From Amphibalanus amphitrite (taxonomy: Eukaryota > Arthropoda > Thecostraca > Balanomorpha > Balanidae): DNA of 64,000 bases. Both the position numbers and the translations under genes were made by a program. The stretch spans positions 62,001 through 126,000 of the forward strand of contig NW_024882868.1 in NCBI RefSeq assembly GCF_019059575.1. Direction: 5' to 3'. The notes under the pieces are model-generated. The model was not told the DNA's origin. It made no database searches and saw nothing but the letters and a program-made list of their open reading frames with translations. The stretch's first letter is position 1, and each line of letters begins with the position of its first letter. Positions 1 through 64,000 of this stretch are shown piece after piece.

Positions 1-2560
1 TTTTTGGTTGATAAATTTATATTTTTTGGCGTTGAAACATTCCATTTTTCAAGCGTAGGATTGACTCCGGTTATCACCTTTGCGGTACGCTTAATTTTAT
101 TACATTTACTGCACTTTTGTTTGCTGGTACATAATTTGTTCTTTTTCACCAATTATATCAGCTCGCTCAGTTTTTTTTTTTCAGTAATGGCCTCTGCTGC
201 TGCATTAACAACACGCACCGCAGCTACCACTAAGGCGTCTCCGAGCTAGATGACTTCATTGTTACCTTCATAAATCATTTCCCAGACGAATGGGTCTCAT
301 CTCTTCTGTTTTCATCCTGTCCAGATTGACTTTGTGAATTTTCCGCTGATGAAATACCAACAACACACGCTCATCTGCTCAGCATCGGTCTCTGTTTTCT
401 GCGAGTTTTGTGTGACATTTTTCGTCACACTGGCCCGGTTACATCAGGGTGTTCTGCATCTGCGGCCTGGCCCGGCCGCTGCTGGGGCGGTATGATGTTG
501 TCGTGCGGCGCTCGCTCGTCATCTGGCCTTGTCGGGTAACCGGTGGGGTGGGGGGTGGGGTGGGTGGGGGGGCAGATGCAGCTGGAGACTGTATCTGGGG
601 AGCAGCGGCTGGTGGGTGGCCGAATTCAGCTGGATCAGACCGGTCCGGTCGCGGCAAATGAGCTCAGCGTATATAGACACCAGACGCTGGTTAGCGTATG
701 CCAACACAGTGGTTGTAGCGGCTATTATAGCGGAGGTATGCCAATATTTCGAAATATTCATTATTTGATATTATATTATTTGATACTGTATTATAAGCAG
801 TGATCTTGTATCACTTTGTTAGCCGAAACACAAGCTGAGGCCTCTCGCACCAAACTACTGAGCTAGGTAAAATCGAAAACCTATTTCAGAGCTAGCTAAC
901 CTCATGGTGGAAGTACAACAACTTAATGGTATTTTGTACTTTCCCATAATGTAAGCCTACAGGTGCTTGGTGGAATTACAAGTAAATTGTCTAAATAGTC
1001 TTGGAGTAGGTGTACGGTGCAACAGAATCCAAGGATTGGTGCAAGAGCCAAGAGGATTTTGGTGCAAGAGGCCTCTGGACAGACCTGCTATGGCTGAAAA
1101 TAGATTTGTGATGTTTCCCTCTCGTAGGCCTTATGTTTCATCTCAACTGATGTCCATCAGTGGAGATGAAGAATAATGAATAAAAATAAAGATGTGGGCA
1201 GATATATTTTCACTATCAAAACATGTATAGTGAATGCCCGAGCTCTAGCCGCTCTCTGTTATATCAAAACACTCAAACAAAGACAGGAAGTCTCTAGGTT
1301 ATTATGAATAATGTAGCAGTGCAATATTTCGTTTTCCGCTGCGGAATAACGTTCAGGCCTGCGCGAGCTTACCTCTCCCCCGTCAGATGGCAGCAGGGAT
1401 TAGCGCCTGCAGTTATGCTGTGCCGCAATGCATCGATGCCTGTCTGTGCGTGGATTATATAAGTGAGTACGCGCGCAAGTGCAAAGCGGAGAAAAATCTC
1501 TGTTATATGCTTTGCCACTTCGCTGAAGGGGACCTCAGCTGCGTGGTTAGGGAGAGGACAAGAGGGGATCCTCTCCGACGCGCTGGACAGAGAAGCTAGG
1601 TTCAGACTTCAGAGAACGGACCAGACAAAGGACGGCCTCACTCTGTGCCTGGGTGATGGAGGGTAGCGTCGGCCCTGGCTGTGGGTCCAGCTGTACCGTA
1701 TACACAGCGTGAGGGCTCGACAGGGGCTCGCGGGGGGCGCGGCTCTGGACTCTGGCCTCTGTGTGACCTTTGGTCGTCATTCGTTTGTCCTTGGGAGGAC
1801 GAGCCCCCAGAGCTGACACGTCTCTGCCTTGGGTGGTCAGTCGCAGTTGATGCGTAAGTTCGACACGCGGACACACACATACATTTATTATTTCATTTTC
1901 ATATGATATGAAGCACATACATTATTTCAAAACATTCGTATAATTTATCATTCCTAAGCTAATAAATCATGAGCGACTGAGTGTCGTCTGATTAACATGT
2001 CACCTCCGTATGCTGTTTTCAACTTTACCTACTCTATCTGCTCTTGGTGTGAACATTTCTTGGAAAGGATTTCCATTTTCCTTGTTCCGCATTAGGTATT
2101 TGTAAGAAATGGAATGAAGCTGCGAAGAGCTTTGTGGGATGAAAGTTGAAGCTCTAAATGAAATGCATGCTTGATGACCAAAGATGTGTGTGACAGACAC
2201 CACAGTGCCTGGTGTTTATAAGGCGTGGTGTACGATACACCGACGGAACAGTGTGTTAGCAGGTGGAAACTGGAAAGCCACGACTTTCCACTGGCTTTAC
2301 GGCTGAAAGGATGTCGTCAGGCATCGGCCGTCGTTCATAAGCCAGCTTGGAACGAGAACTTTCGATATGCGAAGTAATTTCCTGAAATGTTTTGATGAAC
2401 CATCTATCGATTCGTTTGATAAGGACTGTCTTGTTAACTTTTGTTGACTGGCAAAACATGCTGCCATTGACAAAACAATGACGACGAGCTAAGGCTGTGG
2501 TCAGGTCAAGGAAAAATACTGATTGGCCATTGGCCAGGTCTTCCGTTTTGCGGCAACCTT
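1..2560. other. Upstream region, no gene recognised
   Basis: I see no conserved protein segment or RNA gene here. Short open frames on both strands (up to about 120 codons) lack recognisable motifs and fall in G-rich or mixed sequence. A G-rich run near 541-575 is simple sequence. The region is probably intergenic, or 5' flank or untranslated sequence of the PPIP5K gene. Confidence 0.6.
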
Positions 2561-3190
2561 ACGTTGTCGCCAGCCATTCAGTACCGGCCAAACTCTATCT
2601 TTGGCACAGAGTTTCCGAGTAGACCGCCACATTGGACACCGCTCGCCACATCCTCCTGTCCACCGGGCGCTGACCGCCGAACGGCGACCGTCGTGTCGTC
2701 GTCGGACTCCGGTGGCGCCACCTGGACTCCTGCGCCGCCGCCGGCGCCGACGACTCCCGCCCGCCGGAACTGGTCGGCATTGGTCGATGCGCTGCGGCCG
2801 CGGGCGGACGTGCGAGCGCCTCTGTCGCACCGAGCTCCGTGTGGCTGTGTCGTCGGTCGATACGCGCGGGGTCGCAGCGGCGCCGGTGGGTGGTGCGCCT
2901 TCAGCAGACGTGGTTGAGGAGCGTCGACGGCTCTCGGGGGTGGTGTCGGAACGGGCGCGACGGGTGCCGGAGACGAGGTGACGGGTGTCCGCCGCGCGGC
3001 CATGCGCTCCCGCGGTGACGGCCCGGCGGCGGCCGCCTGGCAGGAGGGCAGCGGCCACCCGCTGCTGGCCGGCTACATGGACATGGTGCGACTGTTCTGC
3101 GCACTCTGCAAAGACCACCACGCGCTGGAATTTCAGCACGGCGACGGTGACCACTGGCACGACTGGACCACAATTTACCGCAGGGTGAGC
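2560..3190 (+). promoter_or_regulatory. CpG-rich block, probable PPIP5K promoter/5' exon
   Basis: This block is far richer in C, G and CpG dinucleotides than its flanks and ends in a candidate first coding exon with a GTGAGC donor. Such CpG-rich first-exon regions are common at broadly expressed animal promoters. No TATA box stands out. The assignment as promoter is inference from composition and position upstream of the first conserved PPIP5K exons. Confidence 0.4.
3002..3184 (+). CDS. PPIP5K: PPIP5K candidate exon 1 (N-terminus)
   Basis: The open frame starts at the first ATG after an in-frame TGA at 2915-2917, in a good start context (GCC before ATG), and ends AGG|GTGAGC in phase 0, matching the phase-0 exon 2. 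It would encode 61 residues including MDMVRLFCALCKDHH and HWHDWTTIYRR. Codons are strongly G/C in the third position. I do not recognise this segment from other PPIP5Ks; N-termini of the family vary. It could instead belong to another transcript, and the 8.2-kb gap to exon 2 leaves room for other first exons. Confidence 0.45.
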
Positions 3191-4556
3191 TGACATGGTT
3201 CCTTTCTTCACGGCTTCCTGGCGCCGGGACGCTCTCTGCCAGTTCCTGTGGCGTGTAGCGTCTCAGGAGTTGATGCAGAGCCCGTGCGTGCGTAATGCCC
3301 AGATCACCTACCAGACCCTGACCGGCTGGTCGTGCTGGTCACGACGTCCCACACCGGGCACCGTCGTTCATGGCAATGGCCATGGTTTGACGTCGCGGCG
3401 GTCCGGTCATCGGCAGACACGCGGGTGGCCTGGCAGCAAACAGTTAGGGAATTGGCCCACCATTATGTTGTCAGGAAAATGTCATTTCCCTAATGATGTT
3501 ACCTGACTGACAATTCCATTATCGACAAAACCTGAAAATAATAACCTTCGCCACTCGCCGGATCGGTCTTAGGATTTTAGTTCTACGAGTAGCTTCAACA
3601 AATCGCTGGTCTTTGTGTTTATTGATGTCGGGTGACTTTTTATTTTTCCTTGCGTTAAGTGCCGACTGCCGTGTACTGCCTTTTTGGTAGCTGCAAACCT
3701 GCTCAGCCTATTGTCCTATTGTCTTTTGTTTGTAGTTTTATCCCGTTATCATCGAATACAACTTGTTGTTTTTTTGTCGGGAAAATCTCATTCGCTTCTC
3801 AGATAATTAACGATTCATCACACATTTTGTAGTGTCATGTCTGTGTGTTAAGCTGGTGGAGATGATAGCTTGTAATTAGTTTGAGGATGATTGATGTTTT
3901 TTAAGTTTGGCAAAATCTGACATGAACATTAAACAGCATCGAGAAAAACAACCAAGAATGTCAATGGCATAAAAAATCGAAGTCAATCGCCCTCTTTCGG
4001 ATGTTTCTGGCTGCGTTAAGACTCATTAATTACCTTTTTCATAAGCTTAACCAATGTTGCGCAGTGCGCACAGCGAATTCATTGGGAAATTAATTAGCTG
4101 TTTTTTTATCGGCAACTATTTCTACTCAGCCGGTAATGAACATAGAATTTCAACCCTTATGTATGAGGATAGATATAAGTGAGAAGGAACATCATTTCGG
4201 AAACCTGTACTTGATCAAACGAAGGAGACGTTTCATCATGCTTAAAATTGAATAAGTGTCTGTACAAAATCGTCTTCAAGTTTGTCTTCAAGTTCAAGTT
4301 CAAAATCGTTCAAGTTTTTGCTCGAAGAACCACCTGCCTCTGTAGTCTGTACCTGCTAACTAGTCTGTTTTAAAATGCGCAATTCACAAACTGCTGCGCA
4401 GTGCCTAAACACTGCGCCATTTTCAACGAGTTGAGTCCTCGCAGACCAGAAAATTTAATTGTCACAATGGGGGATGGGAATTGAGCCGAGGTCGCGTTAA
4501 ACAGTTGATGGTTTCAGGTCACTGGTCGCCCCATCTGTTTGGACAACTGTTGATCT

Positions 4557-6184
4557 CATAGGCGTCGCCAGAGATTTTCGGTTGGGGGGGGGGGGCAAAT
4601 CAACTTTTGTGTTAAATCTTGCCTTTCTCCAGTCGTTACTCATTCATTCTACATGTCATTCGACACGTAATAGTGCGAGGAATACGATGGTGACAAGGTT
4701 TTCCTTCTAGCTATGACATGTCATTTTTTACAGAAAATTCAAAATTTTGAAATTTTTTGACAAAAACACGACCGGTAGAATCACAATGGCTGCGATTGCC
4801 GACGCACTCTAGAGAGCCCCCGTTCAGACGCTTGTCGCTCATGATCATCACCCAGAAAAAAAGGTTAAAAACGCTCAGTAATTGAATCACCTTGCTGAAA
4901 CCTTCATTCACGCATGCATGCAGTCGCAGAGGTTCTACGACGCCTCTGGCGGCGCCGGCGCGCGGACTCGGGGTTTCCGGGAGTCGGCCGCCGGCCCGCG
5001 CTGGGCGTGGTTGTGTTCTGGTTGGCGGTGCGCCAAGTGGGCGCGCAATCGCAGACGTGGAATAAAGAACTCACATTTCCCGTGTGAACAAAAAGTTTCT
5101 CGTTTTTCATGTGTAGGGAAGCGCTGCAAATGCGAAGAAAAGATAACGGAGCCAAAATTTCGCACGGCATAGCGGCAAGGGATCCCTTAGCGGCAGGCCT
5201 GGGACTTCCAGGCCATTTTAGGCCACTCAGGGTCAGTGTGGGCTCTCAGAAGCCTGCTTAGGATCCTGAAGATCGGCGTTGGTCACCCCAAATAGTTACG
5301 TGTTTGTGGTGCTTTAGGGCTTTCCGAGCCCAAGGTGGGGCCCTCAGAAGCCAGTGTGGGCGGCGGGCGCTAAGAGACCAGGCCCAGGGTGAGCCGGGAG
5401 CCCTCAGATAGCAGTGTGAACCCCAGAGGTCTGTGTCGAATCCCTAAGGACCCTACATAGAGACATAAGAATTGAAACATGGGCTGGGACCCTCAGAGGC
5501 ACACGTGAGTTGTGCAAAATTTGTCGCCTGAAAAGCTCGGCTGAGCTATCAGAGGCCTAAGGTTCTCAAATTTTCGAAAGTATTCTCAAAGATCCGTGTG
5601 GCCCTTCAGAGATCTACGCATGTGTAAGGTCCTCAAAGATCCCTGTACATATGGGCCCTCAGAGAATATGGACACCAGTGGGACTCTCAGAGGCCGGTTT
5701 GGGCCCTCTGAAGGCTTCTTAGAGCTCAGTGGAGCTCCTTCGGAGCCTGTGTGAAAAGAAGCAAGCTCATGAGCCCTGTGGCACTTGAACGGTACTTGAG
5801 TCTGTCGGAGACATTTGACGAGAGTTTAGAAGGCCCGAAGATTTAGTGTCACACTTTGAACGTAAATTTTGTGTCAGCACTTCAAAACTTATGAAAATCG
5901 GCTATAAAATGTAATAAAGAACCAACTAGGAACATGGAATGAATCACAGTATTGACTTTCCCGAGTCTGGAATCGGCGTCGTGAAGATTTTGGCGACTGC
6001 GACTCCGACTCTGGCCTGAACTGCACCCTTCAACCGAGTCTGACCTCACAGGCATTCTCAGAAAGGTGCCCCCATTTTTTCCCGACTCCAAAATCTCATC
6101 GGATCTGTATCGATCTCAGGGAGTGCCCGGTCCGAGGTTGGGGGGCAAGCTGCCCCGCTTGCCCCCCCCGTGGCGACGCTAATG
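4557..6184. mobile_element. Non-autonomous DNA transposon, 8-bp TSD (hAT- or P-like)
   Basis: Termini are CATAGGCGTCGCCA on the left and its near inverted repeat on the right (reverse complement CATTAGCGTCGCCA, 12 of 14 matching). Both ends have a G-run followed by GCAA just inside. The element is flanked by a perfect direct repeat GTTGATCT at 4549-4556 and 6185-6192. Eight-base target duplications are typical of hAT and P superfamilies. No transposase frame is present in the 1.6 kb, so it is non-autonomous or eroded. The interior has a GC-rich patch (4930-5050) and a degenerate repeat (5170-5760). Confidence 0.75.
5170..5760. repeat. Degenerate minisatellite inside the 4557-6184 element
   Basis: Loosely repeated units of about 30-45 bp share a core resembling GGGCCCTCAGAGGCC followed by GTGTG, for example near 5337, 5398, 5489, 5595, 5650 and 5672. 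Copies are well diverged, so this is an old internal array of the transposon. Confidence 0.5.
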
Positions 6185-7539
6185 GTTGATCTGCTCGGGG
6201 GTCCGTGGTGATCTGCAAGGGCAGTGTGGTGGCCGTCAGTTTGCTTGTTTTGACAGCCACTGCACGGTTTTGTAACCCTTTCCAAGCCGTGACGATGCGG
6301 TGACCAGTTCATTTTGTCATGGTATTCACTCATTCATTGGCTCATTTATTTGCCTACTCGTTCATTCGTCCATCTAAGTTTTTTTTTTATAAATATGCCT
6401 AAAGCATGGGATAAGACCGGACGGCGTTGTATTTTCCTTGTCTAGCGAACTGATACGATACAACATCCAATTTTGGCGTGTGTACTGGCTGGTTTTAGTG
6501 ATCCTCTTAATTATTGCCAGCGCCAACAATGCCTGTCATCCTCGTCGGCAAAAGGAGGTTGTGGGATGGGGTGGGGCGTTAGGGGTAGGAGCCCGAGGAC
6601 GTTTAGCACCTAATCAATGTAGAGCTTCGCACCCACCATGAGAGGAAGCCGACGCCCGACGGTGCCCATGGTAGATATCACGGGTCCAGGGATGACCTTT
6701 AAAGGTCAAGTCAGAGACCAATTAGCGCGACTAATTAGCGCTGCATCAGACGCGTGGCTTGAGAATGCTAATGTCGACCGAAATGTTACCAAATCCCTAC
6801 ATAGTCGCCGCGACATTCTGAGCCGCTGCTGCGATGTGCTGTCAGACCATTCCGCCACCATACCATTCCCTCAGTCCACCGCACCATTTTGGCTCTGTAT
6901 AGCCGCCTCCCGTGCTGCTGTTCTGCCTCTGTATCGTCGCGTCGGTCAGCTGCCAGCCGGAAGCTGAATGGCTCCTTTGAGGACCGGCGGCTCCCTCCTG
7001 GGATGTCGTCAATGTGGTGACCGTGGCAACCGCCGCCCGTGACCGGTTCGCCATTCCGCCGGAGTCGGCCGCGGACGTGCCAAATGGGAACGTGCTGCCG
7101 CTGCCTCCGGGTTGTGTCACGGTATGTGACCCGGTGGTGCTAAATTCCTCACTCGATACTCTCTGAGGCACGACCCGTTGAATGTCAATGGCGGCTGGCG
7201 GCCAACTGGCGGGGGATGCGGGCTGAAGGGATGGTGGTAGACCGGTCGCTGTGACTTCGTGGGGTGGTCTAGCATAGATATCTGAACACCTACCGCATAC
7301 ACAGAGGTCTGAGGGTCTAGCAATGATTGGTAATGGTCTGCTGTGGTCTGTTGGTTACTGGTCTGTCTAGCTTGACCCGCTGTAGGCTGAAGGGCCTGTC
7401 GATACTCAACAGTGCCTGGTTAGAAATTTGCGACACATTTTCTCGCAAGCGATTGATGATTGATTGGGGCCCGTGCCTATCTTGTCAAAGACCAATATCG
7501 TTCCGTCAATCTATCAATGCGAGTTTTGTCAGTGACCGA

Positions 7540-7765
7540 CGCGTCGGTCCGTCGTCGTCTCAGCGGGTGTTGACAGTCAGTCAGACTCCTACAGTCGGTC
7601 GGCGGTTCGGTCCGTCGGCGCGGCGTTTCAGCTCGTGTTGACAGTCCGTCGGTCCGTCGGCGTTTCGGCTAGTGTTGACGGTCGATCCGGTCGGTCAGTT
7701 GGTCCGTCTGTCGTCGTTTCAGCTCATGTTGACAGTCCGTCGGTCCGTCGGCGTTTCAGTTCGTG
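7540..7765. repeat. Minisatellite, about 5 copies
   Basis: A core close to GGTCCGTCGGCGTTTCAG followed by a TGTTGACAGTC-like segment recurs about five times with spacing of about 35-67 bp. Long frames crossing it arise from the repeat and are not genes. Confidence 0.65.
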
Positions 7766-7949
7766 CTGACAGCCGGTCAGCGCGGCCCTGACCTGGCGCT
7801 GATCCTCTGATGGCGTGCCGCTGCTGTCACGGCTCCTGTCGCCGGTGGCGTGCCGTGTCGAGTCCTCAGTGACCTCTGTCCCCCTCCCTGGCTCTATCCC
7901 CGGCTGGAGTCGACTCACGACTGGTGGGCGACTGGTAACGGCCGGCAGA

Positions 7950-8115
7950 CTCGAGAGGAGACTGGCCGCCTACCTGCACTCTGCGGTGCCGTGCAGTATC
8001 GAACCCCCTAGTGACCTGTCCCGCTCGTTCCCTCCTCGGCGGGGGTCGGGTGGTAGATGGCTGGCTACATCCGGCCGGCGGGCTCTGAGAGGAGACTGTC
8101 CGCCTACCTGCACTC
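7950..8115. repeat. Tandem duplication, period about 136 bp
   Basis: The segment around 7954-7982 (GAGAGGAGACTGGCCGCC, then a TACCTGCACTC-like stretch) recurs near 8090-8118 with few changes, and the preceding GC-rich bases are also alike. This looks like an old two-copy tandem duplication. Confidence 0.5.
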
Positions 8116-10011
8116 CACGCTCCACGCAGTCTGCAGTGCTGAGGAGACGCCCGCGCGGCTCTAACCGACGACGACGTCGCACCGGAAACTCTCTCCTCCA
8201 CTCTGTCTTCCGCCGGCAGACGCTCTCTCTACTCTCCCCGTCGTGACCCGAGCCGGTGGAGGGTATTGCCAATGACCTGCCCGGTCAGCCGGGACGGCAG
8301 CGACCCGACTGTAGTTCCGGGGCGCGGCATATTGCGCCGATATGTGCTGTTTGCGCAGTGCGGCCAGTGCCGCGTTATTGGACACTTGTGGTGTGCCCTG
8401 GTCACGGCGTCATAACCCGGATTATTGTTGGCAGTTTTCCAGGGAGGATCGCGCCAATGCTGTTTTTTATAGGCATACATATTGATAATGCCTGGCAGCG
8501 ATATGGGTACTTATAATAACATTATCATGAGGACCCTCCTTTTATATTGCGCCGATGGTCTCTACATGTCTAAAACCCAAACATCATCACATCCTTTTGT
8601 ATTGCTTACTCATTTTGGCACCGCCTATCGCTCTTCTTTTTATGACGAATGGTTTCTGCAGGTGATTCACCCGTGTGTATCCGGCATCAGTGGTGGTCCC
8701 AGTGCGCGTCCCGCCACCGGACCACGCGATGTTCCGTGACCGTCCGGCACTGCTGTCGGTGTGTTATGTCTTAGTGACGCCAGCTGTCCGGACCCTACCG
8801 GTGCAGTGCCGGGTGTGGCGCGACCGACTCGACCTGATTATAGGGACGGCCGCGGCCACCTTTGTGCGGCTGCATTTGCACTGCACTATGGTTTGGGTCG
8901 GTCGTTTATGGTGGTGATGATGCTGATCGAAATGATGGGACGGTGATTTAGTGCACTGTGCTGGTTGGTGCAGAGGGTTTGATGGTCATCAGCGTTGGCT
9001 GACCGTGACTCACGACCATGAAACATGCGCGCGGAGCTCCGTGCCGCTATACACTTGGTACGCCCTGGCACAGGTGGAGGCGGAAAAAATATCCGCTACC
9101 CCAGATCCGGATGTGACTTTTGCATGGGATCCCGGACATAACCAAGTGCGCAGTAATGGGTTTCAAAAGTTCTTTTACCGGATCCCGGACGTCGTTTGCG
9201 CTCACTGCTGTCCGGACAAACAGTGAGCAGTGAGCTTGTTAGGACAACCTCATGCTCACTTGACACTTGTCACAAATATTGGCACTAAGCCTCCACATCC
9301 GTGTATCAGGGTGCCTGGTGACGCCACTGGCAGAGCTTGTGTCCCGGGTTTCACCCGATCCGACCCCGTTGGACCCGCGCTCAGCACTCCTTGCTCTGTG
9401 CTCTGTGCTCCGTGCTCTGTGCCCCAGGCTCGAATGCGGCGCGGGCACGTTCTAACTGTGGTATTCGGGGTGACGAGCGCGTCTAGCATGCCATGCCTGT
9501 ACCAGCTCCTGTTTTTGCCTCCCAGTTCCAACTTTCTCAGTCCCATGTTGCCGGCGCCGGTGTGCCCGACGTCCGTGCTCTATCCGCTATGTCCGCTATG
9601 TCTATGTCCGTGACCGATAACCTATGTTTTAGATAATTCCGACGAGATAAAGCGAAGTAGCCTCTTTAGTAATCCGTAGCGCTCACTTTTCGCGAATACC
9701 TGTCACACGGTGGCGCGTGCTCACCATTTCCGCTCACCGTGAGTGGGACGGCCCGACAGGCGCGTCGGTTTCCTCATAGCGCAGGTGTCCGGTGTCCTTC
9801 CGTGTCCGTCGTATGTCCTCTGGTCGGTCGGGTCACGGTCGCTGTCGACCCGCCGGCCTCCGGAGGCTTTAGACAGCTGCGCCTGGGGCGTGGCATTCCG
9901 CCCCGCCCCTCCCCTCCTCAGCGCGTTTACGATCGACGTGGTGTTCATTGGACTCTGCAGCGGTCAGCTGACACCAGCGAGGGGGCGGCACGTGCGCGGT
10001 GCCTGACGGAC

Positions 10012-10082
10012 GCGTGATGACCCCGTGATGACCCCGTGACTGCCCCGTGACGGCCGGTAACGACCCTGTGACGGTTTGTGAC
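10012..10082. repeat. Short-period repeat, GTGATGACCCC-like
   Basis: About six diverging 11-14 bp units beginning GTGATGACCCC and GTGACGG follow each other. It is simple tandem sequence within intron 1. Confidence 0.55.
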
Positions 10083-11365
10083 ACCGCGGACGGCCTCTCT
10101 ACCCCCCTCCCCCCGTGAGACGGCCTTCACAGGACTGGGGCGGGGGCATGCCATGCTCCGCGATCTCGCACCGAATGCGGATGTGATCCGATGACGCGTG
10201 ATGACGTAAGATGACGACCGGGCGTCCTCTGTGGCCCGGTCTGTCGCCGGTGCGCGTCCTTGCTCCACTCTCAGACGGTCGGCATTGTCGCCCCCGCTCG
10301 CCATTTTCCGCTGCCTTCTTCCGTTAGCCGCCGCCTTCTCATTTGCCGCCTCCTCCCCATTCGCTTCCGCCTCTGCCCATTTCCGCTGTTTGTCCGTCGG
10401 CTGTCCTAGAACCTGGTGAACTACCAGTCCAGCACAACATACGTCACACTACACGCTAGCTTATGTGTATTTCCACTGTCTTTTCGTCCTCCCTCTCGCT
10501 CAACCTAGGATGCTGTGTTGACCTTTCAAAGTGTCCCGAAGCTTTTCATGTTGTCCTGTCGTATCACTATCACCACGCTGCCTGATATGTCTGTGTTTTC
10601 CCTGTGTGTTTGTGTGCGCGTTCTGTCCACCCTCAGCCACCCTCTGTTTGTCACTAACTCTGTATCTGTGGTGCATGCCGTAACTGTTTACCCGTCGTCG
10701 GCCGCTGACGACTCTGTTACTTTCCGTCATCGATACTGCTTGCTCCCTGTTTGTGGTGCTGGTCGATAGTTAACTTCTGACTACAGCTAGACCAACCGAA
10801 CAGTCAGAACTCACCGCCTTACTGACTGGTGTTGGTGTCTTCGTCGTCTTTCACCCTTGTATTACCAGGTTGTGGTAGGACTTCTAACGAATCTACCTTC
10901 TCCAGCTCTGCTAAACATCAACTACGTGCGATGTCATAATTCAGCTTGTTTTGTTTTGCCAAATACATATTAAAGACTTGTTGCGCATTGTAGCACTTAA
11001 CAATGCACGCTTTCTTCATATGGTTTCCCTCTACACGCTTGTGACAGATAACGGCTAAAGCTATTGTCTAGCTGTGACGTTTTTACGCCACTGAAATAAA
11101 GTAATTTTCCGGGTGTCACCACCTAAACAAATTTAACTCAAGTGTTGTTAGCGATACTTGATTGTTTGCACTCCTTACTTTTCAGATGTAATTACGGTCT
11201 TTTACTTTTTTCACAGCGATTGTTTATGCCTGTAGCAGCTTCCGATGATTTTATTTTGCCGCTCTCACCTATGCAGCTCGGGCTCGTCCCTGTCAGATGG
11301 GTCGCGGCCACCGATATACCTCGGCTGATCACTCTCTAACCTGTACGTACCGTCCGTGTCCACAG

Positions 11366-11407
11366 GCAGACGCCATTCCTGATGACTACGACGATGAAGG
11401 AAAACAG
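11366..11407 (+). CDS. PPIP5K: PPIP5K exon 2
   Basis: A 42-nt exon bounded by CACAG and GTTAGT encodes ADAIPDDYDDEGKQ, phase 0 at both ends. The acidic stretch ending GKQ directly before VVVGICAM matches the arrangement just ahead of the kinase domain in arthropod PPIP5Ks. It is short, but phase and context support it. Confidence 0.8.
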
Positions 11408-11838
11408 GTTAGTGGCAGGCGCGATTCTGGGCAAAAGGGAACTGGAATTTTAGGTAGGGTGTTTACGGAGCATCAGATCACGAACCTTAGTTTATTTAAA
11501 CGATCAAAAATGAGTGACTGGAAAAGAAGGCAAGAAACTGGATATTACCGACTCTGTTCCATTAGTGACAGCGATACCTGTTCTATCACAGGCCTCCCCT
11601 CAGTCTCCTGACTGATACAGCTGAAGGTAGAAAATATCTAATCCATGGCTTAGTTGAAATCAGAGGAAATGGATAATTGAGTTTGAACGCCCGCTCGGTC
11701 CCCTGTCCTACAAAACTGACCTTGAACGTCCCCCTGTTCCTGTCGGCTAATTTGAGCGTCTCCTTTCTGTCCCCTACGTCAGACAGCTTACCTGGCCCTC
11801 TAACCCAACCTGATCTGACCTGACCTGTCGTTCCCCAG

Positions 11839-11964
11839 GTGGTTGTCGGCATCTGTGCCATGGAAAAGAAGTCGGGCTCCCGTCCGATGAAGGAGATCCT
11901 CACCCGGTTGGAGGAGTTTGAGTACATCAAGTGTCTCATCTTCCCCGAACATGTCATACTCAAG
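11839..11964 (+). CDS. PPIP5K: PPIP5K exon 3 (start of kinase domain)
   Basis: Encodes 42 residues (about 76-117) beginning [19 protein letters not shown], the first beta-strand region of the PPIP5K kinase fold. It ends FPEHVILK in phase 0 at GTGAGT. The upstream intron end carries several CTGAC/CTAAC motifs (11807-11828), possible branch points. Confidence 0.95.
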
Positions 11965-13526
11965 GTGAGTACATACGAGTACCTGGGACGTCTCGGAGAC
12001 CAGTGTTGACTCAGAGTTGGCATTATTTGACTCCGGATATGCAATATCATAGACTCAAGACTGTATGCTTCGGTATACTGAGGTCTATGGCAATATGCAG
12101 GAGTCCATAGTCAAAGTAAATGAACGAATGGAACTCCCAAGCCGGATTTCCTTGCCGGTCCATGGTTGTTATTTACTAAGGGTGGAGGGTGGTGGTGCCG
12201 CTCTTACCCACGGTTTTCCGCTACCGCTCCCCTAGCAGCTGCAGTGAATTAGCGTCGCTGACCATTGCCACCCGGTCGCTCTTCAACCCCAAACATCAAC
12301 ATCATCCCTAAACCGGTGTGTGGCCGAGTGTGTGGGAACCCCAGCAGGTGTCTACCACTCTTTGCTGGAGTGCTGAGTGTGGGTATTGGTCAGTACAAGT
12401 ACTTACCGCTCCCTTAGGTAGAAAGTTTTGGGGTTTCCACTGAACGTCCGTGAGTCACGGTGACTCACGAACAGTGACCGTGACTGAGGCACGTCTGCTG
12501 TTTGTTGTCTGACGCTGCGGGCCTGCGATTGACGCCACCTGGCAGCTGTAACTACGCCTGCTCACCTGCGAATGTCACTAAACCGAACTGAGCCGATGCC
12601 GCGCATTGCTGTCTGTTTTGCGAGGTAGCCTGATTTGTATCGCGCCACGAACGAGCCGTTTTAGCTGACGAACCATCTTACAATGCGGTAGTGCTATCCT
12701 AAGCCGACAATATGCCCTGAGCTACGGTGTCCGTCCTGGCTTACCTTTATGTGTGAATCGGTAGTTTGCGCCGCCCTGTTTCGTAATCCGTCCCCCACCT
12801 GTTCAGGTCCGGCTGACCATGCAGCGCTTATATAACACGTCGTTCGGTGTTTGCCTTGGCTCTCCCTCTCTGTCGCGGTGTTATTCCACGGTCAATCCCC
12901 GCTGAGCGTGCTACCTAGTGCACACTGTATAACGGCAAACCATGTATGTTTGCGTTGCGTTTTTCGACAGTCCTTGCCATGTTACGGTCGACTATGAAAT
13001 ATCCTCTCTTTTGTCGTCACCGTGACGACATGGAGCTTCCTGCCTATCTGTGTGCCCATCAGGGGGTTCCGAGCGGTTGCAGAGCGATCCCCGAGAGTTC
13101 GGGCCGTTTCCTTCCGCCCTGTGACGCTCCAATTTCCGGCCCCGGTCGTGCGCGACATTCTGGGAGCTCCCGGACCTCCCTTTGGTGGTGTCGTCACGTG
13201 CGACCGCCTGAATCCCTGCAATCTACCGTACCCTTCATGATGTCGCCACATGCGAATATGTGAATCTTGCTGAGTGTGACGCCTTCCCTATCACCTCCGT
13301 GACGTCACTTCTATGACTGTAAATACAAATTCTGTTTCACATGTGACCCCTTGCAGTGACGCCTTATCCCATTTGACATCACCGTTTATGACGGCTTGGA
13401 CTCAGCAGCCCAATGGTGTCTCCCTATGACGTCCCATGTGTCTGTTGTGTTTCAGGAGCTTGTGGAAAAGTAGCCACTTTGCGACTGTATCGTCCCCCTG
13501 TGACGCCAATGTTTATTGTGTTTCAG
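11965..13526 (+). other. Intron 3
   Basis: No exon is recognised. It contains a perfect palindrome with two AP-1-like sites (12449-12469). Its 3' end holds a decayed duplicate of the exon 4 acceptor (13456). Confidence 0.7.
12449..12469. promoter_or_regulatory. Palindrome with paired AP-1-like sites
   Basis: A perfect inverted repeat with arms CGTGAGTCAC and GTGACTCACG around one central G contains TGAGTCA and TGACTCA, the classical AP-1 (Jun/Fos) core in both orientations. Function in this intron is inference; a chance palindrome of this length is possible but uncommon. Confidence 0.35.
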
Positions 13527-13562
13527 GAGCCGGTGGAAAACTGGCCGCTGTGCGACTGTCTC
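13421..13562 (+). repeat. 71-bp duplication of exon 4 acceptor and exon start
   Basis: A copy of the exon 4 junction (TGTTTCAG then GAGCTTGTGGAAAAG) has its exon-start equivalent at 13456, 71 bp before the real start at 13527. The decoy frame meets TAG after five codons, so it cannot replace the functional exon. Confidence 0.85.
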
Positions 13563-13667
13563 ATTTCGTTTCACTCCAAGGGCTTCCCGTTGGAGAAGGC
13601 CATCCAGTACTCACAGCTGCGGAAACCGTTCATCATCAACAACCTACAGATGCAGTACACGCTTCAG
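13527..13667 (+). CDS. PPIP5K: PPIP5K exon 4
   Basis: Encodes 47 residues (118-164), [20 protein letters not shown] continuing through [14 protein letters not shown], phase 0 at both ends, donor [16 protein letters not shown] is among the most conserved PPIP5K kinase-domain blocks. The acceptor is partly duplicated 71 bp upstream. Confidence 0.97.
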
Positions 13668-14203
13668 GTAAGGCACATTGTGCAATGATGCAGGCTGGAG
13701 GGTTAGCTCTCAGTTACCCGATCCTAGTATAGGGGCATTCCACGTCAAGTGGGACAAAAAATGATCATTTTGAACCTCACCTCCTCCGATTTTTGCGAAA
13801 CTTTGTGAACCTAGTCATCTATATATGAAAAGAAAGGAGACATTTTTTTGTCAAGATATGACGTCACGTCTCCGAGATACACGTCATCAAACATTGACTT
13901 AGGCAAGGTACATTATCATTTTTAAAGCGTCATAACTATTGAAGTTTTAGACATATCACCACGAGACAAAGTGTGAAATGGAGGGAATAGATCACGCTTT
14001 CATTTGAGGATAACAATATTGACGTAATTAACTAATTAGTGAACTTAATTAAAATTCAAAAAATAAATTTTGATTTTCTGAAAAATGGGTATCCTTCGAT
14101 TTTGCTCATTTTTACATATTTTATTCTCCTATACATTAGCTGCATCATATAAAAAATCCAGAATGGGCCGACGTCTACGTAACTGTCTTTTGGACTTCGT
14201 AAT

Positions 14204-14650
14204 ATCTGGGACTCGCGTGTTTCGTTTTAGCAACCAAGGAGAGGCGCTACCCGGAGATGCTTCTTTCTACCCCAAACTAAAGCAAACCTAACCTGACCTG
14301 ACGTGACCTGACCTAATCTAACACGCGTAAATATGTACAGCCCTCACGGCAGTTGCCGACTGGCCAAATGCTACCTAGATAGGTACGAACATTAGCCCTC
14401 ACGACAGCTGCCGGCTGGCCAGATGCTACTTAAAAAACGAATGCGTGTTAAAACACTTCAGGGCTTAGGCTGACCGGCCGCGAGCCAGCGACCTTTAGCT
14501 TTCGAGGTGGGTACACTCGGCACACTTACTACTAAGCCACGAAGATAGCTGGTCATCGTAAGCCAGTTTTTAATGATTAAATTGGGTATTCTCCGGGCAG
14601 CGCCTTTCTTTGGTTGCAAAAAGGAAATACGCCTGACTCCCAGCGCTAGG
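14204..14650. repeat. Nested inverted repeat inside the foldback element
   Basis: The left arm (about 14206-14265, containing AGCAACCAAGGAGAGGCGCT) pairs with the right arm (about 14588-14645) in inverted orientation with moderate divergence. Between them lie CTGACCTGACC-type simple repeat, a direct duplication of GCCCTCACGGCAGTTGCC (near 14341 and 14395) and a tRNA-like segment. It looks like one repeat inserted in another. Confidence 0.5.
14470..14545 (-). repeat. tRNA-like SINE fragment
   Basis: On the minus strand the segment reads CGTGGCTTAGTAGTAAGTG, resembling a Pol III A box, followed about 40 nt later by GGTCGCTGGCTCGCGGC, resembling a degenerate B box. I cannot fold it into a full cloverleaf, so a tRNA-derived SINE head is more likely than a functional tRNA. 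Confidence 0.3.
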
Positions 14651-16079
14651 GGAGAAAGGCCCGGTTTAGCCAAAAAAAGGTATTAGAAAAACGGAATTTG
14701 AATTGTAGGTGGGGTGGGGAACTTTATCGTGTTCCAATTTCATGGTCCTAGATCAATATCTTCAAGATCAAATGAGGTTAAACGTGATCAAATTTGCTAT
14801 AGTGACTTTTTTGCGTTAATACGCCCATAGCTCTAAGAGTTACTGGCCGATTTTTCTATTTCTTCCTTTATACGACATTTGTAGTGTTATGAGAATCTCT
14901 AGTTAATCTTACCATAACTTTGGCAGTTAGTGGCCTGCTAAGAGTAAGATGGCGCCGGCAGAGGCGGGGATCGGCCGACGCGGGAAACGTTTCAGTCACA
15001 TTGTGTTTGCACCCTAATAACTCAATTTTTACTAGTTGATTTCGTATTTATTTGAACATTAGATTGCCTGTACATTTTTAAGCCTTCACACAAAATTTGA
15101 CACGAATCGATTATAATCAGCGGTAAGAAGCGCGGTGCAAAGATGGAACCGTCCCGCGCCGGCACAGTCTACCATTCAGGCGGCAACGGCCGGCGCCGGC
15201 CGCCGCGCCACTCCGGCAGGAATGTTTGACTTTACACCACTATTACTAGAAAAGTGGTGGACTGATTTGCCTATTGCTTGCACGGGAGGATGTGCAATTT
15301 AATTCTGGACAGATACTGAAAGTTTGACGTTAATATGATAATTATGGCGTGAGTTATTGGTGATAAACAGGTGGAGTTAGCGAAATCGGCCCCTTCCACC
15401 GCCCGTGCTACGTTGCACTACTTGTTGCTATATCATCCAAAGTTATCGTTGGCCCACTCTAATTTTCTCAGCACGTTTGCCTTACGTGTAGTGGAAGACA
15501 ATATCTAAATTTGAGCGAAATCGAAGGGTACCCATTTTTCACAAATAACATTTTAAGAAATAAATTCAAAATAAAATAAATTCAAAATCACCAAAAAATG
15601 TATAAATTGTCAAATTTAACTAGCATAACTCCTTATGTACACGTTTCAGTTTGTTTGAAATCAATAGCTTCAAAAATGTTGAAGCTATAGATCTTTCAAG
15701 ATTGCAATACACGTCCAATTCTGCTCAAAAAGCAAAAGTTTAGCGACTTGTATCTCTGTAGCCCGAGGGCATATGACAAAATCCTTTCACCCTCAGAGGT
15801 TTCACCCAATAGCCTATAAGAATACCAAGTTTGAACAAAATCGCAGAGGTGGCCGATTTTGGCTGTCCCGGTTGACATGGAATGCCCCTATAGTGTGTTG
15901 ATGCTGGGCCGCTGGGGTGGAGATTAGAGCATGATGGAGCTATTTATTAGATTAGAGCTATTTAATTACGAGGCGGGATGGGCGTGTCTCGGTGGGGTGG
16001 CGTCGGCAACGGGGCTCTCTGGACAACCTCTAATGCGCGACGCGTTCGGCTTGGTGGCGGCGACCGGCGATTTAGTTTG

Positions 16080-16257
16080 TTTGAATCCATTTTAAGTTCT
16101 TGTATATGTGTGTATGTGTTTATTTGCTTGTATGTTTTTTAACAGAGCTGGTGCCTCGAATTAAGCACTTTCGAGTGCTTTTGCACCAGTTCTTACTTAT
16201 CTTGATTTTGTGTATTCTTTTGTTTCTTAATAAACGTGATGATGATGATGATGATGG
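16080..16257 (+). mobile_element. Non-LTR retrotransposon 3' end (likely)
   Basis: The segment has a stem-loop at 16148-16189 (outer arms CTGGTGC/GCACCAG, inner arms AAGCACT/AGTGCTT closing a TTCG loop), then AATAAA at about 16229 and a (GAT)n tail. A 3' hairpin, poly(A) signal and short simple-repeat tail are typical of some LINE or SINE 3' ends. No reverse transcriptase frame is attached, so it would be 5'-truncated. Confidence 0.45.
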
Positions 16258-17208
16258 GCTCCGAGGACAGACAAGAAGCCTGGGAGTGGTTGGAGTAGAT
16301 GGTCAAAGCCGGGAAGAAGCAGGGGTCGTCGGGGGCGGGAGATGGGCGCGGCTGGGAATGGGAGGAGTCCTATTTGACCATCAAGTCACGTGTCCTTCCT
16401 TCCCGCACTTATTCTTCCCGCCTGACCGCTGACATTCTGATCCAACGTCCCTCTCCTGTTCTGTCTTTCTGTCTGCTCCTGTTCTGTCTGAAGCGCTTCC
16501 TTCCTGCTATATCCGCCCGATCTACTCTGGTATGTCCGGCTGTCCCGCCCATCTAAAGTCTCGCTGCTCGTCTACTGACCCTTCACCTGTCTGACGGGGG
16601 CCTGGCTCTGGCCCGGTGCCCAGGGCAACACGTCACAACGTCTGGTGGAAACTTACCTCTCAGAGGCTGCCGCCCGCGCCTGGTCGTAAATAAACACCGA
16701 GCGTGGCCACCGGGCCCTGCCACCGGGCCGGTGTCGCGCTACCGGGCGCCCGACGGCGCCCCACGCCCTACTGGGAACAAACCACAAAGGACCGTCTCTC
16801 GACCGAACAAAGACTTCCGACAAGTCGCCGAGAACCCCCGGGCTATCGTCCCTCCCCATACTCAGAGCTCGTCGTTCACCTCCGGCTACTACCCGGTAAC
16901 GGCCGTCGTTAACTGTATCGAGTCGGCACAGCCGCCGGGCAGACTCAGATGCCCTGTTATCTGTACGGAGTGCGCAGCCTGTTGTCTGTACGAGCCTACC
17001 CAGCCCCGCGGCGCTGTGGACTGTCGCGCACGGCTCTCCCGCCGTTCGTTACTCGTTCCGACCCGCTCGTTACCATCTCTGGTTAGAGGTGGCACACGGG
17101 CTGTTACTACGGTCTCGGCCGGGGGCCCGGCGGCAGAGTCGGGTTTTTGTCACTACCGCCACCGCCGCAATCAGGGCCGACAAAAACGACCGGACGACGG
17201 CGGGGACA

Positions 17209-17510
17209 GCGGCCGGACCAATCGCCGGTGTGTGTGTGTGAGGCACGTACCATCACTGATGGTCGGCAGGATACAGAGTCATCGCTCGCCCACTGTTCAC
17301 CGTCCACCAGGCAATAGCTAGGAGACAGCGGCCGGACCAATCACCGATGCGTGCGGCGTCCCATCGCTGATGGTCGGTAGGACACCAGTGGAGAAATCCA
17401 TCGTCCGCAGTGCAACGGCCACTGGCCAACAGCTAGGAGACAGCGGCCGGACCAATCACCAATGTGTGGCGCGTCCCATCACTGATAGTTGGCTGGACAC
17501 CGGCGGAGCC
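17209..17510. repeat. Three-copy tandem repeat, period about 112 bp
   Basis: GACAGCGGCCGGACCAATC followed by a CCATCACTGATGGTCGG-like stretch occurs near 17209, 17324 and 17438, with further similarity in the CAACAGCTAGG lead-in. Copies differ at several positions. Confidence 0.7.
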
Positions 17511-19305
17511 TTCGTCCACCGACTCTCACTCACCGTCGTCCATTATTTACCGTCCACCGTACAACAACGATCATTCATCGTCCACCAGCCAGTGTCCACT
17601 CGTCCACTGCCCTCCGGTTACCGTCCGCTGCCTATTGTCGACCAACCATGTCCAGTCCGTCTGCCGTCCACATACGTACAAGGCCTTGCTCATACCATCC
17701 GTTCATCGACCACTGAACCCAACCGCCGTCCACCGGCCTTCCACTCTCATCAGAAGCGCCGCCCTCCTTCAAACGATCTCATTCCTGGCCAGACCAGTTG
17801 CAATGGAGCGGACTATCCGTCATCATTTTCAGCTGTTGCGCCCTGTTACCAAGCTCCGTTTGGAGCCGTCTTAATCCGCGGAGAATGCGTCTGAACTCTG
17901 AAAACAGACCGAGCGCAGCTGATGAGGGCCGCTGGAGCGGTCGATAATGGCAGCGCTGTCGTCAGGCAGTCTGCCTGGTGATTGCTTCACATCCTTCTAT
18001 AGCTAATTTATTTATGCCCTTGTCCACTGCGCCCAGCTACGTGACATTACAATATGATGTCCGCACTGTTTCTGGCGCGGTAATAGCTCGCCTGTCCATT
18101 GTGTCTGGTCCTTTGAAAGCTCCACTGCTTGTTTTGTTTAGTCTGCTGCCTACTGTGCCCAGTCTGATGGTGCTCCATCGCACTGTCCGATTCGTCCGGT
18201 TTGCTGTCCGCTGTATTCTGCCCATAGTTAGGCTGCTCCGCCACTTGCTATGTCTAATCCACGGTATTCTAATTCCTCTACTGAATAACGATAGTCTGAT
18301 TCCGTCCACTGAATCCATTTTTCCACTGAATCCATTTTTGCGGTGCCGCCTTAGGTGTCGTATCGCTGCCGCCTCTGAGCAGGTGCTTACAGTTGGCAAC
18401 ACGCTCCCCGTGCACGCTGTTTTCTAGCTGCTGCCAGGGGACACGGAACGGGTCGATCGGATAGTCACTGGGGAGGGGATGATAGCGACACATGAGGCGA
18501 TATGCACGTGTTGCTTCACCCCTTGTAGCGGAGGTGAGGGATAAGCGTCAGGGGTGGCGGGGCAAGAGATTGGTCCTGGTGTGTCGTTGGGGGAAAGGGT
18601 AGACGAAAGGTGTGTGAATGTGTGGGTGGTCAGGTAAGCTCGTTAATGGGGGGGAGGGGGGGGGGGCGTCTAGCTCGGTCGGTGCGTGAGGAACGGACAA
18701 TAGCTGTGTCCCGATATATTTTGATTGCAAAGGCACTGCTCAGAGCATCCGATGGTTTATCTGGCCGTGTCATGACGCATCAGTATTTCTCAATGATAGT
18801 CCATTTCGTAACGTGTTTGGCACTTGATTCGCAGTGACTTGGCGCTTCAAGTAGTTGTGTGCCAACGGCTTCAGTAATTCCGTGACATCACTCGGGGTTG
18901 TTGGACATCCCGACATCCCCTCCTCCCTGATAACTGCGGACGTGCGCCGTGCGCAAGGCTCTATAGAAGCCGTGCGTGCACCCGCCACCATTCCATCAGT
19001 GTCGTGCTGTCCCACGCTATCATGTGCAGTATTTACCAACGTTATACACAGGCACGTGGGCCTTACCTATCTTATCTTACCTAAGCTGGAACATACAAAT
19101 CCATTATATGATTGGTTTTGGAGTTTTAAATCAATCCCCATACTCTGAAAAAAGTCAATGCTTTCTTCAGCGCGTGCGTGTATGTTTATTCTACATGCTC
19201 GATTAGCTACCGTTCATCACTGATAACCTCGAATGTGTGTTGCACCTCTTTCCATCAGTCTTCGTCTATCGGTGACCGCCACCAACATATCTCTCCCGTT
19301 TTCAG

Positions 19306-19396
19306 GACCGGCGCATGGTGTACCGGCTACTGGAGCGAGAGGGTATCGACCTGCCCCGGTTCGCCATCCTGGACAGGGACGCGCCAGACTTTGTCG
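19306..19396 (+). CDS. PPIP5K: PPIP5K exon 5
   Basis: Encodes [20 protein letters not shown] and [10 protein letters not shown] (residues 165-194), entering in phase 0 and leaving in phase 1 at G|GTACGT. EGIDLPR and the following LxRD motif are characteristic of the PPIP5K ATP-grasp domain. Confidence 0.96.
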
Positions 19397-22300
19397 GTAC
19401 GTAGAGCACGCTGACTGCCTCCCTTTTATCCACTCAAAGGAGGAATATTTCTTTACTTATACCCCTTAGTGTCCTCTGCCGTCAAATTATCTCTCTGCAT
19501 GCATTGCCTGCACCTCCGTCCCTAGTCCTAGGACAATGAGTGCTGTGGCTGCCGTTTGTTTCTGTGTTGACCTAAATGGATCCCCACATCCCAGCGGTCT
19601 GGAGAGCAGCAGGGGGTACCGACCCCCGCCAGCCTCTGAGTGCTATCGCTGTGGGCCAGGGGCTGCCAGTGGTAACGCTGCCAGTAGGAACGTTACCAGT
19701 GGGACGTCACCCCAGGGCTTCCATCCCGACTCGCGGTCAGTGACCGGTCAAACTCACTACACACTCTCACGCTCTGCCACACTTGGTTATACCCGGTGAG
19801 ACCCTAAACCCGGTATGTCGTCCTCATAAGCTGACGGACGGCTAACGCATAGCCCAGTGACTGACATAGCCCAGTCTGTGACTCACACACACTAATGATG
19901 CATCCCGGCTTAAATATGAATGACACAGCCCATACAGCACAGCCGGTGGCTGTCAAAGCGTGTACTCACACAATCCCGTCCGATGGCGGCCTGTGGTGGT
20001 AGGCTGTGCCGCACGACACGCCTGGGAGTCGATCCGACCCGGCCCGGCCCGCGCGGCGTGGCGTGGCGTCGTCGTTCGGCCGGGTGCCTGCTGCCAAAAT
20101 CGGTAGTCCGTAGTGAGTTTTCAGTGGACGGAGGTCGAGGTCGAACTGCCTGTGGTGGCGGCGTGGGACAGGGGAGGGGTTTGTTGTCTTCACAACATAC
20201 CGACAGAGGCGCTGTTTTGCATTGACAGAGCTATGGAGGCAGAGTGCCTTTTACTGTTGACACGGTTTATGAGGTGTAAAAAGCTGCTGTCGGAAGGCGG
20301 CAGCACAAAGAGAAAGGTACCATACCATACACTGTGGGATGCCTTTCGGTAATTAACCTGGTTATTTACACCAGTGTTTATAGAACGGTACGCATCTCAG
20401 CCGATAGAAGATCGTCCATAAACTTTTTGTTTTCGATGGGTCTAAATACCTGTTCCTGTTTTTCAGTTCCACCAGGTGCTCATTGCTGCCGTTACCCTTC
20501 CCACACCACTAAGCGGACCTGTTCCAAGAAGAAGCCCCTGTCCACTAAACGGACCTGGTGCCGTCCAAGAAGAAGACATTTAACGTAACCCCTCAATTAA
20601 CAGCAGATCCGACGGCACGACAGCGGGTCTTTGGCGGGAATTCCACCGCCGTTGGCAATTTCCTCTGAAAAGTTCGCCATTTACTCTCGCGCTCACTAAT
20701 TAAAGTCATCTACGCCTCGTGGCCGGCTTCAGCGCACAGGTCTCGGTCCTGGCTTCTGGCGACCGATTTCATAGTTCAATATAGCCCTTACTGCGATCTC
20801 TCTGGTCACTTAAGGCTTGTAGACACGTTGATCACCTTTGGTGACCTCTCGGGATTTCCCTGTTTCCTGGTGTCAGTCCGGTCATAGCCATGACCTTTGG
20901 GTCCCAGCTCATATCTGACGTCCTCTTTGGTCACCCACGGTCATGGCCACGACCTCTGGGTCTCGGCGCGGGACCGGTGGCTCCTCAGTTGGACGCTGTT
21001 GCTGAGCCATCACCACCTATCGACCGTAGCTAGCTCGTCCCGAGTCGGTCCGACGCGTCCGCTGCGACGGTGGCGACGGACAGCGACTGATGCGCCGTCC
21101 CATCTACGAACGGATCGCTCCCGACGGGTCCTCTGTCCTGTCATTCTGTCCGTCTATCCCCATATCCCTCTGTCTCTCCTTTCATTCGTACCTATCTGTC
21201 CTCCGTTCTGATTTGTTCTCCGCCATCTATCTGCTCCTATCTATCCACCCATCTGTCGCTGTGTTCAAGAGTGGAAAAGTTACCCCGGCCGCGCCGGGGT
21301 AGGCTGAAAGTTATCCCGGTCACGGCCGGGGTGGCCGGGCCAGGTTCTCCACCCATGGGCCTGTGTTCCTGTATCACTCTATCGCTCTACCCTCTGTCTC
21401 GCTGTCCCTCTGTCCCACTGTCCCCTGCCCCTGTCCTGTCCGTCTGTTCCTCTGGCCCTCTCTTCCTCTACCTTCCTGTATCCCTCTGCCCTTTTCGATA
21501 AGCAAGGGTTAGCGACTCGCGTATTGCGTCTAGTAGCGTCTCGAGAGTTATGTTTACGCCGTACGATAACGATATACGATCTGCATCAACATTGTGGAGT
21601 GGGGGTCTGCCGATTGACACATTCTTTGTTGTGTTAGCTTGGGCTGTTGGCAGGCTTGATTTATGACGCACTGCTGTCGTGAGCCTTGCAACCGTCTGTG
21701 ATCGCAAGTTGCTCTCGCGCTTAGTATGGTATCACTAATGAGCTTCACTTTTCGCACCAAATTTAATAATGATTCGATAATGATGATCTACCAAAGACAT
21801 CACCACGTCTCACAATCTGAATATCGCACCTGTCAACTAAATTCCCTTTATCAAAGTGCCTTGTCTAGGCCATATTCCTTTATCTGCGATTGGCCACTTC
21901 CGCCCGCTTCTCCTGTGACAATTTTGCCCCGGCCTTGTTTTACAGTGCTGGCAAGTGGTCCAGTTCAATGGCCAAGGTTAAGTTTAATGGCGATGTTGTC
22001 CCCCGCGCTCTCGCACATGTTCTTCATGCGGCCAGACTTCCTGCTTGCAATGGGTGACCCACACTTCCGCCTTCCGACACTTCCCACCGCCGCCTTTTTC
22101 TTTCTGTCCTCTCTTATAAATCATCAGACCTTCCCCTCTCAGCCTGTCCCCTTTCACTGTTCAGCTACCCAGACCTATTATCCCCGCTCTTGTCTTTACT
22201 TCCCCTGTCCCCTCTGACGGGTTGGCTGACGACCGAGACCTCCTTCCATGGTCCGCCCGTCCCCTCTTACGGTTCAGTAACCCAGACCTCCATCCCTGCC

Positions 22301-24687
22301 CCCGCCCTTGTTCCTGCTCCGCCCTGCCCCTGTCCCCTCTGCCGGGTCTGCCGGCGACCAAGACCTCCATCCCTGCCCATTTCCCTGCCCCTCTGGCTAG
22401 CCTGCCCGCGACCCAGACCTTCCTGCCCCTGTCCCCTGTGGATCCTCTGACGGACCTTCCGGCGACCGAGACCTCGTTCGGTGCCGGCTGGAGGCGCCGC
22501 CTATTGATCGGGCTGCTGGCCGTGCGCCTCGACCCGTCTCTGTCGACGATATTGGCTGACGCCGTCCGCTGCCAAACGGGCCGACGGCCGCCCATTGACG
22601 ACACTCGGATGGCGTCCGATGACGGCACGGTGCCGCACCGGCGAGTGAGGGTGGAGGTGATTGGGTGGGTGGAAGCGGATGTGAGGATGGGAAGGATATT
22701 TTGCTGCGTGTTTGTGAAGCTGTTTGGCTGAACTTATACATGTGCTTGACAGCTTTTACAACTTCTACTTCTGCCACTTTTTACCTACATTCTACTATGT
22801 TCTACAACTTTTAACTCTTCTTCATTCGACGCCCAGATCTTTTGAATATTTCTGACCTCTGAAAGACATGATGATGGTCATGATTTTTAGAAATGACAGG
22901 GAGGGTAATCGGTGACAGATATTTTTGGCTTGCGGTGTCATCGGTGCCAATTTCTTTGTGTTATTTTGAGTTTCAGCTGGTCTATTATCTTTTATTGTTT
23001 AACCGCAGTCCACAGCGATGTCCCCTCTGAACTACTCCCTACTATTGTCTCACTTATCAAATCATGCTGATTGCACGACAACTTTTTATGGCGGCTATAA
23101 ATTCGTCACACCAGCGAGTTGGACCACATCCCGAAGATAGCGATGTCGTCTTCCTTTATACCGGGGATGTTTGGTGTTGTAAAGCCCCACATGCGGCCAC
23201 AGAGACGCCATTGTTTTGGTTAGCACATTCTCAGCTCCTGGCTCATCGTTTTCCTTTGATAAACACGTTGTACGCTGTCCGCATTCCGAGTCAGGTTCAG
23301 TTTATTGACTTCTGTCTCAATGTTGTGACCGGGGCGATTGACGCAGTAGAACACCCAGCCGTGAGGCTGCCCGAGGCTTTACCTCGGAGCAAGAATAATT
23401 CTTAGCCTTTCCCTCATTCCTTTGTCTCCCAGTGTACAGTTTTATCATCACCAAACCCACTCGAGCCAGCTGGCGGTTGTAAGCAAGTTCCGGTGGCTCT
23501 GTAGCCAGTTGCGCTCCGCGGCTGCTTGTGACGTGTCTACATGATGTCACAGTGGGGCGCCCTTCCTGTGTGATACGCACAGCGGAGGGCCTCGCTGTGA
23601 CATCAGCCCACATTGCCATCACCCCGACCATCCCTACACGAAATGACACCACACTTTCGTGTCACTCCTGCGTGTACCCCGTTCCGTGACCCGCGGCGGC
23701 GTCGGTCCGGTTTGCTCCGGCTGTGTCCTGCTGTGCTGCGTGGTGATTGACCCAGAGTCAGCTGTGTGCCGGTTACGCCATCGGAGGGGGCGCAGCGGCG
23801 CTCGATCCGGGGGGGGGGGGGGGCGGAGGGGGGACCGAGTCGGGGCGTGGACTGGCCGTCGGTGGTGAGTAGTCGCATGATCTTTTATTTACGGAAGGAA
23901 GTACAAGGACGATGGAGCTGCTTTCCACGAGGTCAGTGGACTGCAAAGGCAGAAAAAGTCCTTGTCTGGGTGCCTGATGTGCCAGTAAAATCAAATGCCT
24001 TTTTTTCGAAAACATTGCAGAAATGAAAAAAAAGAAGTGAACCGGTTAGTTATAAAATGTAACGGTGCACGCCAAAGAAACCGAGAAACGCTTGCTTCCA
24101 CTTCGTTGGAGCCTTCTCTCCTCTTGGACCTTAGCTAAAAATATATCTTATTAAGGAGATTCCAACCGACGAATCGACAGAATGAATGAATGAATTGAGG
24201 AAACGTTGGGAAGGCAGTTTGAACAGAGGAAATTAAGCTCGTGGCCTTGGGCCCGTTCGCTGATGCAATGCGACTCCTGTATCATTAGCCTGATTTTTTT
24301 TTTTTTGCTTCATTCTGTTTTTACTGTGGACATAATGGACACTTAAGTGTTGTTTAGAGATCTCTGAAGGCCCCGATTTGCACTATAACGCCGGTAATAA
24401 AGACACATTATCCAACGTTATGGACACTCAACTCACCCTATTCTTCTCTAATGAAATGACACTTGTCTCGTTCAAGTCCCCGAAACAGTCTGTGTCCGCT
24501 GAACGCCTCAGTTGCGTGATATGACCCAACTTGACCTGAGTATCTGAAACAACCTGACCTGACGTGATAGGGTGACCCCCACGTTACTTGACAGAACACA
24601 ACTCATTCTAACCTGACCTAAACTCATCTGACCCGACCCAATCTGCCCTGAGTTGACCTGACAAATTCCCCTCTGTTTCCTCCACAG
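19397..24687 (+). other. Intron 5, 5.3 kb
   Basis: No exon is recognised. It includes a palindrome ACCCCGGCcgcGCCGGGGT near 21282, a pyrimidine-rich tract (21120-21500), a minisatellite (22190-22470), a long G-run at about 23808, and TGACCT-type repeat before exon 6. A two-copy motif ACTAAGCGGACCTG / ACTAAACGGACCTG (20505-20578) is too short to call. Confidence 0.65.
22190..22475. repeat. Minisatellite, about 5-6 diverged copies
   Basis: A unit of about 50-65 bp containing CTGCCCCTGTCCCCTCTG and GGCGACCGAGACCTCC-like segments recurs with substantial divergence. Its long open frames on both strands are repeat-driven. Confidence 0.6.
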
Positions 24688-24845
24688 AGGAACGCGACTT
24701 CCTCGAGAGTGATGACGTAGTGGAAATTAACGGCATCACCTTCAACAAGCCGTTCGTGGAGAAGCCGGTGTCGGCGGAGGACCACAACATCTACATCTAC
24801 TACCCGTCGTCGGCCGGCGGGGGCAGCCAGAGACTCTTCCGCAAG
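24688..24845 (+). CDS. PPIP5K: PPIP5K exon 6
   Basis: Enters in phase 1 after TCCACAG and encodes residues 195-247, including [20 protein letters not shown] and [15 protein letters not shown]. It ends in phase 0 at GTAGCG. This is the ATP-grasp core; lysines and glutamates of the [14 protein letters not shown] block bind ATP or substrate in the family. Upstream lies a run of CTGAC/CTAA-like motifs (24535-24660). Confidence 0.98.
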
Positions 24846-25777
24846 GTAGCGGAGGTAGAAATAGAGGGTGTGGGGGGGAAGTGGGTGTGTCGGAGAGAGG
24901 GGAAGGGGTTGGGGAAAGGGGGCACCGCTACAAGAACGTCAGAGGCAGGTCTGGGTGGATGCCGGATGGGTGTGGTAATTGGTTGGGATAACGTTTTGAC
25001 ATGACGTGCTGACACCCTGACAGAAGTGAATCCTTTCTTTATCCGGCGGGATGGATGGAATGGGTCGGTTGGGGAGGAGACGGGCGTGGATAAGGTGTCG
25101 ATCCGGTCACGTCGAGACGATGCCAGATTGGCGGTCGCGCTGCCAGACTGACGTAACTCGGGCGCTGTGTCGCGTCGGTTCGGTGATAGGTTAATGAAGG
25201 CGAGTGGGAGGGCCCGGCCCGGCTGGGTGTTCCGCCGGTGTCCGGTCTGCTGTCAGACGGAGCCGGTTCCGGTGCCCCCTCACCCCCCCCCCCTTCCCCT
25301 CCGCCGGTCGGGTTGCCAGAAACTGTCACACTCAGCGGCCATTGAACGGTGGCACTGTCAGAGTAGGGGCTTCACGGGCCAGCCAAGCGATTTATTTATG
25401 AACGACGGCTATCTATGGGTGACGTTTTTAGTGGAGCTCGGAAAAGACGTCTATTTTTGTACGTCCTGTCATAAAATGAAGATCTCGGGAACCAGCCTAG
25501 CGACATCTAAATGACCTATGCTGGGTTGACTTTTTTAGCCGAGCTGTTACCCGATGTCTATTTTTGTCAGTCGGAATCTAGGGGTGTCTGATCGCGTTAG
25601 TGAGGGCATTCCTTATGGGTTCGTCGTAGATCTTTTTGATCAGACCTTGGGGAACCATTAATTATTCAGTAATTCCTGTTTGCTATTCTGTCCGCGGATT
25701 CATATGCTGAAGTGGTGTTGACATGTCTCTGAAGTCCCGACTTCGGCTAGCTTACCACTTAACCATAGCTTTGAAAA

Positions 25778-27695
25778 TAGAGATGCCACAAATTTGCAAT
25801 TTCATTACCCGCCCCGCCCCGCAGCTACCCCTTGCCCAACCACAACTACCCGCAAGCTGATTTTGGCTGAGCCGAACCCGCAAAAAACCCGCAATTTTAA
25901 AAACCTGCTTTAGCAAGAAAAAAATACAGCTGGGTCAATGCTAGAGCTATATAAACCTTACTTGCTTCATTGCTGTGCAGAAAAAGACAGCCAAACAAAT
26001 AGTAAGGACTTGAAATTGCTATGCTAAGTCCTCAGGAAGTGCACACTGGATAGTGGAAAATGAATAATGCATCAATACATTTGAAATTCCTTTCTGAAAA
26101 GAGTTCAGTAAAATCTTTCTCTCACCTTCCCTTCAGCATTGGCTGAGGATCAAAATTTCACTCTGGCTCCCTCTCAATGTTAGGCTTCTGGAATGATATT
26201 GTTATCAAAATGAATGTTGATATAAAAAGATATGCGATTTCCAGTTAAAAATAAATAGTGACACGGTGAATAATGAGTATCCAGTCGATCTACACATAAA
26301 ACAAATAATGCAAAATCCCACCAAAAACCAACTAACCACCAATGAACCACGCATTTCTGGAAACATGCGTCAGAAGCGTCACCAACAGCTGATTGCAAGG
26401 AATGTTACAGCGACTAACCCCGCGTTCGATGTCTCTCGGACGACGAAGATTCTACGCTGTCCGGCCAATCACGATCCATAACCGCAGCCGAGCCCCCGCT
26501 GACCTAGAACATGATTGGCCGGACGACGAAGAATCTTCGTCGTCTGAGAGACATCGAACGCGGGGTAAATTATTGCGGCCGTAGTTAGTGCGAACTTGTT
26601 GCGAAAACACCGTTGTATAATGCATATTCATGTGCCATTCTGATAAAATTATTTTACACAACAGCTAAAGTTTTACAATTCAGAGGTTAATCACCGGTTA
26701 AGAATAAAGAGACAGTAAATGCTAAATTAAATGTAATAATCATATAGATGGTCTTGGTAATGCTCCCCGGCTGGTCCTCTCTCGGCATACAAATGGTAAG
26801 GACGTAAAAAGACAAAAGAAATAAATGCGACCAGCTACGTGGTTTTGTAAAATGTATAACTGCTATTTTGAGGTATTCAAAAACCAAGACAGAAAAATTG
26901 ATTGTAAAATTATTGCGTCATCAATGACAGCTTTCCTTCGCCTCAGAGACCAAAATTGACGCAGTCAAATGCCAATCCTTGTCAGAATGTCGGAAGTGCG
27001 CCAGTATTGTATTGCGTTATGTTTGGGCCGCATGCCAGTCAATATTTTGGTTTTTTGTAAGGGTAATTGGTGTGTTATTTTCGTAATAGGCATAGGGTGG
27101 AACAGAACATAGGATAGGTAATCAATGAATTTGCATCAACTTTTGTTTAGCTGATAGCTCTTTTTTATGCCGACCAGACGCAAATAAAGTAACATGTGGC
27201 ATTTGCTCTGATTTTCAACATCTCATGTCTGGGTTCTTCCATAATGTATAGTGCACACTGCACATAGACTTCAGTTCAGCTTCCTATAAGTTTGCTTTCA
27301 GGTTCTTTTATGTTTTATGGAATGCTTTCATCAGCATTTATTTATGCTTTGTAGTTGCTTGTACCCTGGTTTGGTCATTGCTAGATTGTGGAGTGTGGAT
27401 GCTATTGCTGGCTGTTTTCAGTTTTGCATTTGAAATGTGCTTCCTTGATATCTTTTTATATTTGGTTCTGTTTTAAAAGTTGTTTTGATGAATATTGTAT
27501 TGTTAAACTGAGCAAATGCACTGGGCATTGTGTTTTGTATCTAAAAAAAATAAAAAAATTAAATTTATAGGTTCTTAAGTCTGACCGCCAAATACCCGCC
27601 ACACGACAAGTTTTGCTTCTCGAACCCGCCAAAAACCCTGCGGGTTTTGAAAACCCGCAGAAAGCGGGTTCGCGGGTTCAAAAGTGGCATCTCTG
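25778..27695. mobile_element. Non-autonomous hAT-like element, perfect 8-bp TSD
   Basis: Terminal inverted repeats are (T/C)AGAGATGCCAC, left at 25778 and right ending 27695. They are flanked by identical TTTGAAAA at 25770-25777 and 27696-27703. CAGAG...-type ends plus 8-bp duplications are hallmarks of hAT. Subterminal ACCCGC / GCGGGT repeats are abundant at both ends. The AT-rich interior lacks a transposase. A long hairpin (26415-26568) is nested in it. Confidence 0.8.
26415..26568. repeat. Long perfect-stem hairpin (MITE or small-RNA precursor-like)
   Basis: Arms of about 58 nt (26416-26473 and 26511-26567) are nearly perfect inverted repeats. The left begins ACCCCGCGTTCGATGTCTC and the right ends with the complement. 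A loop of about 37 nt separates them. TAA and GGGGTAA edges hint at a mini-MITE inserted into the hAT element. Confidence 0.7.
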
Positions 27696-28132
27696 TTTGA
27701 AAATGTGACGGTCCTTACGTTCCTGTCATTTCACATTCATACCAGCGTGTTTTCATCTTTCTTCAGTTGCATCGCTAGATACCTTTACTTTCTATAGGAT
27801 CTCAACTTATTATCGATTGAGATTATCTTCTTGTTTTATCCTGTAATCACAAGTCTTGTCCAAGGACCAATCGTAATAAAGTTTTTAGTTGGTTTAATTT
27901 TTTTTTGCGTCTGGCTCCAGTGCTTATTGTGTACACTGACTTTGTGTGACCATCCAGAACACGATTATTGTGTGTCTGAATCGGACTCTGTTTTGTGTGG
28001 TTGTCTGGCAATGTGTTTACGGTTCTGGCTGGATATTGTGTGTCTGTTTTATGCAAAAATCTGTTGTCGCTCCTGTTTGTTTATAGTGCACGTATCTATG
28101 TGATATCTATGTGTCTGTTAGTTACATGTGTA

Positions 28133-29080
28133 GGGGAGAGTGGGGCACGTTCGTGTAAAAAATGGATAAATCCATATATCTGTTCCTCGGTTGGTGCAAT
28201 TGGAAAATTGTTGATTGTAGTATGGAAAGGAACTATTGCAGATATTTTCTTCTTTAAAAGTTATCCTCTAAAATTATCGCTTCTATTTTAAAACATGACT
28301 TTCAATAACTGAACGTTTGCACGAAACTGCCCCAGGTATGGGGCACATTCGTGCAAGGGGTGGGACACTTCTGTGCACCCTGCAAAGTTCGAGGAATTAC
28401 CGGGCATTACCAGAAATTTACCAATAGAAATTGGCAGGGGGTCATTTCACTTGATTTCTTTCGACAAGAATGCATTGCACAACATGTGTAGAAAGAATGG
28501 GCTGGCCAACAAGAGATGTGCCAACTGCCGGACTCCGTGACCTCGCCAATGTCGCGTGAATTACTTGTCACGACGTCGCAAGCAGCGGAGGCTGAGTCAG
28601 GCGAGCGTCATTAGTGAAACCTACTACAGATAAAGTCATAAATCGCAAAAACTAAAAAAAAAAAAATATGCACGAATGTGCCCCTAGGCAGTGCGTACAC
28701 GAACCTGCCCCACAACGTTATTTGTAATATATTTCAAAATTTCTTGTTGAAAAAATGACACTTTTTCAACAAACAAGTTTGCAGCAGTTCCGTGAATAGA
28801 GGGAGCTTCTTCGCCCCCAATTTTGAAAAGCTGAATCACATTTCCGAGTCAGGGTCACGAAAATGAATGATATGAGAAAAGTTTGGAAAGCTCACGAATA
28901 TTACAAATTCTGCGTTTTTATCAAGCATGACAGCAGGTACAGTGTTGTCTTCTACAGTAACCGAAGGGCGGCAATGATTGACATGTTTCCATAATTTACC
29001 TTGAGCTCGTGCAGTCACTCGTGCTCCCATAAACTGCTGAAAACGAATGTGCCCATGCACGAATGTGCCCCACTCTCCCC
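28133..29080. mobile_element. TA-flanked inverted-repeat element (mariner-like MITE)
   Basis: Ends GGGGAGAGTGGGGCAC and GTGCCCCACTCTCCCC form a 26-bp inverted repeat (one mismatch, counting TA), immediately bounded by TA at 28131-28132 and 29081-29082. TA target duplication is typical of Tc1/mariner. Subterminal CACGAATGTGCCCC motifs recur internally. No transposase frame is seen. Family assignment is tentative. Confidence 0.65.
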
Positions 29081-29092
29081 TATGTCTATGTT

Positions 29093-29275
29093 CTGTACAG
29101 ATCGGCAGTCTTCCTAATGTGTTCCGTCTACCGGGCATTGTATTCTGTGTTACGTCATGTTCTGTATTACTTTCCGTGTATTACGTTCTGTATAGATCGG
29201 CATCTACTCCAGCGTGTATTGTGCACCTGACTGTGTGTTTATATTCTGTGCAGATCGGCAGCCGCTCGAGCGTCT
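29093..29275 (+). repeat. Three copies of exon 7 acceptor/exon start
   Basis: TTCTGTACAG|ATCGGCAG (start 29101), TTCTGTATAG|ATCGGCA (29196) and the real TTCTGTGCAG|ATCGGCAG (29254) show progressive duplication. Use of the first acceptor would remain open and add 51 in-frame codons before the conserved sequence. Confidence 0.75.
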
Positions 29276-29355
29276 ACTCACCCGAGTCCCGGCTCCGGCG
29301 GACCGGCAGCTACATCTACGAGAACTTTATGCCCACGGACGGCACTGATGTGAAG
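29254..29355 (+). CDS. PPIP5K: PPIP5K exon 7
   Basis: Encodes [20 protein letters not shown] and [14 protein letters not shown] (residues 248-281), phase 0 at both ends, donor GTGAGG. This block is nearly invariant in animal PPIP5Ks and forms part of the ATP-grasp active site. The acceptor lies in a three-copy duplication. Confidence 0.98.
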
Positions 29356-31457
29356 GTGAGGCGGGGGAGACGGGGCCCACCTGTCAGTGCTAGCTAACAT
29401 ATAATTGATCACTGGTCTGGTGACAAGCTTGGTCACGAATTATGGGGGTTATTGGCTCTGTGAGGGACGAGGGATCGAGCCGTACGCACTACGCAGGCAG
29501 CTGCAAATCGGGCTAATTGATACCTCAGCCAATATCACTGACTACTGATAGTATTGCTGTCGTTGGGATTCACTGAAATCACTGAATGTCACTGAGAGCC
29601 CCTCAGAGTCGGACAGGGCGGGCGATATCGACCCGTCTCCTGACATCTCTCGTCGTTTCCATCTGTCTGTTGAGCCACCGTGTCGGCTGACGCAACTGAC
29701 AACTGCGGCGCAGGACTGACCAGCCGCTACCACGGCAGTCTCCGCCGTCCCTCGACACTACGACACCAGGAGCTCTCATCCTCTGAGACCTCGGGGGCGA
29801 CTCACTGTGGTGGCAAAGAAGCTGCTTCGGCTGGCCCTACTCGGAATGAGACAACCGCAGAGTCCGGGCATGGGACATCGTAGGGATTCTGGTGCGGGAA
29901 TAGTACGACGATCGGCAGTTGGTTTTCAAGCTCACTGCCGAGCTGCTGGCTTCTGAAGGATGGGAGGATGCCGTAGAATCCAACAGGCGCTGATGGAGAT
30001 GTGTTGCTGTTAGTGATTTGTTAGATTGGCAGTATAACAAGACTGTGAGGGCCAGCAGGGATCAGCGGTGAGTTGATTGATTTTGTCATGTGCCATTCGA
30101 ACAAACCTTGCTAACGATTTCAATGGAACATGCATACAAGATTGAACACTTGACCGGACTGGCCCGGTTTGATGTGGCTCACATGAAATATTGAACATCG
30201 AACTGGACTAGCCCGGTTTTACGCTGCTGCAATTGTCACTGCTCACGGCTAATTTATCTTTCATGTGCGCTCTGCGGATGGACACATCGGTGGCATTGGC
30301 TATTTATGGTGCTGGGAGTCGGGACCACAGTCACAGTTAAACGCTACAGGTAATTTCGTTCTGGACAGCATCGAGTTTGGTCGATGGGTCAACGCTCTGG
30401 CCGTTGCTCCCATTTGTGATCAATGCGCTGCGATTGCGACCATTTATATCGCTACTAATCCAGCAGCGGGCCAGCCAAACACCACAGCAGGCTGTTGCAA
30501 CTGAAACAAGCACAGATAGCGGTTTTTACAAAGGACATTTTAGCGGATTACAGAGGCTGAAAATAGCACATAGTTAGAGCGGGTGTTTCACAGAATATCA
30601 GCCGTCTTCAACTCAGCATTGCTGCTTTGTGCTTTGCCAGAATGGTAGCTTCATCGCAGTCGCTTTTACAGCTACGGCCGCCGAGCTGAATATCTCACAC
30701 AGCTTTACATGTCCGCTCATTACGTCCTCATATTGCACGCGGTTTCATTTCACTTAGCACGACTCGTATGGCTTACGTTTTGTAATGTTCCTCGGTAGGC
30801 ATCATTCTCTCCGTGCTATTTCCCTATCTAATTGCTAATGTTATATCCCGGGTCATCGAATATCCAAACTCCAGCTAGACAAGGACTTTGACTCTGCGCT
30901 GCCCTGTGTAGTGCTTTGGGTCGATGGGTGCACTCACCAGGCCCCCACCAGTCCCACCGAGAGTATGGCCACCAGGTCCGAGCCCCCATCAATTAGTACA
31001 GTCGGACTGACCGACGGACAGGCGGACGGGCGGTCGTTGGCAGTGCCGACCAGATGCGCAGAATCACGAGCTCGACGGCGCTGGGCACGATGCGTAGAAC
31101 TTCGTCGAACTGCGCAGGGCCTATTAGGCCCGTGGGTCAGGAGAACTGCCTCGTGGAAGCCATACGGACGCTCCCAAAGCACATGTCTGGCAAATGTCGG
31201 TGTCCCGATTTCGCGGTACGAGCACCGCGTGACGGCGAGTGACGGGCTGTCTGACGTTTGGTATGACGCCGCGCGGTGGTCAGCCGTTTAATGGCGGCAG
31301 ACGGGTGGCCGGTGTGTACAGATGACCTGGCTGATGTTATCTGACGTCAGACTGACGTAACGCTCAATTGCAGGCAAAGTTATCAGCTGCAGCTGTCTGG
31401 AAAATTCAGCCGGCTAGTTTGGCGCTTTATTTTACTTTCGAGAAATTGGATTATTAA

Positions 31458-32634
31458 CCCGCGCGGGGCTGGGGTCTCCAGCCGAACGCGCGGGGCTGGG
31501 GGGGGGGTAAATTTTACCCCCCCTGTTATCTCCCGAACTAATGGTCCGATTTGGAAAATTCAAACGCCAATCGAAAGCTCTCATCACGAACTACTAAAAA
31601 CATGTACTTAATTTAAAGTTTGAGGTCAAGGTCAAGGTCAGGTCAAGGGTACAAATTGCAAGTTTCTACAGTATCGGCCTTGCACCGTAGTTGCCGAAGA
31701 ATGGAGTCATGGACTGAGACTGATCGCCCAAAACGTGTTCTTAGGCTACCAAGACAATATTCGTTGCATACAATATCATTTAGAGGTCAAGGTCAAGGTC
31801 AGGTCAGGTCAGGTCAGGTCACCAAAAAAAAATATAGAAAAGGGCATGTGCGACACATGTTTTATGGGTCATTTTACTCATAGAATTCAATAGGCACACT
31901 CAATAAGTGATATGGACCACCTCTGGATGAATTTCAGGTCGAGGTCAGGTCAAGATCAGGTCAAGTGAGGTCAAATTTTGAAGTTGGTTGTTAAGGCCTA
32001 AAAAGGTGTCTATCTGATGCAGTTTTTCACGGCGAATCGAATGGTGCTATTTTTGTTTCCGTACGAGGTCTAGAACTTCCAAAAAAGTCATTTTTCAAAA
32101 ATTTTGTGTGTCGTGACGTCATAAAATTTTGAATAACTCCCACATTTTTGAACCGATTCTTCTAAAATTTGGTATGTAGGTGCACATAGACCACTTCTCT
32201 GACATATATTCCGGTTTTTTCGATAGACTCAAAATTTTGGATTTTATAATGATTTTCCCAAAAAAATCAGTTTTTTGAAAAAATTTAGGCCAAAATCCAA
32301 AATTTTCAAAAAACCGAGATAGCCATTTGATAGACAAAGTAAAATTACGTATAACCTTTTTTTGTTACGTCTTGATTCCTTTAAAAATGAAGATGTTACC
32401 GGCGTTTGAACTTTTGCCGTTTTTGAGGCGAAAATGGCGAACATGACGTCACTAAAACGTCAATTTCTCAAAAATTTTCCGACGGATTTCGCTCAAATTT
32501 TCAGGGAACGTGTCAAATTGATGTAAGAAAAGCTACTGAAAGTTTGGCGGCGCTGCGCGCCGCCGTTTTTGAGATATCGCAAAAATTCGCGAGGGGGGGT
32601 AAAATTTACCCCCCCCCCCCCAGCCCCGCGCGGG
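31458..32634. mobile_element. piggyBac-like non-autonomous element (TTAA-flanked)
   Basis: A perfect 17-bp inverted repeat, CCCGCGCGGGGCTGGGG, bounds the element. TTAA lies directly outside each end (31454-31457 and 32635-32638). TTAA target sites and CCC-starting ends are the piggyBac signature. A second copy of the terminal motif sits just inside the left end. The AT-rich interior carries AGGTC repeats and no transposase. Confidence 0.75.
31620..31965. repeat. AGGTC/AGGTCA tandem clusters
   Basis: Three clusters (about 31622-31648, 31783-31820, 31936-31973) consist of AGGTCA or AGGTC units head to tail. They resemble nuclear-receptor half-sites, but simple 5-6 bp slippage repeat within a transposon explains them. 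Confidence 0.6.
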
Positions 32635-33671
32635 TTAAATTTATCGAAGCTTCCCACGACATTGCAATGGAAATGATTAATTGAACAAAGAGCTAAACAA
32701 TGTATGCACCACTTTCGCTAGTATGTATTAAATTATTTGCAACATTCTACATTTAAGCTGCAACATCGTAACGTTTGGTTTGTGCAGAACACAAGGACAA
32801 TTGTGTAGCACGGACTCAGTACTGACCCGCCTAACTGTACAGTGATCGACGTGACATAGTGCTATCACTCCCTACTCTTGTGACTTGGGCCAGTCTAAGG
32901 ACCCGTCTCCGCATACGGTTATGACTTAAGCTAGTCTGAGGACTCGTCTCTGCTTCATAAGTGACCTGGGCCACTTAAAGGAGTCGTTACATCGTGACAG
33001 AGAAATGGTGCATAGCTACCAACTTCTGTGGCCGCGTGGGTTTCCAACGCTTCGGGAAGTCATGCCTTTCCGACCTTAGAAATTATGTAATACATACCGG
33101 CATAATCATTGGATAAGTTCGGTAACATCGGGTGCGTAGGCGGGCACTTTTATGTCAGTCAAGCGGGAGATTGACAAACTTTATGTCCGGGATACGGTGC
33201 CGGGTTCAGTCGGTACTTTCAGACTCACCAGGCAAAGGTTATTGATATCCCTAGAGGCATCTGACCTCCGTGGAGTCCAGACAGCCTCTCACGGCCAGTT
33301 CCGTGATGTGCTGTCGTTATACCCACACAGCTGAGATTTTGGCGCTGCGGTGTCATATCAGCCGCTGCGGCCGGCGGTCGTCACCACCAGCCCACCCATC
33401 CGTTCTGTTCCTTATGACTGTGCCGGCTGCAGGGGATCGGACGGCCATCGGACGGCCATCCGTCTGGGCGGCGGCACATGCGGCTGATTGCACCCAGCTG
33501 CCACCGGTGGCTGATCGTCCGCCAGCGCCGCGCGGCCAGCTCTCTGCCGCGCTCTCCCCTGGGAGGGCGGCTTCTTCTGCGCCGTTCCCCAGGGAAAGCG
33601 GCTCTGAAGGATAGGCGTGCTGCTATCCTCTGGGTCGGCTGGTCATTGCACGGATGTATCGCCCGTCTGTG

Positions 33672-33750
33672 CTTTCCTGGATAGAAACGAATAAACGGAT
33701 TCCTGGATAGAAACGAATAAACGAATTCCTGGATAGAAACGAAACGACGC
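33672..33750. repeat. Three-copy 28-bp tandem repeat
   Basis: CCTGGATAGAAACGAATAAA recurs three times with a near-28-bp period, the third copy truncated to GAAACGAAACG. Confidence 0.75.
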
Positions 33751-35310
33751 TGGCAATGTGGTGATCAACCGTTTCTGGTTTGACTAAGCAGCTCGCTGCA
33801 CCGTTTCCGGCTATGGACTCGGTGGTTGGCTGTTTGTTTGAGCGGCGGCGGGGTGCGAACAGATGTGTTCCGGCTGCTGCTCAGTAGATCGCTGCCGGTG
33901 AGCGGCCCCGGACAGATCTCAGAGCTCGGTTGATGGAAGACGTACCGAACAAAATGGGATTCTAGCTGTGATCGCCAAGCCTTGGTAACTGAAGGTTCTT
34001 ATAACTGAAAAATTAATGATCCAAGTGAAGTTCAAAGGTGAGGTCTGGAGCGAATCATGTGTAATGATTGATGCTTTGATATGTAACAGCACTGCTAAAC
34101 AGACGAGGGAAATCCCTTTTCTAAAGACAGCTTAGCTCACTTATTTCACTTACTCGTACCGTTGAATGGTCCAGCCGCTAAGCTTTCGTTCTGAGGTATA
34201 CGGTAAACGTGCTGGCTTAGAGAGTACGGACGTCTTGTCTAGATGCCTATTAACTGGGGCAGTAAGTGTGAAAGTACCTACCTATCAGTGTCCTCTTTTG
34301 CGGCTTTTTACTCTTTCTGTTCTCCATTTTAATCCACCTTTTGATGCTCTATCACTGTGCTATCCAAGCCGGTTGTGAATGTGCTTCGTGTCTGCTTCTA
34401 TGTCTTATGTAACCCTGGCTCTTTTCGCCCCATCATTGTACGCCTTTTTCTCGTAACGTGTCACTAATGAGGGTCATGACAGGAGCCGGCGGCCCGGCGA
34501 CACGGACCTCTACTCGGGTGTCGCGACATTATGCCTGATTAGCCGCTAATGAACCGCCAATCAGCCGTCGATCAGCGCGGCCTGCCGTCTCGCGTGCTGC
34601 TCCCCGATATCGATCAGCCCAAAAACACCCGAAAATGACCCTGTTTCGTCCGACGGCTATCGATACGTTCAGTTTTTTCCCTCTTGGTACTTCTGGTTAC
34701 ACGCATGGTGTGAAATGCTGAGTCATTGCCTTTGATTCTGCTTTTTAGAATAGCTAGTAGCTTTATGTTTATTAAGTTGTTAAACTGGTCATTTTTAATC
34801 CAGCTGGACGACACGCAGTGGAAATAAACCAGCAACTTTTATGCGGCGCTAGAAAAAGCAAAGTCCTTGAATTTTCTAGTACGACTAAAAAAAGTTAATG
34901 CACAAGACGCAGGAAGTGCAGGACGTGGGAAGAGTGTCAATCAAGTAACTGAGAATGTCGTAAAACTGACCGGAGATGGATAGAGATGTGGAGCTCCCAC
35001 TTGAGTTATCGCTCAGCCCCGTGCCCCACAAACATTGCTTTCCATGCCGGATTTGACATTTATTTTAAAGAGCTTAAATTTAAAGGGCTATGGCACTGGC
35101 ATCCTGACGGTTTTTCCGCTGACGCGATGAATCTTTTTGTTCTGCGCGGCGGTCTCAGCTCTGATCTGGAGGTCGACGATTAGCACCTGGACAATTAGAC
35201 CTGGGAAGACAAAGGGAAGGACAATTTGGACTTGGATGACTGATTCGGAGAGGGGCCGGAGGGCCGGTCTGCGGGGACTCCCCTGCGCCGACCACTCTCG
35301 CCGGTCCGGT

Positions 35311-35335
35311 CCGGGCCATTCTGAGAATGGCCCGG
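35311..35335. repeat. 25-bp perfect palindrome
   Basis: Arms CCGGGCCATTCT and AGAATGGCCCGG flank a single G. It sits in GC-rich sequence with partial further inverted similarity (GGTCCGGT / GGTCGGACC). No function is assigned. Confidence 0.6.
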
Positions 35336-37442
35336 TCTGGTCGGACCAGAGACACTGTCGGTGGTCTGTGAACTGTCGCCGCCAACAGACCGGTCCGGGA
35401 CTGCCGCCGGCGGGCTGACGAAACGCGGTGTATCGGTGGCGATCGGAGTCGGGCGAACCCGGCCTCCTGTGATTGCTTATGACGGAGACCCGGGGAAAAT
35501 TTACAACTCAATCAGCTCAATCGGCTTTACAATGTTGATCGTGTGCATAGGAAGAAGTTGTTTGTACCGTTTGGATTAACTTCAGTGCGTCGTTGGAGGT
35601 AGGCGATTTGCATTTAGCGGTTCAGGTGAATCCCTAAACTTATGTTCCAAACATGAACATGTGACAATCGGTGTCGTACAGTGATCCAGTGGTTCGTCAG
35701 ATCGTCAGACACACACTCTAGCTGCCAGTAAGACGATCCACACTGATGGCGTGAGACCCAGTGACGTCCCACTCGACCTACACCAGTGACTCGTGGAGAC
35801 ACGGTGGTTTTCCACGACGACCCGTCTTACTGGCGTGGGGACCCGCCAGCATCCGGCTATTTTTCGGCTGCTGCTGACGTCACAACGACTGAGGGCCCTC
35901 GTTTGGGCGCAGGATGAGTTATAGCCGCTTAAAAAGGAGCACCGTCGCTCCTGGGATCGAAGTGGTTTGTCGGCGCTGACACAGTTATGTGTTATTTTCG
36001 AACCGTGAAAATGAAGACAGTCGAGACACAAACATGTTTGGCACAGCCGCTGACTAAGGCATCGTGCTTATACGCTTATGGGCAAAATAACATTTTCTGT
36101 GTTGCGTATGTCGTGAATGCGGATCCACGTATTTTATGGCGCTTATGAAGTTGGAAGCGTGCAGCGAAGAACAAAGAACAAAGAATGTATTTTTTTTTCG
36201 GCTGAGAGCCTTGTTTTTTTGCTACCTTGTATGGTTAGCCAATTATGCAACGGTTGCGGTGCTTCACCAAACGATTACAAGGATTCCTTTTGACGCTCAC
36301 GCGTGTCTTACTTGAAGGTCAGTTTGTCGAGTGTCCGCTCATGTCTTCGTCTCTCGCTCGGTTGTGGCCCGATTTTCAATTAGAATGTTATTCATTTCGC
36401 TAGCATTCAGTGTAACTGGGGTCCAACTCTCCACCTCGAAAGGCTATTTGCAGCTCTAATTTTCAGTACACATTGTGTCCAGTTTATAATTTCCAGTTGA
36501 CGCGTTTCCCCGACCCGCTTCGGGCCACACCCAACTCAACCAGTCCAGCCGGCCGGATACGCCCCGCTCTCTGTTTTGTGTCTTCTCCAGCCAATGCCAC
36601 CCCTTTTTGTCACGTGTGATGCCACGTGAGAATCCTCCTCGGTGTGGAAACGGGCCAGTCTGTCACCAAGGGCCCACTGCCATCAGTTATCGCTCTTCAC
36701 CGACCTGCCCCGTGTCCGGAACTGAGACAGCCCACTCCGCCCGTAATTACCGTCCAATCTGATGACGGATGACCCACTGGGGGTCGCAGGAGGTCAGTCG
36801 GGATGGACAATTCCGCGCGGATAAGGGTCGGGCAAATGTCACATTCCCCGAGATATAAATAGCCGTGATGGGCGACGGTGCGGGAAAGCTAAGGCAGGCT
36901 GCCATGCTCCGTGATATTAGGCCCCGAAGGTGTTCCATGAATCCGTCAGATGTGCCATTTGGGAGGTCGTCAGTGCCATCTCTGCATTATGGACGGCGGG
37001 GATCTGACTGCGGGGAGGTCTCCCGCCGGTCCTAATGTGGGTATCTTTTTGTGGTAAATGAGTGTGGTGGCGCCGGGTGGTGATAACGGATAAAGACGCT
37101 GTTGCCGACCTGCTGTTGAGACAGCGCTGGCAGGGGATATTGAGACATTACTTCAAACGGTGGACAGATGTTTTACTGCCAACGTGAACAACGAGGCACT
37201 GATAACTATTGCCTATATAATTCTGAAACACTTCTGCCAACGATAGGAGCGAGACAGAACGCTGCCAACGGAGACATTTAGGACATTGACAACATGCGTC
37301 TGGGAGAGGACCCCCATTATTAGACGCCCCATTATTGGTGAAGGCGTTCATCTCCATGTTAGTACAGTCTCTACCAACAGTCCTCCCCTTCTCCTTCCCC
37401 AGGCGTTGTACCCTATGCACTGTGTGCGCTCATCTTCGTTCA

Positions 37443-37590
37443 TTTCCACCCCTGTTGACACTCTCATCTCTTTCCGTCCTCAGGTGTACACGGTCGGACC
37501 CGAGTATGCGCACGTTGATTTCCACCTGTGTTGACACCCTGCCCTCTCCGTCCTCAGGTGTACACAGTCGGACCCGAGTACGCGCACGCC
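37443..37590 (+). repeat. 74-bp duplication of exon 8 acceptor and exon start
   Basis: CCGTCCTCAG|GTGTACACGGTCGG at 37484 and CCGTCCTCAG|GTGTACACAGTCGG at 37558 are the same junction duplicated 74 bp apart, with about 33 nt of exon retained almost unchanged. The upstream copy reads into TGA after 16 codons. A weaker, older copy may begin near 37403. Confidence 0.9.
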
Positions 37591-37647
37591 GAGGCCAGGA
37601 AGTCGCCGGCGCTAGACGGAAAGGTCGAGAGGGACCAGGATGGAAAG
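37558..37647 (+). CDS. PPIP5K: PPIP5K exon 8
   Basis: Encodes [20 protein letters not shown] and [10 protein letters not shown] (residues 282-311), phase 0 at both ends with donor GTTCGT. The [23 protein letters not shown] block is diagnostic of PPIP5K. The duplicate acceptor 74 bp upstream would truncate the protein. Confidence 0.98.
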
Positions 37648-37938
37648 GTTCGTGGGTGCTGGTCTGCGTTTTACCCTGTGCAGATTGGTCGCTGTGCTTC
37701 CGTTGCCAATGTAGCCATTGTGTTACTGCCAATGTCATTATGCTTAGCGACTCTGCACCTCAGTCAGTCTAGTTCTTACTGTATGTAACTCTGACCGGGC
37801 GCACTATCTGAACCAGAGCCACATCGACCGGCCTTTGACTCCCTCGGGACCCGCTCCGACCCGTGCCCAACATTCAGCTGGAATGTGCGCCGTTGACCTT
37901 GACCTCTCGCTAACCGTGACCTGCCCTGACCCCTACAG

Positions 37939-38039
37939 GAGGTGCGCTATCCCGTCATCCTGACCAACAACGAGAAGCTGATCGCCCGCAAGGTGTGCCA
38001 GGCATTCAAACAGACCGTGTGCGGGTTCGACCTGTTGAG
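37939..38039 (+). CDS. PPIP5K: PPIP5K exon 9
   Basis: Encodes [20 protein letters not shown] and [14 protein letters not shown] (residues 312-344), entering phase 0 and leaving phase 2 at [20 protein letters not shown] is a conserved kinase-domain motif carrying a metal- or ATP-site aspartate in the family. TGACC-type motifs precede the acceptor. Confidence 0.97.
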
Positions 38040-38563
38040 GTGAGTGCTAAACTGCTGAGTACTGAGGGTGTAGAGCGCCGCGCGCAGTGCTACCAGGCTG
38101 AGATAGACGGTGATTGACTCAATACTCAGGGGCAGCTCATTTGTGACATCAATCAATGACGTTAAAAGCGTGTTTGATTTTCCTTTGTACGCGATTTGGT
38201 AGTCCCTTTGAGGACTGCCGCCGCTAATGAATGACAGGTTAGATGGAAATTGGAAATGTTGATGTGTTGCGGCCGTGCGGCTTTAGTAACTGTATCTGGT
38301 TTCTGTCCCACTGATATTGCTGTGTTTCAGCTTGGATCTATGGATCGGACCATCAGAGGTCCATGGTCGTATCTGTCCCTCTGATTCTACTAGCCATCCG
38401 TTCTGTCGGGATTTTCTGACGTCAGCCCGTTCACTCCCCCAGCTAGCGTGGAACAGCCGTGGTGATGATGATGGTTTGATGTGACCGGTCGCAACAACAG
38501 CAGCGAGGCTATATCGCACCCCCGTCTCACCCTCCCTCCCGTCCCTCTTTTTATAACCGACAG
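38040..38563 (+). other. Intron 9
   Basis: This 524-bp intron shows no recognisable element or exon. Confidence 0.8.
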
Positions 38564-38845
38564 AGCCAACGGGCGATCGTACGTCTGTGACGTCAACGGC
38601 TTCAGCTTTGTCAAAAACTCCAACAAGTACTACGACGACTCAGCGAAGATCCTGGGCAACATGGTGCTGCGGGAGCTGGCGCCGACGCTGCACATCCCGT
38701 GGTCGGTGCCGTTCCAGCTGGACGATCCTCCGATCGTGCCCACCACCTTCGGCAAGATGATGGAGCTGCGCTGCGCCATAGCCGTCATACGACACGGAGA
38801 CCGCACGCCCAAACAGAAAATGAAAATGGAGATCAGACATGAAAA
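38564..38845 (+). CDS. PPIP5K: PPIP5K exon 10 (kinase end, phosphatase motif)
   Basis: The largest exon (282 nt, phase 2 in and out) encodes residues 345-438. [18 protein letters not shown] (353-370) holds the catalytic metal-binding Asp and Asn of the ATP-grasp domain. [20 protein letters not shown] matches arthropod orthologues. RHGDRTP (421-427) is the histidine-phosphatase RHGxRxP signature, present intact, so both halves of the enzyme look functional at this level. The donor is AA|GTACGT. Confidence 0.99.
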
Positions 38846-39129
38846 GTACGTGAAGAGGGCGATGAATGTTTTGGAGGTGTGGTATATGGTGTTCTTATGA
38901 GTGCTTTTTTGTGAGACGGTAGGATGACATCCCAATGCATAAACGTTTGCTGGAATAAGTTATCGTACTATTATCGATCAACCCATAGATATGACCTAAC
39001 GGTATGCATTTCGCATAGGTAATTTACGGCTAAATCTGCTTTTATTGTAATCTAACTGCGGCTTACTTTCAATTCGCAATAATACATTTGCCTGGGAGAC
39101 TGACATCTCTTGCTATCTCGTACGTCCAG

Positions 39130-39309
39130 GTTTTTCGCCATCTTCCACAAGTACGACGGCGGTCAGCAGGGCCACATCAAGCTGAAGAAGCCCAAACAGC
39201 TGCAGGAGATCCTGGACGTGGCGCGCGAGCTGCTGGAGGTGTCACCCGATCACCCGGAGGTGGCCAAAAAGCGAGCCAAGCTCGAGCAGCTCCGCAACGT
39301 ACTCGAGAT
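39130..39309 (+). CDS. PPIP5K: PPIP5K exon 11
   Basis: Enters phase 2 after GTCCAG and encodes [20 protein letters not shown], then [17 protein letters not shown] and [11 protein letters not shown] (residues 439-498). It leaves phase 2 at AT|GTGAGT. It belongs to the phosphatase-like domain. Joining to exon 12 gives LEMYGHFSG, as in orthologues. Confidence 0.96.
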
Positions 39310-40036
39310 GTGAGTGTACTAGTGTCGGCCGGTGGTGTCAGGTGTGTTTGTGTGTGTGCGTGTGCGCGTGTGTTTGTACCCTGGCTCTGGACGCGCTCTC
39401 CGTGTACCCCGAGTAGATCGGTCAGTACAGCGGGCTACGCACGGACGGACGGACGGGGCGGGCGGTGGGCGAGCGGGGCAGGGTCCCGAGCAGTGGACGG
39501 GTGGGGAGGGGGCGACCCTATCGCCTGGTATGTGCCTCCGCCGGGGTCCCTCTATCGCTCCCTGCCCCTCACTGGGCCCCTTGCTGCCCCCTACGCCGCG
39601 CTGGTCCATCATCGGCATTCCTCTCCTGTTGTAGCCGCCCTCCTCCCGTGCAATTCAGATTCTGCGCTATCCAGAACGTTAGCTCCTCCATCTATAACCA
39701 GTCTGCGGCGACGCTGCTTCACCTCCCGGTCGCCGGGAAGCTCTTTACTCTGCCCTTCTGTGGAATGGCGTCCATTCCCTTTGGTTCCGTCGCCCCTTCC
39801 GCCAGAGACCGTTCTTTTCTCTTTGATATCCTGTTTCGCCTTCTGTCGCTGGCCTCTTTCTCGTTTGCTCTTCATCTTCTTGGTTTCTATTTCTTCTCCG
39901 CTACATCCCGATCTGAGCCTTCCGGTCGTCTCTCCGATCATTGGTCACTGGCCAGCCAAATTATTCTATGGCTGCTTAGCACATCTCCATGGCTGTTTGA
40001 GATGCAATCTTATGTTCAATGCATTCGTTTTTCTTC

Positions 40037-40782
40037 ATTCATTTCTAGTCAACGACTGTTCGATTTCGTTATTGTTCTTTAGGCTCTTCTTGTTCTCTTT
40101 CCGCTGGTTCTACTCGTTCTTCTTGTTCTTCTTTGTCTTTCCTTCCTCTGTTTCCGCTTTCTCTTGTTTTCTTGTTTTCCTCTGTTTTCCTCTCTTTCTT
40201 ATTTTTCCCCGTTTTCTTTTTTCTTTAATTTCCTGCCTTAACATTCTCACCTTCCTCTTCTGTCTACCCAGTGCTCATTCCACCTCCTTCTTCTACCCTT
40301 CAAGACCTTACCATGAATACCTCTCTCCACCCTTTCCTGGCCGGCCAGTGACGGTCCCCTCTCTGCCTCTCTGCCCTCTCTCTCTATCCTGCCGTGAGCT
40401 ACCAGTGACATTCATTTCTAGTCAACGACTGTTCGATTTCGTTATTGTTCTTTAGGCTCTTCTTGTTCTCTTTCCGCTGGTTCTACTCGTTCTTCTTGTT
40501 CTTCTTTGTCTTTCCTTCCTCTGTTTCCGCTTTCTCTTGTTTTCTTGTTTTCCTCTGTTTTCCTCTCTTTCTTATTTTTCCCCGTTTTCTTTTTTCTTTA
40601 ATTTCCTGCCTTAACATTCTCACCTTCCTCTTCTGTCTACCCAGTGCTCATTCCACCTCCTTCTTCTACCCTTCAAGACCTTACCATGAATACCTCTCTC
40701 CACCCTTTCCTGGCCGGCCAGTGACGGTCCCCTCTCTGCCTCTCTGCCCTCTCTCTCTATCCTGCCGTGAGCTACCAGTGAC
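40037..40782. repeat. Perfect 373-bp tandem duplication
   Basis: Bases 40037-40409 and 40410-40782 appear identical, starting ATTCATTTCTAGTCAACGAC and ending at the GAGCTACCAGTGAC boundary. Translations of the two copies are also identical. This indicates a very recent duplication or an assembly artefact. Confidence 0.9.
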
Positions 40783-41437
40783 ATTCCTCTCTGTTTCTCT
40801 CTATCCTGCCCTGAGCTACCAGTGACGGTCCCCTCTCTGCCTCTCTGCCCTCTCTCTCTTTCTATCCTGCCCTGAGCTACCAGTGACATTCCTCTCTGTT
40901 TCTCTCTATCCTGCCCTGAGCTACCAGTGACGTTCCTCTCAGTTTCTCTCTATGCTCCCCTGAGCTACCAGTGACGGTCCCCTCTCTGCCTCTCTGCCCT
41001 CTCTCTCTCTATCCTGCCCTGAGCTACCAGTGACATTCCTCTCTGTTTCTCTCTATCCTGCCCTGAGCTACCAGTGACGTTCCTCTCTGTTTCTCTCTAT
41101 CCTCCCCTGAGCTACCAGTGACGGTCCCCTCTCTGCCTCTCTGCCCTCTCTCTCTCTATCCTGTCCTGAGCTACCAGTGACATTCCTCTCTGTTTCTCTC
41201 TATCCTGCCCTGAGCTACCAGTGACGCTCCTCTCTGTTTCTCTCTATCCTCTCCTGAGCTACCAGTGACGGTCCCCTCTCTGCCTCTCTGCCCTCTCTCT
41301 CTCTATCTTGCCCTGAGCTACCAGTGACATTCCTCTCTGTTTCTCTCTATCCTGCCCTGAGCTACCAGTGACGTTCCTCTCTGTTTCTCTCTATCCTCCC
41401 CTGAGCTACCAGTGACGGTCCCCTCTCTGCCTCTCTG

Positions 41438-41506
<69 letters not shown>

Positions 41507-41640
41507 GCCCTGAGCTACCAGTGACGGTCCCCTCTCTGTATCTCTACCCTCTCTCTATATCCTGCCCTGAGCTACCCGTGACGGTCCTCTCTCTGTTTCT
41601 CGCTATCCTGCCCTGAGCTACCAGTGACGGTCCTCTCTCT
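40722..41640. repeat. Pyrimidine-rich higher-order repeat, 147-bp period
   Basis: Three related subunits alternate. A begins ACGGTCCCCTCTCTGCC (about 59 bp). B begins ACATTCCTCTCTG (44 bp). C begins ACGTTCCTCTCTG (44 bp). All end in GAGCTACCAGTG. Successive A units start at 40825, 40974, 41121, 41268 and 41415: spacing 149, then exactly 147, 147, 147. The last A unit has expanded into a (CT)n tract of about 60 bp. Confidence 0.9.
41443..41501. repeat. (CT)n microsatellite
   Basis: About 29 uninterrupted CT dinucleotides inside the fifth A unit of the higher-order repeat. In a plus-strand transcript this is a long polypyrimidine tract about 150 nt before a candidate acceptor. Confidence 0.95.
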
Positions 41641-41655
41641 GTTTCTCCGTTGCAG

Positions 41656-41688
41656 CGTGCTCCTCTCTGACCAGCCGCCAGCCGTGGT
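41656..41688 (+). CDS. PPIP5K: Candidate alternative 33-nt PPIP5K microexon
   Basis: TTTCTCCGTTGCAG precedes and GTAAGT follows a 33-nt segment which, spliced between exons 11 and 12 in phase 2, adds 11 residues in frame (VLLSDQPPAV within LE-I...V-YGHF), turning LEMYGHF into LEI...VVYGHF. Splice sites are strong and the length is a multiple of three. I do not recognise it from orthologues, so it may be lineage-specific or unused. Confidence 0.4.
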
Positions 41689-42789
41689 GTAAGTCACATT
41701 GCCTCTGTATAGCTGTCAATACTCCGACGACCCGCCCGCCCGCCCCGACCGTCCGGTTTGCGTTGATTAGGGAGCTGGCATGCGCTCCCCTTTCCCTCCC
41801 GTGTTAGCCCTAGGCGTCCTCCCCCTCTCCCCCCCCCCATGCGAAGCCCAGCTCGGTTTGGTGTTGGGCTGACCCCAGCTGGTCCATGGTGTGGGTTTTG
41901 GTGTCGGTGGTGCATGCCACTTCTTTACTTCTATTGCTCTCCCTTGTTTTGGGATGGCGTTTGGTTTGCGGTACCGCCAGTCGTGTGGACTGTGTTGTGT
42001 GGTGTGTTGTGTTGTGTTGTGCCGTGGTTTGCCGTGGTTTGCCGTGATTTGTGACTGATCTGTGACTCTCGGTCAGCGATCTGCACGAATGGCTGAGGTG
42101 ACATACCCTTCTGGTAAGGCTCGTACGACCGGGCGGCGTGCGCCCTTACGAAACCGACCGACCGCTATAGTCGGACACCCTCGCCTCGCAGTACCGATTT
42201 CTCGGGACGGTGTAGCCCGTTCGGTCCGGCCGTAATGGCGTACCGCTCTGGTACCAACAGCACTCTCGCTCGTCTGCCAGTCGTCCTACGTCGCATGACC
42301 GTGTTGACGTGCGTGTTAGTGTCGCGTGCTGTGTTTCCGTAGTATGGCCCAACGTGTGTGCGTGTGACGTGGTTGTTGGTACTCCTACATGACGTGGTGT
42401 GTATGAAAGCAGATGCCCGTACCTTGGCTGAGTTGAATGAAGTTCATTATGTATGTTCCATATCGCACCTCCAAGTGTCATTTTCACACTTCTGCTTGCT
42501 CTGAGAGCTGGGCTTTGTTTACGGCTGGTCGCCTGCAGCTCTGCAGATTACACATGTGCCATGGGATGGATGAGATGTGGATTGGTGTTTGGTCACTGGT
42601 TGACCTGTCACTGCGTGTATCACCCCCTGGCGGCACCACTCCTGATCCATGACCTGACCTCCGCTCTGTCGGATTCCGCCCCCGTCGCGCTCCGTATGCC
42701 TCCTTAGGTGACGGTCCCATCTCGCTGCATCCTTCCTTTGACTGATGGACTATCCGGCAGTGCTGACGAGGACGCTCGTTTGTCATCAG

Positions 42790-42869
42790 GTACGGCCACT
42801 TTTCCGGCATCAACAGGAAGATCCAGCTCAAGTACCAGCCCAAGGGGTGGAAGCGCAGCAGCGAAACCG
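42790..42869 (+). CDS. PPIP5K: PPIP5K exon 12
   Basis: Enters phase 2 and encodes YGHFSGINRKIQLKYQPKG and WKRSSET (to residue 525), leaving phase 1 at G|GTCAGT. YGHFSGINRK is strictly conserved. The tail of the exon is the usual variable linker in the phosphatase-like domain. An alternative downstream donor cannot be excluded. Confidence 0.95.
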
Positions 42870-43356
42870 GTCAGTCCGAGGCAGGGCTGCTGCAAGGCAG
42901 TGTGCGTATGGTGCATGTGTGGGGAGTGGGAGAGACAGGGTACTCCGTGAAAAATGTTGGTCTTCCTTACGTGATGTCCTTTGTGATGCCCTGACTGTAG
43001 GTGTGTGTATCGGCCCTCCTATCTGACAGTGTAGGCGCCTCTCTCCTAACCGGCTCCTGGCGGTCTCACTGTCCCCGGCAGAGACCTAGAATGGATTGTC
43101 TCTGGTGCTGTATCCTGTCCTGTCCTGTCCTGTCCTGTCGTGTCCGTGTCCCGTTCTGACGATCTCCACTGTCCCTACAGAGACGTCGGACGACCCGTCT
43201 CTGGTGCTGTGTCTCTCCCCCCCCTGCTCCGTTTCATTCTCTCTCTGACAGCCGCCTCTATCCCCGACAGAGACGTCGGACGATCCGTCTCTGGTGCTGG
43301 TGCTGTGTCCTGTCCTGTCGGTGTCCCTCTCTGACGGTCTCCACTGTTCCCGGCAG
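42870..43356 (+). other. Intron 12
   Basis: The 3' half consists of three duplicates of the exon 13 acceptor region. A (TGTCC)n run sits near 43111-43145. No further exon is seen. Confidence 0.75.
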
Positions 43357-43395
43357 AGACGTCGGACGACCCGTCTCTGGTGCTGGTGCTCAAGT
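43060..43395 (+). repeat. Four-copy array of exon 13 acceptor/exon start
   Basis: Exon-start equivalents lie at 43082 (decayed), 43181, 43271 and 43357 (functional), spaced 99, 90 and 86 bp. Each has a pyrimidine-rich lead, CAG, then AGACGTCGGACGACCCGTCT or a variant and CTGGTGCTG. Decoys read into stops or shift frame. Confidence 0.9.
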
Positions 43396-43479
43396 GGGGC
43401 GGTGAACTGACACCAGCCGGTCGCGTTCAGGCCGAGGAGCTCGGCAAAATTTTCCGTTGTATGTACCCGGGAGGCCAAG
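43357..43479 (+). CDS. PPIP5K: PPIP5K exon 13
   Basis: Phase 1 in and out. Encodes [20 protein letters not shown] and [20 protein letters not shown] (residues 526-566). [19 protein letters not shown] is a signature of the PPIP5K phosphatase-like domain. The last of four duplicated acceptors must be used to give this frame. Confidence 0.98.
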
Positions 43480-46251
43480 GTAAGTGTCGGCTGCTGATCG
43501 GCCCGCTCGGGGGGCGGGGTTAGATCTGTCCCACCCGTATTGGCTCCCAGTGGGACACGGCTGGGACGCCCGGTAGGCCCGCGGGATGGGAGTATTACGG
43601 CGGCGAGCGGCTGTCCCGTCCTCTCCTGCCGCCGCACCCGTCATGTCCCGCCTCCTGCAGCCGTGCTCACTGGTTGTGTTGCGTTGGTTTGCCGCCTACT
43701 GATTTTTTTCCTGTATACTTGCATCAGTTGGACGCATTTTTCCTTCATATAGGTCGTTGTCCTGTTTTCAGATTGCTGTGTCTGGTTCCCTGTAATTTTT
43801 ATCTCCCTGACCTAGGCCAGCATTGTGTCGTGTGCTTTGCATCCCGGGAATAGCGCACTAAATGAAATACCAGTAAGACGGGAATAGTTAGTGGGCTCAA
43901 AAATGAAGAGTAACGAGTTCCAAATCCGGGAGTGGTGCGCTTCATAACACGAGTAGCGCGCTCCGTTTCTCTGGAATAGCGTGCTCCAAACGACAGCTTA
44001 TTGCGCTTCAAAATACGTGAATGTTGTCCTCAGTATCCAGGGAATAGCGCCCTTGAAACAGTAGGTTCATGCGCTTAAAATTCTTGAAATTGCACGCTTT
44101 GAGCCACAGCTTCACGCAACCGAAACTTTTGGAATGGCGCCCACTAAACTCTAGTAATTGCGCGCTACATGTAGTATAGAAGAATGCTCTGAACTTGTAG
44201 AGTTGCGCTCTTCTAACCGCCGATTACCGCTCTCCCAGCCCGGCTGTGAGGCGCGCGCGGCACACTCTGGCCATGGTCGTCTCCATCCCGCTCACAGCGC
44301 GCTCTGTGTTTGTATGTTTGTTTGCGGGCGGGTACCCCTGACGCGCTCAGCAGAGCGAGGAGGGGGAGAGAGGGGTGGAGGCGCGGCCCGGCTGACCGTT
44401 GGTCTGTATCCCTTTCTCTGCAGGTATAATGCAGCCGTGGGGATCAGGAATGTCGGAGGGCTTCCCCGCATATCACTGTTAGTGGGCTGTTCCGGCCGGC
44501 GCTCTCTCTCTCATTTGTCTGCCACTCTGTAGCCGCCAGCGACCACCTCTGTTTCTTCTGTTCTCTGTCGCTTTTGGTTTGTGCTGGTCTCGGTATCTTT
44601 TGTTAATTGCTTCTGCTTGAGTTCTATCCTACTAACACCAGTCATCATCCTGGTTTGGTTGTGCCTGCGCTCTGCGTTCTGATGATTCTTTTTGTGTCCG
44701 ATTTCCATTTTACCAGCAAACGAGACTGCTGAGATATTTCACTGGTTATGTGTTGATCAATTAACACCTCATCGTTCACCCTAACTCATCTTAACATACC
44801 TCTTATTTATGTATTTTTGTGACAGTGGGGGCAGGGGTAACCTCGGATACCTTAGTAATCAATTCCATCTGTTCCTGGCGTGGTAGGGTGGAGTGGGGGG
44901 AGGGGCCAATACACTGATAACACCAGGCTATTCTGGGCATCCAGTAGTGTACTCGGGTAGCAGCGGGGACCCGGGGCCAGGGGAGTTGTAGATTGACCAG
45001 GTTTTCAGGGTGGGTCCGTCCAGGGCTTAGCTTTAGGGTGGGGCCAATCCCCCAACTCTCGGGGTCCTACCATTCCAACGACCCGCCCACCGCTCCCATC
45101 CTTTCCCAGGCCGTACTAACCGCATGAACGCTCGACCGTCTCAGTGGCTGCACACCCGTCCTGCCTTCCTGTCGATCTGTCCGCCCCGCCCCGCCTTCAG
45201 TCCGCCCCGCCCCGCCTCGGCGCGTACGCTCGCTGCCCGAAACTACTGGCCAGTGCCGAAGCATGAAACGGTGACGATGGGGAACAAATATGGTTGGGAT
45301 TTGGGCGCATGCGGATATAGTCGACGGGTTGTGTGCTGGCTACACGGTGGGAGTTTTTCAGTGTTGGGAGTTTTCTTTTTTCGTGTTTTATTTCATTCGT
45401 AGGGTGTCCGGCTGGTGTTTTATGTTTCTAATGGCAAAAAATAGCCCAGCTGCATCGGTGACGAGACGATAACAAAAAAAAAGCGAAATAAGGGAATTGA
45501 TTTATTGTGCATGGTTGAAGTGCATAAAGAGATCCGACGGCCAAAGCTGTGGCTATTATAAAAAAAGACAATTCCAAGGATGTAAGACTCCCGCCGTGTC
45601 GCCAGCCTTTAGATGCCAGGAAGGGTAGCTTTTCTCTATAATGTGTGTGCTGTTTTTATTTGTTGAATGTTTTACATTAATTATGCTTTCCTTTGGTAAC
45701 CATGACATAATCATTTTTTGTTTCTCGTCTAACCATTCAAAGAAAAAGTTTTATCACATTTTATTTTATTGATTGACTTCCTAATTGCTTATCTTCCTTG
45801 CTTTTAACGTGAATCACCTTTAATCTGTCGTCAATTAGTTTTCTTTCACAAGGATAAAGACAAGAGCGTATGGATTTTGTTGGGGTGAATCGGTGCCTGT
45901 GCGTGTACTGTGACGAATGTCTGTTAAATATGTTGTCGGTGCTGTGTCCAGTCGTCTCGGGTTGACTGTGGTCACTGTGTGCTGTGAATTGTTATTCAGT
46001 ATCGTGGGTCTCCTCCTTTTGGCTAACTTCTCGTAACTGACGGCTGACTGAGCTCCGCTGTTTAAATATATCCCTGTCCGTGTGCGTCTGTGTGATTTAC
46101 ATAGCCAAGACTGTCGAACTTTCTGCTGTGGCCCGTCTCCGCTGCTGTCAACTTCAGTCCTCCCTGTCTGTATCTGGGTCCCACGCCGCCCCGTCAGGTG
46201 ACCTCTACCCATCCCCTCCCGCTCTGACCTGCCTCGTCGACCGCGCCGCAG
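43480..46251 (+). other. Intron 13, 2.8 kb
   Basis: Contains a decayed minisatellite (43840-44160) and a run of CCGCCCCGCCCCGCC GC-box-like sequence (45180-45220). No exon is recognised. Confidence 0.7.
43840..44160. repeat. Decayed minisatellite with GGAATAGCGC core
   Basis: Units of roughly 30-40 bp with a GGGAATAGCGCNCT-like core and an AAAA-rich middle recur about eight times with heavy divergence (for example 43847, 43891, 43970, 44039, 44130). Confidence 0.55.
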
Positions 46252-46374
46252 GGGAGTACGCCGGTACCCAGGGGCTCGGCCTGCTGAGGCTCCACTCCAC
46301 CTACCGGCACGACCTCAAGATCTACGCGTCCGACGAGGGTCGTGTGCAGATGACCGCCGCTGCGTTCGCAAAAG
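46252..46374 (+). CDS. PPIP5K: PPIP5K exon 14
   Basis: Phase 1 in and out. Encodes [20 protein letters not shown] and [20 protein letters not shown] (residues 567-607). The RLHST(Y/F)[24 protein letters not shown] block is the most conserved part of the phosphatase-like domain. The donor AAAAG|GTGGGT is the first of four duplicated copies. Confidence 0.99.
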
Positions 46375-46535
46375 GTGGGTAGTTGGACTTGCGTTACCCG
46401 GTCGCCTCGTTAGCGAAAGGTGGGTGGTTAGACCCCCGCTGCCCGCGCGTCGCTTTCGCCAAGGGTGGGTGATTGGACCCATCACTCACCGGCTACTGCT
46501 TTCGTCAAAGGTGGGTGGTTAGACCCGCGGGCTGG
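46360..46535 (+). repeat. Four-copy array of exon 14 end/donor, 45-bp period
   Basis: Donor GT positions 46375, 46420, 46465 and 46511 each lie in an (A)AAGGTGGGTNGTTNGAC context preceded by a degenerate exon end (TTCGC/TAGCG/TCGCC/TCGTC). Beyond the first donor the frame meets TAG immediately, so only the first donor preserves the protein. Confidence 0.88.
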
Positions 46536-47020
46536 CTACAGCTGCGTCTCAGTCCAGGATAGTTCACTGGTGGCTGTCAGAGTTTCCCAAACTCTGGGGA
46601 AGCCCCTGGGGCACATGAATTGACGCTGTTTTAACTGGATCCCTGGGGACCAAACTGCTGTGAGCGGGATGGATGCTGGACCGAAGGTTGCTGGATACTT
46701 TCTCGGTTACTGACGCACGAGGGACGAGGGCCTCGACCGGCTGTACTTTGCTGATGGTTATCTTAGGGCTATATTAACATGTAAACGCTGATTTGAAAAT
46801 GAGCTGTTCTTTGTTTATAGTTGATTGGACACCAGCTGCCCTATCCAGCGATATTTTGTTTATGCTAAACTTGTACCAGTTGTGTTTTGTGTATGGTGAT
46901 CACGGGACCAGCCGGCTGTCCTGTAGGCTGTGCAATGTGTAATGACTAATTACCGAAGACCAGCTTTCCTTTGTAGGTAATGATCTTAGTTGAGTTGTGT
47001 TTTCATTTGCCTTTTTTCAG
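46375..47020 (+). other. Intron 14
   Basis: After the donor array (to about 46535) no element is recognised. Confidence 0.75.
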
Positions 47021-47132
47021 GTCTGCTGGCGCTCGAGGGAGAGCTCACTCCGATCCTGGTACAAATGGTGAAGTCAGCAGACACCAACGGACTTCTGGAC
47101 AACGACTCTGACTCCAGAAACCTACTCAACAT
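47021..47132 (+). CDS. PPIP5K: PPIP5K exon 15
   Basis: Enters phase 1 after TTTTTTCAG, leaves phase 2 at AT|GTGAGT. Encodes [20 protein letters not shown] followed by [18 protein letters not shown]. It continues the phosphatase-like domain and agrees closely with arthropod and human sequences. Confidence 0.98.
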
Positions 47133-47332
47133 GTGAGTCAGCGCCCGAGTCTTACCAAAGAATTAGACGATTGCTGTGTGTCTAGGCGGTCACTGAGGCT
47201 CCTCCTCACTGATCTTCATGTGTGTGGACGCAGTATTTGTTCTTCGAGCCTTGGTGTGGAGAAGCACCAGTGTGCTCGACCGGACTGCTATCCCGTGTTT
47301 CCCTGACACCACTGTGCTCTATCTATCGACAG

Positions 47333-47448
47333 GGTGAAGAGCCGGATCCACGACCTGTTCCAGCAGGACCGCGACTTCACCGAGGACGACATCCATCAGC
47401 TGAACCCGACCGGCTCCATCAGCGTGGCCAAGGCGCTCAGCAGGCTCA
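47333..47448 (+). CDS. PPIP5K: PPIP5K exon 16
   Basis: Enters phase 2, leaves phase 1 at A|GTGAGT. Encodes VKSRIHDLFQQDRDFTEDDI and HQLNPTGSISVAKALSRL. Matches the family's moderately conserved helical insert of the phosphatase-like domain. Confidence 0.94.
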
Positions 47449-47791
47449 GTGAGTCGCTGAGTTCACTTCTCGATTTAGACGCGTGCTGCTGGGTTACCTG
47501 GAATATTTGAACATGGCGGGGGAATCGAATGTTAAAACGCCCTTCTCTCCACCAGGGCGAAGGCTAAATTCTAGACGTGTAGTTTGAAAACTTTCCTGAT
47601 GAATCCTTAATGTTATAAGCACATTTGTTCACTCTGTCACAAGCAAGCATTTTCTCGGTCCTCACTCATGTTTCCTGCGCCTGTGAGCTCTTTCTCTTCC
47701 CGTTCCTGTCTCGTAAAGCTACGTCTTTCTCTCTCCCCATATTCCGTTCCCTTGCCAATATAATCTCCCCTTTTTCCACGTTCTTTTGCAG
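47449..47791 (+). other. Intron 16
   Basis: A 343-bp intron with no recognised element; its 3' end is pyrimidine-rich before TTTTGCAG. Confidence 0.8.
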
Positions 47792-47878
47792 AGAACCCAG
47801 TGGAGACATGTGAGCTGGTCTACAGTCACCTGCAGAAACTGCTGGCGGTCATCACACCGAAAATGGAGGAGTCCAAAG
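47792..47878 (+). CDS. PPIP5K: PPIP5K exon 17
   Basis: Phase 1 in and out, starting AG AAC CCA. Encodes KNPVETCELVYSHLQKLLAV and ITPKMEESK. NPV at the start matches the conserved NPVxxC segment. The last 43 nt and the donor are the founder unit of a 12-copy array that fills the next 840 bp; only use of the first donor leaves the frame correct for exon 18. Confidence 0.93.
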
Positions 47879-48717
47879 GTGAGAGCCGCGCCCCTTCCCG
47901 TCCGTACAGAAACTGCTGGCGGTCATCACTCCGAAAATGGAGGAGTCCAAAGGTGAGAGCCGCGCCCCTTCCCGTCCGTACAGAAACTGTTGGCGGTCAT
48001 CACACCGAAAATGGAGGAGTCCAAAGGTGAGAGCTGCGCCCCTTCCCGTCCGTACAGAAACTGTTGGCGGTCATCACACCGAAAATGGAGCAGTCCAAAG
48101 GTGAGAGCCGCGCCCCTTCCCGTCCGTACAGAAACTGTTGGCGGTCATCATACCGAAAATGGAGGAGTGCAAAGGTGAGAGCTGCGCTCCTTCCCGTCCG
48201 TACAGAAACTGTTGGCGGTCATCACACCGAAAATGGAGGAGTCCAAAGGTGAGAGCTGCGCCCCTTCCCGTCCGTACAGGAACTGTTGGCGGTCATCACA
48301 CCGAAAATGGAGGAGTCCAAAGGTGAGAGCTGCGCCCCTTCCCGTCCGTACAGGAACTGTTGGCGGTCATCACACCGAAAATGGAGGAGTCCAAAGGTGA
48401 GAGCTGCGCCCCTTCCCGTCCGTACAGAAACTGTTGGCGGTCATCACACCGAAAATGGAGGAGTCCAAAGGTGAGAGCTGCGCCCCTTCCCGTCCGTACA
48501 GAAACTGTTGGCGGTCATCACACCGAAAATGGAGGAGTCCAAAGGTGAGAGCCGCGCCCCTTCCCGTCCGTACAGAAACTGTTGGCGGTCATCACACCGA
48601 AAATGGAGGAGTCCAAAGGTGAGAGCCGCGCCCCTTCCCGTCCGTACAGAAACTGTTGGCGGTCATCACACCGAAAATGGAGGAGTCCAAAGGTGAGAGC
48701 CGTGCCCCCCCGTCCGC
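47836..48717 (+). repeat. 74-bp x12 array of exon 17 end plus donor
   Basis: Units start at 47836 and every 74 bp to 48650 (12 copies, the last truncated). Each contains 43 nt of exon 17 (AAACTGTTGGCGGTCATCAC to GAGTCCAAAG), a GTGAGAG donor, and about 31 nt ending TTCCCGTCCGTACAG, an acceptor-like sequence. Copies differ at only a few sites (CTG/TTG, GAG/CAG, CCG/TGC). 74 is not a multiple of three, so read-through changes frame and reaches TGA. Confidence 0.97.
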
Positions 48718-49841
48718 CCCCTACTCTCTCACTCATGTGTCTCAACGGGCGACGGCACCCACCCGAACCCCTAGCACCGGGGCAATTCACCAAGTGGCCG
48801 CGCTGCCGCCGTTTGGCCGTCCACTCAGTGTCACAGCCAAAATCGACCCTTATGTTGAATTACGCCGGGCGAGAGCTGCTGCGGCCCTAATCCGGTGGCG
48901 CCGCGGCGACGGAGGCTTAGCTGTGATTTCTATGGGGTTTTACGGCGTACTCAGTCGATAAAGGTTGTGGTAGAGTGCTGCGGCTGGGTATGAGACTAGT
49001 GGCAGTGATGTAGAGGTATCGGCTATGAAATAACGCCGCTGCGGTACCGCGACAAAGTACATGACGGCCAAGGTACCAGAGCGATGAGGGTGAACGAGTT
49101 ACAAGAGCCTGGAGTACCGTGCCCAGTTGATATCAGTGGAGTAGGTCAACGAGACTCCCTTCACTTCACTCGTCTAACAGCTGGGCTACCCCGCCGCTAG
49201 AACCCTGGGCTCGGCGCGGATAGCCCCGTCGTGTTATGTGCCGTTTCGGTGGGTCGATGGGCTGTCCCGTGAGTGGTGTCGGCTCTTAGTCGACAAGGGG
49301 TATGGTGTTGGTCAGTGGTTGGGGTTGAGGAAAAGAGGGGGAGCGTCATGCCTGCACGATGGCTGATGCAAGAATCGGAGCTTAGCTCTCCAGCTGTGGC
49401 TGCTAATACCAATCTGTGTGCTCCATTAAAAGTGGGCGCTTATGGGCTTAGTTTCTCGGCTCAGCTGTTTGAGTGGCGTCATTGACATGTACCGATGACT
49501 GATCAAGCTGAGACGTTTCTCTTCAAAGGATTGTTTCTTTATTTAGTTATTGTGTGACCGTCTGGGATTTCCCGCTTTATTGACTTTGCAACGGCAAACC
49601 ATTTCACCATTGGATTGATGATACTTTACAGCTGGGAAACACTGCGGTTCTTTAAAATGCTATTTAGAATTTCTCCAATATGGTAGGGGAGCACCTCTTG
49701 GTTTGTTTCGCCAAACTTATGAAGCAGAAAGTTTTGCACTTTGATCTCAGTGTCAGACAGTCTGTCCCGCTACCTTGCCAACAACTATCCATATCCCTGG
49801 TCACGTGTTTCTGACGTCACGCGTCACGTGTCCGTCCTCAG
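47879..49841 (+). other. Intron 17
   Basis: Begins with 11 array copies of exon 17's end; from 48717 to 49841 nothing further is recognised. Confidence 0.8.
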
Positions 49842-50068
49842 AGCTCATCCTCTACCACGGGGAGAGCTGGGAGCTGATGCTGCGCCGCTGGGTCAAACTC
49901 GAGAAGGACTTCAAGACGGCCAACGGCAAGTTTGACATCAGCAAGATTCCTGACATTTATGACAACATCAAGTACGACCTGCAGCACAACCAGAAGGTGC
50001 TTCAGTTCGACGATGCTGAGGAGATGTACCGTGTTGCCAAAACGGTGGCCGACGTCATAGTTCCACAG
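49842..50068 (+). CDS. PPIP5K: PPIP5K exon 18
   Basis: Enters phase 1, leaves phase 0. Encodes [20 protein letters not shown], then [20 protein letters not shown] and a segment ending VADVIVPQ (residues 713-788). [17 protein letters not shown] is highly conserved in the phosphatase-like domain. The donor CACAG|GTCAGT has a decayed duplicate 48 bp on. Confidence 0.98.
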
Positions 50069-50130
50069 GTCAGTCGGGGATTGTGGGATATTGTGGGGGG
50101 AGTTAATAGTTCGTAGGTCAGTCGGACTTA
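50060..50130 (+). repeat. Two-copy duplication of exon 18 donor, 48-bp period
   Basis: CATAGTTCCACAG|GTCAGTCGG (GT at 50069) is echoed by AATAGTTCGTAG|GTCAGTCGG (GT at 50117). The similarity is about 20 bp long and could be coincidental. Confidence 0.55.
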
Positions 50131-50480
50131 TCCTAACATGAGATTTTATGGTCCGGCGACTTATGGAGCTTGCATTAAATGGAATTTTATAGGACCGCAA
50201 ATCATCCGAGCTTGGTCACTAGCGCTGCTGCTTGAGTATCCGCATGACCTCCATCTATCCCTGGCGCAAGTTTGAGTGAGTACCACTGCCATTGTTATCT
50301 GAGATGTGCGAATAAGGCCACCGGCCGATCATTCGTTATTAACACATTACGAAAACCGTTAAGTGCACGAGCGTAGAAGGTAACGTGATCTCGTTGATCA
50401 TTCACTGGTCATGCATCAATACGCTGGCTGTGCGCTGTTCATTGTACGTCGCTGACCCGCGTTCCTTCCTCTCCCGTCAG
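50069..50480 (+). other. Intron 18
   Basis: Apart from the donor duplicate near its start, no feature is recognised. Confidence 0.8.
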
Positions 50481-50617
50481 GAGTACGGTCTGACTCGTCA
50501 GGAGAAGCTCTCCATCGGTCACGGCATCTGCACGCCGCTGCTGAAAAAGATCCAGGCCGACCTGAGGCGTAACATCGACGAGGGCGCAGAGGAGAACGTC
50601 AACCGACTCAACCCCAT
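50481..50617 (+). CDS. PPIP5K: PPIP5K exon 19
   Basis: Phase 0 in, phase 2 out at AT|GTGAGT. Encodes EYGLTRQEKLSIGHGICTPL, then LKKIQADLRRNIDEGAEENV and NRLNP (residues 789-833). Strong match to arthropod PPIP5K (EYGLTPQEKLxIGQGICxPLLRKI). Confidence 0.98.
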
Positions 50618-50975
50618 GTGAGTGGTGGCCGGTGGCGGCGAGGGTGGTGGTGACTGAGGAGGGGGAAGGACGAGACTGACGGGATCTGTAGCGAATGAAA
50701 TAATTCTTGTGCTCAGACAGCGGTCGCCGAAAAAGGACTAATTAATTGCTCAATTACTGACTACAGGAGACGTCCTAGCATGTTAAAGACGAAATGTTCT
50801 GTATTTTGCAATGTCTATGGAACGTATCCGTCTTTTGTTCCCTGTCCTTTCAATCTCCTTTCAGCTGTTTACCTTTCCATTTCGCTCTTTCTCTGTCCAT
50901 CTTTTATCCCTGTGCCCACCTCCCTCTTCTCAGCCTCCCTCTGTACATCACTCACCCTCTCTCTCTCGTCGACAG
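50618..50975 (+). other. Intron 19
   Basis: A 358-bp intron whose second half is a long pyrimidine-rich tract before TCGACAG. Confidence 0.85.
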
Positions 50976-51090
50976 GTACTCTCGCGGCGTCTCCAGTCCT
51001 CAGCGACACGTACGAACGCGGCTCTACTTTACCAGTGAGAGTCACCTGCACTCGCTGCTCACAATGCTGCGATACGGAGGGCTGGCAGAC
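50976..51090 (+). CDS. PPIP5K: PPIP5K exon 20
   Basis: Phase 2 in, phase 0 out. Encodes [20 protein letters not shown] and [18 protein letters not shown] (to residue 872). [19 protein letters not shown] is nearly invariant in the family. Short decayed repeats follow the donor. Confidence 0.99.
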
Positions 51091-51300
51091 GTGAGTGGAG
51101 GGTGATCGTCGTCTTATTGATGCTTGGGCTAGTGATGGGTGTGCGCGGTCTTATTGAAACTTTGGCTAATGAAGGATGATCACTGTCTAGATGATGCGTA
51201 GGCTAGATATAGTTATCATCGTGTATTTCATACCTGGGATGATGGTGATAGGCGATCGTCGTCTAAGAGATATGTGGTCTCAACAAGGTAGTGTAAACTT
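51091..51300 (+). repeat. Decayed repeats after exon 20 donor
   Basis: From the donor onward, units of about 35-45 bp with GGTGATCGTCGTCTTATTGA, GCGCGGTCTTATTGAAACTT, GATGATCACTGTCTAGATGA and GGCGATCGTCGTCTAAGAGA recur, suggesting an old donor-proximal tandem array. Confidence 0.45.
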
Positions 51301-51522
51301 TATGGAGTACACAGGACGGGTGACTATTGTGATGTGCGGTTTGGGTGTGGTGGGGCTGGCTCTGATGGATGTGGGTACGGGATTGAGAGGATTCTAATTA
51401 AGACGAAATGTAGCACGTATGACGAACTACCGCGGTGGGTAGAGCGTCAAATTGTGTACATACCATGGCTGGTTAGGGTTGACTTTGCTAAGTAGTGTTG
51501 GAAAGGGCTGACTGTGCTGACC

Positions 51523-51703
51523 GTGACCGTGACCGTGACCTGACCTGACCCTGACCCTGCCGCAGGAGGGCCGTGACGAGCAGTGGCGGCGGGCCATGGA
51601 GTACCTAACCTGACCGTGACCTTACCCGTCCCTGACCTGACCCTGACCCTGCTCTGACCTGCAGGAGGGCCGTGACGAGCAGTGGCGGCGGGCCATGGAG
51701 TAC
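51523..51703 (+). repeat. 99-bp duplication of exon 21 acceptor and exon start
   Basis: CTGCCGCAG|GAGGGCCGTGACGAGCAG at 51566 and CTGCAG|GAGGGCCGTGACGAGCAG at 51665 share 39 identical exon nucleotides through GAGTAC; the upstream copy then runs into CTAACCTGA, a stop. TGACC repeats fill the space between them. Confidence 0.92.
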
Positions 51704-51792
51704 TGCTCAGCCGTGTCCGAGCTCAACTACATGTCACAGGTGGTCATCATGCTCTACGAGGACCCCACTAAGGACCCGCTCTCCGAGAACAG
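51665..51792 (+). CDS. PPIP5K: PPIP5K exon 21
   Basis: Phase 0 in, phase 2 out. Encodes [20 protein letters not shown] and [20 protein letters not shown]. SELNYMxQ(I/V)VIMLYED is a hallmark of the family. Both junctions are duplicated: the acceptor 99 bp upstream and the donor twice downstream. Confidence 0.98.
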
Positions 51793-51850
51793 GTAGGCCC
51801 GCTCTCCGAGAATTGGTAGGACTGCTTTTCGGGAACTGGTAGGACCTTCG
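51775..51850 (+). repeat. Three-copy array of exon 21 end/donor, 23-bp period
   Basis: CCGCTCTCCGAGAACAG|GTAGG, CCGCTCTCCGAGAATTG|GTAGG and TGCTTTTCGGGAACTG|GTAGG (GT at 51793, 51816 and about 51839) are successive, increasingly diverged copies. Confidence 0.85.
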
Positions 51851-51902
51851 TATTTCATAATGACCAAACAATCCTCTCCTAACGGCTGTCCTCTGATTTC
51901 AG

Positions 51903-52002
51903 GTTCCACGTGGAGCTCCACTTCAGTCCCGGCGTGAACTGCTGCGTCCAGAAGAACCCTCCTCAGGGTCCCGGCTTCCGGCCGCAGTCTCGCGGTGACA
52001 TG
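51903..52002 (+). CDS. PPIP5K: PPIP5K exon 22
   Basis: Phase 2 in, phase 0 out at ATG|GTGAGT. Encodes [20 protein letters not shown] and [14 protein letters not shown] (to residue 948), ending the phosphatase-like domain. [14 protein letters not shown] matches arthropod orthologues; the histidine in HVEL may be the second catalytic histidine of this phosphatase family (inference). Confidence 0.98.
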
Positions 52003-53040
52003 GTGAGTTACCTCCCTTTACCCCTTACCCTCACACCGTGCCGTGCCGTGCCGTGAACACGTTTTGACGGGAGCGCCGGTCCGTTTTTTGGGCCCCGCCC
52101 CGCGGCTGACTGTGTGCGGTGTGGCACGGCGCATGTGAACCATGTACTCACGTACTGGGAGTAACTGATAAAACGTCCCGGATCAGTGAGACCCAGACGG
52201 GGTCATTGACCCCGCTTGACCGTTTGTGATTACGGAAGTTTCTTTCGATTCTGGCTGCCCGTTGTAGATATGCATATTGCATATGCAGTGCTCTGATCTG
52301 CTTTGTGCGGGCTTGATCACTCGTCACGCGCTGTCGATTTTTTCACGTACGCACGTGCCCCACCCACCGGTCAGAATTACCCGGTCAGCAATGGTCTGAC
52401 TTATCAGTCATAATGCCCCTATATATGTTCATTAAATATGAAAGGTGCGGACGGTATTCGTGAGCAGATTTTAGTTCACGAAATTTTGCATTTAGCGCTT
52501 ACTTTCACTTCACCTATTTCGTTTTACAATAGGGCACCTTGCGAAGCTTTTAGAAAAAAGCACAAAGCATCAAAAACTTTGGAGGGATTTTGGTGTGGAA
52601 TGTAAAGATAAGAGCAAACTTACTGATGGCAATCTAGTTGACTTCTTGGCGCCGAAAAGTTGAAGCCGGGGATCCAATAAGTCAAACTGCAACACCAAGG
52701 ACGAACCAAATGCCCAAAGTTCGAGGCCCTAAAAAAACCTGTTGCAACGCGCACGATGTTAGCTACCTGTGGCGCACTCAGGATCTGAGTGTAGGCCATG
52801 ATGTTCACTGAATGGGGACCCATACTAATAAGGTGTAATTTTGGGTGTCATTTTCCAGTATTGCTGTATTTTTTCCAGTACCGCTGTCGCTGCGCATGAG
52901 TACCCTCCGCACCCTGTATTCTCCGTGCCGTGCTGCGGTACGTCTGGCCGCGTGCTGCCCTCCCCGTGTGTGCCCTGTGTGCCGTGTGGCGTGCCGTTCT
53001 GACGAGTGTCCGGCGCGCTGTGCCCGTTCGGTAGCATAAG
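52003..53040 (+). other. Intron 22
   Basis: No transposon is recognised. A 20-bp tandem TTTTCCAGTANNGCTGT duplication lies at 52853-52890 and TGCCGTG-rich simple sequence precedes exon 23. Confidence 0.7.
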
Positions 53041-53139
53041 CCGACTAACGCTGCGGTGCGTCGTCCGCCGTCGATGATCGAGGAGGAGGCGGAGCCGGCC
53101 GACAGTGGCTCGGAACCCGACAAACACTCCGACTACCAG
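53041..53139 (+). CDS. PPIP5K: PPIP5K exon 23
   Basis: Phase 0 at both ends. Encodes a linker with PSMIEEEAEPADSGSEPDKH ending SDYQ, donor GTGACT. An acidic IEEE-containing segment follows the phosphatase domain in arthropod PPIP5Ks. The acceptor is ambiguous: GTAG at 53034 and ATAAG at 53040 are both in frame, differing by two codons. The upstream polypyrimidine tract is weak. Confidence 0.7.
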
Positions 53140-53777
53140 GTGACTATAGTGAAGACGGGAGAGTATAGAGGGAACGGGATGCATTGAGCATACGGCACAA
53201 TTCTATCACTGAGACGCAATGGCTGGATGGACCTCCGGAACAGGACACAGGGCACTATTTCGGAACAGGGCACTATTCAACTACAGAGACACGCAGGGTA
53301 TATTATTAATATGACGTTGCTCGAACACGTAGACGTAATATGGATATACTTCCTCATGCGACCACTCAGAAATAGGATCAGAACACGGTACAATGGAGGA
53401 TACGGCGTTACCCGACCATACAGGCGAGCAGAAACAGGAGCTCTTCTGTGAGGCCACATGGAGTGCAGGGTATGATCTTAGATTGTGGCTGGCGTCTGAT
53501 GAAGCCTGTCTGTTCTTGTTTGATGTCGGATGTCGCTTGACTGTCTAATATCGCTGGCCGCTGTGACACCTCGTGTATGTTTCTTCACCTGACGTCTTAT
53601 TGCTCTGACACTGACTCTCAAAAATCGGTATGGGATGTTCGATCCTTGACAACCCGTGTCTGTGCCTTTATCGGACATCTGTCTGACCAGTCTGACGGCT
53701 CTCGTGTGTGCCTGATGTCTGTTGTTAAACAACCTCTGTCTATCTGACTTCTAACACCTGTTGTTTGTGTCTTCCAG
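53140..53777 (+). other. Intron 23
   Basis: No element or exon is recognised; a short GGAACAGGGCACTATT duplication occurs near 53236-53278. Confidence 0.75.
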
Positions 53778-53830
53778 TCGAGTTCCAGCAGAACCAGCTG
53801 GCTGCCACAGTCACAGCCGATTAACATCAG
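53778..53830 (+). CDS. PPIP5K: PPIP5K exon 24
   Basis: A 53-nt exon, phase 0 in and phase 2 out at AG|GTAAGC, encodes SSSSRTSWLPQSQPINI, a serine-rich tail segment. Splice sites and phase are good but the sequence is not conserved enough to confirm; it could be alternatively spliced. Confidence 0.65.
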
Positions 53831-54078
53831 GTAAGCGGGCGTCGGGATTTTTTTTCGGCGGCAAGAACCGAAGGAGGAGTGGCCGTTGGCCACCGATCAC
53901 ACACCGTCCCCTGCATAAACGGGGATGCAAATTTCAGCTTACTTCCTGCCTATAGACCGCCTGACTGCCACATAGTTCGTGTGTGAGACGGATAGAAGAG
54001 CTAGTACACGCGTTGTGTTCACCCCGGTTCGGTCCTTATCGTCCGCCCGTCTGACGGCTGGCCTCTGTGTTCCTCCAG

Positions 54079-54257
54079 CCGCGTGGCCACGTCTCCCGCG
54101 CACCTGTCGCCGCCGCACCAGGACCTGCTCCGCTCGTGCTCCCACCCCGGCTCCCCGGACCGTAAGGGAGCCGGCACGGGAGCCGAGGAGCGGCCCCGGA
54201 GCCTGGAGGGTCTGATGGAGCGGGGCATTACCGAACCACCGCCGGCAGTGCGACCAG
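54079..54257 (+). CDS. PPIP5K: PPIP5K exon 25
   Basis: Phase 2 in, phase 1 out at G|GTGGGT. Encodes a Ser/Pro-rich, probably disordered segment including SPAHLSPPHQDLLRSCSHPG and RSLEGLMERGITEPPPAV (residues about 999-1058). GC-rich third positions support coding. Such linkers are typical between the phosphatase domain and the conserved C-terminal block. Confidence 0.75.
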
Positions 54258-55743
54258 GTGGGTACCGGGAGACGGTAGATGTACAAACATAGTCGGGTGG
54301 GGCGGAGAGACGTACTCAGGCAGAGACAGAGACAGATGAGCATGACGGATAGACGGAACAGGGAGAGACGTGCACATATACGCAGACAGATAGACGGAAT
54401 AGACGTAGACGGACTTAGTGCCGATTTATTAGTAGTGAGCGCTTAGGCAGGAGCGAGTATTTGGTAGATTTAACAGGAAGTTATGAGTATGAGTGGCCGG
54501 CCGTTTACTCACACTCATCACACCCGCACTCACCACCCTTACACTCACCACACTCCACACTTACACTATGTGAGTGAAGTTAACCACACGGGTGAATAGA
54601 AAAGGGACAACCTGGTTTGTGATTCGCCAGTCTCGGTGGGATTCGATGTGGAACCCGTTTCAGAAGGTTGGAACTTGAAATGGTTGCCATGGATCCAGAT
54701 GGTTGTCGAAATACACCGGCATCGGAAGAAACACACCGGCATGAACATCGGAAGAAACCTTGCATCGGCTCGTGCAGGGCAAGGGATTAAGGCCATTCTT
54801 GAACACATTCCAACACGGGCAGTTATTCGCCACAAGCTGACGTATAATTGAGTGCATATTTTGCAGGACCTATGGAGTCGTTCTCGTGACACGCTGTTCA
54901 AACACTCAGTAATGAGACACGGCCGCATTTTGCAATTCCTTTGTGTATTTCTTTGTATTTTTCTGGCAAAGTTTGATGGAAGTTAAAAGCTCAATCTAGG
55001 GAGGCTTGTTGAAGCGTCCTACTGTGCGAGGAGTTTGCTACAGACGGCATTATATCTGGTTTAGTTTATTGCTGTATTATGACCTTTACCACACCTTTAC
55101 GTATTTACAGTAGGCGAAATTGGGCCGTAGGCCCAGGAGTTCTATCAAGTGGTTCTGTAAAGATGAAGCTAATTGTTTGCTTTTTAGTTGCAAGTGTAGG
55201 TACAAAATATTAAAGCATTCAAGAAATATGTCGTTGAATTGCCATCTCAGTTTCTCATTGTAGGTTGAAGTTCAGCTTGACGAGCGTAATATTATGAATT
55301 AGATAAAGATGTGATGCTTTGGACATGCTCCAAGATGACGCAGTTGAATGTGTTCCAGAAATATTGACGCATTGCGAGAAGGCACCATTCATTATTTCTT
55401 GTTTCCATTGACATCCTATCTAAATTCTTTTGACGCACTAACCTGGCATGCGACCATCCCCTTTGATGTGATAAAAGGCCACTCACCAAACCATCCGCAC
55501 ACAATATTGAGAGCAACGCACGTTAGCTGCTGTTAAGAAGGCCCAAGCTCAAGCACCTGCCCCAGAGGCTGGTTGACTGCACTGAGCTAGTTCGAGTAAG
55601 GTTGAGCTATCCAGAGCTCTTGCAATATCGGTCAAATGATTAACGATGCTTGATAGATATGCATGTTTTCTCTTGCACGCCTGAGAGAGCTCCGTTCGTT
55701 TCCGATCACACCTTAGCTCATATTTCCGAACTTACCTCTTCAG
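54258..55743 (+). other. Intron 25
   Basis: Simple AGACAG/AGACGGA-rich sequence (54300-54415), ACTCACCAC repeats (54510-54565) and an otherwise AT-richer stretch. No exon is recognised. Confidence 0.65.
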
Positions 55744-55878
55744 AGGAGCTCGGCGGCGGTGCGCGGCGGGCGCGTGCCGCGTCGGTGCGCTCGGCGCTGC
55801 TCCAACTGCTCTCAGCGCTCCGTCAGCGGACGGCGGCGGTCCCCGGTGACCGGAGCCGGCCCGCTAGCTGGGCAGGCG
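55744..55878 (+). CDS. PPIP5K: PPIP5K exon 26
   Basis: Phase 1 in and out. Encodes EELGGGARRARAASVRSALL and QLLSALRQRTAAV, then a short basic stretch. Two in-frame donors are possible: G|GTGACC ending 55845 and the stronger G|GTAAGC ending 55878, differing by exactly 33 nt. The helical, alanine/leucine-rich content is not recognised from orthologues. Confidence 0.6.
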
Positions 55879-57437
55879 GTAAGCGGACGCGGGTGAAGAG
55901 ACAGACGGGAGCGGGCTTCACTCTCCTCTCCGTGCCGTTTTACCTACAGCACTCTCCTACCTTCTTTATGGAAAGATGGTAGCAGTCCTGTTTTCCTGAC
56001 TGCACGACATGCATAGCCGTGACGCGGTGACCAGCGAGGTCACTCCTGTGGTCAGTCGCAGAGCTGTGCAGTCCAAGTTCGTGAACGCTTTTCTAGCTGT
56101 GGTTGGACTCTTACTGTTGAGAAGACTGAGTGATCCTCTGAAGTGCAGCTGTCACAAAACGCTTTCCGGAATGCAGCTCGTCGCTTGGTGGCTTCTATCA
56201 GCAAACGCGTGGCTAGGTCGCTGCTATTCTGCTACTTTCTAGGTGGTTGGGCTGGGTCGGATGAATGATGATTCTGTCCCTGTGCGCCAAGTGGAGCTTG
56301 AGGCGCGGCTGCTAGGCCTGTCGTCTTTCCACCATGCCACTGCGGAACGCTCAAATGGGTGCTTCGCTTTACACGCTTTACAAAGCACAGCATCGGCCAA
56401 GGGCGCAGGCTACACCGTGTGCTTTACTCTCCACCACTTCTACTGCATGCTGGTTGCTACCTAAGGGTGTTCAGAGACACCACACAAATGGACAATAAGA
56501 AGAGGTATAATATAGAGACGGACTGAGACCTTGTAGGCACATGGAACGACAGACAGACTGGCTAGCATATATCAGACACTGGCTGATGATAATCGCCCTC
56601 TTCAAATTGTCCTCACTCAAAGACGTTAATTAGAAATAGGTCATTGCACGATTCTGTAAAAGCTAGTTGTATCTATCTTCAACTACTATCCTGCACGCGC
56701 AGTGTGTGCTGTATCGTCTGAGGGGTGTGGGGCCGGCCGCGCGGGTCCGGTGGGGCGCCCCGGGGTCATTGGGGGTCATTGCATGTGCTCCTCTCCGCGG
56801 CACGTATTTATCATATTTGGCCAGCACTCAGCAGTCACTCCCAGTGGGGTCAGGCACGGGACAGCGACCTTTGCTGAAGGCTATGTCTGCTAGGGCTGCC
56901 GGCGCCTCAGAGACCTGGGACAGTTAAGTGGTAGTGTAGGCTCCTCACAGTGCTTCACACACATCAGCGCCAAGCTGTGTTTTGGTTACACAGTACTGTG
57001 TTTGATTAGATTGTATTTAGAGTATGTATAATGTATAATGTATATAGATGTTGACTGTAGAACATAACCTCGCTATAATCCCTTACCATTTCACTATATT
57101 TATGACGACCTCCTAATCGGATATCTTGCGAGGGAGGCCTCTGCTTCTTACCCATGCAGGGCTCAAGTGAAAACTAAAAGACGGGACGCGATAGAATACA
57201 AGTATAATTCTATAGCTAGAGCAGATAGTCTCGGCACGACGAGCAGGTTAGACGGTCAGCTGCGGCAGTAAAGTGGTCATTGGACCAGAGCGCATGTGGC
57301 GGTGTAGTCCGGCCATGACCCGTACCGCCTCTGTCTGTGATGACCCCGGTGCAGTCCGACCCCGGCCGGCCCCAGGACGCCCGACTGCCCCGCCATCTAG
57401 TTAGCGTGTGACTAACTTCGGCTTGTCTGCCCGCCAG
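55879..57437 (+). other. Intron 26
   Basis: No exon or transposon is recognised in this 1.56-kb stretch; short open frames lack motifs. Confidence 0.6.
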
Positions 57438-57440
57438 CAG

Positions 57441-57473
57441 ACGGCGTCAGCGAGCAAGACGACGACGACGAAG
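57441..57473 (+). CDS. PPIP5K: PPIP5K exon 27 (microexon)
   Basis: A 33-nt exon (phase 1 in and out) encoding DGVSEQDDDDE, donor G|GTGAGC. The acceptor is a NAGNAG pair (CCAGCAG): splicing three bases earlier at 57438 would insert one alanine-containing codon in frame. Acidic microexons are common in such tails; support is from splice sites and phase. Confidence 0.6.
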
Positions 57474-58777
57474 GTGAGCCAATAAAACGGGGATATTGTG
57501 ATAATCAAGAAAAGCTGAATCTACTCGTCGAGCTAATTAGGACTTTTAGTCATTCATGCATACATGGAAGAATATCGGTTTTCTTGTGGCCCGATTTTCT
57601 TAGGCGCCTTTTATGATGTGCTTGTGAAAGCTAAAATCGACTTAGCAGAATAAAGCATTCCGCTTAGCCAATTACATAGCTGTAGTTATCGCTGAGTAGA
57701 ATCAGTTGTCTAGTATAGTTAGTAGCTACCAAATAATGGTCTGACTACCAAACATGTCTATTTATTTGCCCGTTATTGTTTTATTTCCGCGTTCCGTACA
57801 ACCTTTCACAGTGCTCTGTCCATTGCCATCCCACTGTCAGTTATCTCACCTCACCCCTCCCCATCAGAGCTGCTCCTTCAATCACCACCCCATCCACTGA
57901 CGTCCGCCACCCCTGGATGATATACGTGTACTCCGTCCATCAGTCACCCCGGCTGTTTTTTCCCACCAGACCTGCCCCGTCTTTGACCACCCCATTCACT
58001 GACCTCTCTGGCCCTAGTCAGATCTGTTCCGTCCATTCCTACCCTACCCCCGACCTCTCCATCACCACAAGGCTGAGTCACCAACAGCTCGCCAGTAATT
58101 CACCTCTCTGTCCCCTGCGGCAGACCTTTTCGCCTACTACTCCCTCCCTTTTGTACAGAACTGCTCCGGCAGCGTCACCCCTTCCATCAACCTCTCCCCC
58201 TTCCACATACATAGCTACTCCGTTCTTTACCACTCCCTCACTACCCCCTCCACAGAGCTCCGCCGCCAGTGTCACTCGGTAGTCGGTACCATCCCAGACA
58301 CAGTACGGTGCCCTCTCAGCCACTTACCTCCCCCCTCCCCCCCCACAGAGCTCCGCCGGCAGCGTCACTCAGTACCCTCGCAGACACAGTACGGTGCCGT
58401 CTCACTCACTAACCCTCCCCCTCCCCCCCCCCCCCACAGAGCTCCGCCGCCAGCGTCACTTGGTACCCTCGCAGACACAGTACGGTGCCTCTCAGCCACT
58501 AACCCCCTCCCCCCCCACAGAGCTCCGCCGCCAGTGTCACTCGGTACCATCCCAGACGCAGTACGGTACCCCATCAGCCACTAACCCCTCCCCCCCCCCC
58601 CCACAGAGCTCCGCCGGCAGCGTCACTCGGTACCCTCGCAGACACAGTACGGTGCCCCCTCAGCCACTAACCCCCTCCCCCCCTCCACAGAGCTCCGCCG
58701 GCAGCGTCACTCGGTACCATCCCAGACACAGTACGGTGCCCTCTCAGCCACTAACCCCCTCTCCCCCCCCTCCACAG
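57474..58777 (+). other. Intron 27
   Basis: The second half (about 57830-58777) is a decaying array of exon 28 acceptors; the first half shows nothing recognisable. Confidence 0.75.
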
Positions 58778-58825
58778 AGCTGCGCCGGCAGCGTCACTCT
58801 GTACCCTCGCAGACACAGTACGCCC
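57830..58825 (+). repeat. Acceptor/exon-start array of exon 28, at least 8 copies
   Basis: Clear copies begin at 58159, 58256, 58349, 58440, 58521, 58607, 58691 and 58778 (functional), spaced 97, 93, 91, 81, 86, 84 and 87 bp. Each is poly-C then CACAG|AGCTCCGCCGGCAGCGTCAC, a CGCAGACACAGTACGG-like stretch and CAGCCACTAACCCC. Weaker relics near 57867, 57967 and 58018 suggest the array once extended further. Copies 58607 and 58691 are open and in frame with the functional exon. Confidence 0.93.
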
Positions 58826-58966
58826 ACCAGCTGTCCATCCTGAACCAGCAGCTGCAGCTGGGAGCGCCCGGCGGCTCGGCCAGCTCCCTGTTCTCCACGG
58901 CTGTCATCAGCGGGTCGTCGTCGGCGCCCGAGCTCAAGTCACTCTTCACACCTGTCACGGCCATCG
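58778..58966 (+). CDS. PPIP5K: PPIP5K exon 28
   Basis: Phase 1 in and out. Encodes ELRRQRHSVPSQTQYAHQLS, a glutamine/leucine stretch, then LFSTAVISGSSSAPELKSLF and TPVTAI. LFSTxVxxGSSSAPxL matches the conserved C-terminal segment of human PPIP5K1 and PPIP5K2. It is the last copy of an acceptor array; upstream acceptors could extend it by 29 or 57 residues. Confidence 0.93.
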
Positions 58967-59370
58967 GTGGGTAGAGGGGCGAGAGGGGAAGGGAGGGCGG
59001 CGGGATCACACGTTCTGCAGTATTTACTAGATGGCGGGGTGGATGAATGGTGTGAACCAACCGTGGTATAGAGTACGGCTGATGAATGTGGATAGAGTAA
59101 TGTGGGATATAAGTTCTGAGGTGTCCATGGTTTGAAGTACGGGTAGGGGAAGGGCGACATGAGACAAATATGTTAAAGGGGCCGGTTCAGAGGGACACTA
59201 GGAGTAGCGTCAGGGTAGGCGGGGATAGGTAGATATTAGCGAAAACTAGTAGTGGATGTGCTGGGAGTGTAGTCTGCGCAGCTCCATGACGGGCTGATGC
59301 ATATGCTGAGGTATCTGAAGCAGTGAAGAAGTGCAGTAATTGACTACCCTATCCCTCCCCGCTCTGACAG
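58967..59370 (+). other. Intron 28
   Basis: A 404-bp intron with no recognised element. Confidence 0.85.
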
Positions 59371-59559
59371 GCATCGAGGGCTGCGGCGGCGTGCCGTCCA
59401 TCCGGCCCTTAGAGACGCTGCACAACGCCATGTCACTGCGTCAGGTGAACGCCTTCATCGACCGGGTCACGTCGATGGAGTTTCGCGCACCGCCGCCGGC
59501 GGCGGCCGCCGACCAGCCCGACCGGCCGCCGCCGCTCGGCCTGCACTCACCAACTCACA
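59371..59559 (+). CDS. PPIP5K: PPIP5K exon 29
   Basis: Phase 1 in and out. Encodes GIEGCGGVPSIRPLETLHNA, MSLRQVNAFIDRVTSMEF, then a Pro/Ala-rich stretch to PTH. EGCxxVPxIxPLETLHNAxSLRQV is the conserved C-terminal motif of animal PPIP5Ks. The donor CACA|GTGAGTCGG is the first of a long donor array. Confidence 0.97.
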
Positions 59560-60010
59560 GTGAGTCGGAGAGGATAGTCACACAACTGTAACCGGCCGCC
59601 GCCGCTCGGCCTGCACTCACCAACTCACTGTGAGTCAGAGAGCTTACCAACTCATAGGGAGTCGGGGAACCGAGCCATATTAGTAACTAACTAAACACAC
59701 TACCCACTACCCAGCCGGACCGGCCGCCGCCGCTGCTGCTGAGCCTGCACTCACCACTCACCAACTCACAGTGGGTCACACTGATCACCAACTTACAGTG
59801 AGTCGGAGAGCTCACCAACTCACCACAGTGAGTCGGATACACTCACCCGCACACAGTGAGTCAGATACTCTTACACACAGTGAGTCAGATACTCCTACAT
59901 ACAGTGAGTTGGAGAGCCCGATCAGATAGCTCACAAACGGTGAGTCGGACAAATCACCAACTCAGTGAGTAGGATACACTCACCCACATGCACGATGAGT
60001 CGGACAGCTG
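59515..60010 (+). repeat. Donor array after exon 29, about 11 GTGAGT copies
   Basis: The exon end CCGGCCGCCGCCGCTCGGCC through CTCACCAACTCACAGTGAGTC recurs at 59592 (near perfect) and 59717 (diverged), and CAGTGAGTCGGA-type donors recur near 59627, 59768, 59797, 59827, 59857, 59880, 59904, 59939, 59967 and 59995. Short interspersed CACTCACC motifs make up the spacers. Confidence 0.88.
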
Positions 60011-61079
60011 TGAGGCAGACATCTTCAGTCAGACGGCAGTCACGACGAGGAAAGCAACTCACAAATAGTCCAAAAGCTCTCCGAGTCACGGTTTCCTGAG
60101 TGCTCTTTGAGGAAATGAGCTGTTCAGCAGACCATAGTGTGAAGGAAGGGACGGTCGCCGCCGCCGACGAGCGGTTCGGTTCATTTCCTCAAAGTAGGCC
60201 ACAGTGGGAACTGGTCACGTGAACTTAGTCTCAAACTTATCGTGATAGGCACAAAGTATCCGTTACTAACCACGCGCCACGAACCTCAGTTAACCTAGAA
60301 ATAGCAAATCACGGTGACTTGCACACTACACCATGTCTTGTGGATGTCAGGTGGTCTGAAAAAAACTAGGGTGCCACCACACGCCGAGATAGGGTTACTT
60401 GCGCAGTGCGCACTCTCTGACTGATTCATCGGGCTACAGACGGCGTAATCAATACTCAGTCGGACAGACGGGTATCCCAGGATGGTTGCTTGAACCGTCA
60501 CACCAGTAGCGCAAGTTGTTAGATGTGTTTCAGTATCCGCTAGTCTAGCTGTTGGTGCTAGCGTGCCCGTGCATTTTAAGCTACCACAATGTTCACATAA
60601 TTTCGACCACGATGATCCACCAGCGGACCACGAAATTGGCTCGCGGTCGCATTTAATCGTCGTTCGCACAGTTTCATTCCCAAAGCGTTTTTGCCGTGCA
60701 TGCATGTAGTAACGGACGCTCGTTGCGTTTTATGTGTATTACTCGTGCTTTACGTCGCATTTAACCGACTTGGCAACCACCGTAAAAGCACGGAACTTCC
60801 CACGGCGTGAAATGTCCCGATAATACACCCTCCCGGACGTCTACACCCAGTATAACCTCCATTATACGTGTGAGCATATTACCCGGTAACGCCAGCCTGC
60901 TGTCGTATTCTGTGTAGGTATTACTGATGCTCCTCAGAGCTATGTAGTATGTAGGCACCAACAGTGAACGCAATGTATGAGGCCGTATCGCCGCCTGTGA
61001 CCACGGCTGTGTAGTGAACTGAGTGTGCCACTATCGTGTCAGTGACACTGTGTAACAAACGCTCTCCTGTGCCTGTCAG
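59560..61079 (+). other. Intron 29
   Basis: Donor array to about 60010, then about 1.07 kb without recognisable features. Confidence 0.75.
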
Positions 61080-61171
61080 GTCTCAGCATCAGCGGTCCAT
61101 CATCATTCGTCTCATCTCCGGGCTCTACGACACCGCTGGACGGGGCGAGAGCGGTCAGCGACGGCTGGTAG
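61080..61171 (+). CDS. PPIP5K: PPIP5K exon 30 (C-terminus, stop)
   Basis: Phase 1 in. Encodes LSISGPSSFVSSPGSTTPLD then GARAVSDGW and TAG at 61169-61171. GPSS...SSPGSTTP resembles the GPSSxxSSxGPSSPTT tail of vertebrate PPIP5Ks. With this exon the total coding length is divisible by three. An internal GCG|GTCAGC could serve as a donor to a further exon, so the terminus is not certain. No clear AATAAA follows nearby. Confidence 0.6.
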
Positions 61172-62448
61172 CACCGGCTGTTACCGCCGTCATGCAGAGA
61201 GGCTTCAGTGTCTGCGGTCCCACAGTGGCAGACCGTACTGTCGTCCACAGAGGCTAGAGTCTGGGTCCGTGATACCAGGCTACTGAGGTTCTATGGTCGG
61301 TGATACAAAACTTCAGAGGCTTTGTATGGTACGCGATATCGGCCTACAGTAAGTCAGTGGCCCAGGGCTCCGCCTGCTGGCCCAGATGATCGCAGTCAGT
61401 GATAGGGTCTGTCTCTGTGGGTTGCAGTCTGTCAAAGGGCCTACTTAGAGACTGTAGTTCGTTACAGAACCGACCTACAAGCTACAGTTTGTTACAGGCT
61501 GACCTATTGACCGCAGTCCTTGACAAGGCCTGACTTATTAATTATAGCTCGTGGTAAGCCGCCACCTGGACACACACCGGGTTACTGGAGACTGGGCGCC
61601 GGTGGCGGCCGTCCCTTCACCTTCCGTGCAATGCGCGCCGCCCGCCGCGGTGGGCGGCCAGTGATGACGTGATCGTAAGTTAGTGACGTCAGTTGATGAC
61701 GTACCTGACGTCAGTGATGTGGCGCCGGAGTATTATCAGTGTAACGGCCGAGCCGCTACTCCGGCTGAGGTGTTTTGTATACGGCGGCGCGGGCGGTGAC
61801 CCGCTCTGCCGCCCGCGCCCGACTCATGTGCAGCTGATTGTCGCCAACAGATGGCTCTAGTATGGCGCCCGCCGCCGCGTACCGTGATAGTGTCGCCGAC
61901 CGGTCGGTAGACAGTCTCAGTCAGGGCGCTGTGGCCGCCCGATAACTCATCAGGAGTATCGCTCTCTAATCGTATTTATCTTGCTGTGTGACGCGCTCTC
62001 TCAGAACAAACAACCTCGTGATGGTCGCCCGTGTCTCACGACCCGTAATCGCCCGATAGGGGCACGCGCAGTGTTCGTTTCAGGACTGCGCGCCCGTGAA
62101 AACGGTCCCCGTCGGTCGTATCGATGCGGCTAGTGAATGCACCGCCGGGGGTCTTGGAGGTATTTTGATACCGGGGGTTCATGAGCATGTGGCTGCCAAA
62201 GTGTTCAGCGCGCATCATTGTATGTCATTTCGGGGACACCGGGTATTTCGCGACATTCGCCGATGTGTCTCACAATTGTTTCATGTTGGGTACCGTTTGG
62301 TACCGCATTGTGTACCAATGTACCGTGCCTGCGTACCTAACCGCCGGTACCCCTTATGAGTCGGGAACACCGCCCCGCCAATACAGACAGACTGAGTACA
62401 GAGGCCGTGTATTGATGAAGCGGTGGGTCGGTCGGGTGGGGTGAGGTG
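61172..62448. other. Convergent intergenic region / 3' UTRs
   Basis: Lies between the tails of PPIP5K (plus) and HYPK (minus). It contains a TGACGT cluster and a GC-rich hairpin (61620-61880). GTACC-rich simple sequence occurs at 62286-62355. No further gene is recognised. Confidence 0.6.
61660..61820. promoter_or_regulatory. CRE-like TGACGTCA cluster and GC-rich hairpin
   Basis: Two perfect TGACGTCA sites (61684-61691, 61706-61713) plus TGACGTGA (61665) and TGACGTAC (61697) lie within 50 bp, followed by a CpG-rich segment with a perfect 11-bp stem (GGCGCGGGCGG at 61786, complement at 61809-61819). TGACGTCA binds CREB/ATF factors. Regulatory function is inference; location between two gene tails is unexpected for a promoter. 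Confidence 0.4.
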
Positions 62449-62544
62449 TTACTGGGTGAGGGTGACCAGGGCGCGCACCACGTCGCCGTGGTGCTCTCGC
62501 AGACAACGCTCGGCACGGTTCCGTGGAATTTCCATCTCGGTCAT
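62449..62544 (-). CDS. HYPK: HYPK homologue, last coding exon
   Basis: On the minus strand, after a pyrimidine-rich tract and GTGTTTCAG acceptor, the exon encodes MTEMEIPRNRAERCLREHHG then DVVRALVTLTQ and TAA. This matches the C-terminal UBA-like domain of huntingtin-interacting protein K (human ends MTEMEIS...REHMGNVVEALIALTN). HYPK binds and regulates the ribosome-associated NatA N-terminal acetyltransferase and reduces protein aggregation. Upstream exons are expected beyond the window's right edge or in unrecognised sequence; none is identifiable up to 64000. The gene is partial here. Confidence 0.85.
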   Translation of the reverse strand: MTEMEIPRNRAERCLREHHGDVVRALVTLTQ

Positions 62545-64000
62545 CTGAAACACACCGGGGAGGGGACGGGGTTACCAGATGGGAGGAAATACAATGGTAC
62601 TGGTTCAAACGGTCATATCACCACCAGCACAGATCATCAGTCTTGACAGTCTATCCATAGACCTTTGTATACCGAGGTCTATCGTCTATCATTCCGGCCC
62701 CCACGCACCCGCACACGCCAACCATCCCACTCTTTCCCCATCCCTAGCTCGACGTTTGTCATCTGAGCTCGTCTGGCGACAGAACCGTGACTCTCCTCGC
62801 CAAATGCACGGTCATCGTCACTCGTTCCCAACGGTTCGTCCCGCACCAGCGCCTGGGGAAGACACTGCGAAGCGCGGCGACAGCGCTGAAGCGTCAGTCA
62901 CTCCCGTTTACCAGCGTGATTATGCAGTTTCCGTGCTCGCGGATCATTCTGTTCAAGACCGGAGAATGACTGACGGGTTCCGACTCATTTTTTTTTTGTG
63001 ACGGTAACTGGTGATTTCAGCACGCACAGAGCGTCAGTCTTCGGGTTACTCTCATGTGCGAACTAGCAATTTGGGCTTGGCAGATTTATTGCAGTCTATT
63101 CAGGGACAGGAACTGGTGTTTTCGGCGCGGCGAGACTGGTTTCAATCACGTCTTTCTCACGAGTTTGGCTCGGAATGGACATGGCTTCTTGGTTTCTGTC
63201 TACCGTTCTGCACATCTGCCTTATATCGCTGGCGACGCCAGACGCCGAACGGTTTTATCTCGCTGGCGCTGCTCGAGTCTGACAAGCGGCTATTAAGTCT
63301 ACGGCATCCACGAAACTATCTCACAATTCTGCTCCCACATTCGATCGATTAATGTGGGTAGATGAGCTACAGATTAAGCTGGCGTTATAACCAAGCCTTT
63401 CTTGGATCGTTGGCCGTCTCATTTATCAAACTACCGCATATAATAGTTAGTTAGAAAAGCCAACCGATTTCCGAGACCATGCGGGATACCTTTATTGGAG
63501 GAACGACAATCAAGACAAAAATAGACTATCATACAGAATAACAAACAAAAATACGCTGCTCGCGACATGCAAATGCTAACAGAAAGGACCATCTAAAATC
63601 GGTCATACGTCCGTATTTGTGGCACCCTGCTATAAACCAGGCGGGGGAGCTCCCTCAAACCCCTCACACTAGGACGGTATAGGTATATAGCTGACCCCCA
63701 CACAGACCCAACTACCGCAGTCCGGCAGCACGGAGCCCCCGCCTGCCAGCCGGCCGACCGCTCCCTAACTGAGAGGGCGGCGATAACACAACCGACCGCC
63801 GCCAGCCACCCGGCACAAGGCACTGAACACGGCCCAGAAATGCGGACATGGGGAGGACGAGCACACAGGCGAAAACCGGGCACCTCCCAAGGCACTGAAC
63901 ACGACAGGGACACAGGACCAACCAGGGCGCAAGCGACGGCCTTTAATCAACACGGCACCACACAAGGCACTGAACACGATCAGGTCATACGGTACCAAAC
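62545..64000. other. Probable HYPK intron; no exon recognised
   Basis: Neither strand shows the rest of HYPK or another known gene. A 113-codon plus-strand frame (63011-63352) has no recognised motif. The right end holds a short tandem repeat. Confidence 0.55.
63816..63980. repeat. Tandem repeat, about 73-bp period
   Basis: CAAGGCACTGAACACG recurs at 63816, 63888 and 63963 with partly similar spacers (GGACA/GGACC and ACACAGG). It probably continues beyond the window. Confidence 0.7.

Follow-up and report, generated by a model that had tools for sequence, protein, structure and literature searches.

Tandem copies of exon edges and splice sites in the PPIP5K gene of Amphibalanus amphitrite

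Can the edges of exons be copied in tandem, splice sites included, into the introns that adjoin them, and, if so, are exon-intron junctions preferred sites of such duplication? The question is raised by a 64,000-nt stretch of contig NW_024882868.1 of Amphibalanus amphitrite, termed the window here, in which a first-pass annotation had reported tandemly copied junctions in at least ten of 30 PPIP5K exons. The host is an arthropod with a genome of 807.6 Mb, in which 150 scored Chitin_bind_4 matches are found, a cuticle-protein count that led us to discard amphioxus as a possible host.

Exon set and junction arrays

PPIP5K exons were located by tblastn, using a human PPIP5K sequence as query, and their splice sites were set manually. 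The resulting set spans 22 of the 30 exons, 20 of which splice into one open frame; both gene ends and exons 23-27, which would lie between 52002 and 58778, are outside the set. We use the 30-exon numbering throughout, i.e. our own count plus 2 (exon 4 is our exon 2 and exon 21 our exon 19; exon 8 by our own count ends at 38845), with the exons at 58778-58966 and 59371-59559 being 28 and 29. Tandem copying of PPIP5K exon edges with their splice sites into the adjoining intron is real, and confirmed at ten junctions in nine exons, six acceptors and four donors:

11839..59559, + strand: PPIP5K coding region, 22 exons (44 junctions) verified, 20 of them within 11839-52002, followed by 58778-58966 and 59371-59559
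13439..13526, + strand: exon 4 acceptor decoy plus exon start, 5' of the exon at 13527; period 71, 2 copies (second copy of the region: 3)
29083..29253, + strand: exon 7 acceptor decoys, 5' of the exon at 29254; offsets -153 and -58, 3 copies (second copy: 5)
37382..37557, + strand: exon 8 acceptor decoys, 5' of the exon at 37558; offsets -155 and -74, 3 copies (second copy: 3 at equal threshold)
43058..43356, + strand: exon 13 acceptor decoys, 5' of the exon at 43357; offsets -275, -176 and -86, 4 copies (second copy: 2)
46375..46526, + strand: exon 14 exon-end and donor decoys, 3' of the donor at 46374; period about 45, 4 copies (second copy: 6)
47833..48716, + strand: exon 17 exon-end and donor array (exon 47792-47878); period 74, 12 copies as assembled (second copy: 3)
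51544..51664, + strand: exon 21 acceptor decoy plus 39 bp of exon start, 5' of the exon at 51665; period 99, 2 copies; outside the second copy
51771..51846, + strand: exon 21 exon-end and donor repeats, donor at 51792; period 23, about 3 copies; outside the second copy
58232..58777, + strand: exon 28 acceptor and exon-start array, 5' of the exon at 58778; period about 81-93, 7 full copies including the working one, not counting a weaker copy at 58155 (second copy: 8)
59560..60007, + strand: exon 29 exon-end and donor repeats, 3' of the donor at 59559; 8 decoys by 21-base count (second copy: 4 nearby)

Nine of the ten exons named in the first-pass annotation thus carry junction copies. All six of its acceptors hold, as do the donors of exons 14, 17, 21 and 29, whereas the exon 18 donor (50068) does not stand out, its score of 25 lying below that of the best shuffle, 27 (p=0.03). 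In this alignment test 7 of 40 junctions scored at least 30 and above all 100 dinucleotide-preserving shuffles. The exon 21 donor is weak by alignment, scoring 21 where the best shuffle reached 20, yet TRF gives a 23-bp array of about three copies there; one second-order Markov sequence contained no long-period arrays.

Copies are spaced by 23-30, 45-46 and 58-99 bp, with a single gap of 114 bp at exon 29, and number from 2 to 12 per array. At every array the open frame continues through the copy that adjoins the exon, and the remaining copies are intronic, mostly with AG or GT. All 31 window decoys whose boundary could be mapped keep these dinucleotides, as do 21 of 24 second-copy decoys; GT is present in 7 of the 8 window decoys of exon 29, the exon 4 decoy contains an in-frame stop, and in the exon 7 array of the second copy two of five copies are without AG at the aligned place, as is one exon 28 decoy. 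The copy tables of both copies of the region bear out the earlier reading of separate local events of one kind, with copies ranging from identical to decayed.

Comparison with a homologous second copy

The homologous second copy is colinear and in frame, and over 16 exons (713 codons) it differs from the window by 68 synonymous and no nonsynonymous changes, with 37 of 319 fourfold sites (11.6%) differing; we infer that the two are allelic rather than paralogous. It spans 8 of the 10 arrays and has all 8, with a different copy number at 7, as the list shows; for exon 29 the counts including the working copy are 9 in the window and 5 in the second copy, the latter leaving out a distant match at +577. 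Exons 20-22 (18-20 by our own count) are off the second-copy contig (C1761), so that matches to them there are spurious; these and one partial exon 28 match were disregarded. As all 8 comparable arrays recur in the second copy, 7 of them with another copy number, the junction arrays are neither chance nor merely misassembly, and the proposal of continuing change is borne out by the same 7 differences.

Repeats at junctions and decay of decoys

Whether junctions are enriched for repeats depends on what is counted: an excess is present for separate long-period arrays, but is not clear by position or per junction. By position, 7 of 40 window junctions compare with 12.1% of intron positions (rotation p=0.25), and PPIP5K junctions tested against their own introns give a binomial p=0.12, and the second copy gives p=0.036-0.115, none of these a clear excess. 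In part this is due to short-period and low-complexity repeats, which fill the introns. Counting separate 40-300-bp arrays in the window, 7 of 15 overlap a junction against 2.5 expected (2.8-fold, p=0.007), a value to be read with the period range and masking having been picked after the position test and four score thresholds having been tried (p=0.001 to 0.022, uncorrected); with 10 hypothetical unlocated junctions added, p is 0.005 to 0.047. In the second copy 5 of 9 arrays overlap a junction against 1.4 expected (3.6-fold, p=0.006), and at the highest threshold 5 of 6 against 1.0 (p=0.0004). Per junction, there is no clear excess in the window (6 against 3.6 expected, p=0.20, 42 junctions) or in the second copy (5 against 1.8, p=0.06, 34 junctions).

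The controls, a small set of 20 myosin loci, 14 further myosin exons and 4 kinesin exons, show no excess, either by edges (4/71 with repeats, against 4.1% of 787 non-exon positions) or by arrays (2 of 6 at junctions against 2.8 expected). Control edges had to lie at least 150 bp from a locus end, which removed 5 of the 28 edges of the extra exons; the 4/71 retain two doubtful edges, L038, probably a profile match overrunning its junction, and L039, a TGACC-type repeat. A first pass restricted to the 20 central myosin exons had given 1 of 40 edges at a score of at least 30. Two myosin exons carry junction duplications similar to those of PPIP5K, an acceptor with period 98 and a donor with period 124. 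The density in PPIP5K, which had been called unusual, does exceed that of the controls (9/44 against 4/71 junctions with repeats, Fisher p=0.03), but PPIP5K introns are themselves richer in repeats (13.3% of 2,070 positions against 4.1% of 787 at control loci). On the scale of this gene and the controls, the comparison of junctions with intron interiors comes out in favour of a junction excess for separate arrays, but not clearly for positions or single junctions, and not for the control genes.

In acceptor decoys the exon-derived part is 12.9% diverged from the working copy and the intron-derived part 24.5% (identity 0.871 and 0.755), measured over 29 decoys, 28 from both copies of PPIP5K and 1 from myosin, leaving out the exon 8 decoy at -155, two exon 7 decoys without AG and the weakest exon 28 decoys. 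An exon-derived part half as diverged is expected if selection freezes the exon copy while the decoy drifts; selection on the acceptor decoys themselves was tested and is not supported. Donor decoys display no clear half-divergence. Some decoys, among them L047 (exon part 28/28, intron part 28/44) and that of exon 21 (28/28 and 33/43), combine a perfect exon part with an intron part that has diverged strongly, and are poorly predicted by simple decay. The proximal decoy is closer to the working copy than the distal one in 51 pairs, with 37 pairs against; acceptors follow this pattern, and the exon 14 donor and the window exon 17 donor go against it.

Origin of the arrays and relation to known systems

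We consider it probable that the arrays are mirages, as minisatellites spanning exon-intron boundaries have been called in amphioxus, that arise from ordinary tandem duplication and are tolerated, and visible for longer, at exon edges. An ordinary intronic duplication, about 25-100 bp long, would happen to span a junction and give rise to a minisatellite; splicing would go on using the exon-proximal site, so that the duplication is tolerated, and the unchanging exon edge would keep the array recognisable for longer and may seed new copies. Neither targeting of junctions nor a function would be needed. Slower decay next to a frozen exon can explain a junction excess of about twofold; as the array-level excess is larger, high-scoring arrays included, a real junction preference is possible.

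Such a preference would make junctions true hot spots, with features of the junction (pyrimidine tract, CAG|G, transcription-linked lesions) promoting duplication, or an immortal exon copy reseeding the array, and introns growing from their ends. The 2.8- and 3.6-fold array-level excess speaks for it, as does the finding that at all 5 acceptor loci with at least 2 decoys most copy pairs place the exon-proximal decoy nearer the working copy, and that 15 long-period arrays lie in the 50-kb gene region compared with 14 in the remaining 112 kb of the contig. We nevertheless regard hot spots as unlikely, since the excess is unclear by position and per junction and does not extend to the controls, PPIP5K was chosen because arrays had been noticed there, the donor arrays are mostly without the proximal pattern, and decoys account for no more than about 6% of the counted intron sequence. 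A broader form of reseeding, in which exon edges are immortal seeds whose frozen working copy keeps founding tandem copies, is speculative and seems to us rather unlikely; it would create a class of minisatellites that renew themselves, stay anchored at junctions, extend introns starting at the ends and provide pairs of splice sites ready for use, far outside amphioxus, in animal genomes of strong heterozygosity.

On a regulatory reading, decoys would be kept because splicing to them gives mRNA with a shifted frame or a stop, whose degradation would tune the PPIP5K level. The retained AG and GT would fit, and a frame shift or stop is predicted for 28 of the 31 window decoy choices, of which 26 were translated and 5, among the 11 exon 17 offsets, were inferred from the 74-bp period. 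However, in acceptor decoys the exon-derived part has decayed as fast as would be expected without constraint, copy numbers are not the same in the window and the second copy, and amphioxus mirages, in the passages describing them, left normal splicing undisturbed, which makes such a role very unlikely. Least credible of all is an artefact of long-read assembly that falsely expanded the tandem arrays, although the 12-copy exon 17 array is nearly perfect and an intron holds a perfect 373-bp tandem duplication: decayed copies are unlike the product of misassembly, and the separately assembled homologous copy has its arrays built of distinct units.

Several known systems bear comparison with the arrays. 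The ordinary intronic minisatellites of PPIP5K have overlapping periods, and several differ in length between the copies of the region, but, unlike the junction arrays, they are without exon sequence. Nothing on junction repeats is said in passages that deal with Daphnia tandem repeats (PMC3152781) or with the amphioxus huntingtin gene (PMC2206037). Intron gain by tandem duplication, as reported for potato RdRp and Drosophila cases, likewise involves duplications carrying splice signals, whereas in PPIP5K existing introns are lengthened. An arthropod case that combines ten arrays in one gene with a divergent second copy and two further myosin examples would demonstrate that such arrangements arise in animals only distantly related, and would make the rate, decay and splicing effect of mirages measurable; it is also a warning for annotators, since gene prediction can be led astray by copied exon edges.

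In amphioxus, mirages are described, in the passages at hand, for Adh3, the globins BflGb6 and BflGb9, troponin C and PGBD5; haplotypes of BflGb6 differ (6 and 3 units), somatic instability is reported for Adh3, the mechanism is called unclear, and generality among cephalochordates is given as no more than a possibility. As far as these passages go, the PPIP5K arrays are not new in kind but have the same arrangement: the unit spans the boundary (ten junctions), either boundary can be involved (six acceptors, four donors), many decoys retain AG or GT, and copy number differs between haplotypes, i.e. length is unstable, if the second copy is an allele. Spacing in PPIP5K is 23-99 bp (once 114), compared with 10-72 bp in amphioxus Adh3, 60 and 108 bp in PGBD5 and 150-160 bp in the globins. 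What sets PPIP5K apart from the mirages so described is its arthropod host and the presence of ten such junctions in one gene.

Duplicated splice junctions in PPIP5K

The window (C1371:62001-126000) belongs to an assembly of 807,550,619 bases and 2,644 contigs. At least 150 matches to the cuticle domain Chitin_bind_4 in this assembly, the number scored out of 705 candidates, point to an arthropod host, possibly a barnacle. PPIP5K lies on the + strand of the window, where 20 spliced exons form one open frame (11839-52002; exon 8 ends at 38845). No exons were located between 52002 and 58778, nor was either gene end; two more exons follow downstream:

58778-58966, + strand, further PPIP5K exon
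59371-59559, + strand, further PPIP5K exon

The first-pass annotation had described repeated tandem duplication of PPIP5K splice junctions, and extra junction copies within introns (decoys) indeed accompany the working copy, i.e. the junction continuing the open frame, at ten sites. Exons 28 and 29 keep the first-pass numbering, which is higher by two than ours, used for all others.

13527, 29254, 37558, 43357, 51665 and 58778, + strand, acceptors with decoys
46374, 47878, 51792 and 59559, + strand, donors with decoys

A score of at least 30, above all 100 dinucleotide-preserving shuffles, was reached by 7/40 junctions, the exons at 58778 and 59371 lying outside this test. Where the boundary could be mapped, AG or GT is kept in 31/31 window decoys and in 21 of the 24 of a second, homologous copy of the region; for exon 29 in the window GT is kept in 7/8. 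Hypothetical decoy use in the window would cause a frame shift or stop in 28/31 choices and is predicted to insert in frame without a stop in three, as would two decoys of the second copy. This set of 31 differs somewhat from the AG/GT set, as it is without exon 29 and the weakest exon 28 decoys and includes two exon 19 donor decoys; for exon 15, 6/11 offsets were translated and the remainder deduced from the 74-bp period, and for the exon at 58778 the frame was assumed from its peptide.

Other repeats occur in the gene. A perfect 373-bp tandem duplication lies within an intron (40036-40786); as the second copy shows a long match solely around its start, it is either recent or an assembly error. 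CTGAC/TGACC motifs, part of them TGACC tandem repeats, are overrepresented between 10 and 100 bases ahead of the PPIP5K acceptors (21 exons, 11839-58778; CTGAC density 0.81 vs 0.16 per 90 bases, 0/2000 resamples) and may, we presume, be repeated branch-point-like motifs; at myosin acceptors enrichment is not clear. Near acceptor 51665, a TGACC-rich repeat (51517-51661) has matches in at least 13 other contigs.

The arrays in a second copy

The second copy is spread over two contigs, C1579, colinear with window positions 124-50626, and C1761, colinear with about 52347-60600, both with gaps. Across 16 exons 68/713 codons differ, all synonymously, as do 37/319 fourfold sites, and fourfold diversity of about 20% has been reported for a barnacle (PMC8270832). 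We read the second copy as the other haplotype; it may instead be an intact recent duplicate. All 8/8 comparable arrays are present in both copies; the two arrays of exon 51665-51792 fall in a stretch covered by neither contig.

Copies per array, working copy included (window/second copy)
Exon 2: 2/3
Exon 5: 3/5
Exon 6: 3/3
Exon 11: 4/2
Exon 12: 4/6
Exon 15: 12/3
Exon 28: 7/8 (full copies)
Exon 29: 9/5

Junctions against their background

Counted by position, junctions do not clearly exceed introns: repeats mark 7/40 junctions vs 12.1% of 1,500 intron positions in the window (rotation p=0.25), 9/44 vs 13.3% with 60-base windows (p=0.12), and 6/33 junctions in the second copy (p=0.036-0.115 depending on threshold). 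Counted by array there is an excess, as 7/15 window arrays of period 40-300 overlap a junction where 2.5 would be expected (44 junctions, p=0.007) and 5/9 do so in the second copy (1.4 expected, p=0.006). In the same shuffles, the excess counted by junction is not significant (6/42 vs 3.6 expected, p=0.20; second copy 5 vs 1.8, p=0.06). Long-period arrays number 15 in 50 kb of the PPIP5K region vs 14 in 112 kb of the remaining contig.

Exons of myosins and kinesins served as controls. Repeats mark 4/71 of their edges vs 4.1% of positions, and 2/6 arrays lie at junctions (2.8 expected). PPIP5K junctions exceed control edges (9/44 vs 4/71, Fisher p=0.03), as would fit introns denser in repeats than those of the controls (13.3% vs 4.1%). 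All the p values in this section are biased in favour of PPIP5K, which was selected on account of arrays already noticed. Two myosin exons carry duplications of their own, one spanning an acceptor (L047, about 180-325, period 98) and one a donor (L042, about 83-264, period 124). Matches to kinesin exons score identically and are equally spaced in contigs C339, C1145, C1161 and C1355, and so may reflect recent segmental duplication or one region assembled more than once.

Decay of decoys and relation to mirages

The 29 acceptor decoys retain 87.1% identity to the working copy in their exon-derived part and 75.5% in their intron part, i.e. the exon part shows about half the divergence, as expected with one partner frozen. 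By this effect alone, a junction array would stay recognisable roughly twice as long. In donor decoys no clear halving is seen. At acceptors, similarity to the working copy tends to peak in the decoy nearest the exon, a trend not followed by the donors of exon 12 and of exon 15 in the window. Tandem duplication across a junction and its tolerance by splicing would together be sufficient, and the frozen exon edge might possibly seed new copies.

Minisatellites spanning exon-intron boundaries are known from amphioxus, where the first report is said to be Canestro 2002. Among the papers listed in literature searches, none names an arthropod case by title or abstract opening, with subscription journals mostly outside coverage, and a first arthropod report is possible. 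The name mirages was given to such structures in amphioxus globins (PMC3087553), which also quotes an Adh3 mirage from earlier work; PGBD5 and troponin C were added later (PMC3902484). PMC3087553 terms the mechanism unclear, puts forward intron gain, and describes regular splicing of the mirage genes and a BflGb6 mirage that has 6 units in one haplotype and 3 in another.
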